The notes under the pieces are model-generated. The model was given only the letters and a program-made list of their open reading frames with translations. It was not told the DNA's origin and searched no databases. DNA of 64,000 nucleotides from positions 3,990,501 through 4,054,500 of the forward strand of contig OZ024869.1 in assembly GCA_964017185.1 (NCBI GenBank). Reading direction: 5' to 3'. The translations under genes were made by a program, and so were the position numbers. This DNA is from Rugalucina vietnamica. Lineage: Eukaryota; Mollusca; Bivalvia; Lucinida; Lucinidae. The stretch's first letter is position 1; each line of letters opens with the position of its first letter. Shown here in pieces: positions 1-64,000 of this stretch.

Positions 1-242
1 GTCCTATTCATCCACTATCAAAAATGTACAACTAAAGATTAAAAATGTGCACAGAATGTACATTAAAGATGAAAAGTATTAGTAGTACATGCACTCGTTG
101 TTGTTTCTGTTGTCGTCGTTGGTGTGAACGAAAACTATTTGGAAGCATCAGCAGCCAGCTTAAGTTTATTGCAATCCTAAGTAGCACTTTTTGGCTGTAT
201 ATAGTTCATTTCATGTTAAAATCGTTCATCATGATATTTTAT

Positions 243-263
243 AAGAAGAAGATGAAGAAGAAG

Positions 264-293
<30 letters not shown>
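243..293. repeat. GAA/AAG microsatellite
   Basis: Nearly pure AAG triplets with one GAT interruption, lying in the flank or an intron of the thiolase gene. The open frame running into it is simply poly-lysine from the repeat and not a gene. Confidence 0.9.
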
Positions 294-296
<3 letters not shown>

Positions 297-995
297 ACGA
301 AGAAGAATTGTATTTTCAAAATGTGTAGAGCAAAGTGTATTTGCATTATAAATTTTCATATTTTCCAGTAAAGGTTCGAAACTTCACGATTCTTCATAAA
401 AGCATTCTAATCAGTTTCAAATTTTGCCCCTCAGCAACCCCATAATTCAAATAGACCTTATTTCCAGTACCCATTAAAACTGAAACTATGTTATTCATGA
501 CTTGAGTAAAGGCAATAATGACAACTGAATTTAGTTTTTTTTTTCACTTAAGTATAAAAAGAGTTTTGTTGCAAAACAGCTTTTTCAGCTAAATTGCCTT
601 ACTTTTCCCCATTGTGGGCCCCTTCTAAAATCCCACAAAGGCAATATTGACTCAATTAAATATTTATTTATTTGCAAATAATCCAGAAATATTATTTTCA
701 ACATTATTAAGATTTTTCTCACTGACTAGAACACCATTTTCTCATTTAATATTTATTTTGGCAGCCATCTTGGAATTTCGAGCCGCCATCTTGAAAATTA
801 GAGTAATTTTGATTGGCTAACGAGAAAATTTCAAATAGTTCATGCTTATGAACATATCTGCCAAGTTTCATGCTTGTATCCGGAAGTGCAGGATTCATGT
901 CATTTCCATCTCCACTAAATTGGAAAGCGAAGTTTTCTTTTATTTATACTGTACATGTACATAGGGCTGGACTTTATCTAACAAGAACGATAATT
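294..995. other. AT-rich stretch without recognised gene
   Basis: No thiolase exon, RNA gene or terminal inverted repeat was seen here on either strand. By the gene's direction this should be intron of the thiolase gene, whose next exons would lie left of position 1. A duplicated GCCATCTTG word near 770-795 is the only local repetition noted. Confidence 0.5.
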
Positions 996-1223
996 GAGCC
1001 ATTACATAAGAAAATCAACAACATGCATTGATGGAAACAAAGATGCAGATCAGCTGTACATTAACTACACAGCTGATCAGCACCTTTGTTTTCACTACAT
1101 GGACAGTACAATCCCTCTTCTTCTTAAATAGGAAATTTCAAGCTTCTAACCTGACAGTACAGCCTGGTTTGTGTCAGGGCTGGTTGGAAACCCAGATTGT
1201 TGGTTTTCTCATGCGAAGGCTCA
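996..1223. mobile_element. Hairpin MITE family 1, copy 1
   Basis: Starts GAGCC, ends GGCTCA, with a central palindrome around 1048-1078 (GATCAGCTGT arms) flanked by AACAAAG and CTTTGTT. All copies of this family share degenerate GAGCCGCC TIRs followed by a TGAGAAAACCAACAA-like block. The palindrome sits off-centre, and a CAAGCTTCTAG segment lies in the longer arm. No coding capacity. Confidence 0.85.
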
Positions 1224-1326
1224 TATATCAAAATCACCCAAAGCCTATCAGAAAGAAAATCTTATGACACAAACACAGAAAGTCGGTAACAGATATCTTG
1301 ATATTGCTACAGCATCAGCCTAAAAT

Positions 1327-1560
1327 GAGCCGCGTCGCGAGAAAACTGGTCTCCGGGGTCTCCAACCAGGTCTGACACAGACACGCATGTACAATCGCAG
1401 AAAAAAGCTAGAATCTTGAAAGTTTGGGTTTAAGTAGACGAGGAATTGCACTATCCCTGTGGCGAAAACAAAGGTGCTGATCAGCTTCGCAGTTACTGCG
1501 AAGCTGATCTGCACCTTTGTTTTTGCATTGGCAAAAATCCAGTTTTCTCATGATGCGATT
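1327..1560. mobile_element. Hairpin MITE family 1, copy 2 (inverted orientation)
   Basis: Opposite orientation to copy 1. The central palindrome has arms CTTCGCAGT and ACTGCGAAG. The right terminus is degenerate (GATGCGATT in place of the usual GGCGGCTC). Confidence 0.82.
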
Positions 1561-1655
1561 AAATGAAACATACACGAAATCATGAATTTTCTTAAATTAC
1601 ATGTCACAGTCCAAATTGAGACCTTTTACATTGTTTCTATAATTCAATGACTTAC

Positions 1656-1736
1656 TTTAGATGTGACTCCATAGAGAATCTGTCCTGCTGTTCTCTGCTG
1701 ATGCCAAATCTTTCTGCTACATTCTCAGAAGTTATA
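1656..1736 (-). CDS. ACAA1: Thiolase exon encoding ITSENVAERFGISREQQDRF
   Basis: 81 nt: one base completing a codon, 26 codons, then two bases. The translation ITSENVAERFGISREQQDRF then SMESHL matches the highly conserved ACAA1 block. The donor is GTAAGT and the acceptor is ATTTTACAG. On the minus strand the acceptor lies only 13 bp after the end of a hairpin MITE (1750-1961), so the MITE's pyrimidine-rich terminus forms part of the acceptor region. Confidence 0.9.
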
Positions 1737-4700
1737 CTGTAAAATAGTTGAGCCTGTGCATGAGAAAACCAACAATTTGGAATTCTGACCAGGTCCGACA
1801 CAAACCAGCAAGACTTGAAATTTCAGATTTAAGAAGAAGAAGGATTATATTATCTGTGTAGTGAAAACAAAGGCACTGATCAGCTTTGCGGTTACCGCGA
1901 AGCTGGTCTGCGCCTTTGTTTTCACATATGCAAATTGTTGGTTTTCTCATGTAGTGGCTCAGTTATAAGCATTTTAACAAAACGAATGAAAACAAGCTTT
2001 GTGGAACTTTAAAAATAAATCTATATGCATAATACTGTAAATCCGGTAATTTTGGTGAGAACTTAATTTTCGCGAATATTCGCGAATCTGATGCCTCGCG
2101 AATTCAAGGTTCTTGTGAATAAAGAATTTCTATAGGCCATAAAGTCTGCAAGAGCACTCGTTCGCGAATTCAAAACCTCGTAAATAATTCGGAAATAGAA
2201 AATTTGCGAAATAAAAGTCACGCGAAAATTTCCGGATTTACAGTACTTTCCAGATCATGGCCAACAAAGTTACTGATGATAATGTGTTCACTTATGTACA
2301 GTCTAATCTGCCTCTTATTTTTTCGAATATGCTTTAACAGACTTTCATATAAATCTACACATATGCTTATTGTTGAGGCTAAATGTCCAGAAATGGATAA
2401 GCTTTTCAGTTTTGTCAAGATGAAGGGCACCATTTGAATAAGTGCCATCAACTTCTGGAAACAACAGCGAAACTCAAGAAGGTAAATGTATCTATAATTT
2501 GATCAATATCCTAAAGTCAGCCCTTTCTTAAGCATGATTATCTTTGCAACTTTCAAGCCTCTATCAACTTCCTTGTTAATTTACATGGAAACTGACAATG
2601 ATTAATGTGTGGTGTAGCTCCTGAATATAACAATCTCTTTACGACAAAATTTCATGCTTTTTCATACATCACATAAACTGTTGATTGGATGATTTTGTGT
2701 TTTAAGTCCCACTTAATAGATAAGGTCATATGGGGACAGATTTTTAAAGTTCCATCTGCAAGACCTAAGAAGCTTGGGGCCATACCCATGGACCCTGGTT
2801 TCCAGGACAAGAGGCTTAGCCACTAGGCCACTGAAACTTCTAGGATTCCATATTATCATTACAACATATTTGGACAGAAAACACGGATGAATAATGCTTG
2901 GATAGTATATAGAGAGCTTGTAATATAGAGGTTGTAGGGATTTATAGAGCCGCACCATTTGAAAACCGTATTTTTGTCTATGCAAAATTAAGGCGCAGAT
3001 CAGCTGTGCAGTAATTGCACAGCTGATCAGCGCCTTTGTTTTCGCTACTTGGATAGTACAATTTCTCTTCTTCCTAAATCCGAAACTTCAAGCTTCTAGC
3101 CACCTGTATCTGCACAGGCCGGTTTATGTCCGACCTGATCGGTTTTCTCACGTTGCGCCACAATATGGCAGGCTTAGGACAGTCTAGCAGGTCATAGTTT
3201 AGAAACAACCACACTGCATGAAATGATTCCAGGAAAGTTGTCATTAAACCCATATAAGCCATGGCGAAAGAAAAATGGTCTTCAAGGTTTCCAACCTGGT
3301 CCCACATAAACCGGTCTGTGCAGTCATGAAAGAAAGCTAGAGCCTTGAAATTTTGGGTATAGTTAGAGGAAGAATTATACTATCCATGTAGCAAAAACAA
3401 AGGCGCTGATCAGCTATGCAGTTACTGCGCCTTTGTTTTCGCATATTACGAATGGACTTGCTTATTATCATTTGAGTGATTCCACTTTCATTTCAAGGAG
3501 CATCAGGAATTATTTTGAATTTTGATTCAATTTTTTGAAATTTCTCTAAGCAAACAGAATAGCCCCAGATGTGATGCCATGTTCTGTGGTGTCACATCTG
3601 TGGCTATATTGTTTGTCTCATATAAAGGACGCCAGGCTAATATGAGTTTAAGGTATATGTACCTAGTAATCATGATTACATACTCTTTTAAATCTATAGC
3701 AAACAGGGTTACTAAAGTCTGAAAACTTGCCTCTGATAATGGTTTTGCGCAGAAATTTTTTGGATGGGGGACGACAGAAAAATTATTTTCATGTCAAAAT
3801 CTTGATCTTAGTTTGTCCTAATAGGACCTTCAAAATTTTGAAAATCGGTGAACAAATAAAGTTTTTATAGCCAAAATGAATTTTGCATAGGGATTTTGCA
3901 TTGGCAAGGGAGATAATCGATGATCGTGAAAATGCATATTATTCGAGATTTTTTACCTGATCATGAAGATTTTGTCTCAGGTATGTCATTTATGTCAATT
4001 AATAATAATTTTTAGCAATCATGATTAAATAGTAAGAATTTAAAATTTTTGCGGGAAAATATTTACCTCCCTTCCATGATATTTTTATACAGGAAATCCC
4101 TATTCAAAAATGATTTTGACCAGAATTTTTTTATTTGTCAACCGATTTTCAAAATTTTCTCTGCACATTTTGCGACAAACTGAATGCTTAATTGTGCCAA
4201 GAAAATATTTCTTCTACATTTGAACAGTTGTAAAATATCTGCGAAAAACCATTATCACTCACTATGAAACAGACTTTAGTATAAAGAACAAACAACAATT
4301 AATGCAAAAGATTTTAGGCAAACATACAGAAAAGAGTCACACACACACACGTAAAAATATACATGTACTATACTTTGAGGTTATACTGTAAAACAGCTAT
4401 ATGCATTTTAACAAAAGGAAAACAAGCTTTCTGGAACTTGAAAAATAACTCTTCATCTATACTTTGCCTCAATTTTAACAAAAGGAAAACAAACTTTGTG
4501 GAAATTGAAAAAAAATCTTCATGAATCTATACTTTGCCTCAAACAGGAAAACAAACAAGCTGTCTAAATAAAAAGTACATGTAATGCAATAAAAATTTAC
4601 ACAGAAGCAAAACCAAATTTGATCAGGCATTTATCAAACTTGTACCAAAGCATATGAGCCGCCTCATGGGAAAACCAACAATCTGCATAGGCGAAAACAA

Positions 4701-7700
4701 AGACGCAGATCAGCTTCGCGGTAACCGCGAAGCTGATCAGCGCCTTTGTTTTTGCTTCTCGGATAGTACAAGTCCTCTTCTACTTAAATCCAAAATTTCA
4801 AGCTTCTAGCTCTTTTCTGTGCTTGTACAGGTCGGTTTGTGTCGGACCTGTTCGGAAACCACATTGTTGGTTTTCCCACGAGGCGGCTCATATAATAACC
4901 CCTGCCTTAAAACTGATCCCTGAATTCATTCCCACCTTACATACCACATACACACCCCATGGGAGTAAGACTATCTCTGGCAAGCGGGACTTCCATTATT
5001 TTGGGGTTAAGGTCGGCAAAAGCAGAGCCTACACCCATCCCAGACTGTGACATCATTTCTACACTGAAAAAATAACCAGACTGTGACATCATTTCTACAC
5101 TGAAAAAATGACCAGCCTAAATGGGAAATGATAGCACAGATTCTGTTTGGTGGCATCACTGAAGCTGATTTTAGAATGCTGAAAAAAATAAGCAATCTGG
5201 TAAATACATGGGAAAGGATAGCGTAAATATTCTGTTTAGTTGGATAACTAAAGATGATTTTAGGACTGTTTTCATCCCTATCATGTAAAGCATGAACATA
5301 AGTTTCCATCAATCAGCTCTAATAAACATAGAAGTTTCGAAGTAAAAAAGAGTGCCATGAAAATGTTTATAAATCAGCCGCCACATGAGAAAACCAACAA
5401 TTTGCATATGCAAAAACAAAACAGCAGATCAGCTTCGCGGTAACCGCAAAGCTGATCAGCGCCTTTGTTTTCGCTTGACGGATAGTACAATTCCTCTAAT
5501 TTCTAAATTCGAAATTTCAAGCCTCTAGCTATATTCTCTGCTTGTACAGCTCGGTTTGTGTCGGACCTGGTCGGAACCCAAATTGTTGGTTTTCTCACGC
5601 ACAGGCTCATATTCTATCACAAAGCATTACTTTTGAATGTGTTGTATGATTTAATGACAAGGTAAGACTCCAACAATTCGCTTTGATCATGTTCTGCTTT
5701 GTATGCAAATAGCAGATTATCTGAAAAATTGGAATATCTAAGGTCGCAGACAGTATTTGAGCCCCCTCATGGGAAAACCAACAATCTGCATAGGCGAAAA
5801 CAAAGGCGCAGATCAGCTTCGCGGTAACCGCGAAGCTGATCAGCGCCTTTGTTTTCGCTACTCGGATAGTACAATTCCTCCTCTACTTAACTCCAAAATT
5901 TCAAGCTTCTAGCCTGCTTCTGTAGCTGTACAGGCCGGTTTGTGTCAGACCTGTTCAAAAACCACATTGTTGGTTTTCCCACGAGGCGGCTCATTTAATA
6001 TTTCTATATGCTGAAAACTCTCCTAAGAAGGGATCAAAAAGCAAGTCCTAAAATATCTTCTGGGCAACCTCTGACTCATATGATCACACCCACCCCATAG
6101 GTGTGAGGCTATCCCTTGCATTTTTAACCTCCATTATTCGAGGGTTTAAATTGGCAAACTTTTCTGCAGAGCCCATACCAGTCCCCGTCATCATTTCCAC
6201 ACTGCAATAACAAGGACGTTAATTTAATGGTCATCAGGGCCTAGTTGTTCAAAATTAACGACATTGTTAGTTAACAATATAACAGTGAATTTGCTTATTT
6301 AAGCTAGTATCTCACTGGCATACGAATTTCTTGCAACTGTTTTGCGACTTTCGCACGATATTCGTGCGAGTGTTGCACGAGTGTCGTGAGAATTTTCATG
6401 TGCCGCGAATTGGTTAAGAAATGGCCGCAAAGGTTTTAAACATGTTTAAAAATTATATGCAAATTTTTTTTCTGAAATATTTGGCAAGACTCGTGTGACA
6501 GTCGTATGACAGGTGCAAGACAGTCTTACGACATTTGTGTGAGTGTCGCGAACCTGTTGTCCAGAAATTTTGGCAAATTTACGATGCAAAATTTTCATGA
6601 CACTCATACAAATGTTGTACGACAGTCGTGCGACAGTCTTGAGAAAACATGCGAACACCTCGCAACTATCTGGCGAGAAAATTAAACTAAGCAACATTCG
6701 TACGAATGTCATGCGACACACTCACGAATATCGCGAGACCGTCGTACGAATGAAAATGAAAACAAAGCTACATTCGTGGGAACATCGTGAGACAGTCTCA
6801 CAAATGTCTCGTGACTGTCTTATGGCATTTACTTAACGAGTTGTCTAAACGATGATGTAAAGCTAACGAGGTTTTGAACAACTGGCCCTAGGCTATCATG
6901 TATGAGGGTCTGGATGGGGTATAATGATTAATGAATAATGGCCTAAAATTTTTAATGAGAGTGAATAAAGAGCAAAATATTTAATGATTAGTGAATAATG
7001 AGGTCCTAAAGAATAATGAATTAATGTAAATTTTTAATGAATAGCAGAGTAATATAATGAATAGACTCAATAGTGAATAATAACATTTTAAAGAATAATG
7101 AATACACTAAAATTTGGCTATGGAATTGTCTTAGATGGCCTCCCTGACATTCCAGAATTTCGTTTTTTTTCTGGGGTCTGGACGCCCCCAGACCCGATTT
7201 AGTTCAAATGTTGTATTCATATTTCAGAAATCCTTGAATGTTTGGAAAGACATAGCATGTAGGGGCTAACCTCAAGGGCCAATTGAAAAAGAAATGTGTC
7301 ATTTGAAGGCAGAGAAAAATAAATCATTCTGGATGTTTACTGAGCCAGATACTATTTCACTGTTTTGTTTGCTTATGTATATGTATTTTCTTTTCATTCT
7401 ATTACCCCACTTTGTCGTTATTACCGTATGTATGTTCCAGTCCTATAATGATACTCTTTTCTGTGGATGGACATCATCTTGCTTTTTTATATGACAGAAC
7501 ATATAAATTTATAATAGTATTTTGCAATCAGAAACAAGGCAGCACTAAGAACGTCAATGCAGATCTATCTGGCAATTTATATGGCGCTACATGATAATTT
7601 TTTCCTCGCTCGCTCGGTATTTAGACATTAATAATATGTATTGTACAATCAGACACAAGCACAAATCCATACATCACATAGTACTCCTATGCTAACTAGT

Positions 7701-10700
7701 TTACTAAATAAAAACAACAGCATTTTATTATACCTTTACCCCTAATGTTACATTTTTTCTTAAATAACCTTTGGTATTCATAATTGAAGAGAAAGATTCA
7801 GGGTAAAACTTAGGGCATATAAGGTGGAGGGGATTATACTCCCAACAGATTTAAAAGGGGATTTGCTAAAAAAATCGGTATACTATTTCGGAAAGTTTCT
7901 ATGAGGCTTTGTGGTCTAGCAGAGTCTCTCAAGATGTTACTATCAAGGTTGCACTCAGCAGTCTACAATTTAATACCATAGAACTAGTCCTTGTGGCTTG
8001 AGATAAGAGATGCCAGGTGAGGTGGGGAACACCTATTTGCTTATGGATATTAGCTGGGTGAAGAAGGCGTGACTAGTAATTATCATATTTTAATGAATAA
8101 TCGGGCTAATTTTAATGAATAAGCCAAAATTTTAATGACAGTGAATAAATGGCTAAATTTTTAGTGATAAGTGAATACCAGGATCCCCCAACCAGACCCT
8201 CATGTATGTGCAATGTATACTTCATTGCACCCCACTTTTACTTAACCCATCTTTGACGAATGGATTCTCCCATCATTATCATTTTGGTGAGTCCACCTTC
8301 ATTTGGGGTGTTAGGAGTGATTTTCAATTTTTAGCTCATTTTTCAATGAAATTCCTCTAAGCAAACAGAATAGCCCCAGATGGGATGCCACATTTTGCAG
8401 CGTCATATCTGGGGCTATACTGTTTGCCTATGTCCCACAAAAAGGACACCAGGCTTATTTGATTTAATAAAACTGCGGTGTACATGTGTATACATGTTTT
8501 TCTCATTTTTGCTTCAAACATATGTTGTTACTACTCATAAAAACCGCCTCATCGAGGCAGCTCTAACTCGTACCCATAATCTATGCTTTGAGCAAAATAT
8601 CAAATATTACATGTTCAACTGAAGATTTTCAGCTGTAAGAAAAACGTGTATATTGCATATGATGTTTACATATTGTAAATTATGACTGCATCTGGTCATT
8701 TTCTAAGCAGGGTTGCTTGTAATGGCCCATTACAGTTCTGACTGTACATGCACTCATCACAATTTTAAAACATTATTTAAGCAAATTTTAAGGCAAGAAA
8801 ACCTGTCTTAGGGGCAAAATAGCACAACTTTAGTTGAGTCTCTACCACTTGTCAAATAATAATATCCAGGCAGCAGAGCAGATGAATGAAAGATCATTTG
8901 TGTCTATCTGACATATTAGGGTCCCAACAGAAGAATCTCAGTTGGTACATGTTTATCTAGAATTTTTTTAAGTTTTCTGTCAATATACAGCCTCCTTTCC
9001 CCACTACTGATATGCTACTCACCCACCAGCCATCCCAATATTGTAGGCTTTGTTCTTGATGCCACCTGAATAATACAAACAAACACAATTAGAGTATAAG
9101 CTGTTCACCATCTACAGACAGCCAAAACTGGACAAGTTGACTGCTCAGGTATACATGCCTGTATCCTTGTGGTTTCATCATGAAAACATGTCCATGTAAT
9201 GTATACCCCTTTAAACCCCACTTTTATATAGTAAAAGGGTTCAAAGGGGTATACCTATTTTTCTCATTTTTGATTCAAAACATAGATTGTGTGTACCCAA
9301 TTCAAAACATAGATTGTGTGTACCCACAATCTATGTTTTGAGCAATAATATTAAAAATATCAAAATTTTTCTGTCAGAAAAAAAAATCAGTTTTTACTGA
9401 TGAAAAATATCGCGTTATATTGCATGGGCAAGTTTTTGTATTGACATAGTTAATCAGATTTTCGTTTTTGCTCTTAAATGAGTACACACTCAAGCACTTG
9501 AAAACAATTAATGATCTGGCCTAAAGGTAAACTTTATTAACCTCTGACACTGAATGGCAATTACAATGTACCTGCAATATTCATGAAGGCCTGCAGTCCT
9601 GACCCACACTGTCTGTTCACACTGGAGGCAGGAACTGTTTCTGGAATACCGCTGAAACAAGCCATTGAAACCAACACAGTAAACTCTTCACATTACGAAA
9701 ACACCCATATAATTTAGATTTTTGGATTACTGCTGGAAAAACAAAATAAAAATTTTCAGTAGGAAAATTTGGATATTTTTCTTAGTTTTGCTCACATAGA
9801 TTGTATGTTAGAACCGCCTTGACAATCTATGTCTTAGTGCAAAATAAGAAAAATAGGTAAACCCCTGCACACCCCAGTTTCACAATATAAAAATGGGTTT
9901 AAGGGGATATTATTTATACGGGCCCGAGGTTATAAAACTTTTTTCATGCTCAGCTCAGCTAAGCTGGAAATTTAAAGTGCTCATAAATAATGAAATAGCC
10001 AAAATAAATCAACATTTCAGGTTTAGATCACCAAATCCTGTAATTTATCATGCTAATAAATGTTAAAATGCCAACAATTGTTGGCATTTTAACATTTATG
10101 GGCAGGATAAATTTAAGTCTCAGCTGAGCTGAGCATGAAAAAAGTTTTATAACCTCGGGGCCAGTTAACTTGCTGATATAAATTGCATTTTGTGATCCTT
10201 TTTCAGATAAAATCATCAAATGATACATGTACTCATTACTGTTTGAAAGTTTTACTGTCATTATGCAAGCTGCCATGTATAATGTCACTGTCATTTTATA
10301 CCTTTTAACATTACGAAAACATGCCAATATATAATACATATATAGATTTTTCTTAAGTTCTAAGAATTGAAAAATTTCATTTGAAAACTTTTGATATTTT
10401 TCTTATTTTTGCTCAAAACATAGATTAAGGGTACACATTAGAACCACCTACATGTATGTTTTGGAGCAAAAATAAGAAAAAAATAGGTATACCCCTCCAT
10501 ACCCCAGTTTTGCTTTATAAAAGTGGGGTATAATGGGGTATACATTGCAAGGACATGTTTTCCTGATGGCAATATTGTTCGAGATCATTTATCTGTAGAT
10601 TACCTGAAAAACTGTGCAGCTCTTGCTGTAAAGGCACTTCTGGGATCATTCACATTGCCTACAATAAAGCATAGACTTTCAAGAAAATTTCAGTCCAATA

Positions 10701-13700
10701 AAGCATATTGTTTCCAACTTTCTATAGAGATACCAACCATAAAATTTAATGTAGAAACAAGATGATTTACTTTACAATTAAAATTATCCATTTCAGTTAA
10801 CTTCAGCAGTTAATGTATTAATGGGGGGTCTAAACTACAATTATCTGAATAAAATTATTTGACTCAATTCTCTTTTATTTTGTCAGATAAACAAATGCTT
10901 GCAGGCTGGCAGTCTGCACTGTTTGTTATTCATATTCTGCAGGGCCAAAAGAAAGCATTTTAATATAATGAAAACCTAAACTGCAAAGAAACATCTTTTA
11001 AAAAAAGATTATAACAAAATGCAGAAGTGTGTGGCAAACCAGGTGGTCAGAAAACTAAAGCAGTCCTACTGGGAAGTGGTCTATCCAGTTAAAAATTCAA
11101 ACATCAAAGAGACCAAGTTAGATGATTGACATGTTTTTAAAACATAACAGTAAATGTAGTATTTGATCTTACAGGTCTCGGCAATAAACATGATAGTGAC
11201 GTCAGAGAATGTAACGGTAAATGGGCATTGCCGACTGTTGTAAATAGGTAATCCAGTTTTGCTACTGTTGTTAACTCAAGTATTTTAACCTAAATTTTCG
11301 TCGTTATCACATTAGCGCAGTGGTATAGTGCTAAACCCAATGCATGTATATAATGTTTCGCTGAAGTGTCGCTGTCGCAGGTTCGAATCCCGCTTAACGA
11401 ATATCTTTTTTATTTTATTTATTTATTCATTATTATTATTATCATTATTTTGCGTTTTGATTTTTACTTTTTGTTTGCCAATCAGTTATTTTGAAAGAAA
11501 GATGAGAAGACGAAGAGTGTTCGGACTATTCAGATACTGAGTCAGCCAATGAAACATCTTAAACTCTCTTGAAAAGAAACCATTCTGTCATGACAGTTTG
11601 AATTGTCCATCTATTCATTGACACCGAAATTTGAATAAAAATACAGAAAACAGATAAATGAATTTTAAATGTGTACGAAAAATAAATAAAATATGAAGAT
11701 GAAAATAAGAACATTGACATATTTGAAAAAATAAAAAAATAAAAAAAAAAAAACAATGGTGTAAAACAACAACATCAAAAACAACCAAAACAAACAGACA
11801 AACAATGAAATTACAAAAAAGCAACAAAGATGATAAAAATTAAATGAAATACAGGGATTCGAACCCTCATCATAACTTTCCTGAACGCCGAATAAACATT
11901 ATGTATGTCGTATCCTCTACCATTTGAGCTATGACAGGTAGACAGCATCGCCTGCATTTTTATACTACTAGTTAAATGCCACGTAGGTTGTCTCCGTTAC
12001 TTCACCGTTAATAACGGTATATAACGGTGTAACCTGTCTACCCTCTCTATCATAGTATGTTCCAACGCGTCACTATCATGTTTGCAGAAAGACCTGTACC
12101 ATAAACACTGTCAAAGGAAGTATTGATTTTTTTAAGGAGGAATCTTCATAAAATACATAAAAAATACTGAATTCTATTGTGAAAATTATTTTGATGATGA
12201 TAATGATGATTGGATGATTGTAAATGTGGTTGCAATGATAATGGTGATGATAATAATGGTCTAGTTCAGTTCCATATACTCGTTTCTTCTAAACTGTCAA
12301 TTGTCTCTTTCAAAGTATTTACGGTAACAGTATAAGCAAGCTCAAAGACTACCTTTACTGTCATTCAAAATACTTGCCAATCTTAGTAGCTTTGGCTCTC
12401 TTTCCTGTCCAGGTGTTTTGCCACACACTTCTGCATTTTGTAATATTAGCAAACTGGCTCTATATGATATAGCAGTACAGATTCCCATTGTCAAGTTTTG
12501 TGTCAAAATAAAAAAATTGATCAACTATTACTATGTCAAGTCAGTTCGTACATGTACATGTACTATTAAAACCAAATTAACAAGATAAAAATAATTTACG
12601 TAAATCTTCAATATAAAGCACAATTTCACGGACATTTTGCCACTGCTGCAAGGCGAAGAAACAAAACACTGACTACCAACCAACACAGATATCTCCCAGC
12701 TCGTCAGGTCTGATGTTGACGCTCTGTAGAACACCGGTGAAAGCAGCTGATAGCAGGTCATCACCGTGAGTGTCCTTAAATGATAGAAGTTACATGTATT
12801 TTCAAAACTGTTTCAGCATTTAAAATTGTGTTTACTAAGTAATGCTGGACCTAAGGACCTAAGCATATCCTGCATGATTCATTTAACAAAATTTTAAAAT
12901 TAGTATTATGTTTGCTATGTTTTGCTATTGTGATGTATGGTATGCTGTTGTTTTCTTAGGGTGAACTCAATTATTATATTTAAACAGGGTTAAATGATTG
13001 AAAAGGTAAATGATTTTGTTAGATTTAACCCACTACTCGAGTAGGCATGCTGATAAGTACCACTCTCTCCACAAGCTATAAAAACAGGGTGCAGCCTATT
13101 CCTGGTGACCTGGTCTGTTAAACAGAGTTGTGTGACTGACTAGCCTATGACCAATGCCTTATAATGGGACAAACTGTCTTTGAAGAAGTGGGTGATTTGG
13201 ATTTTTGTTGTGCTCCTCTAGAGCTATGGGTGCACTTGTGAATGTTGTAACACTTCTTGTTTAGGGCTTAATAAAAAAAAATTGCCACCCATCCACCCTG
13301 AGCTGATCATTAGAAAATGAATGACACACTACATGAAGTATAGCTCAGTGGTCAGCGCACTGGCCTCTGGTGCTAGAGGTCCCGGGTTCGATCCCCGTCT
13401 GAGGTGAGGAAAATTTGGTGGTCTGAACATGCTTCTCTTCATGTCATTTGCAGGTATGACATGAACACAGTGCACTGTCCTTCGGATCGGGACGTTAACT
13501 AGAGGCCCCCCTGTGCTGGTTAAAGATCCCTACACAGATTCTATCCTCAAACATGTAGGCTCATTCTGCAAACACACTGGAATGTACAATGTACACCTCC
13601 CAAGAATAATCAGAAATTGATTGACGGGAGTAACAAGAAACAAACAAAACAAACATTCAGAATCTGAATCAGAATGGTTTACTGGTGACATGCCAAATTG

Positions 13701-16700
13701 ACAATACTTCACCAGGGTGTGTGCCAGGAGGGAAATCAGTCTGTGGCTCTCACAAGAGATTGGAACTTGGACACACAGTCATCAGACATTTCAGCAGAGG
13801 AGATCAGAGAATCAGGGAGGTCATTCCAGGAGGGAAATCAGTCTGTGGCTCTCACAAGAGATCGGAACTTGGACGCACAGTCATCAGACATTTCAGCAGA
13901 GGAGATCAGAGAATCAGGGAGGACATTCCAGTCCCTGATAGTCTGTGGAAAGAAGCTACTTTTGTACGCTTCTGTAACGAGCAGCTGAGCCAAGCCACAG
14001 CAAACCCAGTCAGGAAAAGCGTGCTAGCCCACAAAGGGTTGTTTACAGCGCTATATACTAAACACTTACTAGATTCAAAAAGTTTCGAGTTTCTGCACCA
14101 ATGTATTCTACCAAGGAAGGTTATCCCGCCACACTTCTTTGCTAGCTAATGGTATCTGAAGTGAAATGCCACTGAGTGTTGAATGCCTATTCTTCGGGAC
14201 AAGGTCATCTGTAGGTATTCTGGCTTTACCCTTTAGACCTTTGTAAAGCAGTATAAGTCTACTATCCATCCTCCTTTTCTTAAGAGATTCCCATTTCAGT
14301 TGACTTCTTACCGATTTATTACGGACGTAGACACCAAGTCATCTGACTTCTTCAGGCGCATTTTGATGTGTGTTCCATGTAAGTCTGGTAGTTTGGCCCC
14401 GCTAATAGCACGGAGCAGTGAATTTGTACGGGTGTCTGCTCCAATGTTTGTTCAATCTGCTCTTGAAAGTGTTCAGGGAGGGTGCCATGACAACGTCCTC
14501 AGGGAGCTGATTCCAGATGTTTACAACGCTGTTGCTGAAGCTGTTTGCCCTAACATTTAGCCTTGATCTTTCCTTAAACAACTTTTCTGGGTGACCCAGT
14601 GTACGGTTATAAGTTGTCACTGAGAAAAGTTTGTTCTTGTCAACTTTGTCAATGCCATTTAATATCTTATAGACTTGTATAATGTCTGCATTCTGTCTTC
14701 TGTATTCTAATGTTGGTAAGCCTAACTTCCTAAGCCTTTCTGGGTATGACAAGTTATTACATGCTCTAACCAACTTAGTTGCACGACGTTGAACATTTTC
14801 AATAGATATTCTGTCTTTCTTATACAATGGGGACCAGATCACTGTAGCATACTCCAAATGCGGGCGCACAAGTGACTTGTATAAAGACATAAACATCTCT
14901 GTATCTAGATATATGAAAGTTCTGAAGATAATGCCTAAATTTCTATTGGCCAAGTTGACTTTTGCCGATATGTGGTCTCTAAAGATTAACTTGCTGACAA
15001 TTATTACACCTAGATCTTTTTCATTTGCAACCTTTTCTATGGCTTGTGGGCCATTATCTGTCTGCATGGTGTAAGTATATCCTGTGTCTTGCGGCCCGAC
15101 ATGTAACTGATGAAATTTTTTAATGTTGAATAACATTTCCCAGTCTATTGACCAAGTACCAGCGTTGTTAACCACAACGCTGTAGGGGTTGCACATCGTT
15201 TAAGCTTGATATTACACTACAGCTTAGCGTCATCAGCGAACAGTTTCAGCGAGTAGCACCTCAATTACATCTGGGAAGTCATTTATAAACACCAGGAATA
15301 GCACCGGACCCAGGACGCTGCCTTGGGGGATGCTAGTAACATCTCTCCAATCTGATTTTGAACCATTTATAGTAACTCTTTGTTGCCTATTGCTTAAAAA
15401 TTCTTTAATCCACTCATAGGTATGACCGTATGACCTCTTATTCCATATGCATATAACTTCTTCAATAAACGTTGGTGGGGAACCTTGTCAAAGGCTTTTT
15501 GGAAGTAGAGGTAAATTACATTGACTCCCATGCCAGTGTCCAAGGCCTGGGTGATATCCTCTATATATTCTAACAGTTGTGTGGTACAAGATTTGCCAGC
15601 TATGAATCCGTGTTGACACTCAGTAAATAAATTGTTGGTAGTCATATGTTGGACAATTTCATCCCTTATTATGCGTTCCATAATCTTACTTATGCATCTT
15701 ACTTATCATATTATAAATCTTTCGATTGATCAGAATTTGGTTCCAAATGATTTGAAAAATGCAAGAGTCGTTCCCTTATTTAAGAAAAACAAAAGGTGTG
15801 AGGTCGGAAACTATAGACCAGTAAGTGTGTTGTCGGTAATATCTAAGATCTTGGAAAGAGCTGTTTATACACAATTAGAAGATTATCTTATCAAGAAAAA
15901 ACTTATGTTCGACTTCCAGTCTGGTTTTCGTAGTAATTTCTCCACGGATTCATGTTTGACTTATTTGACGGACTATATAAAATCACAAACATCAAAGGGT
16001 TTATACACTGGGATGCTCATGTTGGACCTTCAAAAAGCTTTCGATACTGTCGACCATGATATATTGTGCAAAAAGTTAAAAGCTATGGGCATCAAATCTG
16101 TAGATTGGTTTAGGTCTTATTTGTCTCATCGAAATCAGATTGTTCAGGTGAATGACACTGTGTCTGATCCTTCACTTGTAACTTGTGGTGTTCCTCAAGG
16201 TAGTATATTGGGAGGGCCCTCTTCTCTTTCTTTGTTACATTAACGATATGGAACTCAGTATAAGTCCTGACAGTAAACTTTTGTTATATGCTGATGACAG
16301 TGCTATTTTGTATTCTCATAAGGACCCTAAAGTCATATCTGAAAAACTTGGTTTTGAACTTGAGATGTGCAGTAAGTGGTTAATTGATAATAAACTCTCT
16401 TTACATATGGGAAAAACAGAATGTATACTCTTTGGATCAAAGAGAAAACTAAGAAAGGTTAGTGATTTTTCGATTGAATGCAATGGTCATACGATATAGG
16501 CTCAACGCTCAGTGAAATATCTCGGACTTAACTTGGATGATCAATTATCAGGGGAGGCAATTGTGAATAGTATTGTTCAAAAGGTAAATGGTAGGCTTAA
16601 ATTTCTTTACAGGCAATGCAGCTTTTTGGAAGAGAAACTTAGGAAATCAATATGCTCGGCATTTATTCAATGTCACTTGGATTATGCATGCTCATCTTGG

Positions 16701-17341
16701 TACTCCGGTTTGAATAAACAACTCAAGAAAAAACTTCAGATTTGTCAAAACAAAACAGTACGGTTCATAAAAAATCTTGGCCCTCGATCACACATTGGCT
16801 TCTCGGAACTTGATAGTCTGAAAATGTTAAATGTCGATTTCAGGGTTAAACAATTACGATTGAGTCATGTACACAAAATTTACAATGAAACTGGACCGTC
16901 ATACATGTCTGAACATTTTATCAAAACCTCGGAGGTTCATCATCATTTCACTAGGAATAGCATTGAAAATTTTGTATTACCTTCAGTATGTGGTGCAGCA
17001 GCAACAACTTTCTATTATAATGCGATTAAAGATTGGAATTCTCTACCCTTAGATGTCAAACAAAAGCGTAGTTTCAATGGATTCAAAAGTGCTGCAAAGC
17101 AATACCTTAGAACCCAACTGAAACTTATGGAAACAGATCATTTCATATACTATTAATTGGCTTATCAGAACTTGGAATATAAATTTAGGATTCCTTTTTT
17201 TTTTTTTTTTTTTTTTTTTTTTGGTGCGCTTGTTGTCAGGTAGTCTTGGATCTAACCATCAGGACCCCATTGGAAATAAGCCTTTGGGCTTTCATGGGCT
17301 ATCCTGGGTTATTTCAACACGCATACATAACAATATATTTT

Positions 17342-17380
<39 letters not shown>

Positions 17381-18370
17381 CATGTCTCATACACTTGGGC
17401 ACCGTTCTGCTGGCGGCACCAGGCTTGGTCACCTCCAGAGACGGTGGGTGTAGGCGAAGAAGCTTGACGTGACGCTTTGCTACACTCCTTTGGTCCGGGA
17501 GTGTGAGACATGATTATGCTGTGATAAGTATCTAAATTTGCCTCTTTAACTTGTTATTTTTAGCAGCGTATTTTCTCCTAGAACTATTTTTATACAGTGA
17601 CGTCTTTCAAAAATGTATATTTATACTTTTTAAATTAATTTATAAAAAGTGTTTTTCAAAAATGTTTATTTATACATTTTAGATTGATTTATAAATAGGG
17701 TCTTTCTAAATGTCTTTATATATATTTAAGATTAATTTATTCATAACAATTAAATGTGATAGACAATGTGCGTTATACTTTTTATGTTTCTATATATGTA
17801 TGTATGTGTTGATTTTACGGAATTAATATCAATCAATCAATCAATCAATCAATCATTCCATAATCTTACCTAAAGTGCCAGTCATGCTCCATTCCTGAGT
17901 ATTATGGGCAGTGATGAAGTGTAGTAGTACTAGGTATAATACACACTTGTATCGCCTTGCGGTACAAGCCGGCTTTTACAGCGACGCAATAGAGTGTTGG
18001 ATTAGCACGCAAGAGATCCTGGTTCGATCCTTGGCCGGGGCGAAAAGATTATTTGCATCTTTTTCACCTGTTACATTTGGCGCCAAAGTGTGTATTATAC
18101 CTAGCACTACTACAGAAGGACAATGCAATCATCATCATATCCGTTTTATAGTCTGTTGTCCTCTACTGAGGGTTAGACTAATTAATTAATGAATGTATAG
18201 CAAATTTGATTTTCTACCTTAAAGGACCCACGTTTTGCCTTTCCAATGGGAGTTCTCTTTGCTGCTACAACAACAACATCTTCAGGACTGTTCGAAAAAG
18301 TTGGTTTTCTGCTTGCAATTTCATGTCTGGCCAGGCTAATGTGGTTTGAAACAACTTTCAGTCGCTCCAT
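1656..18370 (-). CDS. ACAA1: Peroxisomal 3-ketoacyl-CoA thiolase, 5' part of gene (partial)
   Basis: Thiolase that cleaves 3-ketoacyl-CoA with CoA in peroxisomal beta-oxidation. Readable exons, in coding order, are complement(18218..18370), (12681..12774), (9572..9651), (9023..9065) and (1656..1736). Seen directly: start MERLKVV with an N-terminal PTS2-like nonapeptide RLKVVSNHI; the strand DVVVVAAKRTPIG; the acyl-enzyme cysteine in SSVNRQCGSGLQAF; the glycine-rich segment NIAGGIKNKAYNIGMAGG; and the family block ITSENVAERFGISREQQDRF. All five match ACAA1 in order. Two exons are missing: the one normally encoding a GNVLQPGAGA-like segment (between 9652 and 12680) and the one encoding VESMS and following residues (between 1737 and 9022). 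The catalytic His and second Cys domains would lie beyond the left edge. PTS2 normally ends in Leu, Ala or Phe, but here it ends in Ile. Confidence 0.88.
1750..1961. mobile_element. Hairpin MITE family 1, copy 3, at a thiolase splice acceptor
   Basis: GAGCC start and GGCTC end, flanked by AGTT on both sides (4-bp target-site duplication). Its left end is 13 bp from the 3' splice site of thiolase exon 1656-1736. Confidence 0.87.
2033..2245. mobile_element. MITE with TACTGTAAATCCGG terminal inverted repeats
   Basis: 213 bp bounded by TACTGTAAATCCGG and its exact reverse complement. Each arm carries CGCGAAAATT/CGCGAATTC words, making most of the element a foldback. No open frame of interest. 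Confidence 0.85.
2947..3160. mobile_element. Hairpin MITE family 1, copy 4
   Basis: Same layout as the other copies. The central palindrome carries the CTGTGCA/TGCACAG arm variant. The terminal repeats have decayed. Confidence 0.8.
3256..3450. mobile_element. Hairpin MITE family 1, copy 5 (palindrome partly deleted)
   Basis: Inverted orientation. One palindrome arm is missing (CAGCTATGCAGTTACTGCGC), as expected for deletion at a hairpin during replication. The outer body is still recognisable. Confidence 0.75.
3476..3645. repeat. Short hairpin repeat, copy a
   Basis: Contains an imperfect hairpin at 3550-3616 (GCAAACAGAATAGCCCCAGA folding on TCTGTGGCTATATTGTTTG). The same block with the same flanks recurs at 8287-8462, so it is a dispersed element and not a local structure. 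Confidence 0.75.
4656..4890. mobile_element. Hairpin MITE family 1, copy 6 (best preserved)
   Basis: GAGCCGCC...GGCGGCTCA with ATAT on each flank as a probable 4-bp target-site duplication. The central palindrome has CTTCGCGGT/ACCGCGAAG arms within a larger GATC-containing stem. Confidence 0.9.
5041..5112. repeat. Short tandem duplication (about 40 bp unit)
   Basis: CAGACTGTGACATCATTTCT occurs twice in direct succession. A diverged relative lies near 6180-6200. Intronic; no function is suggested. Confidence 0.7.
5375..5609. mobile_element. Hairpin MITE family 1, copy 7
   Basis: CAGCCGCC start (first base diverged) and GGCTCA end. The central palindrome differs between arms by a single base (CGCGG versus CCGCA). 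Confidence 0.87.
5759..5993. mobile_element. Hairpin MITE family 1, copy 8
   Basis: Flanked by ATTT on both sides (4-bp target-site duplication). 235 bp, the same length as copies 6 and 7, with a perfect CTTCGCGGT/ACCGCGAAG stem. Confidence 0.9.
6236..6889. mobile_element. TIR element with CG-palindrome word array (R1)
   Basis: Termini AGGGCCTAGTTGTTCAAAA and a near reverse complement (TTTTGAACAACTGGCCCT). The inside is built of degenerate words such as TCGTACGA, GTCGCGA and TGTCGTGAGA in both orientations. A related body recurs at 37198-37822, including the CTCACTGGCATACGAATT segment. Confidence 0.75.
6904..8201. mobile_element. Non-autonomous TIR element, 1.3 kb, 6-bp TSD
   Basis: Bounded by GAGGGTCTGG and CCAGACCCTC and flanked by ATGTAT at 6898-6903 and 8202-8207. 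Both subterminal regions consist of runs of degenerate TTAATGAATAATG words. No transposase-like frame lies inside. Intronic in the thiolase gene. Confidence 0.82.
8287..8462. repeat. Short hairpin repeat, copy b
   Basis: Second copy of the block at 3476-3645, with its hairpin at 8361-8427 (AGCCCCAGAT against ATCTGGGGCT). The flanking words are also shared (GAGT.CCAC.TTCATTT before, GGAC.CCAGGCT after). Confidence 0.75.
8510..8605. repeat. Dispersed repeat with GCCTC..GAGGC hairpin, fragment
   Basis: Short inverted repeat whose core is ACCGCCTCATCGAGGCAGCT with flanking AAACATA and TCTATG arms. The same family appears near 9290-9350, 9780-9840, 10405-10470, 21785-21830 and 44390-44460. Confidence 0.6.
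9023..9065 (-). CDS. ACAA1: Thiolase micro-exon (GGIKNKAYNIGMAGG)
   Basis: 43 nt exon that joins the active-site exon in frame (one base plus two) and gives NIA-GGIKNKAYNIGMAGG, matching the ACAA1 segment IAGGI..G.YDIGMA.G. The acceptor is ATTCAG and the donor is a good GTGAGT. It leaves two bases that should be completed by the unlocated VESMS exon. Confidence 0.85.
9181..9370. repeat. Dispersed GTATACCCC / ACATAGATTGTG repeat, copy
   Basis: Contains a foldback of AACCCCACTTTTA with its complement plus a tandem AATTCAAAACATAGATTGTG, followed by the inverted ACAATCTATGTTTTGAGC. Lies in the thiolase intron next to the micro-exon. Confidence 0.65.
9572..9651 (-). CDS. ACAA1: Thiolase active-site exon (NRQC)
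   Basis: 80 nt. The first base completes a codon, 26 codons follow and one base is left over. The translation GIPETVPASSVNRQCGSGLQ then AFMNIA holds the nucleophilic cysteine that carries the acyl group in all thiolases. Splice sites are TTTCAG and GTACAT. The exon starts in a phase needing two bases from its predecessor, but exon 12681-12774 leaves only one, so at least one exon must lie between them. Confidence 0.92.
9680..9905. repeat. Dispersed ACATAGATTGT repeat, second copy
   Basis: Same family as 9181-9370: an ACATAGATTGTATG arm, a GAACCGCCTTG centre and an inverted CAATCTATG arm, ending in the AACCCC....GGGGATAT block. Confidence 0.6.
9921..10162. mobile_element. MITE with 40-bp TIRs and a 44-bp perfect inner palindrome
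   Basis: The left terminus GGCCCGAGGTTATAAAACTT is reverse-complemented at the right end. The match continues through TTTTCATGCTCAGCTCAGCT for about 40 bp. Inside, 10056-10099 is a perfect 44-bp palindrome centred on CAACAATTGTTG. Confidence 0.85.
10365..10545. repeat. Dispersed ACATAGATTAAG repeat, third copy
   Basis: Same family as 9181-9370 and 9680-9905, here with the AGTTTTGC...GTGGGGTAT ending. No gene. Confidence 0.6.
10800..11170. other. Thiolase intron, nothing assigned
   Basis: No exon found. The stretch 11015-11075 (AAAATGCAGAAGTGTGTGGC) has an inverted relative at about 12360-12450, so it is a dispersed repeat and not a thiolase exon. Confidence 0.45.
11301..11400 (+). ncRNA. 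tRNA-like pseudogene within a TIR element
   Basis: TAGCGCAGTGG matches a Pol III A-box and GGTTCGAATCC a B-box. The first and last seven bases (TCGTTAT and TTAACGA) pair at six positions, and a GCGC/GTGC D-stem is possible. The T-stem has one mismatch, and no clean anticodon arm fits the roughly 30 extra bases. Treated as a relic or regulatory tRNA-like module and not a functional tRNA. Confidence 0.55.
11851..11938 (-). ncRNA. Second tRNA-like pseudogene within the same TIR element
   Basis: Minus strand: TAGCTCAAATGGTAGAGG (A-box region) and GAGGGTTCGAATCCCTG (B-box with a four-pair T-stem). The acceptor ends do not pair well. It shares ATAATGTTT in the centre with the plus-strand copy at 11301, so the two arms are probably diverged inverted copies of each other. 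Confidence 0.55.
12681..12774 (-). CDS. ACAA1: Thiolase exon encoding the LLSAAF..LGDICV helix-strand
   Basis: 94 nt: phase 0 at the start, one base left over at the end. It translates as DTHGDDLLSAAFTGVLQSVN followed by IRPDELGDICV, which aligns with the ACAA1 segment of DELL..VL..VN..PE.LGDICVG. The acceptor is a weak TTTAAG, and the donor is GTTGGT (or GTAGTC four bases later). The preceding intron (12775-18217) contains a SINE, three LINE fragments and a TIR element. Confidence 0.88.
13333..13653 (+). mobile_element. tRNA-derived SINE with conserved central module
   Basis: The head is tRNA-like (TATAGCTCAGTGG A-box, GGGTTCGATCCCC B-box). The body contains TCCTTCGGATCGGGACGTTA at 13478-13497, a central motif I associate with families of metazoan SINEs (the exact domain name is uncertain). 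The tail is AACAAACAAAACAAAC. Intronic in the thiolase gene. Confidence 0.78.
13690..14335 (-). pseudogene. LINE 3' fragment (ORF2 C-terminus) with in-frame 102-bp duplication
   Basis: The minus strand reads RSQLKWESLKKRRMDSRLIL and LYKGLKGKARIP, then SYFFPQTIRDWNVLPDSL and ISSAEMSDDC, which is the usual C-terminal part of non-LTR element ORF2 after the reverse transcriptase. A 102-bp unit (13724-13825) is repeated directly at 13826-13927. Because 102 is a multiple of three the frame is kept. No polymerase motif remains. Confidence 0.8.
14402..15689 (-). pseudogene. LINE-A reverse transcriptase, broken, 3' part
   Basis: Minus-strand non-LTR retroelement ORF2. FQKAFDKVPHQRLLKKLYAY and IPQGSVLGPVLFLVFINDF are fingers and palm motifs of the reverse transcriptase. 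LKLFADDAKL is the catalytic FADD box. The C-terminal region ends at 14402. The frame shifts between about 15200 and 15394, so the element is inactive. Its upstream part continues at 17870-17920, beyond an inserted LINE. Confidence 0.88.
15676..15689. repeat. Target-site duplication of LINE-B, left copy
   Basis: TTCCATAATCTTAC, repeated exactly at 17856-17869 on the other side of LINE-B. Removing 15690-17869 restores the LINE-A frame through GKIMERIIRDEI. Confidence 0.88.
15690..17855 (+). pseudogene. LINE-B, 5'-truncated non-LTR retrotransposon inserted in LINE-A
   Basis: Plus-strand reverse transcriptase starting inside the domain: NYRPVSVLSVISKILERAVY, LQKAFDTVDHDIL, GVPQGSILGG, then after a frameshift near 16220 FLCYINDM and the catalytic LLLYADDSAI. 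An in-frame TAG at about 16497 splits it from the thumb and C-terminus (to 17156). A 3' UTR follows with two long T tracts (about 17197-17222 and 17347-17380), and the element ends in AATC/ATCA tandem repeats (17829-17855). It is flanked by a 14-bp target-site duplication. Inactive. Confidence 0.9.
17856..17920 (-). pseudogene. LINE-A, upstream remnant
   Basis: The minus strand reads MTGTLGKIMERIIRD across the restored LINE-B insertion site, the start of a reverse transcriptase palm. It is cut off at 17921 by a TIR element. Confidence 0.8.
17921..18113. mobile_element. MITE with 28-bp TIRs and an internal tRNA-like B-box
   Basis: TIRs are GTAGTAGTACTAGGTATAAT plus ACACACTT at 17921-17948, with the inverse at 18086-18113 (one mismatch). 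Inside, a tRNA-like stretch contains GGTTCGATCC (18021-18030) and a plausible A-box region upstream. This is the second TIR element in the window with a Pol III-like core. Confidence 0.82.
18218..18370 (-). CDS. ACAA1: Thiolase exon 1 (start codon and PTS2 signal)
   Basis: 51 codons, ending in phase 0 at KRGSFK followed by a GTAGAA donor. The ATG at 18370-18368 is chosen because it begins MERLKVV, the position at which animal ACAA1 proteins carry their PTS2 import signal. An in-frame TTG three codons upstream is not a plausible start. The middle of the exon (SLARHEIASRKPTFSNSPED) is the usual poorly conserved presequence before the DVVVV strand. Confidence 0.9.
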
Positions 18371-18955
18371 TTTCACCAAATAAGAAAATTAACAGAATGA
18401 TGACTGAAAGGGTCAAAGTGCGCTAAAATTCATACTGAAAAGTTCAAATAACGTCAAAATTCAGGACGATTTTAAAACCGGATGTTAACATTCATGGATC
18501 TATTGACATGAATAACGTGTTTAGGTGTCATTTCGGTCCACATCAGTTTTAGCACAAGAAGTAGTGGACCCGAGATTTAAAAAAAGGTTTGATTTAAGCA
18601 CTGGACCAAGCATAGACGGCAGCATAGACTCGCATCCACGGCTGCTCAGCTGTTGTTTACAATCTCAATGTGCAATGTGTAGTGACCACAGGGCGTGTAC
18701 TCTGAACCTTTGTGCATACATAGGCTCGCCCACACCCCCCCCCCCCTTTGTGTATACATAGGCTCTGCCCCAGCATTATAGCTCTGTACTCCCAAAATAC
18801 CTGGTCTAATACGCCACCCAAAATAAATACCAAGTATTTTAAGCACACCCCAAATTTTTTAAGTTGATGATGGTGATGATAATGATATCTAGTAATTATG
18901 TTGATGTTGATGATGGTGATAACAATGTAGGCTAATGGAGATGATAATGATGGTG
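18371..18955. promoter_or_regulatory. Upstream region of the thiolase gene (promoter not defined)
   Basis: Region immediately 5' of the thiolase start on the minus strand. No TATA box or other clear element stands out at a fixed distance. A C-run (about 18736-18745), ATG/GAT-rich microsatellite-like sequence (18860-18960) and the duplicated words CATAGGCTC.GCCC are present. Assigned only by position. Confidence 0.35.
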
Positions 18956-18956
18956 A

Positions 18957-19295
18957 TGGGTGTTTGGGTTTCTTTTGAAAGTGTTTAGCTAACCCAGCCC
19001 GGAAAGTTTCCAGGTATGGCCTGCAGGTCAGGTCAGGAGGAATATTATACCATAGTCTGACTGTTCTTGGAAATAATGAATGTAAATGAACATAAACCCT
19101 TGAGTATGTGATAGTATATCTGTTTCGTAGTGGTGGGGTGATGTATGATTGGAGAGGGATTCGAACTTGGCCTGTTTTGATCTTAAAGAACATTATCAGG
19201 GAAGACATTTTTCTTCGATTTCCTAATGTTGGAAATTTTTTTTTTTTCAGCATTGCTGTAACACTACTGGTAAATGCGTAATCATTTAGGATCAC
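18957..19295 (-). pseudogene. LINE 3' fragment, C-terminal domain only
   Basis: Minus strand: FPTLGNRRKMSSLIMFFKIK, PLRNRYTITYSR and SLFPRTVRLWYNIPPDL match the conserved C-terminal tail of mollusc-type LINE ORF2 (basic helix, then FPRTIRLWNNLP). No polymerase motif. A separate insertion from the LINE at 19567-24905. Confidence 0.8.
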
Positions 19296-19566
19296 GGTAC
19301 CTGACTGCCCGGTGTCTTTATTTGCTCCATAATATGAAGATTACAGCAAATCAAATCAAGACATATTAAATGCAAATAGCAATATCTAAGTTACAAATAT
19401 ACAGACAAATATACACAGCTTGCGCAAATATATACGCAAGTGAACCGTCTCTATAGTTCTCAACTGAGATATACAACACATTAAAGTGCTGGTTATGTAG
19501 TTTGTTATCGTCCACTGACTGTTGTAACCAATGCCTATGCCAACATTTGCATTATGAAATAAGCAC

Positions 19567-21056
19567 TTAGCAGTATAAAATCACTGTAATCCGAGTCTGT
19601 TTTAAATAGATTTTCAAAAACTTGGCACCCAAGCATGAGAGTGAGGAGGTCATCATTGAGTAACTGATTAAGTGCGTTGAAGGTAACAACGTCAAAGTTT
19701 GTTTGTAAGGTATGCCAGAAATTGTTAGGTGTACCTGTACGGCATGACTGCACTCAAAAGTGCTGTGTAGCAGGATATCGTTTGTGAAATTTCCACCATT
19801 CGAACAATGTTCCTCAGTTATTTTCTGAGACACGATTTTAGCCATAAACTGACAAACACGTCGTGAGTATGGTCTTTTATATGTAATCTGCCAAAACACT
19901 GATGGCTGCAGTTTATTGTGCACTATACGGAATCTGGAAAAGTCATTTGATTCGTTTAGTCTAATTTTCCACTGATTTTCTTCATTGAACCATATCGCGG
20001 ATTTACATATGTTTTCCACGGTAGCTTATTTGGGTAGTAACCGCTTGATATAAAGTCCGTGAGGTATGTATAAAGTGAATACTTATGTAAGATCCTCACA
20101 ATATCTGGTATTAATCCTCTGTGGATTTTAGAAGAGTTTACATTGATATTGAAATAATCTTATCATAAACAGTAATTTTGCAATGAAAAACTGGGTTAGA
20201 TCTACAGAGTACTCCCAGAAAGTTGAGTTTTTGCATATCTATATATGTTTCGAGTGATGAGACGCCTAACATACCCAGGGCAGTATCAGTTCTAGTCAGT
20301 TTTGGAAAACCTTGTGCGAATTTCACACAGAACCTATGTGCGACTTCTAGCTTCAGCATTGATGCGCGACTTATACTGGACCACATTTCACAGCCAAAGA
20401 GTGCTCGAGGCAGAACTACAGACGTGTACAGTTTCATTGATGATATAGGGTTCATACCACCTGAGTGTACGCCCCAACTTTGTAAGGATAAAAACGTCCC
20501 TCGTAAGGAATGTACGACACTAGCAATGTCACCGGGAGTTTCCATACACTTTGTTTGTATCGAGTCCAAATGTTTATACTGTGATACTTCTTTTATAATG
20601 TTTTCGCCGTACTTCCATGTTCGATTAAGCGCACTATTGTCTTTTGTGCCAGAATAGACAATTACAAAACTTTTTCCGGTATCACCACAACTATGCCGGA
20701 ATCTCCATTTGCAGCTCTGCTATATTTCCAACATACGCAGATCAGTATCCCCACGCCGTTCTTTGTCAATGATAGTAAAAGTAAATCGTCTGCCTGAGTT
20801 GGGACAGTGAACAGTTTACCACCTATTCTGATTCCTGCGCCAGAATTATCTAGCTCAATGTGTAATTCAGAAATACGGAATACATGAAAGGCGAAATCAA
20901 ACTTCCTTGTCTGGTGCCTTGCTGTATCGCTATCCTGTCTGACAAGAGATCATGTGACAATACTCTGCTCTTCAAGCCAGAGAACATATCATATAAAAGA
21001 CGAAAATCGTTTCTGTTCTTGATACCCATATTTTTAAGTTTGTATAGTGTCAGGCA
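19567..21056 (-). pseudogene. LINE-D reverse transcriptase, 3' part, broken
   Basis: Minus strand, downstream of a 3.77-kb insertion: YKLKNMGIKNRNDFRLLYDM, IAIQQGTRQGSLISPFMYSV, the catalytic box QADDLLLLS, then GVHSGGMNPISSMKLYTSVV and LPRALFGCEMWSS (the typical thumb region) and a C-terminal zinc-binding-like region down to 19567. Several frameshifts and stops make it inactive. Confidence 0.88.
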
Positions 21057-21061
21057 TACTC

Positions 21062-24000
21062 CACACTGGTAAATGTAAAAGTACTGGAGCTAGTTGCAAC
21101 GCACTGGTGCAGATTAAATTACGAACTGGAGTAAGATTAAAATGGCGGAAAAGGTAAACAAAACTTGTACGTCTCTTCATTATCATTCCCTTATTAATTT
21201 GTGTGAGTGTTATTTGCTATGTCACCTGGCACAGAGAAGGGCGGAAGCGTTGTAGTTTATGATTTTATCACGCAATATGTGATTTATTTCATGGGTTAGC
21301 AGCCAAATCCGATACAGTTTTACCAACATGACTGGTGGCATGTGTTTTCGTGCTAAAATTGAGGGGAAAATGCATGTCTGAGCATAGTTTTTGTTATATT
21401 ATCATATATTTATGAATAAACATTCAAGAAACACGATTTCCGATCGCCATTTTTTCTTGGTACCGAAGCAAATGTTTTATTGAGGATTTTCTAGTACAAC
21501 GCACCGGGAGCATTTTTTGAAGCATTGGTACAACGTACTGGTGGTTACACAAACATGCTTCAGGGTTGCGTCTACTGACTCGTCCAGAAAAGACATTATT
21601 TTACAGTGTTCTGACATTTATGAAAAAAAACACTGCATTTTCATACATTGATGACATTGCCAACTGTGTTTTCATAACGCTATCTAATCTGCAAAGACTT
21701 ACAAGGCTATTAAATGACAATTTTAAGACGAAAATTTGATTTTGTCCTCTACTTGCTTAAACAAAACACGCCACAGGTGATTGTTAGAGTACACACAATC
21801 TATGTGTCAAGCAAAAATAAGAAAAAAAGTCTACCACTGTATCACCTGTTTGGTTATATAATGTGAGGTCTAAGGTTCTCGGACATAATTTTGAGGCATT
21901 TTCTTGCTTTACGTTCCATGTTTTCAGAACTAGAACACATTTATCCTCATCATCCTGCTAACAGTCCTTGTCCATCAACCTGAGCACCCAGATCAGCCAG
22001 AAAAAAGATAGGTGCAAATGCATTATGTCCTAGTTTTCAAATAGGTCCATCTAAGTTTTAAGGACTTTATTTAACTGGATATGGCGAAGACTGTGCCTTG
22101 TTTTATTAATGCTTTATCATTCATGTTTTTGGGGCTAACTGGTGGTTTTGGGTTGGTCTGCAGATGCTCTGATTGCTTTTCTTCCCGGCTTTACTTATAT
22201 TTATACATATTCTTTGCGAGAAGTGCTATAATCCAATTTTAAGTACTGAAACCGATTGCACAGATGTACAGTGTAGCTCAATGGGTGTTTCGTTGTGGTA
22301 CGAAGTACCGAAGTGTAATAGAATAATATGGCTGTAACAGTTTTAACGCTTTATGAAGGATCTTTGACAGTGGTAATGTGAGTCACAATGTAAGGATGCC
22401 CTGTATTTTGAAAAATATAAAAGTTGATAAAATGCTTCAATCATCATACGTAAGTTCGCTGTCAGTCCATATTTTATCATAATGGACTTTGGTCCCCATT
22501 TTGATACATGTATGGCTTCAGTTTTGGGCTAAAACAGCTACTTTTTATATTGAAAATATAAGAAAACAGAAAACTATTTTTCAACATTGCACCCCCCCGT
22601 ACCAAAACATCGTTTTGCATGTTGATAGGTCATCATAAAATACATATTATATTTGAATGGCGTGTTGGTACTCGGGGGGGGGGGGGACAATGTTGCCCAG
22701 TCAAAAATGTAACCAGAAAACTGTGTATATGTATATGAAATAGTTAAAATTAGGTTCTTTCTTATAAAGTGCAATTAAGCGAGACGTACATGTACTAGTT
22801 TTGTCATCTGATACGGGAAAATAATTGATTTTAACCATTTTTCATTTTTGATTCATCCAAAAAATATAGAAATAACATTTCATGGAACAAACTTTTGCAC
22901 CAGTCTATACAAATACAAGTTAACACATACACGCCCCCTAATCTTTTAAAACACATGGCTGGATTCAACATGTGGAGAGATCAGTCTTGATTAAAGGGAA
23001 AAAATCGGGGCATTTGTCCCTCAATGCACTTAGACTATACACTGGAAAGTTGTCAGTATTAAAATAGTGTCATGGATGATCTCTAAGCATTTTGGTGTCT
23101 GCATCATGACATGAATATTTTGACTACTTTAGGAATATCCTTTATTAAATTTCTTAATCGATGATTTACAGTGACTATGAATCTAGTCAAATACTTAAGT
23201 GGTATCATCTTGGTTTACTCTTGACAGTATGTGTGGACTCATTTAGACCAACAATATTTCACTGAAGTTCTTCTTACTCTATACATTTCATTGCTGTGCA
23301 TATTGTAAGAGATAGCAGGGCGTGTTATAGATAAACAGGTACATGTCTAGGGGTGTATATGCCATAGTTATAACATCGAAAAATATTTGATCAGTGCAGG
23401 GACATTTTAACAACAGAAGGCATTTAGATTTCATATGTATCCAATTTGAATGGTGGCATGCGTGCATTCATTCATTCCAGACTTGCAAATAAATTATGTG
23501 TCATTTTATGTTTGCCAAACTCATACAGTAATTGAGGCATCCATGAGAAAAGGTGTTTTGCATATACATGTAACAGATCAGCTGGTGGTGGTCGCCAATG
23601 GCATGGACATATTTTGCTTCCTCTGTGTTTTTAAACCCCGATTTGTGAAGTATTTTGTCATGTTCTTTGGCTACATAACTTGGTTTTATGGTCTACCTGT
23701 TTTGAAACTAATGACAGATCTTTTCATGACTTTGCTCAATACTTGTCATTGTTAGAAGTGATATATAGGTAACTCTCAAAATAATTTATGAAAATAATAT
23801 GTGTCTCTTATAAAGCAGCAAACTTTTGAGATGAATTTTAGTGTTCTAAGACCCTTGACACTGAGCTACATGTTTAAAAATCACAACACTGTTGGAACTG
23901 AATACAGACATGCAACAAAAAATGATTTTTATTCCAATTTATATTTTCACATTTTTGACCCCTACCTCTGCTTCGTCTGCCATTTCTATAGTATGTGGGG

Positions 24001-24830
24001 GAATGCTTCACACATTATAGCATTTATCCGTTCTTAAGACATCATACTACCCTCCTAATTGCAAAGTTGTAGCAGAAATTGCTTTAAAACGGAATTTTGG
24101 GCTTTTTAAAACAAGGCATATATTACTGGACATAGACAATGATCCTTTAAAATGTTTAGTCAATACATTTGTTACGCATTCAGTTTGCAATATGACCTAT
24201 AAAAAGGATACGTTGACTCGTGAAGACAAGTTTATGTTGTAGTTTACATAGAATTTTTATAATTGACCGTTTAAAATAATGTATGTTTTTTTTTCTGGGC
24301 GAGTTATATGTTTTGTCTGTGTGGAATCAGCAAGTTTGTGTAACCACCAGTGCGTTGTACCAATGCTTCAAAAAAAATGCACCCAGTGCGTTGTACTAAA
24401 AAATCCTCAATAAAACATTTGCTTCGGTACCAAGAAAAAAATTGGCGATCGGAAATCGTGTTTCTTGAATGTTTATTCATAAATATATGATAATATAACA
24501 AAAACTATGCTCAGACATGCATTTTTCCCTCAATTTTGTCACGAAAACACATGCCACCAGTCATATTGGTAAAACTGTATCGGATTTGGCTTCTAACCAA
24601 TGAAATAAATCACATATTGCGTGATAAAATCATAAACTACAACGCTTCCGCCCTTCTCTGCGCCAGGTGACATGGTAAATAACACACACATAAATTTATA
24701 AGCGAATGATAATGAAGAGAGGTACAAGTTTTGTTTACTTTTTCCGCCATTTTGATCCTACTCCAGTTCGTAATTTAATCTGCACCAGTGCGTTGCAACT
24801 AGCTCCAGTACTTTTACATTTACCAGTGTG
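21062..24830. mobile_element. 3.77-kb element with about 495-bp terminal inverted repeats, inserted in LINE-D
   Basis: Left TIR 21062-21554 and right TIR 24334-24830 are inverted copies beginning CACACTGGTAAATG. The direct repeat TACTC flanks both sides (21057-21061 and 24831-24835). Deleting the element and one TACTC rejoins the LINE-D frame as KAFDRV-CLTLYKLKNMG, which proves the boundaries. The 2.8-kb centre has no recognisable transposase (the longest frame is about 100 codons and featureless), so it is probably non-autonomous. Each TIR contains ATGGCGGAAAAG followed by GTAAAC, an ATG next to a possible splice donor. Confidence 0.9.
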
Positions 24831-24835
24831 TACTC

Positions 24836-24905
24836 TGTCGAACGCTTTCTCGGCGAGTTCATTAACATCTGTGCAATACACACAGACGTCCCATGCTAAT
24901 TAATA
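24836..24905 (-). pseudogene. LINE-D, upstream remnant
   Basis: Minus strand: DVCVYCTDVNELAEKAFDRV, the residues before the F/YxDD palm of the LINE-D polymerase, interrupted by the 3.77-kb element. Truncated 5' of about 24905. Confidence 0.82.
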
Positions 24906-25363
24906 TAATACCGTAGTGAGGGTAGACCAAGGAACACTCACGTGGATATCACAGCTGAAAAGACCATCACAATTCTCAGCCATACACAATGTCTGTCAAC
25001 AGTAAAGACTGCAATGTAGTTGTCCAAGTGATCATGGAGCATGCCTCTTATGTATGGGATAACATACTCAGTGGAACTAAAGGAAACATGAGATGGTAGG
25101 CCTATAACTAAGGGCTGTACGGTTTGTGCCTAGATAATTACAAACATGCTAGCATATCTTATGTAATACTCTCCAGTAGCGATGGGTGCAGAGCAAAATG
25201 TGATGCAGCAAAAAAGTTGTACTGCAAATAGTTTCCAGCCCCATCAAATCATTCTGATAACCAACGAGAAGGTCTCACCCCACGACCGTCCTACCGCCGC
25301 CCTCCCTAAATGTCATTTTGTTCAGCCAGCAGCTTCAGCACCAAGCTTCAGGCTTTCGAGGAT

Positions 25364-25500
25364 GCACTATATCGACTCTTTGGCTCAGTGGTTACCCCGG
25401 CGATCCGGGCTCGAATCCCATCAGGGACGTGGGATTTTTTTTTCAAACTATGCAGTTAAGAATTTTCATATTTGTAAGATGGGGACTCGTCGGAAATGGA
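25364..25500 (+). mobile_element. tRNA-derived SINE fragment
   Basis: CTTTGGCTCAGTGGTTA, then CCGGGCTCGAATCCCATC and GGGACGTGGGATTTTT, is the same family as the SINE at 63875-64000. The anticodon-arm part is deleted and the body ends GAATTTTCATATTTG. Confidence 0.72.
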
Positions 25501-25574
25501 CCAATTGAGTCATCCAGTCAGAAAAAAATGACATTCTCGTAATCATTTGTGTCATTCGTGATTATCTGCCGTGA

Positions 25575-25700
25575 TTGGCAGATCACAAAGATTCAAAAGA
25601 TTCAAAGATTCAAAATTTAATCTGCATTCAATCCAAAACATACAGGATTATGACAGAAACATATAACATACATACAAGACTACATGTACACTACATTTAC
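25575..25700 (-). repeat. LINE 3' tail with AAAGATTC microsatellite
   Basis: Read on the minus strand, a 3' UTR ends in repeated TTTGAATC units (25586-25617 on the plus strand). This tail type terminates many non-LTR elements. No coding sequence is attached. Confidence 0.55.
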
Positions 25701-26048
25701 AGTACATTTGCATTCTACGATGTACAAAACTATGCGTAGTTTCTATAAATAGAAGATCCTCGATAAATAGCACAGCTATTCGATACAATGTATCATATAC
25801 CCCCCCTTTCACTCGAGTTTGCCGTTTCAATCAAATTTCTTTACTCGAGTTTGCCGTTTCAGCATTTAGGTCAAGTCAGCATGCCAAAGTTTCTGTGTTA
25901 TAAGTAATTTCAGAAGCTGAACTCAATATGATTTTAAGATGAGGAGTGATAATGAATGTGATGGGGATGAAAAACATGATGAGGGGGCTTTGGTGGTTTA
26001 GCGTTCTTTTGATAGTTTGTAAAGCATATTAAGAATCTTACTATTGGT

Positions 26049-26223
26049 TTAAGTACCATCAAAGCGTGATGATGTCCGAATAAAAGTGTGGACAGCCTCA
26101 AAAATAGTTTGATTGTCTTCTTCAGTTGTTAAGTTAAGATTTCCAGACATCAAAAGTTCAACTGGTAAAGGATGATATGTCATCAATGTTTGGAATAACT
26201 CTACACGCTGGTCATTATACATA
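26049..26223 (-). pseudogene. LINE C-terminal fragment
   Basis: The minus strand reads LFQTLMTYHPLPVELLMSGN and TIFEAVHTFIRTSSRFDGT, resembling the last residues of a mollusc LINE ORF2, followed by a stop. It abuts hairpin MITE copy 9. Confidence 0.6.
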
Positions 26224-26228
26224 CATTT

Positions 26229-26405
26229 GAGCCTGTGAGTGAGAAAAACAACAATTTCGGTTCCGACCAGGTCTGACACAAACATGCCTGTACAGACACG
26301 TGTAATGAAAACAAAGGCGCTGATCAGCTTTGCAGTTACTGCGAAGCTGATCTGCGCCTTTGTTTTCGCATTTGCAGACTGTTGGTTTTCCCATGCGGCG
26401 GCTCA
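26229..26405. mobile_element. Hairpin MITE family 1, copy 9
   Basis: ATTT flanks on both sides. Shorter than the 235-bp copies because the long arm is reduced. The palindrome is of the CTTTGCAGT/ACTGCGAAG type. Confidence 0.87.
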
Positions 26406-26410
26406 TTTAA

Positions 26411-29400
26411 CAAGTAGCCCAAGGGCAACGATCGCTCACCCGAGAGTCAACAAGTACAGTCACTGGACAAAGTGATTTTTTTTTCTCTTTTTTTTCCCTA
26501 AATGGGTATGACGGCCATCTTGGTAATGTTTCAGGTCTATGGCTGCAATAGTTACCATAGGATCATTGGTCCTGTAAACGCTTACCTGAGACCTAGTTGT
26601 CACTTTTCCCCATGTTTCCATGTTTGCTTATGTTTCCAAAATTGACCTTGACCTAAATTAATCACATACCTTCATCTACTCTATTAGTTGTTTCACTTGT
26701 TTGCATCTGCAACTTTTCAGGTCTCAGGCTGCATTTAGTTTATAAAATACCCATTGTTTTCACTTTTTCCCATGTAAAAGCCTATGTTTCCAAAATTGAC
26801 ATTGCCGTAAAATAGGTCAAGGTCATCCTAGGGTCATCATTTTATCAAACTATGATGGGCTGGAGTCCCAAATACCAAGTTTAGTGAAAATCGGCCTGCC
26901 GGTTCTGGAGAAGAAGATTTTTGAGTGGCTTTACCATATATGAGCGCAGCGGCCATCTTGGTCATGTGACCTAGATTTCGGGATCAAACTTTCATTACCC
27001 CTACCTAGTGATGCTCCACATAAAATTTCAGTTTGATTGGCCATGCGGTTCCAGAGAAGAAGATCTTTGAAAAGTGTGTATAGACGACAGATCGGCCAAG
27101 GTCAAGAGATGACCTTGACCTAAATTAATCACATACTTTCATTAGTTGTTTTGCATCTACCACTTTTCGGGTCTCAGGCTGCGATAGTTTTCAAAAAATC
27201 CATATTTTTCACTTTTTCCCATGTAAAAGCCTATGTTTCCAAAATTGACCTTGACGTAAAATAGGTCAAGGTCATCCTAGGGTCATTATTTGATCAAACT
27301 ACCATGGGCTGGAGTCCCAAATGCTATATACCAAGTTTCGTGAAAATTGGCCATCTCGTTCTGGAGAAGAAGATTTTTGAGTGTTTTTTACCATATATGG
27401 GCGTGGCGGCCATCTTGGTCATGTGACCCAGATTTCGCAATCAGTTTTCGTCCCCACTACCCGGGGATGCTGCACATAAAATTTCAGTTTGATTGGCCAA
27501 GCAGTTTCAGAGAAGAAGATCTTTGAAAAGTGTGTATGGATGACAGACCCTTCAAGGTCAAGAGATGACCTTGGCCTGAATAAATCACATACCTTCATCT
27601 ACTCCATTAGTTGTTTGCATCTACCACTTTTCAGGTCTTAGGCTGCAATAGTTTTCAAAAACTTGCAATTTTCCGCTTTTCGTCTTATAAGTCAATGGAA
27701 ACTTTAAGTTGCCATAGCAACCAAAGTAGTGGGACAAGGACAATAAAAAACATAAACTTTGTAGAGGCTAATATCATAAGCATGTATGCAAAGTTTCAGC
27801 TTCATCCGCCTTACAGCTTCTGAGAAGAAAATTTTTGAATATTTTTTCGAAAATTTACCCTTTACGTTGCTATAGCAACCAAACGAATAGAGCAATTTTG
27901 ACAAAAGTTGCCTAAAACGGGGAGGACTTCTCAATAAACATTTATGTAAAAACAAAATTTCAATATTCTCAATGAAATGGCAGAAATTGCAAATTTCCAC
28001 TTTTTGCCTCATAAGTCAACTGAAACTTCAAGTTACCATAGCAACCAAAGTAGTTGGACAAAGACAATAAAAAAACACAAACTTTGTACAGGCTAATGTC
28101 ATAAGCATGTATGCTAAATTTCAGCTTCATCCCCCATACGGCTTCTGAGAAGAAGATGTTTGAATTTTTTTTTTCGAAAATTTACCCTTTATGTTGCTAT
28201 AGCAACCAAACGAATAAAGTGATTTTTACAAAAGTTGTCTTAAACGCGGAGGACTACTCAATAAACATTTATGTAAAAACAAATTTCAAATATCCCCAGC
28301 CTGACAACGGAAAATGCCAATTTCCACTTTTCTCCATACAATTCAATGGAAACTTCAAGTTGCCATAGCAACCAGAGTTCTTATCCGATCGAAATAAAAA
28401 ACACAAATATTCGTTCCCCCACCTGTAGATGCTACATGTGAAATATGAAAAGATAGTACGGTACATGAAACTGAAACTTGGCGATAAAATGCACCCATAA
28501 GGGGAAAGGACAAACTTGGTCTCGAGTGAAAGCTTATTACCCCTGCTATTGATTCCCGGTTGTCGTAGCTTTCCAAAAGTGTAGCATCATATTAGAAAAA
28601 GGGGAGATAACTCCCTACTATAACAAAGCAAGATTAGACAGACAATTGTTTCCGTTAGACAAAGTCATAGAATTATTCACAGAACAACGTGCATTTCCAA
28701 GTAATGTAATACAAACATGTATTTCGCGGCGATTGGTTACTGTTTAATTTCCTTGAACGCCAAGACGATGTTATAACGTAATATTACGTAATATCTCATA
28801 AAATCGTTGTAAATGAATATTTTCAATTTAATTTGCGCAATTAATATACATAGTTTTAAAACGAGTTTTCTTTAGCTGTATAAACAATTTCATAAGCTTT
28901 TCAGCCATACAAACTACGTTTCTGTACAATTTTTATTTATTGAATTATATCCCTTTGAAGTATGGCACCCCCCTTTAAAACTTGCACATTTAAGTGAATA
29001 GATAATGGGGGTACACAAAGAAAATGGACCATTTCTCAGCTGTTTTTATCATAGACCACAGAACTGGGTCTCATTTTAAAGCGGAGACATATTTCTGATA
29101 TCGTATGATAAAAATGTGAATTGTCTAATTTGCATATTCATGAATTTTAATTAATTCATCAAAATGACAATATAAACCATAAAAACAATAAATAAACTTA
29201 TTTCATGCATACACTCTTGCTATGACACATTGTTATTGCACCAATAATACCATTTGACAAAATTGTTGATGTCATGTACCTAAATGAAAATTATATTTAT
29301 TAGCATTTTCATGAATATTAATGAAAATTTCAAAAATCAGGAAAAAAACTAGGGGAAATTATTTTGCCATTGAAGACTTTGGGGCGGGTAATATGATCTA

Positions 29401-32400
29401 CCTTGCACTCTTAGACACATTTTTATGGCGGCCAGTTTTGTCAGAAGAATACCAGAATGCCCAAATGTGTTACACTCAACACTGAACACATGTATATGAT
29501 GTAAATTGTATAGTTTCCCAACCCACCCCGAATGTGATCATAAATAATGGGGATGTACTTACTCATATAACATATATATTATTATTCAAATCATTGGTTT
29601 TGCATATTCATGAAATTAACAAAACATAAGAAAATCGGTTCAGTATGGGGGAGTAGTTACAAAGTCACTCGAATCTGAGCTGTTTATATACATAGAACAC
29701 TGAAAGTGGTATTTAGTGAATGCTATGACAATGGCGGATCACCCTCATGTCTGATATAAGACTCATCTGATTTTCTTTTTCATGAATATTAATGAAAACT
29801 TTATATTGGAGAGAAAAAATAAAATAAAATAAACTCGAATATCTACAAAATGACTTGTGTCTCAGCAACCAAAAACCCTAAAGTGATGAAATTGGTATCA
29901 AACGATTGCTATGGCAAAATCATATCACTCTATTCTACAACATCTTAGTGATTTTATTTTTGTTTTTAATCAAATCTACAGAAATTGGAGAAATATGAAG
30001 GGGTACACCTATATTACCACACCCATCTGGGCTACTGATATACCCAGAGAGCTGAAATTGTAATAAATTGATTGCTAGGACACTGGACTACAACCAAATA
30101 CTAAGAAATATAAATCGGCTGACTAAAGAATAGTTCAGTCGTTAATAAAACTTAACAGTGTTGAGAAAAATCACTGAAAAATGAAAGGCTATATCAACAA
30201 AATCGCTTATATCTCAGCTAGTAAAAACCTTAGAATTTTGTGAATGGTACCAAATAATTGCTATGACATTTTGCTATAACCATGTAATAAGATATGTTGA
30301 TCAGCTGAAATTCTTGTTGTCTTTATTTGAATATGAAATATAGATATTAGAGAAAAATCACAAAAAATGAAGGGGGTATACCAATCAAATCGCTTATATC
30401 TCAGCTACCGAACGCTATAGAGTGTTGAAAATGGTACCAAGTACTTGCTAGGACAATGTGCTATAATCATGTAATGAGATGTGTAAGCTATTTGACTTTC
30501 TTAATGTTCGAATATTAACGAAAACAAAATAGATTCCGAGAAAAAACGCAAAAAAATGAAGGGCGTATGCCAACAAAATCGCAAATATCTCAGCTACCAA
30601 ATGCCATAGCGTTTGAAAATGGTACTACAACTTGATCGCTAGATCAATGTACTTTATCCATGTTATAAGATATATAAATCATCTGACTATTTGTTGTTCG
30701 AATATTAATTGGAACATTAGATATTGAAGAAAACATCAACAACAATAGATGGACTATACCAACGAAATCGCTTATATCTCAACTAGCAAAACCCTTAGAG
30801 TGTTGTAAATGGTACCTATAAGGTGGTGCACTATTGCCCTGCAGTATGATATATTAACCACTTTAAATAACGTTTAGTGAATGTTACGTAAAACTTCAAA
30901 GAATGTACTATAACAGAAAAAATAAGGTTGTGCTCAAACAAAATCATTTGTACATTTGTTTTTCACTAATTAATATTGTAATTCTGGCCATATAGCAAAG
31001 ACTACTAGTCGTTGAAATTATTTGATGCTATTTCGAATAATTTGTGGATGTTTACAACTAATAAACAGGTGATTTTTTTGGTATATCCTTCCATTTTCCT
31101 CGATGTTTCACATATTTTTGTGGTTTTCATGAAAATTCTTGAAGCAAACATTCATATGATCATTAACAAGATTTTATGTATATAGTGCATTGTCGTAGCT
31201 TTTATCTAATGCAAAGTCTAATTCTCTAGGGTTATTACTAGCTAAGATACGTGTGGTTTTATAGGTATACCGCCTTATTTTTTCTGCAATATTTCTCTGA
31301 TTTCTCAAGATTTTATTCATAGTCATAAAACGAAAGTCAAAAGAGATATATTTTATAGTGCAGGGTGTATCATATTGTCTTTTTTATATTTTACACCAAT
31401 GTCAGTACATCAGAACTTTTGGTTGCTGAGATACAAGTCATCTGGTATAGGTATATACCCATTTTATTTTCAAGTTTATTATCACCAATTGCTATTTTTC
31501 ATTAATATTCATGAAATTGAAAATCAGGTAAGGCTTATATATTACCATAGCATGTATTTGATACTATTTTCAGTGTTCAATGTTTGTGTACAGCCCAGGT
31601 AAAAGTGTCAGGTCCAAGTATTAATATAATACCTATCTTATTAACTTTGTCAATTGTTAATGGAGAAATAGCAATTTAGGTTCACACCGCTCTAACGAAT
31701 TATATTATGGGTAGAAAATAATGGAAAACTTGTAATTTTATGTCATTCCATTATTTCGCTAGCAGGGACATATATTTTTGCATTTTGGTGGTTCCTCTGT
31801 ACAATTTAATATATGTGAAGAATCGATCTACAGTAATAAGGTAGATCTTATATCTATATACCACCCCAATCTCTTTATTAATTTTCCATTACTTTCCCTG
31901 ATTAGTCGATGTTTTGATAAATAGTAATGGATATGTAAATAAGATAATCTTATTCAGGTTCATGTTATTAGCAAATGTGTCAAATGGTATCACTGGTACA
32001 AAAGCAATGTGCCACAATAATGTTTTGGGTCTGAAATATTTGGGGTTTGAATGCTTTTCTTTCATTATTGATATTTTATTGATGTTCCATGAATATGCGT
32101 TAGATTAGTTGCATTAACCAGATGGAAAACCTATATCTAAGCTCTAAACTGAGACCAGGTTAGTGGTCTGGGATTACTAGCAGTGGCAATATTATTGATT
32201 TAGTATTTTACACTCAAAACAAAAAATACATACAAAATATTGTACATGTATTTCTAACTGTTATGGTATAGAGTTATCTCCCCGACTAACGATATGACGG
32301 TACACATTCCGGATACGGCAATAAAATAACAGAAAGGAGGGACGATAATCTTTAATTTGACATACTTTTAGCTCTCTGTTGCTATTTCTAGCCGAGGTGC

Positions 32401-33331
32401 TAGTCATTTTTGTAAATATACTGTTTTAATTATTAGTTTTTTCCGCCTTTTTCTGCATTTTGTTGTTTTCATTAATATTCATGAAACTAAAATCTCATGA
32501 TTGTATACCTGATTATTTGTGCAAAAGTTCATTGTCTGAGCATTCATTGGAAAATTACTTTCAAAACCCCATGTAGACCTAACAACAACCCAGGTACATG
32601 TGTTTTTGTAGGTATAGTCCTTTCATTTTTGCATGATCTCGGATTTTACTAATACTAATATTCATACATATGCAACTGAGACGATTTATCTTCAGGTCCA
32701 TAACATGATAGAACTTGTCAAATTATATTAGATCTACCGGTGCAATCAAAATTCGCCACAAGGGTGATTTTGGTTTTAATTGATTTACATTTTTATTTTA
32801 AATGATATTGAAACATGCTTTGTCATGACATTTTTAATGATTTTATCAATAATCGTGAATATGCAAATTAGATAATTTGCATAACTTACCTGTAGATGGA
32901 AGGGGGATGTCTACCCTTTAGAATGAGACCAAGTAGTCATCTAGGATAACTAACAGTGGAGATATGGACGATTTAGCATTATGCACCCTTTAGAGTATTG
33001 CATTTTATAAGATTTTATTACAGAGTTATCTCCCCATTTTACAATATGACGCTACACTTTCCGGACACTACGACAACCGGCTAATGAAAGAAGAGATGAT
33101 AAGCTTTAATTTGAGACTAATTTCAACCTTTCCCTACAAAGGTGCATTTTTCGTTCGATTTAAGCGCCGTACAGGATTCATGTACCGCACTAAGATTCGG
33201 CCTGGCAGCTTCAGAGGAGAAGTCGTTTGAAAATGTTGACGACGACGGACGATGGACGACGAACGACGACGCCGGACGACGCACGGACGCCGGCTCGACT
33301 ACTATACTATAAGCTCACCCAGGTGAGCTAA
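26411..33331. repeat. 6.9-kb composite repeat, tandem units plus large palindrome (family A)
   Basis: The left edge CAAGTAGCCCAAGGGCAACG and the right edge, ending AGCTCACCCAGGTGAGCT after a GACGACGAC-rich stretch, recur in inverted order at 60160-61893. Both ends are therefore defined by a second copy. Contents: diverged tandem units with GGTCTCAGGCTGC and GGCCATCTTGGTCATGTGA (26480-27600), units with CCATAGCAACCAAAG (27600-28400), then a palindrome spanning about 28500-33110 built of about 180-bp units (CGCTTATATCTCAGCTA on the left side). No coding frame of interest was seen. Confidence 0.75.
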
Positions 33332-34022
33332 AAAGGTAATGCTCAGCATTTTCTGGTTCCTGGAGACAACTGCAAAATGAATCGGGGCGCAAGAAGTTTT
33401 TGGACCGAGTTGTCGTGAACCCAGGGTGTCGAGGTTGGCAGTCCAAGTCGTTACTTACTGTTATCTCCGAGATTTCAACCGATATGATACAGCATCGCGC
33501 GTAACCGGAAAGGCGCCGGCACTTTATTAACGGAGCACGGTACGGTACAGCTTTTATAACTGTCACTTGGTCTTAGCGCCCTTAATACTTTGGCCGTGAC
33601 GTATTTATGATGTCATAGCATGCGCGTGACTCATTCAAAATGGCGACGTTGTTTGTCAACAAAACTTGAAATGGTGGCGTTGCGAAAATAACAGGCTTGT
33701 TAATGGTTTTCTACATCCTGTGTAGGATATACAGTTTTTATTTAATCGAGTTTTCTTTACGACAGCATCTTCAGAGTCATGGGTCATGCTTGTTAACATT
33801 GTTTTCGGTTTTTGCCGGTTTGAGTTCATGAGTTTTTTCATTCATTAATTTTACTCGATTCATTCTTTTTAATATTACGTATACTATCATTATTTGATTG
33901 ATAAATTCATTTATTTCTTTTTTTCTTTCCCTCTTTACCCCTTCTTTCTTCCTATGCCTTCAATTTAATCTCTGAATACTCCATTATCCATAACCTCATA
34001 ACACAGGCGCTTGAAGTTATGC
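33332..34022. other. Single-copy-looking spacer, no gene supported
   Basis: Less AT-rich and with more CpG than its surroundings (about 33380-33680). Contains AAAATGGCGACG near 33637. Open frames exist on the minus strand at 33315-33566 and 33656-33841, but no splice structure or homology supports them. It could be a distal promoter or a non-coding first exon of the gene starting at 35827. Confidence 0.35.
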
Positions 34023-34830
34023 ATAGCGTAAGGCGACCAGTGATCGATCAGGGACCAGTGATCGATCAACTAAAGGTTATCGGCTATTAATTCTCAAAGG
34101 ATACCTGAAGTAAATCTAATGCTAGTCTCAACTTCAAGCGCATTATATCACCTTACAAACACTTATCTAAATTTATTTGGAAAGCTTTTCTATCTTGGAT
34201 TTTCTGACACTTTACGAAGAGGGGGTCTTAGTTGTACTGCTTAAAAGTGGTGATTGTTCAATAAATTCTTCAAGATGAAACAACCTGCATTCGTTCCGAC
34301 CGGCTAAAGTTTTTAACTTTACTGCATACTAAACAAATCTGATCCACATTCCAAATTGTATTGGATAACGCTGCGATTAATGGACGATTTCTGTGATTTT
34401 CGAGCTATTTTTTCAACAGTTTTCCATTGTTTCTATGGACGTTAATGCTTTTCGACCACCTTATTTCGCTGCTTTATTTCTTTTAGCTCAATGAAAAATT
34501 TTCAAACTGTGTTTGGTGGCTAGAGGTAAACAATAATTATTCTTTCTAAAAATGTACATACCTTCCAAGTAAGCCGCGGTTTTGGAGAGAAAAAGAAGGT
34601 GATCGATCACTGGTCCACCTGGCCCTGATTCACGCTGTATGATGGTGGGTGTGTTAAAATGACGTCACTGAGAACGTGACGTGATGACGTCATAAATTGA
34701 CGTATTGAAAAACATGGCGAAGGTTCAAGCTTGGATATGGTATGTACTTATACATTCTCCAGTGCATGTCTGATCCGCAAATTTATCCAACATGGCTATT
34801 TTTGATCGATCACTGGTCCCTTTACGCTAT
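34023..34830. mobile_element. TIR element with repeated GACCAGTGATCGATCA
   Basis: Ends ATAGCGTAAGG and TTTACGCTAT. GACCAGTGATCGATCA occurs twice in the left arm and its reverse complement twice in the right (one diverged). Two TGACGTCA octamers (34660-34667, 34685-34692) lie inside. It is about 1 kb upstream of the receptor-like gene's first coding exon. Confidence 0.72.
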
Positions 34831-35352
34831 TATTTAATTATAAATCATTAAAATGATGTTTTGGAGTACTGAAAAGCCTGTAAATAATCTTGGGGTCTTG
34901 GGAGAAACTGAATGGTCATTTCAGGGATCTTAGAAGGGCCATTTATTTTCATTGATCTACTAGTTTATTCATGGTACTGAGGAGAAAGGTAATTTCTTTC
35001 AGGGAGTAGAGAGCTGACCCCCACCTACCATGTTAGGTCCACAACTTCAAAATATTCGTTATCTGCTGCTGAAGCAACACCGGAAAAAGTCATCATTTTG
35101 AATTTCCACAAAACTTTTCAAGCGTTTTCAATTCTCAAATTGCACTGGGTGCTTACTTGGTCCCGATATAAAAAGGGTTTGTTTGATTTTTTTGGTAACG
35201 GATTTTGTTAGAACATTATGTGAACACAGCAAATCACCACTAAACAGAGCTGCCGGCATTAACATATATACAGTTCATGATTTTAATCATTTTAATAAAT
35301 CAGGAAACAAGCTGCATTCATTTGTATGACATGAAATTCTACTAATGACGTC
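34660..35352. promoter_or_regulatory. Cluster of three CRE-type TGACGTCA sites upstream of the receptor-like gene
   Basis: Perfect CREB/ATF consensus palindromes at 34660-34667, 34685-34692 and 35345-35352, in the 1.2 kb before the start codon at 35827. The first two belong to a TIR element. That they regulate the gene is inferred from position only. Confidence 0.35.
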
Positions 35353-35826
35353 ATAAATGAGAATCTAACTGTATGTGGGAATAATCAAACCAGAATCAAA
35401 CAAAATCGAATTTTATCGGGTACTATCATGACTATACTAGTGATTTAATTTAAAATATCGGGACCAAGTCAGCACCCAATGAATTCAATTTGCTTTTCAC
35501 ATTCACAAAAATAAAATTTTTACACAAGAATCTAAAATTGACATGGGCCATCAGTTCTGAACAACATTTAAGGGTATTCTGCAATATCCTGTTTACTTGA
35601 AAAATAATCAATTTTTGTGTGTGACCTCTTGAAGGACTTTTGGAATATAAGTGCTCGAAAATATCTGAATATAATTTCTCCTGCTCTCGAAGAATGTGAA
35701 AGTACACTGATAAAATGTGGTTCCCGACAGATGGTACAACAATTTAACTTGTAAAACAGTGTTTGTTTTTTCGACGTCCACAGATAATTCACCGAAGACG
35801 AGAGATGAAGAATAAAGAATGCTGTT

Positions 35827-35990
35827 ATGTTGCTGGGATCTAAAATCATCTTGACCTTCAGTGTGTTGGCGATAGTTGGCACAGCAGCATGGGGAGGCCA
35901 GACCTGTTTACCTAGATGTTTTCCTGCTGAGCCAAACACAAAGTCGGACTGTTCGTCGTTTGAATATATCCCGACATGCAGACAATCCAG
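35827..35990 (+). CDS. Receptor-like gene exon 1: signal peptide and Cys 1-4
   Basis: 54 codons plus two bases, donor GTGATT. Starts MLLGSKIILTFSVLAIVGTA: one Lys, then a long hydrophobic core and small residues before WGGQTC, typical of a cleaved signal peptide. An in-frame TGA at 35806-35808 rules out an upstream extension in the same exon. The ATG at 35819 is in another frame and stops after 11 codons. Confidence 0.8.
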
Positions 35991-38900
35991 GTGATTATGA
36001 TAGGCAGTACCATATCGTTTTAATAAGATAAGTTGTGGACATCTATGCAATTTCTGAGAAAGATAAATAAAGATCACAGACGGGATGAGCTGCTGAGATG
36101 CGGCTTCAAGATTTTAGAAACGTTGTAACTTGTTAATTAAACAGTGCATGAGGTTTTTATTAGCCCCCGTCGGCTTTCCGTCATTCCGTCACCCTGTAGT
36201 AGTATGTACCTTGTGTGCGCAACTCCTTCTTCAGTTTTATTATGCCCCCAACTTCGAAGAAGTTGAGGGGGCATATTGGTTTGGGTCTGTCCGTGCAGTG
36301 CAGTGGTGTGCAGTGAGTCTGCGACTCTGTGATGCGTGAGAAACGCTTAGCACTCGGTCAGGAACCGTTATAGCTAGTATCTTGAAATTTGGTATGTAGT
36401 TTGTATATGAAAATTAAGAGAACCCGTATTTTTTCTTTCAGGTATATTCAAGGGGTTAGGGGCCCATTCTGTGAGAGTTATTTCCCTTTTTAAGTCTTGA
36501 TAAAGTGAATAGATAGTGGGTACCTTGTGTGTGCAACTCCTCCTACAGTTTTATTCCGATTCTCTTGAAACTTTACAGATATTGTGACCATGCTTTGAAG
36601 ATATGCATGTGGTTTGGATATAATCCTCAGATTAATTTTTGTCACTTTTTTCGCAATTTGAACTTAGCCATTTTTGGGGCATTTTCACAATGAAAGTGAA
36701 TGGGCAGTGGGTACCTTGTGTGCGCAACTCCTCCTACAGTTTCATGCCAATTCATTTAAAACTTTACATGTGTTATGGGCATGGTCATTGGTCTGAAGAT
36801 ATGCATGTGGTTTGGATATAATCCTTGTATTATTTTTTGTCATTTTTCGATCATTTTAGTGAATGGATAGAAGGTACCTTGTGTGCGCAACTCCTCCTAC
36901 AATTTAATACCGATACTTTTGAAACTTTGCAGACATTGTGACCATGCTTAGAAGATATGCATGTTGTTGGGATATACTCCTCAGATTAATTTTTGTCACT
37001 TTTTTTTTACAATTTGAACTTAGTCATTTTTTGGACATTTTTTCATCTTGAGAGTGACTTACCAGTTGAGGACATTTTCTAGTTCTGATTCTTTTGAAAC
37101 TTTACAGATGTCTTTACGATGCTTTACCAAGCTGTGGATGTGGTTTAGATATAATCATCAGATTAACATTTGACACTTTCTTTCGCAATTTGAACTTAAG
37201 ACTAGTTCGCGACTTGCTCGCGACTATTTCGCTACAAAGATTAACGATATAAAACATCTTTCACGTTGCGGTCTCATTTAATGGACATTTATACGACATT
37301 TTCGCGAATTTCGGTCTAATCTTGCAAATATATCTCGCGACTGTCGCGCGATCATCGCGCGACTGTTGCGAAACATTCGTGATAGTGTCGCATGACCTCA
37401 CGTATGTAGCTTAGTTTCAAACCTGAGGCCGACAGTCGCGAGATATTCCTGAGAGTGTCTCAAGACATTCGTACGAATGTCGCTTAGTTTTATTTTCTCG
37501 CCAGATAGTTTGCATGTTTTCGCGACTGTCGTTCGACATTCGTACGAGTGTCGCGAAATTGTCGCATTTTAAATTCGCGGCCTCAGGTTTGCGACACTCG
37601 TACGAACGTCGTACGACAGTCGCGCGACAGTCTTGCGACATATTTTGGCAAAATAATTCGCATAAAAGTTTTGAACATGTTTAAACTTGTTTAAAACCTT
37701 CGCGACTAGTTCGCGACACATGAAAATTCTCGCGACACTCGCAAGAGTGTCGTGCGAAAGTTCCGCGTCTTAATTCGCAAAACATTAGCGAGGAATTCGT
37801 ATGCCAGTGAGATACTATAGCTTTGGTCGTTTTTCAGCCGGGCATTTTGGCAATAATGAATTATAGTGGGTACCTTGTGTGCACATCTCCTACAGTTTCT
37901 TTCCGATCCTTCAATTGAAAGTTTACAGATCTATAGTCCAATTCGCATGCGCAAAAAATACACGCGTGTAAATATACTCAGGTGTGTAAATATACTCCGG
38001 TGTGCAAATCAGCCTGTGAGTAGATTTAAATTGCGTTCGCATGGGTTTTATCAACAGGAGTATTTTTGTATGTAAATAAATTATTTTTGGATTAAAACCT
38101 GTTCATTTAAAGTCCGATTCGCATGCGCAAAAAATACACGCGTGTAAATATACTCCGGTGTGTAAATATACTCCGGTGTGTAAATATACTCCGGTGTGCA
38201 AATCAACCTGTGAGTAAATTTAAATTGCGTTCGCATGGGTTTTATCACCATGAGTATTTTTGTATGTAAATAAATCATTTCTGGATCAAAACCTGTTCAT
38301 TTAAGTGTATTTGCAAAACAAGAAGAGGCTCTTTCAAGGTTTCTTGTAGGACTTTGGCAGCAGAGGAGAATCATGCAATGGTCAGGCTTAACAGTTATAC
38401 AGTTCTCTATATATCATCCTTTCACAAGGAATTACTGTTAAAATGCCCCAAGAAACCTCACCAAGAATGATGGAGAAATAGTGTGGCTATTTGCACTCCA
38501 TATGCTCTAAAATGTATTGAATGGCAATAAACTCTTATTTAGCAACAATGTCCACAGTTTCAACAATTTCAACATATTTACACGCGTGTATTTTTGGCAC
38601 ATGCGAATTGGACTTATGTCTTGGCCATGCTTTTAAAATGTGCTTGTGGTTTGAATATAATCCTCAAATTAATTTTTATCCCTTTTTCGCAATTTGAACT
38701 TAAGTCCAATTCGCATGCGCCAAAAATACACGTGTGTAAATATACTCCGGTGTGCAAATTTTACTCGGGGGTAGGCAAATGGCGCATGCGAACGCAAATA
38801 CACATCGGAGTATAGGCCTATTTACATATGGGTAAATTTACTCCCTGGGTCTGACCAGATGCAAATTTTATTTTTACAAATACACACGTGTAAATTTACT

Positions 38901-41900
38901 ATTATGTCCCATGCGAACGCATAGTAAATACCTATGGGTATTTTAATTTCAAGTCAATAGTCTGCTTTTAGATAATGAATTTTAACATTTTGTTCTAAAC
39001 TGATTATATGACAGTTGCTGAAACTGTAGACAATGTTGCTAAATAAGAGTTTATTTCCATTCAACACATTTTAGATCGTATGGCGTGCAAACAGCCACGA
39101 TTCTTGGGGCATTTTAGCAGTAATTTCTTGTGAATGTTAAGGTTAAGCCTGACCATTATACCTTTAAAGAGCCTCTTCTTGTTTTGCAAATACAGAAAAC
39201 TTAAATGAACAGGTTTTAATCCAGAAATGATTTATTTACATACAAAAATACTCATGGTGATAACACCCATGCGAACGAAATTTAAATTTACTCACAGATT
39301 GATGTGCACACCGAGTATATTTACACACCGGAGTATATTTACACACGTGTATTTTTTGCGCATGCGAATTGGACTTTAGTCGTTTTTCGGGCATTTACAC
39401 TAAGAAAGTGCATGTGGTTTATCCATGATTCTCAGATTATATATTTAACTAAACCAAGGCGGGTGACATAAATTCTCTGAATTTGCTTGTTTTCTCTATT
39501 TTTGCTCAAATCACAAAAACGAAGGTACTTGTTAAAATTGAATGACTTGGCCCTTACACCTCTTGATTTTATTTGTAGAAAAGATCATGAAGCTTGCTGA
39601 GTTTAAGATGTTATAATTAGGGCTCGTTGATCTGCCCAGTGACGTCATGTTGGCAGGTGTTTTTGCCCTTTACTAGCATGAATACTGAAGCTAGGACTGA
39701 TACTATGGCGTCTTCTAGCCTAGCGGGGCACAAGTAGTTTGTTAATTGCAAATTGTTTTCATTTTAGGTTTCAGCCGTTCATCAAAGAGCCCGAATGTGC
39801 ATGCCTATGGAAGACATTTCTCGGGGCTATAGCACCGACGCAGTATTTTAAAAAGGAAGGAATCGGGTGTCTAACATGGGCCGTGAAAACATGCGGTTTG
39901 TATTAGTTGATGCCATATCTTTTTGAAAATCTGGTTTTCATCGCCAACAAAGGGATTCTTATAAATGAAATTGATTTTGGTTCAGGTATTTTAAAGGCTT
40001 GATTCCATGAAAAAAGCAATTCAAGTGTGTCTTCAGACAGCGAAAGAAGTGTATGCATTTGAAACTATGCTATTTGATGCATTTTACATGTATACGCGTA
40101 TAAACTGGAATGAATACTGGCGTTATATTTTTCAACGTAGCGCCATGATTGATTATCCAATCATGTTTGAATCCCATGTACATCCTGGACACCATGACCT
40201 ATTAGTTTGATATTGTTTTCGTTACTGTCATATGCTACCCGCCGGTCGTATGTTACTGTTTTTTTTTCAGTTCCTGGTAGTAATGAAAATGACAAGAAGG
40301 CAAAGAACAATGAAGAATTTCTGATATCTGAGGTAGGCATTGTAGTGCCAGTCTGCCCTTAAAGACTTTATACCATAGAATTGTACAATGTAAACAATGA
40401 TCTAGCTAGACTGTGTGTGCTCATCTACTCTGGTTTTAGATTTTTCTCCACAAGTTAACATGGCTGTATCTAGAACACCAAGCATTACTGTAATATATCT
40501 TGCATGTACTATGACTCAAATTATTTTCAGCTTATTCGAATCGCCAAAGGCTTGAAGACCAAAGGTGAAGCTCCGGCGAAAGCTCCTATGAACGAACGAA
40601 AGGATATTCCACAATTGTTACAAGAGCTGGATCAAAATGCTCGAACTCTGGACAAAGCTGGTACTTCTGCGAGCAAAATAATAAGCTTAAAAAAAGGGAA
40701 AACTCCAGGAGAGTTTTACGGGGTGCTGCATAAAGGTATAAATATTAGGAAACCGTATGTTTGTGTGTGTGTTATGTCATCTTTAGAAATCATAATTGTT
40801 AATTTATGATATACATAAATGCCATTTTTTTTTTTTTTTTTTTTTTTTCTTATCATCATAGGGTCATATATTACACATATTCATCATATGACGTCGCTGT
40901 TTTCCAGTGGATAACGTCATGTGATTAAAAAGTGTTATGACCACACGTGTATGAACATTTTTGATGTAGCTGTTTTCCAGCACGAGTGTAAGATTCGTTT
41001 TATCATTTGACTTATTATATACGATTTTATCGCCTTAAAGTGGACATATTTCCAATGAAAATTAACATTGTTGTCACGGACGTCGTCAATGACGCTACGT
41101 GTTCCCGCAAAAGTGTTAATACACGTGTAAGTGAATTAGGGCTGTTCCCTCTTAAAATTTCAATTTTAGCAAACTGTATTAATTTTTGGTTACATACGGC
41201 TAAAACACAATCAGGGTGGACATTTCACAAAATACATGTTATACGCCAGCATTTTGCCCTGATGCACTCCTAGAATGATGTTATTGTCATAGCTCAATAG
41301 GAAACTTCTCAAGCTTTCCAGTGATATATAATATGTGTGGGTTATTAGTAGCGGAACAGTTTACTGCCTAGTCAAAAGGCTAAAATTTGGCCATTTTTGA
41401 GTGTTATAAAGTTTCACTTCAAAATTTCTATTATTTTACAAGACTCCGGCTATTATAATTTCATCTTTAGCCAATAAGTTTATGTCAGAAATTCAAAAGG
41501 AATACCTTAACTCTTATCTGAGGTGATTAATACATTGGTACATGCCTTTGCATTAATTCCTAAGAGCTTTTCTTAAAAGTAGCACTTTGTTATACATTTT
41601 GGCTTTTTTAATATCCCCAAATCAGGGGCTTCCAAACTTAATAAATTGCAAAATATATAATCACAAATGCCATATTAAGCATAAGATACTTTTTGAATTT
41701 CGATGGAAAAGCCCTAATTGAATAGAAAGTGATTATGGAATCTGCCAGATGCAATTTTGTAACATCATGTAAAATGTCGTGTCCGTAGCCCCCTATTTTC
41801 AAGCCCCTGTTAAAGTATGTTATCCATGCTTTATATAAACATGATCTTCACTTTCCGTTGCGGGTCCAGGGATTTAACGTTTTATAAGAAAAATTTTGTG

Positions 41901-43213
41901 GCTAGCTAAATGGTTTCATCAGATATCACGGTAACTATGCTGTCCGTAGCCCTGTCGTGTCCGTAGCCCCCCATTTTTGTTGTTTGCTTAAAATGATCAT
42001 TTTAAGCTTATCTCATTTTGTTTGGGTTTTAAACAAACAAGAACACCATTAAAAGTCATAAATGTACCAGTAGATATGAATATTACAATTTAATACTTAT
42101 GACAAAACTGTATTAAAACAGATAGGGCTACGGACACGACGCATTTTCATATTTGTCCATATGTTGAAAATTTTCAAAGATTTTTCAGATTAAATCTGTT
42201 ATCTAACACCAAAAAGTGCCCTAAAAGTAAAAATTATCAATACAAGATAAATTGCATTAGCCAAAATGCATGTTATATTTTCAAATATTTAGGCCCGTAG
42301 GCCATAAAGGCATAGGTATGGTGAAATTTTTGAAAGCCTGAAAACAAAATGAAAATTTCTGCATTTTCGCACCTACAAGATGTCTCTGAAAACAAAAATG
42401 CCATCTAAATATGCCCCACTGAAAATTCATTTTTTGACAAAAGTGAAACCCAAATGTCCACCCTGATTGTGTTTTAGCCGATACTATTCACTCACACAGA
42501 GATTCACTAGTACATAAAGCATATTTGGAGCAAAAGAATTCTTCAAATAGTCACAGCAATTCTTGGTTACAGTTTGTTAAATCTTTGCTAAGTGACTTAG
42601 GATTTTCTCATGTATGGAAAAATCAGAGTACAATAAATGTAGCATCGCTTCTCTTTTCAGTTAAGAATAAATTAAAGGAAATATCTATTTCATTTTGGAA
42701 AAAAAAAAAAACGTTTGTCATCTGAAACATGTGAAAAAGGAATGACAAAATTGCGAACTTACAAATTGATTAAACGAAACTTTGGAATTGAAACCTATCT
42801 TGAGCAGTTGTCTAGTGTCTTTGTTCTTTTCGAATCAGTGCTCATAGACTTAGAATAGAACGCGGTAGGTATTATAGAGAAAAGCCTGAGGAGAGGTTAT
42901 GTAACTCTTGCAATAAAATTGAAAATGAAATACATTTTTTATGTGAATGTCATAAATATGATACACTAAGAATGAAAATGTTTGACAGCATAGATCACGT
43001 TGATTTTGTTCGTGGTATTAGTATTCATAATATTGCTAATGCAGATTGTTGGTTTTCCCATGGGCGGCTCATATGTACTTCAGATGGTGAAGCGTCTCGC
43101 GACACTGACACCAAAAAAGATGCAAGCAGCGAGATTGGTCCTGGCTATCCAAAGGTACATATTGAATTTTAGATACAATGCTTCATCATCATCATCATCA
43201 TCATCATTGATTA

Positions 43214-43270
<57 letters not shown>

Positions 43271-44453
43271 GGTAAGAAGGACCTTATAAGTCGGTGGAGT
43301 GACGTCGACGTTAGAGACATTTAGTGAAATTGCTGCTGAAATGGTCGAAAAATTCCAATTTTTCTTTAATATAAATAATGGCTTGGTGACCTGCAGCTGT
43401 CCTGTTACTTGCTAGTTTTATGTATGAACATTATATCTTACAGGAGAGGTGGTGGTTATGGTATCAGAGGCATGAACAGTTCGAGTTGGGTCTATTTTTC
43501 CTGGTGATCTTCTTTGTGGCTATGTTCATGCTTGCGGCTGTACTGTGCTTGGTATGACTAAAATACTTTAAATACGTGTAACAAGAACATTAGCTTTTTC
43601 GGAAAGCTGGCGGACAGGGACCTCTAATTGCAACGTAGTAAGCGATTGGCCCAAAGTGTGGGCAGATCTACCGCGGTAATTTTATGTATTGATCATAAAT
43701 ATGTGTATCTATCAACATGATCAACCGTCTTTGTCATATGATAGTATAACCTTTATAGTATAACATTTCTTGAACGTTTTGAAGCATATGAACGAGTCTC
43801 GTTTGGAGTAAATTACAATGGGAGTCTATGGGAAAGATAATTATAGGTCTCTGCCACGGTGACCGTTCGATCTAAATAATTGTATGTACAGCATTTAGAC
43901 ACAAGGGCTTACTTTCCCTGTGTTAATGTATGAGTGTACGGAAAATAAATACAATTTATATCATTATTGTCAAATTTATTGAATACCTCAATGGAACATC
44001 ATTTGAGCCGCCTCATGAGAAAACCATCAATTTGCATAGGCGAAAACAAAGACGCAGATCAGCTTCGCGGTAGCCGCGAAGCTGATCAGCGCCATTGTTT
44101 TCGCTACTCGGATAGTACAATTCCGCCTCTACTTAACTCCAAAATTTCAAGCTTCTAGCCTGCTTCTGTAGCTGTACAGGCCTGTTTGTGTCATTGTGAC
44201 ATTGCTGGTTTTCCCACGAGGCGGCTCATTTCTAAAAAAAGGCTGTCTTCCTAAATAAACCCTAATTGATAAGCTTCCCATCCTCGCTTGTTTCAGTGCC
44301 CTTACCTCAAAATTCATTAAAACTAGCACATGCAGTATTTAAACTTGTAAAAATGGAAAATTTTGATATCACAAAATATTGATTGTTGATACATGTTAGA
44401 ACTGCCTCGGTGAGGCGGCTCTAATTAACGAGTACCCACAATCCATGTTTTGG

Positions 44454-44484
<31 letters not shown>

Positions 44485-47400
44485 GAATAGGAATACCCCT
44501 GTATATATATAGACAGTCAGTGGACATAATTATTCGCCACCTTTGGAAAACTCCATGTATTTTCATGTTTGTAAGAAAAAATATTCTGCCTCTTCTGGTC
44601 AACATATATTCACGTTTTGGTGTCATTTAAAAGTTAAATGATTAAGGCAATAAACAAAGGTTAGTTGGTGAAGTTTCAACATTGCATTTTGTATATATAT
44701 GGGAAATTTTGAAAAAAGCCACTTTCCCATTGACGTCAATGGTGACGTTGCCCAAAAAGTGTCCGGAAAAAAAATCGCAAGTTTTTAAAAAATTGTAGCT
44801 TTAAAACGCAGACATGGAATTAAATGGAAAATATCTTCTTTATTGCTTTATTCATTTACCTTTCAAATGACACCAAAAACATAAAAATGTGTTGACCAGG
44901 AGAAGCAGAATATTTTTTCTTGCAAACATGAAAATACATGTAAGTCTATGGAATTTTCCAAAGGTGGCGAATGATTATGTCCAATGACTGTACATTACAT
45001 GGACATGCTATCATGATAACTTTTTTTTTTCTTGTTTTAGCAATTTCGAGCGGGTCGACGTAAGAAGCCGAAAAAAGACACGGACTCGGCGGAAGAGGAT
45101 GAGGATAAGGAAGATAAGAGGCAACCTGGTGACCTTGACCTTGAAATACACAAGAGGTTCAGGAGTTTCGGCCCTGGGGGCCCAAAGTATAACATCCCCA
45201 TCGACGATTCTACAAGACCTGATGGTAAAAAGGCTAAAAAGCCCGCAAATCTTCTGTGAGTATCATAGATGGTACCTTACCGGTTTTGATTAACAGTATT
45301 CTTTTAACTTATGCCAGTCAGGAGCTATCAGTAGAAGAGACACCCTCCTTCGGGCTGCGCCATTGACGTCACGTCGACGGTGTCATCGTATTTACGTCAT
45401 GTGGTCACTTAAGGTGGCGTCATACCTAGCCGATTTTGACACACGATGGCCAAACGAATATGAAATTTTCAATTTCGCGCGATTTTCGTCACGAATTTGG
45501 TAAAAAGCCAATGTTGACCCGAAGCATGTACGAAGCCTACTGATGGACACACGATGGACACACGATTATATCCGATGCAGTCACGAACGATACACGAAGT
45601 GGTAGTTTTGCATACGATGTTGATGCGAATGGTATGCGAAGGCTTGACGATGTCGTGAAGCCATCGTGAAGCCATCGTGATGTGTAAAATGTATTCCCGA
45701 AAGGCATAACGACACTTCCCGATGTTATGTAAAAATCAATTAATGAGACTAAAAAGTGATGTTGAGAAAACATCAGCTTTGTCAGTTTCTTTCTTTACAA
45801 AATAAAATTGGAAATGCCACCGAAACCAGGACGAGTGCGTGGGAAGAAGGTTCCACTCCAATACTCCAGTCCATGACTCCACTCCAAAACCTCCAATCCA
45901 TAAAATACACGGTGTCTATATTGTAGGCGGAAGATTGAACGAGACCCCTTCATTCATGGCAAACATGGTCTCTTTTGAGAAGGTACATTGCATTACATTT
46001 GTATGATTTCGTTGTTGACGTCCACGGTAAAAATTACTACCATGACTGTTTTGTCAGTTACTTTACAACACTGTTCAAATTTCTCGGTGACCGTTTGGTT
46101 GTATTTCGATCTATCTTTCGCATGAAACTGACACAAAACTGTTCTTGAGTTTATAGTAGATGTAGATCCATAAAAGACTCGTTTGTCGAAAACTGCAGTG
46201 GGTACTGCTCTACTAGAAAGAAAACAGAGTGCTGCTTGAAAGACAACAATACAAGAATACAAGAATACAAGATCTTTATTACGAATTTTCGGCCCACATA
46301 GGAGCAACAAAGCCATGGTATAACATAATAATAAACAAACCAAATACCTGTAAGAGATGGTGCTGCTCCTGCAAGATGATTCCAGTTCACAGGCGCTCGA
46401 CGACTGGACTCATTTTTTTTTTTTTTTTTTTTTTTTTCAGTTTCATTTTCACCCGTTTGAAGACCCTTACGATATGTTCATGGAATTATTTTACCTTTAA
46501 AACCTTTTCTATCAATCCTCAATCAACCCTCGTCTATGGGCTACTTTATAGACCACAGGCGCTCGACGACTGGATTCTTTTTTTTTTGCATTTTCACCCT
46601 TTTGGAGACCCTTGCGATATGTTCATGCAATTATTTTACCTTTAAAACCTTTTCTATCAATCCTCAATCAACCCTCGTCTATTGGCTACTATATAGACAA
46701 GGTCGGAAACGCGGTGTCCTAGTTTAATTGGGGTCATGGGATTCCCCGCATCTCAAACTCATACTTCACCCTTTACCGTTATTTCAATGCTGGCTGTCAA
46801 CACATGAATGTCTTTGTAAAAGGTCTAGCCCATTGCCAGCCTTCATTCAAAATAAGCACTACCGCCCGTAAAAACTAACAATTACAGCATTCTACAGAAT
46901 TGGAGGACATCCCGAATGAAATCAGCAATCTAGCCGTGACATAACTACAAATACACTGGTCACACGACGTGTTACGCCAGCGCGTGATATGTGTTACGTT
47001 GGTTTTCATAGGTTGCTTGATTTTATATCCAGTCAAAACACTTTGTGATCTAGTGTCATGGCAACAATGCAATACAATTATCCAGTAGGATTGATTCTTT
47101 CATACGATATTTACAGTGACCTTCCACTGATTTCTAGAAACGAAAGGTCACCATACAAAAACATTCGGGATCCCATCCAAGTAGACAGGTGGTGGTATAA
47201 AATATAAGTTTACGGGCGACTATGCTTATTTTTGACGAAGGCAATGGGTGAGACCTTTTATAAGGTCGCTCATGAGTAGACACTCAGCAGAAATAACGAT
47301 AAAGGGTGAAGTACGAGTTTGAGATGCGGGGAATCCCATGACACCATTAAACTAGGACACCGCGTTTCCGACCTTGTCTATATAGTAGCCCATAGACGAG

Positions 47401-50400
47401 GGTTGATTGAGGATTGATAGAAAAGGTTTTAAAGGTAAAATAATTCCATGAACATATCGTAAGGGTCTTCAAACGAGTGAAAATGAAAATGAAAAAAATG
47501 AAAAAAAAAAATAATAATAATGAGTCCAGTCGTCGAGCGCCTGTGTTCCAGTTGCGTGTAAAGAAGCAGTGCTGCAGTCTTCTTCTTCCTGTTTGTCTTG
47601 TTTTCGAAATACACCATGATTTTTATCAGAATAGAATCAACAGTACCGAATTTAAGTTTTTCTGAGAAAAAGGCCGAGTGTGTGTGAATGCTGTTTTTGT
47701 ATGTCAACGTTACCTTGGGATATATCAATTGGAAACGCAGAAAAATGCAGATTTGGTTAATATCGTGTTTCCATCGGGATGCCATCGTGTTCTAATTTTT
47801 GTTAGATACGATGCTTATACGATGGCGTTCAATCGGTTGCGAGGGCTATACGATGTCGTGTTGCCTTCGTAACACAATCGGGCAGCATCGCGTCTCCATC
47901 GTATTGCCTTCGTGCAGCAAAACTTAGCCGATGGTGCCGATGACCACACGACAGAAGTACGATGTAGTCCCCGATGTCATATGATGGCCTCACGATGGCT
48001 TTGCGAAGGCCACGATGCACTCGCGAATTCAACACGAAATTGAACCATCGTGTGTCATTCCTGTATTTTTTTGCATGTCAAAGAGTTTGGTGCCGCTCGC
48101 GATGGTGATGCCGATGGCTTAAAAAGTCTCCCGATGGACATACGATGGGTAACAATGCACTCACGAATGGCCCGATGTCTTCACGATCCCCGCCGAAATT
48201 AAAACTTTTCATAATCGTGTGTCCATCGCGTGTTAAAATCGGCTAGTATGACGCCTGCACTATAAAGGATTGAAATTCAGATTTTAGCTTTCACTGGATG
48301 ATGAAAAACATTAAGCTGTTTTAATGTCAATGAAGCCCGAAGACTCAAGGGCTTCTCGGAGACATTAAAACAGCTGATGTTTTTCAGCATCCAGTGAAAG
48401 CTAAAATCTGAATTTCAATACTTATATTCACATTTTATATTATCAATCAAATATTTACATTTTATATTATCAATCAAGTATCAGATTTTCAACTGCACAC
48501 GTCATCGCTCATTTTCATGTTATTTAAAATTATAATCTGCACTATGGATGATGTACGGGGAGACTTTTAGGGCCGCCACACGACACAACGCCAGCTGCAG
48601 TAATAGCAAATGAAATATAATTGTTAGATCCTTTGGAAGCAGTAAAAACATTCAAAGAGAAAAGGTGGGCCATATTTGTACAATTTCGGGTAATGAACCT
48701 TCATCAATGACCCTTTACAAAACTGGCAGCGAAAGCCAGACATTCATGATAGCTGCAATTTCCAAAGTTTACACCAGTATAGTCTAAATCAAAGACGAAT
48801 TCAAAGAGAAAAGTCGGGTCATATTGTGGCCATATTGTACAATTTCGGGTAATGAACCATCATCAGTGACCCTTTACAAAACTGGCAGCGAAAGAAAATC
48901 CGACTTAACGTAATTTTGGAACAGCCAAAACGCCAAATTTTTGCGCTTAACGTCATGGCGATACGCGACCGACGTCACGCCAACAAGAGTAAACAAACAA
49001 CGTCAGTGGTTGGTTTTGACGTCGCCCCGCCCATAGTCGTGGCCTCTAGATCACGTGACTTAACGTTTTTCATTGGAAAATGAAGGACATCAAGAAAGAT
49101 ACTTTCATTTCGGGCGATTGCAATAAAAATGTAAATATACGGTAATAGTTGCAAGACGGGAAACACAGAAGACTTGATCTCATAGGTATAGGATACCTAA
49201 AATTTTAGTAAACTCCTGTTAGATCAAGAATACACACACTGCTTTGAAGGAATACATAGAGGATATTCAAGTTTTTGGAGTGAATATGAGTTTTATTTCA
49301 TTGAGTGAAGTGAAAAAAATTTATATTTCATTACGTCACGTCATTACGTCGCTTTTGTGTGTGAACGTTCATTGCGTCAACAATAGCATAGATTATAAAA
49401 TTTAGTTATGTATAAATTAGAAATGAAACGGTGGAATCGTAATTTGCATATTCCCAAATCTTATATTTTCACATGTGAAAATATAACTTTTTTTTATATT
49501 TTCACATGTGAAAATATAAATTTTTCAAATATTGGTTATATTTAATACATATTTCTCTATATTTCATCACTTGCCATATAATAAAGATAACATATGCACT
49601 CTCATGTTCAGAACGATTTTTCATTTATTTATCATATTACGTTGCTGTTTTCCAGTGGATAACATCGTATAATAAAAAAAGACTTTTAAAGTGTTATGAC
49701 CACACGTGTATTAACACTTGGTGAAATACGTAACGTCATTGACGACGTCCGTAACAACAATGTAAATTTTCATCGAAAATATGTCCACTTTGAAAGCGAT
49801 ATAATCTTTTTTATAGGCATTTTATAGACATTGGTGGTAATTTCACTCGAGTAAGATTCTCTATATGTAAAAGAAAAGGGGCATGTGATTGTCATCCTTT
49901 GGCATGAGAGTAATGAAAGAAAAATAAATCATTGATCGCTCTGTAGTAACTTAGGTGGGATACAGATAACTATGGCTCTGTATCAGTGGTTATTATTTTA
50001 CAGCAAACTTTTGAGCAAGTTTGTACACGTAGGCCATCGTAGCCAGAAGGGCGTGTTGGAAGAGTTCCATGATAAGAGAAGAATGTCCAGTATTCTTGAC
50101 TACCAGTCCCGACCTAGACTGGCTACCCCGTTAAAGCAGAACGAGGTAATGAGCCAAGACGTGAGAAAACCGGGCTCGGATTTTCCGACCCGGTCTGACA
50201 CAAACACCGACCAGTACAGATCTCGTCTCTGAAATAGGTTAGAAGCTTAAGATTTTGGTGTTAAGAAGCAGAGGAGTTGTATCATCATAAAAGCGAAAAC
50301 AAAGGCGCTGATCAGCTGTGCATTTACTGCACAGCTGATCTGCGCCTTTGGTTTCGCATAAGCAAAATCCGGTTTCCTCATGATGCGGCTCTAAGCATTT

Positions 50401-53400
50401 CAGCGAAACAAAAGGAAGTTTTCTTTATGTGTTTGTTTAATGCATTGCTTCAGTCTCAGCCAACAGCTACGGTATTGTCGGAACGCTGCCTCCATTTTAC
50501 GTATGTGTTACCAAATATTGAAACGTCATGACACCCAAAATGTTCTACAAAATATAACCACCCAGGAAAACAGCTGAGGCTTACTGGCTGAATGGCTAGG
50601 CTTTGAACTTCTGGACGCGGTAGACCAGTAATTAGATAGTTAGCAGGGAAATATGCTTTTCATGGAGGCACAAGTAAACCGCAATCTTTGTCACACAGCC
50701 CCAATTTGATCGATGTTTTGTTATATGGACAATTAGACATGTAAATAATCATTATGTGCAGCTTTTTGTACAAAGTCCCTACATGACATAACTGAACATT
50801 AAAAAAATGGAAGAGTCTATTGACAGACGACTGTCAATAGCAAATACTCGGTAAATGTGCTATTACCAGACGTCTGTCAATAGCAAATTTTCGGTGAATG
50901 TGCTATTACCAGACGTCTGTCAATAGCAAATTTTCGGTGTATCTGCTATTACCAGACGCCTGGAAAAAGTTAATTTGGCAACTTATTTGACAGATTGCTT
51001 AAATAGTTTTATAGTTGTAAATCAGCTGGTCAAGATGAAGCCATTGTAATTATTCTTGAACCAATCGGAAATCTAATGCAAGAGACTGCGAACGACCTTA
51101 GTGTGTACTCAGTATATGTTGATAATACGGACTAAAATAGCAGTCACATATTAGTGTATAAGCCAAACGCACACCGGGCGTGTTGACAAGATTGTAAAAT
51201 CCAGCGTACGTCAGGAGCACGTCAGAGACACGTTAGAAATGCGATACATGCGCGTTTTGTACGCTCGGTGTACGTTGATATATGTCGCTGTAGGTCGGTG
51301 CGTGTTCCACGCGTGTTTGGGCTCAAAAGATTTTTAAGCATGTTTAAATTTTCTCGAAGCCCGGCATGTCGCGGGCGTGTGTCTTATGCGGTGGAATAAG
51401 GTCCATGCGCGTTACATGCGCGTTGAAGACGCTTTGAACGCGTTTGGCACACGTTTTAGGAACGACAGTGTACGCTACATGCGCGTTCCAATTTTACGAG
51501 AGATTGCTTCAGTAACGTACCCCAAGCGTGTATGAGGCGCGCGTTGAACGTTTGCTGTGCGCCTATAGAGCGTGCGTAGCGTATCTGCGACGTAACACAA
51601 ATGCACTCCGAAATGTTCAGCTATTTTTCTTATTTTTGATCCAAAATCTGTTTTGAGCAAAAATAAGAAAAATATCGAAAATTTTCAAATTTTAAAGCTA
51701 AAAATCTCTGTCTATGGCATTGGCAAGGTTTCTTAATGATTGACTTCATAAGATGTCACTGCGTCTACCAAGTTTCAAGTCTCAGTCTGCAATAGTTTCC
51801 AAACAAAACCAGTGTTTTCACTTTCATCCATGTGAAAGCCAGTTTCCAAAATTGACCTTGCCATAAAATATGTCAACATTTGAATAAAATATGATGGGCT
51901 TAGGTCCCTGATGCTACATATCAAGTTTCAGGAATATCGGCACACAGGCTCTGGAGAAGAATATCGGCACACCCGTTCTGGATAGGTTTTTTTTTTTAAA
52001 TCATTTGTGAGCATGCAACCCCAATTTCACAAACAAAATTTCATTCTCCCTATGCATGAAGGCTTCAAATAAAAATGATTTCACATTCATAGGCTGAGAG
52101 ATTACTGAGAAAAACAAGTCATTAATTTCGATATTTTAATGACCTTGAGCCCAGGTCAAGTAATGACCTTGACATTTGTTAATTACATACCTTCATTGGC
52201 ACTAGTTGTCTCCATCGAGCAACTTTCAAGTTTCATGCTGAAATAGTTTCCAAAATATCCATTGTTTTTGCTTTTCCCATGTAAAGATGTTAAAGATGTT
52301 TGCAAAATTGACTTTGCCCTAAAATAGTCACGGTCATCCCGGGGTCATCATTTGGGCAAACTATGATGAGCTGGAGTCCCCAATGCTACATATTTCGTGG
52401 AATCGGCCCACCGGTTTTGGAGAAAAAGATTTTTTAAGTGTTTTACCATATATATGAGCTAAAATAATATTGAAAGTGACGTAAAACTGAATTTAAAGAA
52501 ATATCGCTATCAAGTACCCCTTTCCGCATTTTGCTTAAGCAGGTAAGAAAGGTAAAAATATCGGTCCCTCAAACGAATTGTCGAGCTTACCCGATTCATT
52601 CATTCATTCATTCATTCATTCCGAGTCAGTCAGTCAGTTCCGGCTGATCATCACGGATCAAAATTTCGAATACATTTAGGCGTAAAATAAACATAGCCGT
52701 GTTTCAACTGGGTTGGGTCGGTACTGGTCGAAAAAGCGTTTTATTTTTCATTTATTTTTCTTTGCTCTCTAAATACGCATATTGTATTTATTCAAGTTGT
52801 AATTCTTCTCAAGATGTCGCGGTTTCTTAAAGTTTGGTGTACTAGTATAATTACAACAAAAAATTACTGTCAAGAGAAGGAGAAGGTGTGAAAGGAGAAG
52901 TGTTTGCCATGCGCGCTATAAAAACAATTTAGGGATATTCTAGATTTTATGACAACTGAGCCGGGCCACAAAAAGACAACACACATTTAAACATTTTTAA
53001 ATTATATAAACGAAAACAAAAGACTAGTGTGGTTTCTACGCAGCTTATTGACAACAATTGCATTGTTAATCCGGGTTCTCAACTTCTTTTTTTTTTTCAA
53101 TTTGGTCACACATGCACGCACGCGCACACGCACGCATTTCCATATACTTAGATATGTATTTTTTCTTTTATTTTCATTTTATTTTATTTTATCTTATTTA
53201 TTTTTTTTTTTCACTTGTCACGAACATACAAATAATTTGCGTTATGTAATTTCAACTTGAGCAGTTTTTCGGTAGGCATTTTTATAAACTTGGATTAATT
53301 GACTATGTTCATCGTATTTTGCAAAATATGACAATGTATCGTATATGAATATGCCTCAGGGCGTGAAAAGAGAAGTGTTGGCCACGCGTACTATAAAAAC

Positions 53401-56400
53401 ATGTCAGGGGTATTCTGGTTTTTATGACACCTGAGCCGGGCCAAAAGAAAACAAAAGTGTGGTTTCTACGCAGCTTATAGCCGACACCCCTGATCTCACT
53501 AATGTTAAGCATTATTGCGTTGTTAGTCCGGGTTCTCAACTTCCATTAAATGTGTCTGTCAGTTTCGATTTCGAATCGACCATAATGCCGTCTAGGTATT
53601 TTTTTAGTTTGGACACACATGCACGCACGCGCACCAGCACACATTTCCAAATACTTAGATTCGGTCATATTTTATGTTCGCGCTTGATGAACAATGATTT
53701 GTTAAGATTTGCCAAGTGAAAATAACTTCTTTTTTTTTTTCATAACTCGACTGATACATTTGAATTAACTATACCGACACAAAAAGAAACGCAATGTTTC
53801 CAAGGTGCACGGAAACATATTCTACCCATCTTTTATCCTCATTGTTGTTCAAACATGGGCTCTAAAGGATTGACAGCTCTTCGTGACATTTAACCGAATG
53901 AAAACGTAAAAAATGTGGTTGGGTGGGAATATGGGGCCCCGTCTATTGGGGCTTAGGAGAAATAGATGGGCTGCTTGTGCCTCCAGGCAAAGCTTCTAAT
54001 CTACTGACCGACCATCTGATTACAGTCATGACCATTGCTCTTAGCTTGGACGTAAAGCATCAACTCAAACAAACAAACAAAAACAAACCTGCATATTAAA
54101 GATAACGTTTATAAACCATATTGGAGATAAAGAAAAAAAAAAGAAAAGAAAAGAAAAAAAATGCATCGAGTTTACATGTATCTGTGTCTCTTACAGGTCT
54201 CGTATTTCTTTTTCCACATCCGGCATCCAGGGTTTTATCAAAAAGTTAACAAATAAAATTATTCAGTGGGCATTGTTCATGTAAATGGGATACGATGTGT
54301 CTGTCAGCAGCAAAAAGTCGGTAAATTTGCTATTACCCTGTGCGTCTGTCAATAGCAAATTGCTATTGACAGACGTCTGGTAATAGCACATTTACCGAAT
54401 ATTTGCTATTGACAGACGTCTGGTAATAGCACATTTACCGAAAATTTGCTATTGACAGACGTCTGGTAATAGCACATTTACCGAATATTTGCTATTGTCA
54501 GACGTCTGTCAATAGACACTCCGTAAAAAATACTCAGATTTATTTCACCGAGCGTGTTTAAAATTTCGATGTTTTCAACACAGTGGATGGAACATATTTG
54601 GAATAACCGAAAAAAGAGTGAATTTTCTTTTTATCTTTATACAATGCAAGGGCATTTTCCCATCGAAGAAGCATGCGGTGAAAATGCAAATTTTAAACAT
54701 GATTGAACAATAAATAAATAAATGAAATAAATAATAATAATCTTTTAGTACCAATTTGTCTTTTACATTCTAACTAAGAAAAAGAATTCTTACACTTTTG
54801 TTTATGTTTTCGTTCACTAATCATTATCTGCTAATAACACATTTACAGGTGTTTGAATTTCTAATAATTATAAAACACATTCACGGGGACCCAACAGTAC
54901 TGTTAATCGTGATTATTTATGCGTCCATGCTTTTATGAAGTTTTGTATGCGTCGGCGAGATCGTTACGAATGCGACTTTCCACATCATCTGCCCTTGGAC
55001 GGTAAGTACTCTCGTGAAAACAAAGCCGAGTTTACAAAATCGGCCGTCCACTTTGGTCTGCGAAAATCTTCCATGTTCCAACTTGAAGTCAATTGGAATA
55101 CTTACAGCACTTGTGTTCTACAGCTAATGGTTTATGAAATTGAACGGTAGATACACCGGTGCCACGGAAACTCATTACATTCTTAATGTACTTTTGTTTT
55201 GCCTTTGTCTTGGTAAACTAAGAAGTATAACACAGCCCTGTGAACGTCTTTATTATCCAAACGGCTTTGTAAATGCACAAATGCACATTAATTTTATCTA
55301 CTGAAAAAAAAAAATAAATAAATAAAAATAAATAAATAAAAAAAAAAATAATAATAATAATAAAAAAACCCAGTAAGATCAGCATATTTTCCTGGTCATT
55401 GCCTACTTGTTCATTTTTCTATCCAATGTTTTATATTTTTGGCACTATTTGGATAATACAAGTCTTTGTGTCGACTATCCTGTTGAAACGGTTGCAAAAT
55501 TACAACTACAGTCGGCTAAAACACAATCAGGGTGGACATTTCTAAAAATTAAAGATAAAGAGTACAATATATTAGCTCCAATAACGTGAATGGGATTTTG
55601 CATATAGTCGCATTGTAATATGTATGTTTTGTATTGTGGGCCGGTGGCCTTTATTTACTCAATAAAATTCTTGTTCATATTCTTGTTCATTTGGGTCAAA
55701 ACAAATTTTAAGTGGGGCATATTTAGATGGCATTTTTCTTATCGGAGACATCTTGTTGGTGCGAAAACGCAGAAATTTTCATTTTCTTTTCCGGCTTTCA
55801 AATATTTCACCAGACCTATGCCTTTAGGGCCTATGGGCCTACGTATATTTGAAAATATAACATGCATTATGGCTAATGCAATTTATCTTACATTGAGAAT
55901 TTTTACTTTTAGGGCACTCTTTGGTGTTAGTTAACAGATTTTATCTGAAAAATCTAACAAAAGTTTTAACATATGGACAAATATGAAAATGTGTCGTGTC
56001 CGTAGCCCTGTCAATTTTAATACAGTTTCGTCACAAATATTAATATGCAATATTCTTATCTACTGGTACATTTATGACTTTTTATGATGTTCTTGTTTGT
56101 TTAAAACCCAAACAAAATGAGATAAGTTTAAAATGATCATTTTAAGTAAACAACAAATATGGGGGCTACGGACACGACAGGGCTACGGACAGCATAGTTG
56201 CCGCGATATCGGATGAAACCATTCGGCTAGCCATAAAATGTTTCTTATAAACGTTTAATGGCTGGACCCGCAAATGAAAAGGAATGTCATGTTTACATTA
56301 AGCATTGTTAACATACTTTAATAGGGGCTTGAAAATAGGGGGCTACGGACACGACATTTACATGATGTTACAAAATTGCATCTGGCAGATTCCATAATCA

Positions 56401-59400
56401 CTTTATATTCAATAAGGGTTTTTCCATCAAACTTCAAAAAAAGTATCTTAGGCTTAGTATGGCCTTTGTGATTTTATATTTTGCAGTTTATTAAGTGTGG
56501 AAGCCCCTGCTTTGGTGATATAAAAAAGCCAAAATTTATAACAAAGGCCTATTTTAAAGAAAAGCTCTTGGGAATTTATGCAAAGGCATATACAAATGTT
56601 TTAATCACCTCAGATAAGAGTTAAAATATTCTTTTTGAATTTCTGACATAAGCTTATTGGCTTAAGATGAAATTATAATAGCTGGTGTCTTGTAAAATAA
56701 TAGAAAGTTTGAAGTGAAACTTTATAACACTCAAAAATGGCCCAATTTTAGCCTTTTGACTAGGCAGTAAACCGTTCCGATACTAATTATATATATTATA
56801 TATCACTGGAAAGCTTGCGAAGTTGACAATAACATCATTCTAGGAGTGCACCAGTGCAAAATACTGGCATATAACATGTATTTTGTGAAATGTACACCCT
56901 GATTGTGATTAAGCCGAGTATTTCTCTTTATGTAGCCGAAACCGCGGTAGGTCACTGCTCTTAAAGGATCTCAGTTTTATTTCTTTTGTTTATTTTCACG
57001 AGAGCAATGGAACGTCGCATTCGTATCGATCTCGCCGACGCATACGAAACTTCATAATACATGTAGCATGCATTAAGATTCCACGTCGCATCAATAATCA
57101 CGAGTAACAGTTGGGTCCGAATAGAAACGTAAATTCTACGGTGAAAAATCGGCTAACATCAATCACGGGTGGAATGCTATCATATAATTTTTTCGGTTAA
57201 AATCCCACTTTTATTCATTTTTGATAAAATTTTATCAAATATTGATTTCGCTGTCAAGAAAGAGTTAATCGGTAAAACTTGTTTTTCAGACAGCGCCTGG
57301 ACTAACAGATATAATTTTTGCAAACAGGATTTATTTTTTCTACTTCATATCCATGGAAAATGAATTCATCAGTATGAATCGCATTAGGTTTGTTATGCAA
57401 GTATTTTGATTAATATTTCAGCGGAAGATGTCAGGAGTTGGGAGTCAAACACCAATATATGAGCAAGTGAACTATCCAAGCGAATCGGAATACGAGGATA
57501 TTTTATATGAGCGAGCCCCAGACCCTCCAGTATTCAGTATGAATGATACATATGAACAGCCCAGGCCCGTGCCCATATATCAGAATAACCCTACACTATG
57601 GGACCAATCCCGTTACGGTGGAAAGTCTTCAGAACTGAGAGATTATGAAAATGTTGATAGGTCCAATCTTAGCCCTGTGCCTCAGGTGATCGAAACTTAT
57701 GAAGAACTGAGCCGAAAAAACTCTGAGGTAGAGACGATTTCCTATAATGATACTTCTCAAACGCCAAGAACCTACCCCCAGCCCAGTCCAGTCAGTGAAG
57801 AAAGCCGGACAAGCCCGGAAGCAAGTCCGCCTTTTAGTATCCAAGTTGAATTACCATCATATGTACAAAAGAGTAGAAGAGTAGGTACATAGTAAAAGGG
57901 TATTTATTTTCTTAGTCGTTTGGTAAGCCAGAATTGCTTTATAGTATAATAATAATAGACAAAATAATGTTCTAGCTGGCCACCAATGTTTTGACACTAT
58001 TCGTACATGTAACAAAGTTATTTGCGTCATGGAATACCCGGTGTGGGGGTGGTACTCACATGTAAAATGGGCATGTATGTGCCCCGCTATGTTAAAAAGA
58101 AGGGGTTTACAGATCTGATCAAGCTTAAAAAGTGGGTGCTTTCAGAGCTGATAGCTCTAAAAATTGTGTCTTTAGAGCTGATCGAACTGGGAAAAATGGG
58201 TGCATTCAGAAAAAGTGGGTGCTTTTTTATGCGACAGTCTGCATGCTTAGTTTTTAACCCAATCATGGTTGATAACTATGCTGCCTTCTTTAATTGCACG
58301 CCGGTGGGTCGGGCGTCAGACTCTATGATGGCACCGACTTAAAGCTATTCATTTTAGTTGGTTGGGGCCGGAGCTTCTTGTCTGTTGCTTGGCCCACCGG
58401 GGTCCAACTGGTGTTTTTCTTTTGCTCCGGAGTTAGTAGGTTATTCGGCGCCCAAGGATCTCCATCGCCGGGCAGCTTACTCAATCTGTGAGTCCTTGTT
58501 TTTGATTCATCAGGATGTTAATCATGATTTATTTGTTTGTTCTTGATGATTCATTGACTAGTTAGAGATTCACCACGAGGACCGAAGAACTAACTAAATG
58601 TTATAAACCACTGCAGAAGCTGAGGGTGAGGTTAGGTACCTGTAAAACCGGTTTAAGCCCGCCAGTAACTTTGTGTTACTGATCGTTCCAAGTCGATACT
58701 TCTGTGGTGGTTCTTTTTGTTTTATGTCTTGGTGTTTAAAATTTTTTGTACTGTTGGCGCCTTATGTATGTTTTCATATTTTTAGTTAAGTTAAGGTAAC
58801 TGAGTGGCCACCTATTGGGAAAATAGCTGCTCATTCGGCTTACGATATGTTTCATGGTATAAGTACCTGATTGTTAGTTTTGGTTTTTCCCACCTCGGTT
58901 TTTGGAGTGGGAATCTTTTTCTGATTGCGCCTTTTCCTGATCTTTGCCTACTTGTACCTTTTTATAGCTGATATATCTGAAAAAGTATGTGCTTCCAGAC
59001 CCGGCCTTCCAGAGCTGAAAAACATTCGGTAATGTCGCCGCTAAGTACAGTAGACTGTGTCTATGTTGGGATTTTAAATTTAATTGCAAATATTCCTGGT
59101 CCCTCTGTTCTTATTAGCTATTAGTTTTGATATTTTAAGAGTTCAAATGACCCTTTCTTGAAAGCTGGAATACATGGCTAGATTTTTTTTTAGAATTGAC
59201 GCAGTGGAGTGGACTATATATGTACATGTACATTTTAGATTGAAAGAAAATTTACGTCTTTGTAGGCATTTCTATCTTTATGCCTATCGGTTATTCTAAC
59301 CACTGCTTTGCACCTTTCAGAAAATTGCACAGAAGAGACATAGTATCTCACTGAAAGTCATTTTAGGTGGTGGGGTAATTTATGACTGTTTAGCGACTTT

Positions 59401-62400
59401 TGTGGGTTTTTTTTTCCTCTAATATTTGCATTTACATGGTTAGTTTGAGTTTATCGCCAACATATCTGCACAAAAGTACGAGACGTGGGAGACGGAGCGA
59501 CTTGTAACATATGACGTCACTTGCCGGTCAATATATTATTCACACCGATGGCCGTGAATAGTTTCTTTATTACCTAATTACATCAAATACACATATATAT
59601 GGAAACTAATTTGTTCTTTTCTTCTGTTTTAGTATCTAGGATCTACTTTCTCACATAGTATACTTCAGGCGTTTGGCTTTGCAGTGAAATCAGCCGATGT
59701 ATTCACTGTATGAATAACGGCTGACGACGAACTGATGTGCCAAGGATATAGTTGGCTTCATAATGAAAGGGGACATTGCGAGGAAAATGCTCAGCTTAAA
59801 TCATAATCACCTATCTCCATGCATTCAAAAATGGCCCATTCTTTCCATATGAAGGGGCCATTTTGAAAATAAGTGTAATTTTGCCCATGGCCCCAAAGTT
59901 ATCCCTGATATGCCTCACTTCAGGCTTTCACTGATATTGATATTTTCTCTAACTACTAGTAGTGTTTTGATACATCAGCCGATATTTTCACTTTGAATAG
60001 ATTTTGGATTACTTCTGACGTTTTCATTCACTTGACAACATCAAACGCCTATAAATCCGTTAATTGTGAACGAAAACATAAAGTGTGTGTATTCGTTTTC
60101 TTAGTTAGCACTTTAGACACAATTTAGTACATTTTTTTTTTTTTGTGTATTCATTTTTTAGCTCATCTGAGCCGAAGGCTCACAAGGTGAGCTTATAGTA
60201 TGGTAGTCGAGCCGTCGTCCGTGCGTCCGTCCGTTCACACTTTCAAATACAAATATCTCTTCAACTCGTGAGCCAATTGCAATCAAATTTTTTCAGAAGC
60301 ATCATTGGGGCGGGGGAAAGGTTGCATTAGGTTTTGGGCCAGATCGGATAAGAACTCTTGTTTCGATGGCAACAGATAGCTCCTATAGACTTACAATGGG
60401 GGAAAAACAAACAATCTTCTTCCCCGAAACCACAAGGCCCAGAGCTTTCATATTTTTTGTGTAGTAATGTATAGGGGTCTGCCAACCGTGCCCCTGGGGT
60501 CCATACAAGCCACGCTCCGGGGGGGCGTCATGGGAAAACATAAGAAAATCTTCTCAGAAACCACAAGACCCAGAGCTTTCATATTTTGTATGTAGCAATG
60601 TATAGTGGTCCTCTTTATGAATCCTGCCAACTATGCCCCTGGGGTCAAAAATGGCCCCACCCCGGCCCATAGACTTACAATGGGAAACACATAAAAATCT
60701 TCTTCGAAACCACAAGGCTCAGAGTTTTTCTATTTTGTGTGTAACTACGTATAAAGGTCCTCTTTATAAATCCTGCCAGCCGTGCCCCTGGGGTCCATAC
60801 AGGCGACGCCCCGGGGTCGTCATGGGAAAAACAAAAAAAATATTCTTCTCCGAAACTACAAGACCCTTTCATCTTTTGTGTGTAGCAATGTATAGTGATC
60901 GTTTTTTAAAAATCCTGCCAACCATGCCCCCGGGACCAAAACTGGACCCACCCCGGGGGTCATTATCTCTCATACACTTACTATGGAACAAAACATACAA
61001 CACTCTTCTCCGAAACCATAAGGCTCAGAGCTTTCCTTTTTTCTGCGTAGCAATGTATTGTGGTCATCTTTAAAAATCCTGCCAACTATGCCCCTGGGGT
61101 CAATAATGGCCCAAATGAAAGCTCCAATAGCTTCCAATGGGAAAAAAATCTTCTCCGAAACACAAGACCCAGAGCTTTCCTATTTTGTGTGTAGCAATGT
61201 AATATAAAGGTTCTCTAAATAAATTCCGCCAACCATATGCCCTTGGGGCCCATACAAGCAACGCCCCGGGGGCATCATGGGAAAAACATAAAAAAAATCT
61301 TCAAAACCACAAGGCCCAGAGCTTTCATGTTTTGTGTGTAGCAATGTTTAGTGGTCCTCTTTATACATCTGCTAACCGTGTCCCTAGGGTCAAAAATGAC
61401 CCCACCCCAGGGTTCATTAGCTCCCATTTACTTACAATGGGAAAAATATTTTGTATGTAATAATGTATAATGGTCCTCTTTATAAATCCTGCCAACCGTG
61501 CCCCTGGTGTCCATACAGGCCACGCCCCAGGGGCATCATTATCTGTCATAGGCTTATAATGGAAATGTGTCACATGAAAAAAATCTGCAACTGGACTTAC
61601 TATTTATGATTCTGAAAAAAATGGACCTCAGGGGTTCATCTGCCTTCAACCCTTGGTAATATTTGTGTATTACCATAATATTCAAGCATCTCAGAAACCG
61701 CATGGCCAATCAAAGCCAAATTTTATATGAAGCATTTATAGGAAGGGGAAATCAATGTGTACATGAAAATCAAGGTCACGTGGCCAAGATGGCCACCATG
61801 CCGATATATGGTAAAACCCAAGATACTTTTCTTTTGTCCAGTTACTGTACTTGTTGACTCTCAGGTGAGCGATCGTTGCCCTTAAGCTACTTGTTTTTAT
61901 TTTTATTTTTCGCATTTTCACCGCCTTCTTCAATGGGAAGTATTTGATACTTTTGCTTTATAGGTTATCCCATCGACAAAAGCCAAGAAGAAAGCTATGC
62001 AAGAAGGTGCCGTCGACAGCTCAATGCCCAGCCAAACCGAGAAACAAAATGCTGTGCTACCAGCAATTGTTTGGTTAATTGACGCGCAACGTTAGTAAAG
62101 TCGTAAATTTCTACGTCGTTCTCGTGAGATTTAGATTTGACGTCCTTTGCCATGGTATTGTGAAAACCAAATCACTCTGTTTTCCTGTTACCTTTACATA
62201 GGTGATGTCATCTTGGTATAGTTAAACCTATTGACTAGAAGTGGCATCAAATAAGAAAGACACCATAATAGTAAGAAACGTTACCTGCAAAAGGTCCCAT
62301 TACTTGCCCAATATGATGTTTTGTGCAGACAGTAAGCAGTTATTTTATGCCTGGGAGATGCTTGGTTGGTGAATAGTCAAAACTATACCCCTTGATGCCG

Positions 62401-63613
62401 TTGACAGCTCAATGAATTATTTCCTGAGGCCGTTAGGCCGAGGCCGATTGTGCTTGGAGCTGTCAGCGGCACAGAGGGCATAATTTTGCCTATTCTGCCA
62501 AACAGCCATGAAATAATTGCTTTATTACGCAAGTAAACAAGAAACCATTAGGCATTAGCGATTTTGACTTTCCATTATATAGTATATAGTTTAACATGTT
62601 GTTTAAGAGGGCCTCGTGGAAGATTGGCTATGCCAAACGAGCCACCCTCTATAAATAAAGACTTCACTTCACTTCATTGACGCGCGACGTTATTTATGCA
62701 CGAGATACTCTACGTCATTCTAGAGACGTTGACGTCATCGGCCATGGCATAGTAAAAACTACCCCACTCCGTTTTTGCATTATGTTTGCATGGGTGACGT
62801 CACTAGCATGGTATAGTCATTACTATTGACCGTCTGATAACGTCATATTTGTTGCGTTACATGCATTTCACTCATCGCGTGCCAATTAAGTACTAATGTG
62901 TGCAGAAAGTCAAAACTATTTAATATCTTTTTATATAAGGGGTTGGGTAATAATCAGAACTATTACAAACTCTTTATATACATGATATTAGGGGTTGGGA
63001 AATAATTATAGCTAATTACCGGCAAGTGACGTCATATAAGAAGCGTTACGTGCAGGCCACCACGTCACGTGCCAGTTAACCAAATGTTTTTGTGCAGATA
63101 TTCAAAATTATTTCAATACTCTCTATGTAGGGCATTGGTATCAATTCTTTCTATTCATTAAATTTTTGTTTTACAGGTTCCACTACCGACAAAAGCCAAA
63201 GGGAAGAAGAAAGGCCGAAGTTTCGGGGCGGAGTTCCTGGCCCTACCAATAGCAAAGAAGCCATAATTGGACTTTCTAAAAATGCTCAGCGTCTTAATTC
63301 CGTCAGAGATGAGATTCCTGATGCCAACACAGATGAGCACTCTAATGATATCATTGCAGAATCTTCCAATCGCATGAAAGATGTATCTCCTCCTAATGAC
63401 TTTACGAATTTAACTCATGATATAAAATATGATTCTCATCATGACGTTTTGCAGGAGCCTCATTATGACGTCATTGATGATTCTCGTAATGATGTAATGG
63501 GTGAGAGTAGTAATGACGTCATAGATGAACCTAGTGATGAACACAGTGAAGATGAAGCACCGTCGTCGGAGGTTCCTGCCTGGCTCCAAGGTTATAAAAC
63601 TTCTAGGACGTGA
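35827..63613 (+). CDS. Type I membrane protein with ITAM-like, tyrosine-rich tail (11 exons, 705 aa)
   Basis: Family not recognised. CDS: join(35827..35990, 39768..39895, 40271..40332, 40531..40735, 43084..43154, 43444..43551, 45041..45255, 50004..50145, 57422..57880, 61964..62090, 63177..63613). Intron phases are 2,1,0,1,0,0,2,0,0,1, and all junctions keep one open frame. Residues 1-24 look like a signal peptide. Residues 27-97 hold eight cysteines (27, 31, 42, 51, 65, 67, 89, 97). Residues 98-224 are a charged stalk. Residues 225-246 are a transmembrane helix, followed by FRAGRRKKPKK as stop-transfer. In the tail, Y378 EQV and Y389 EDI are seven residues apart (ITAM-like, with Val in the first half). 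Y418 QN and Y440 EN fit the Grb2-type pYxN motif; Y458 EEL and Y657 DVI are further SH2-type sites. Likely role (inference): a cell-surface receptor signalling through tyrosine kinases. No ligand is suggested. Confidence 0.75.
37198..37822. mobile_element. CG-palindrome word element (R2), relative of 6236-6889
   Basis: Dense TCGCGAC, TCGTACGA and GCGCGAC words in both orientations. The right part is the reverse complement of the left part of R1, including CTCACTGGCATACGAATT. Inserted in the tandem array. Confidence 0.7.
37935..38614. mobile_element. TIR element G1 (AGTCCAATTCGCATGCGC), 3-bp TSD TAT
   Basis: Starts AGTCCAATTCGCATGCGC and ends with a near-exact inverse. Flanked by TAT on both sides. 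The first about 176 bp are duplicated (second copy from 38111). Confidence 0.8.
38703..39375. mobile_element. TIR element G2, same family, 3-bp TSD TTA
   Basis: Same termini as G1, flanked by TTA on both sides. The body contains AATACACACGTGTAAATTTA and an inverted TTTAGCAACATTGT segment shared with G1. Confidence 0.8.
39768..39895 (+). CDS. Receptor-like gene exon 2: Cys 5-8
   Basis: 128 nt: one base, 42 codons, one base. Reads FQPFIKEPECACLWKTFLGA and IAPTQYFKKEGIGCLTWAVK then TC. Acceptor CATTTTAG, donor GTTTGT. It joins exon 1 as Arg (AG plus G). Confidence 0.8.
40271..40332 (+). CDS. Receptor-like gene exon 3: start of charged stalk
   Basis: 62 nt after a strong TTTTTTTTCAG acceptor, donor GTAGGC. 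Two bases complete Val, then PGSNENDKKAKNNEEFLISE. Hydrophilic, without cysteines. Confidence 0.78.
40531..40735 (+). CDS. Receptor-like gene exon 4: stalk
   Basis: 68 codons plus one base, acceptor TTATTTTCAG, donor GTATAA. Contains IPQLLQELDQNARTLDKAG, a likely helix, followed by a Lys-rich segment and GEFYGVLHK. Confidence 0.78.
40826..40849. repeat. Poly-T tract in intron 4
   Basis: About 23 consecutive T residues. Downstream, the block 40880-41130 (CGCTGTTTTCCAGTGGATAA, GTGTTATGACCACACGTGTA) recurs in inverted arrangement at 49630-49810 in intron 7. Confidence 0.7.
41197..42480. mobile_element. TIR element E1 (CGGCTAAAACACAATCAGGG), 3-bp TSD ATA
   Basis: Ends CGGCTAAAACACAATCAGGG / inverse, flanked by ATA. 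It contains several copies of GGGCTACGGACACGAC in both orientations. An inverted second copy is E2 at 55513-56916. Confidence 0.87.
42498..43035 (+). pseudogene. LINE C-terminal fragment in intron 4
   Basis: Frames with shifts at an A-run read SNSWLQFVKSLLSDLGFSHV, RISAHRLRIERGRYYREKPE and RLCNSCNKIENEIHFLCECH. The latter is the Cys/His motif at the C-terminus of mollusc LINE ORF2. Ends about 50 bp before exon 5. Confidence 0.82.
43041..43071. mobile_element. Hairpin MITE family 1, terminal fragment at exon 5 acceptor
   Basis: GCAGATTGTTGGTTTTCCCA then TGGGCGGCTCA, identical in layout to the right end of other copies. The palindrome and left end are missing. It ends 12 bp before the 3' splice site of exon 5 and supplies its pyrimidine-rich tract. 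Confidence 0.75.
43084..43154 (+). CDS. Receptor-like gene exon 5: linker, next to MITE and LINE fragments
   Basis: 71 nt reading DGEASRDTDTKKDASSEIGP then GYPK. It is required to restore frame between exons 4 and 6. Its acceptor (GTACTTCAG) lies 12 bp after a hairpin-MITE end (43041-43071), which itself follows a LINE fragment. The donor GTACAT is followed about 30 bp later by an ATC/ATT microsatellite. The exon is low in complexity and could be a late acquisition. Confidence 0.72.
43183..43270. repeat. ATC then ATT microsatellite
   Basis: (ATC)n followed by about 20 ATT triplets, at the start of intron 5. Confidence 0.9.
43444..43551 (+). CDS. Receptor-like gene exon 6: transmembrane helix
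   Basis: Exactly 36 codons, phase 0 on both sides: ERWWLWYQRHEQFE, then the hydrophobic run LGLFFLVIFFVAMFMLAAVL plus CL. Acceptor TCTTACAG, donor GTATGA. Confidence 0.85.
44005..44228. mobile_element. Hairpin MITE family 1, copy 10
   Basis: GAGCCGCC...GGCGGCTC with ATTT on both flanks. Palindrome CTTCGCGGTAGCCGCGAAG (central base changed). Located in intron 6. Confidence 0.9.
44349..44512. repeat. Dispersed ACATAG/ATTGTG repeat copy with poly-A tract
   Basis: Contains TGCCTCGGTGAGGCGGCTCT between inverted arms and a run of about 28 A (44457-44484), then GAATACCCC. Same family as 8510-8605. Confidence 0.6.
44513..44991. mobile_element. TIR element with ACAGTCANTGGACATAAT ends
   Basis: Left ACAGTCAGTGGACATAATTA then TTCGCCACCTTTGG is inverted at the right as CCAAAGGTGGCGAATGATTA ending TGACTGT. 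The complementarity extends inward over more than 100 bp, making about half the element a foldback. Intron 6. Confidence 0.82.
45041..45255 (+). CDS. Receptor-like gene exon 7: basic then acidic juxtamembrane tail
   Basis: 71 codons plus two bases, acceptor CTTGTTTTAG, donor GTGAGT. Reads QFRAGRRKKPKKDTDS followed by EEDEDKEDK. The Arg/Lys cluster right after the membrane helix sets type I orientation by the positive-inside rule. Confidence 0.82.
45416..48255. mobile_element. 2.8-kb TIR element with CACGATGG word array, host of a nested element
   Basis: Ends GGCGTCATACCTAGCCGATT and the near inverse AATCGGCTAGTATGACGCC. Both arms are built of degenerate CACGATGG, ACACGAATG and TCGTGAAG words. 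The centre is occupied by the inserted element 46388-47545. Intron 7. Confidence 0.78.
46388..47545. mobile_element. Nested TIR element with 8-bp TSD TTCCAGTT
   Basis: Ends CACAGGCGCTCGACGACTGG and its inverse, flanked by TTCCAGTT at 46380-46387 and 47546-47553. The 8-bp TSD is of the hAT type. The left arm has an extra tandem copy of its terminal about 160 bp (second at about 46553). Shared arm sequence includes GGTTGATTGAGGATTGATAG and GGAAACGCGGTGTCCTAGTT. No transposase. Confidence 0.87.
48269..48419. repeat. Long near-perfect hairpin (about 65-bp arms)
   Basis: ATTGAAATTCAGATTTTAGC at the left is answered by its inverse at the right. The arms continue through TTTCACTGGAT and AGCTGTTTTAATGTC. 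A second small stem (GAAGCCC with GGGCTTC) closes the tip. Intron 7. Confidence 0.88.
48652..48895. repeat. Tandem duplication, about 148-bp spacing
   Basis: TTCAAAGAGAAAAG, TTGTACAATTTCGGGTAATG and GACCCTTTACAAAACTGGCA occur twice in the same order. Confidence 0.8.
49462..49518. repeat. Twin TTTTCACATGTGAAAA palindromes
   Basis: Two copies of a palindrome of about 22-24 bp centred on CACATGTG, separated by about 10 T/C residues. Intron 7. Confidence 0.85.
50004..50145 (+). CDS. Receptor-like gene exon 8
   Basis: 142 nt: one base, then 47 codons (KLLSKFVHVGHRSQKGVLEE and FHDKRRMSSILDYQSRPRLA then TPLKQNE). Acceptor TTATTTTACAG, donor GTAATG. A hairpin MITE begins 5 bp after the donor (50151). 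Confidence 0.8.
50151..50391. mobile_element. Hairpin MITE family 1, copy 11, at exon 8 donor
   Basis: Begins GAGCC 5 bp after the exon 8 splice donor and ends GCGGCTC. The palindrome is of the CTGTGCA/TGCACAG type. The flanks TAAT/TAAG suggest a decayed 4-bp duplication overlapping the donor. Confidence 0.87.
51700..52470. repeat. Fragment of family A tandem units
   Basis: CCAAGTTTCAAGTCTCAGTCTGC, TGACCTTGACATTTGTTAAT and GATGGGCTTAGGTCCC-like words match the units at 26480-27560. Confidence 0.7.
52593..52622. repeat. ATTC microsatellite
   Basis: (ATTC)n followed by (AGTC)n, inside the foldback element. Confidence 0.85.
52890..53670. repeat. Direct duplication, about 470-bp spacing
   Basis: GCTATAAAAAC, GAGCCGGGCCA, GTGTGGTTTCTACGCAGCTT, CCGGGTTCTCAACTTC and ACACATGCACGCACGCGCAC all occur twice in the same order (first 52910-53130, second 53385-53640). 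Confidence 0.8.
55300..55372. repeat. A-rich AAATA/ATA low-complexity tract
   Basis: Runs of AAAT, AATA and ATA with few other bases. Confidence 0.8.
55513..56916. mobile_element. TIR element E2, inverted copy of E1, 3-bp TSD AGT
   Basis: Same CGGCTAAAACACAATCAGGG end at the left and a diverged inverse at the right. AGT on both flanks. GGGCTACGGACACGAC words in both orientations as in E1. Read on the opposite strand it is colinear with 41197-42480. Confidence 0.87.
57422..57880 (+). CDS. Receptor-like gene exon 9: tyrosine-motif exon (ITAM-like)
   Basis: 153 codons, phase 0 on both sides, acceptor TAATATTTCAG, donor GTAGGT. Holds PIYEQVNYPSESEYEDILYE, then TYEQP, IYQNN, DYENV, TYEEL and the proline-rich PRPVPIYQ and TYPQPSPVSE. 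If the intron is retained the frame adds V-G-T and stops at 57890-57892, which would give a shorter tail that keeps all these motifs. Confidence 0.83.
57893..60159. other. Intron 9, unassigned
   Basis: No additional exon found. Short internal repetition of GAGCTGAT and AAAAGTGGGTGC words occurs at 58075-58230. One TGACGTCA at 59512-59519 sits in a block whose inverse (ACCGGCAAGTGACGTCATAT) occurs in intron 10 at 63018. Confidence 0.5.
60160..61893. repeat. Family A short copy with about 143-bp tandem units
   Basis: The ends AGCTCATCTGAGC...GGTGAGCTTATAGTATGGTA and CTCAGGTGAGCGATCGTTGC mirror the ends of 26411-33331. The interior has about eight units marked by CTGCCAACCGTGCCCCTGGG, GAAACCACAAGGCCCAGAGC and GTGTAGCAATGTATAGTGGT between 60395 and 61530. 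Confidence 0.8.
61964..62090 (+). CDS. Receptor-like gene exon 10, partly resembling exon 11
   Basis: 42 codons plus one base, acceptor TGCTTTATAG, donor GTTAGT. Begins VIPSTKAKKKAMQE. The first 25-30 nt resemble the start of exon 11 (GACAAAAGCCAA shared), and its end (TTGACGCGCAACGTTA) recurs in the next intron at about 62678. It may be skipped (see findings). Confidence 0.65.
62075..62240. repeat. Diverged duplicate spanning end of exon 10, copy 1
   Basis: Matches 62678-62850 in order (TTGACGCGC.ACGTTA, TCTACGTC.TTCT, TTGACGTC, GCCATGG.AT, GGTGA.GTCA.C). It includes the last bases of exon 10. Confidence 0.65.
62600..62677 (+). repeat. LINE 3' tail with ACTTC repeats
   Basis: AGGGCCTCGTGGAAGATTGG, ACCCTCTATAAATAAAGAC and (ACTTC)n form a typical non-LTR 3' end. 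No coding part is attached. Confidence 0.6.
62678..62850. repeat. Diverged duplicate, copy 2 (intron 10)
   Basis: Second copy of the block at 62075-62240. It carries two TGACGTCA octamers (62730-62737, 62795-62802). Confidence 0.65.
63177..63613 (+). CDS. Receptor-like gene exon 11: acidic repeat C-terminus
   Basis: After a strong TGTTTTACAG acceptor: two bases, 144 codons, then TGA. Contains four degenerate DV repeats (HHDVLQEP, HYDVIDDS, RNDVMGES, SNDVIDEP), an acidic stretch, and the end EVPAWLQGYKTSRT. YDVI is another possible SH2 site. Confidence 0.78.
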
Positions 63614-63708
63614 GCCTGATCGTAGTATAAGTGTTTTTTTATATATAGTTTTATCGAGCTTATACGTGTGAATGACTTTTAGGGCAAATGGCTAGCAATG
63701 TTATTCTT

Positions 63709-63714
63709 ATTAAA
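63709..63714 (+). terminator. Possible polyadenylation signal ATTAAA
   Basis: About 95 bp after the stop codon of the receptor-like gene. It is the commonest variant of AATAAA. No cleavage site can be confirmed from sequence. Confidence 0.35.
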
Positions 63715-63874
63715 AATGTCATTTTCTTCCATTGAATATAGTTAGTTTGTTTGTGTTATGTCCCATCGCACCACTCATTCATTCGAGATCTATGATGCGT
63801 AGCTTCTATAAATAGCACAGCTATTCGATACAATGTATCATATAAGTACAATCTCTGACATACTGCGTCAGGGA

Positions 63875-64000
63875 GTCGACTCTTTGGCTCAGTGGTTAGA
63901 GCATTGGATTTCTACCCCGGCGGTCCGGGTTCGAATCCCATCTGGGACGTGGGATTTTTTGCAAGCTATGCATCATCTCTTAGTTACGAATTTTCATATT
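63875..64000 (+). mobile_element. tRNA-derived SINE, cut by window edge
   Basis: GGCTCAGTGGTTAGAGC (A-box, intact D-stem), CATTGGATTTCTACCCCGG (anticodon region resembling Arg-TCT but with a broken stem) and CCGGGTTCGAATCCC (B-box), followed by GGGACGTGGGATTTTTT and the same body as the copy at 25364. Confidence 0.8.

Follow-up and report, generated by a model that had tools for sequence, protein, structure and literature searches.

A candidate multi-exon gene for a receptor-like, one-pass membrane protein with a possible tyrosine-rich tail in the bivalve Rugalucina vietnamica

Does a series of exons spread over 28 kb of clam DNA encode one receptor with a tyrosine-rich signalling tail, or do its two ends belong to different products? 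The question is raised by a window of 64,000 nucleotides (G000:C1:3990501-4054500), the whole stretch of DNA analysed here, from a 1.09-Gb assembly of 47 contigs of Rugalucina vietnamica. A first-pass annotation made from the sequence alone had described eleven exons as a possible new receptor with an ITAM-like tail. The reading preferred here, which is held at somewhat less than even confidence, is that a single-copy gene of about eleven coding exons specifies a one-pass membrane protein of type I whose tyrosine-rich tail docks SH2 domains.

All eleven exons (Table 1) were found at their proposed places and in one open frame. The proposed length of 705 residues holds only with the exon 10 donor at 62090, and the donor at 62006 gives 677. 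Each of the ten junctions reads GT-AG and keeps the phase. The phase agreement had been claimed before, but phase matching was a building rule and no independent test; because the exons were picked so as to agree, the agreement is little evidence. The exon 10 donors scored 1.6 bits (62006) and -0.4 bits (62090), and the forced eleven-exon model scored 78.5 bits with short exon 10 versus 79.9 with the long form, whose 28 additional codons are equalled in score by 2.6% of open noncoding windows. Exon 10 or a similar piece is required, because exon 9 ends in phase 0 and the long frame of exon 11 begins in phase 1. The DNA of exon 10 resembles, by eye, the start of exon 11, so either exon may have arisen by partial copying of its neighbour. 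Forms without exon 6 or without exon 9 both stay open, as each of these exons is phase 0-0, and splicing could therefore drop the helix or the tyrosine-rich block in frame.

Table 1. Exons and alternative ends of the candidate gene (positions within the window)
Feature	Position	Strand	Basis	Content
Exon 1	35827..35990	+	exon model; unchosen by gene search	start ATG; signal peptide, aa 1 to about 21-24; four ectodomain Cys; 19-residue hydropathy 1.89
Exon 2	39768..39895	+	exon model and gene search	further four Cys (C65, C67, C89, C97)
Exon 3	40271..40332	+	exon model and gene search	stalk, hydrophilic
Exon 4	40531..40735	+	gene search favours shorter in-phase end, 40660	stalk, charged
Exon 5	43084..43154	+	exon model and gene search	stalk
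Exon 6	43444..43551	+	exon model; unchosen by gene search	putative membrane helix, aa about 224-246; hydropathy 3.05; 108 nt, phase 0-0
Exon 7	45041..45255	+	exon model and gene search	RRKKPKK basic stop-transfer; charged juxtamembrane tail; Y296
Exon 8	50004..50145	+		tail with Y351; frame open past donor to stop at 50232
Possible alternative 3' end	50146..50232	+		exon 8 read-through: 28 coding-like codons, then stop
Exon 9	57422..57880	+		459 nt, phase 0-0; 12 Tyr in 153 aa, including Y378, Y389, Y418, Y440, Y458; in-frame ATG 57428
Exon 10, short form	61964..62006	+		donor GTGCCG
Exon 10, long form	61964..62090	+		donor GTTAGT; 28 aa more than short form
Exon 11	63177..63613	+		acidic C-terminal tail; YDVI; stop codon; ATTAAA at 63709

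For coding potential, a score was trained on 8,547 codons from 36 SH2 and kinase loci of this genome, with noncoding DNA of the window, namely 1-12000 and 20801-35000, as a background that contains some thiolase-like exons. Two loci had been excluded from the training set beforehand: L031, whose scores and frame equal those of L030, and L035. Long training matches were lengthened on either side by as much as 150 codons in the open frame, and some noncoding codons may be included. Splice sites were scored with generic animal consensus matrices, not trained on this genome. A dynamic-programming gene search then chose its chain freely at three intron penalties. Its settings were fixed after the model had been seen but before the control runs, the splice-site threshold going from 0 to -3 and the smallest exon to 30; an earlier search at threshold zero found neither exons 1, 2, 4, 5 and 6 nor the start of exon 9, and chose short exon 10.

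At the middle penalty, the best plus-strand chain in 35001-64000 scored 88.6 bits, versus a mean of 11.7 (SD 2.6, maximum 15.8) in 20 dinucleotide shuffles of that region. Its reverse strand scored 9.3 bits, and the two strands of window 1-29000 scored 20.3 and 25.2. The lower penalty gave 110.4 bits versus a shuffle maximum of 28.7, with up to 43.8 in window 1-29000, and the higher penalty gave 74.2 versus 10.7. Both ends were exact at the middle penalty in eight of the eleven exons (2, 3, 5, 7, 8, 9, long 10 and 11), and exon 4 was given its shorter end; seven exons were recovered in this way at the higher penalty and six at the lower, which also added extra exons. In the first training set, which was without 11 minus-strand loci that were reoriented for later training, the exons scored 94.2 bits in frame versus 12.7 and 16.7 in the other frames. 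Synonymous codon bias was rejected as a coding test for having no power in this genome: the true frame scored 8.4 bits, the +1 frame 31.0 and the remaining frame 3.0. The open stretches of exon 9 (152 codons) and exon 11 (145 codons) have noncoding expectations of 9e-5 and 1.4e-4 per site, respectively. The exons of the region are real and belong to one or more single-copy animal genes.

The middle-penalty chain omitted exons 1 and 6, both hydrophobic, and included a spurious first exon at 37947. Leaving exon 6 out of the forced model with long exon 10 raised the score from 79.9 to 84.9 bits. Since the codon score was derived from kinase and SH2 domains, it would be expected to overlook signal peptides and membrane helices. 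A separate control for exon 6 searched 50 half-overlapping noncoding pieces of 1.9 kb for phase-0/phase-0 candidates, with thresholds set just below the splice scores and hydropathy of exon 6 itself; candidates with similar splice scores and a hydropathy of 3.0 were found in 0 of the 50 pieces, and also in none when the hydropathy was lowered to 2.2.

Averaged over 19 residues, hydropathy exceeds 1.2 in only two segments of the joined protein, residues 1-26 and 219-252. Between them lie eight cysteines (27, 31, 42, 51, 65, 67, 89 and 97), followed by a Cys-free charged stalk. The modelled ectodomain between signal peptide and helix comprises about 190-200 residues and contains no N-glycosylation sequon. 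The helix ends at C245, which is followed by the basic stop-transfer, and the tail runs from residue 247 (431 residues in the 677-residue model) and holds 17 tyrosines, 12 of them within the 153 residues of exon 9. The described order of signal peptide, ectodomain, helix, stop-transfer and tail is thus present in the joined model, with the exon 8-9 join as its unconfirmed link.

Pfam searches returned chance-level matches only. The best was DUF4834 over the helix (E 0.073; 14.4 bits versus a cut-off of 27.8), and the others below cut-off were SLC52 (E 0.3, helix) and MG280 (E 0.25-0.28, stalk). Residues 1-187 alone matched only MG280 (E 0.28) and residues 23-101 matched nothing; Ig, C-type lectin, LRR and SRCR domains were not found in the ectodomain by Pfam, nor were kinase or SH2 domains in the protein. 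A PDB sequence search gave no match at E<=10, and a search with exon 9 only found no relatives in viral and bacterial collections. Against its own 1.09-Gb genome, all ten matches among 15 candidates scored were the protein's own exons 1-9 and 11; no second gene copy was found, the short exon 10 being too short to match. Two sites considered as ectodomain relatives, C16:28316644 (E 0.84) and C16:28621060 (E 0.97), were rejected for internal stops and lack of an exon-like frame. The first-pass annotation had likewise been unable to place the ectodomain in any family. Here 'no family' means none in Pfam or PDB, and mollusc orthologues may well exist. These features support a predicted receptor-like one-pass membrane protein of an unfamiliar kind.

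Whether a receptor carries this tail depends on the join of exon 8 to exon 9 across an intron of 7.3 kb. The join is inferred, and membership of the tail in the membrane part is unproven. Two products, or alternative 3' ends of one gene, are the main alternative, to which we give a smaller share of belief. One would be a 393-residue membrane protein from exons 1-8, ending at stop 50232 and having three tyrosines in its tail; the other would be a soluble, tyrosine-rich SH2-docking adaptor that starts at M368 in exon 9 and has 310 residues, or 338 if exon 10 is long. Chains cut at intron 8 scored 40.0 and 59.0 bits, 99.0 together versus 88.6 joined, the left one ending in exon 8 read through to its stop and the right one beginning at ATG 57428. 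The scoring scheme makes no charge for gene start or end and hence none for a second gene, and a usual penalty would probably cancel about the whole gain of 10 bits, a point against two products. The exon 8 read-through of 28 codons is coding-like, a score equalled by 0.9% of the 10,097 open and overlapping windows of 28 codons in noncoding DNA, but it was the highest-scoring among ten read-throughs examined. Of the ten acceptors, that of exon 9 is the weakest, its score being reached by 20.9% of noncoding AGs, and ATG 57428 has A at -3 with four open codons ahead of exon 9, both of which would suit an adaptor starting there. Against this, TTTCAG, which occurs at 0.86 per kb in noncoding DNA, ends 6 nt upstream of that ATG as a spliced exon predicts, although an intron in a 5'UTR would look the same. 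A sigma-70 promoter scan upstream of exon 9 was discarded as meaningless for an animal gene. With two products, the ITAM-like pair would not always be on a receptor. Overall, one joined gene is rated somewhat under even. About a third goes to two products or alternative ends, and the remainder to the more specific readings discussed below.

Intron 8 also contains two inverted blocks of 43-base tandem units (50774-50969 and 54357-54520), 3.4 kb apart. In addition, introns 4 and 8 each hold one of two inverted copies of an element some 1.2 kb long (41197-42433 and 55698-56916), the matched arms being 87-94% alike. By eye the ends of this element look like inverted repeats, and it is therefore likely to be a DNA transposon.

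Renumbering agreed with the described positions of Y378, Y389, Y418, Y440 and YEEL, and also with that of YDVI, which shifts with the length of exon 10. The strict ITAM pattern, YxxL/I-x6-8-YxxL/I, is absent from the 431-residue tail (677-residue model). The ITAM-like description is weak: a relaxed pattern with Val allowed and the correct spacing has one match, Y378/Y389, and shuffled sequences match it too, at 3.7% for the tail and 4.9% for exon 9. Its first half-site, YEQV, has Val at +3, and Thr rather than Asp or Glu at -3. Y389 (SEYEDI) equally fits the ITIM consensus [SIVL]xYxx[ILV], as the sole such tyrosine in the tail, which has no second ITIM and no ITSM. YxN sites occur at Y418 and Y440, and at least two such sites were seen in 20% of tail shuffles and in 12% of exon 9 shuffles. 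Tyrosines followed by Asp or Glu make up 8 of the 17 in the tail (shuffle P about 0.005). Y458 (YEEL) is the only YxxL within exon 9, and the protein has no NPxY motif. The tail looks more like a general SH2-docking tail than a dedicated ITAM.

If one joined gene is indeed present, the tail would probably be disordered, and ligand binding or clustering may lead a Src-family kinase to phosphorylate several of the acidic-flanked tyrosines. The phosphotyrosines would then dock SH2 proteins according to the preferences of their domains, with Grb2 most likely at Y440 (YENV) and Y418 (YQNN) and others perhaps at Y389 (YEDI), Y458 (YEEL) and the YxxP sites Y409 and Y483. Such a protein would be a receptor-cum-scaffold rather than a canonical ITAM receptor.

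Candidate partners are encoded in the same genome. An SH2 exon at C3:47174873 matches Grb2, and further exons are presumably of SHP-2, PLC-gamma, FER, Csk and Src type. The kinase exon at C5:22785674 matched ZAP-70 with 81.9 bits and SYK with about 80 (78-82 for the two together), versus at most 65.5 for JAK-type chains; a double-domain EGFR chain was higher by summed score, but reached 42.4 bits per domain. The N-SH2 exon at C5:22770450 has SYK as its best PDB match (64.8 bits), and a second SH2 exon at C5:22773036 lies 2.4 kb from it, between the N-SH2 and kinase exons. We infer that the SH2 and kinase exons in C5:22.770-22.789 Mb probably form one tandem-SH2 gene of Syk/ZAP-70 type. By eye there is no ankyrin repeat in the stretch between the C5 exons, and thus the gene looks like Syk and not Shark. 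Two SH2 exons with a kinase at C14:26.1 Mb were rejected as a Syk candidate, since we take them to be FER-like. A separate locus, L056 (C8:54.273-54.277 Mb), has three tandem SH2 exons, which we assume to be Csk-like, in 2.8 kb, a possible exon duplication.

Two narrower readings give Y389 a specific partner, and both are improbable. In the one, which we consider unlikely, the Syk-type kinase would bind doubly phosphorylated Y378/Y389 through its tandem SH2 domains. The half-sites do fall within the 6-8 spacing, and the genome's N-SH2 and kinase exons, with a second SH2 exon between them, have SYK/ZAP-70 as best single-domain PDB matches. The excerpted text of PMC5978004 further argues that invertebrates with Syk retained ITAM receptors, and oyster lectins are described in the available part of PMC13027682 as associating with Syk by way of a hemITAM or nonclassical ITAM, so that departure from the classical motif does not by itself speak against Syk. 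Against it stand the absence of the strict motif, the recurrence of the relaxed one in shuffles, the residues at +3 and -3 of the first half-site and the unproven attachment of the tail. In addition, as excerpted, PMC2820527 reports a schistosome Syk without the SH2 sequence responsible for ITAM binding; therefore the presence of Syk does not imply use of ITAMs. The other reading, in which Y389 would act as an ITIM that recruits an SHP-2-type phosphatase in an inhibitory receptor, is the least probable of those weighed here. It draws on the fit of Y389 to the ITIM consensus and on an SH2 pair at C14:4.22 Mb, presumably SHP-2-like, but a single site among 17 tyrosines is weak, and it has no companion ITIM or ITSM. 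The broader proposal, that the gene encodes an invertebrate receptor coupled to Syk whose ectodomain falls in no known family and goes beyond the oyster lectin and Ig types, is likewise improbable, only slightly less so than the inhibitory one; if true, it would be a new input to the Syk pathway, which PMC5978004, in the portion available, infers to be ancient.

Elsewhere in the window, exons resembling peroxisomal 3-ketoacyl-CoA thiolase lie on the minus strand at 4945-12774. A spliced piece (9023-9065 plus 6094-6201) matched PDB 2iik at E 1.3e-8 and Pfam Thiolase_N only at E 0.045, and a piece near 12673-12774 is presumably also thiolase-like. One of these exons has similar copies at 6094-6201 and 4945-5063, perhaps alternative exons. 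Open frames resembling non-LTR reverse transcriptase were seen by eye at 14402-15199 (minus strand), 15617-17156 (plus) and 20138-20719 (minus). A common interspersed repeat that translates to AKTKTQISFAVTAKLISAFVF and similar sequences was found in the window (4691-5050 and 26049-26402) and in kinase-gene introns (L064 and L077). A stretch at 63890-63950 looks tRNA-like by eye, perhaps a tRNA-derived SINE; ARAGORN found no tRNA in the window, this stretch included.

Among known systems, the lymphocyte transmembrane adaptor proteins LAT, PAG, LAX and SIT share with the predicted protein a one-pass form, the lack of a kinase domain, a hydrophilic tail with many tyrosines and YxN sites and a Cys (here C245) at the inner membrane face; the likeness in the tail is valid only if exons 9-11 are joined to the membrane part. 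In contrast, the extracellular part of such adaptors is very short, whereas about 190-200 residues with a Cys module are modelled here, and they carry a juxtamembrane CxxC palmitoylation pair where this protein has the single C245; no sequence relative was found. Canonical ITAM receptors share two tyrosine half-sites seven residues apart with a hydrophobic residue at +3, and Syk-type kinase exons are present in this genome. However, Val in the first half-site fails the strict consensus here, and the many further tyrosines are more docking-scaffold-like. Draper, CED-1 and MEGF10 are likewise one-pass proteins, with tail tyrosines that couple Src-type and Syk-related kinases, as in the Src42A-Draper-Shark system of flies (PMC4503800, in excerpt). 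Their ectodomain is EGF-like/EMI and their tail carries NPxY, whereas no EGF or EMI match at E<=10 in Pfam, no NPxY and no established ITAM were found here.

Among the papers listed, titles and opening lines of abstracts held no description of this protein, which has no name to search by. According to the accessible part of PMC10253181, invertebrates have one Syk-like gene together with Shark, which bears ankyrin repeats. The corresponding part of PMC5978004 places Syk/ZAP-70 homologues only in invertebrates that have CARD-CC and Bcl10, with molluscs among the Bcl10 holders, and infers ancient, conserved ITAM-type receptors from the co-occurrence of the three. The excerpt of PMC12842671 mentions Syk once, as presumed. 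In oyster haemocytes, the C-type lectins CgCLec-TM1 and CgCLec-HTM are reported to associate with Syk via a hemITAM or nonclassical ITAM (PMC13027682, in excerpt), and the oyster Ig receptor CgIgIT2 is reported to carry a classic ITAM (PMC11999971, in excerpt). An immune role is possible by analogy, as Syk-type kinase exons are present in this genome and oyster lectins are reported to use Syk. Syk-associated lectins and an ITAM Ig receptor have thus been published in bivalves, and this gene would not be the first. If exon 9 is not part of the membrane protein, the locus would hold a membrane protein and an adaptor side by side, both orphans and the first of an ordinary kind; if it is, the protein would be an added input with an unfamiliar ectodomain and a multi-tyrosine docking tail. 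Compared by description only, and as far as the excerpts of PMC13027682 and PMC11999971 go, CgCLec-TM1, CgCLec-HTM and CgIgIT2 are likewise one-pass membrane proteins with a tyrosine motif in the tail. Their ectodomains are of known kinds (lectin, or five Ig domains), whereas the protein predicted here has no Pfam domain (a C-type lectin domain like theirs gave no match at E<=10), no strict ITAM and many tail tyrosines.
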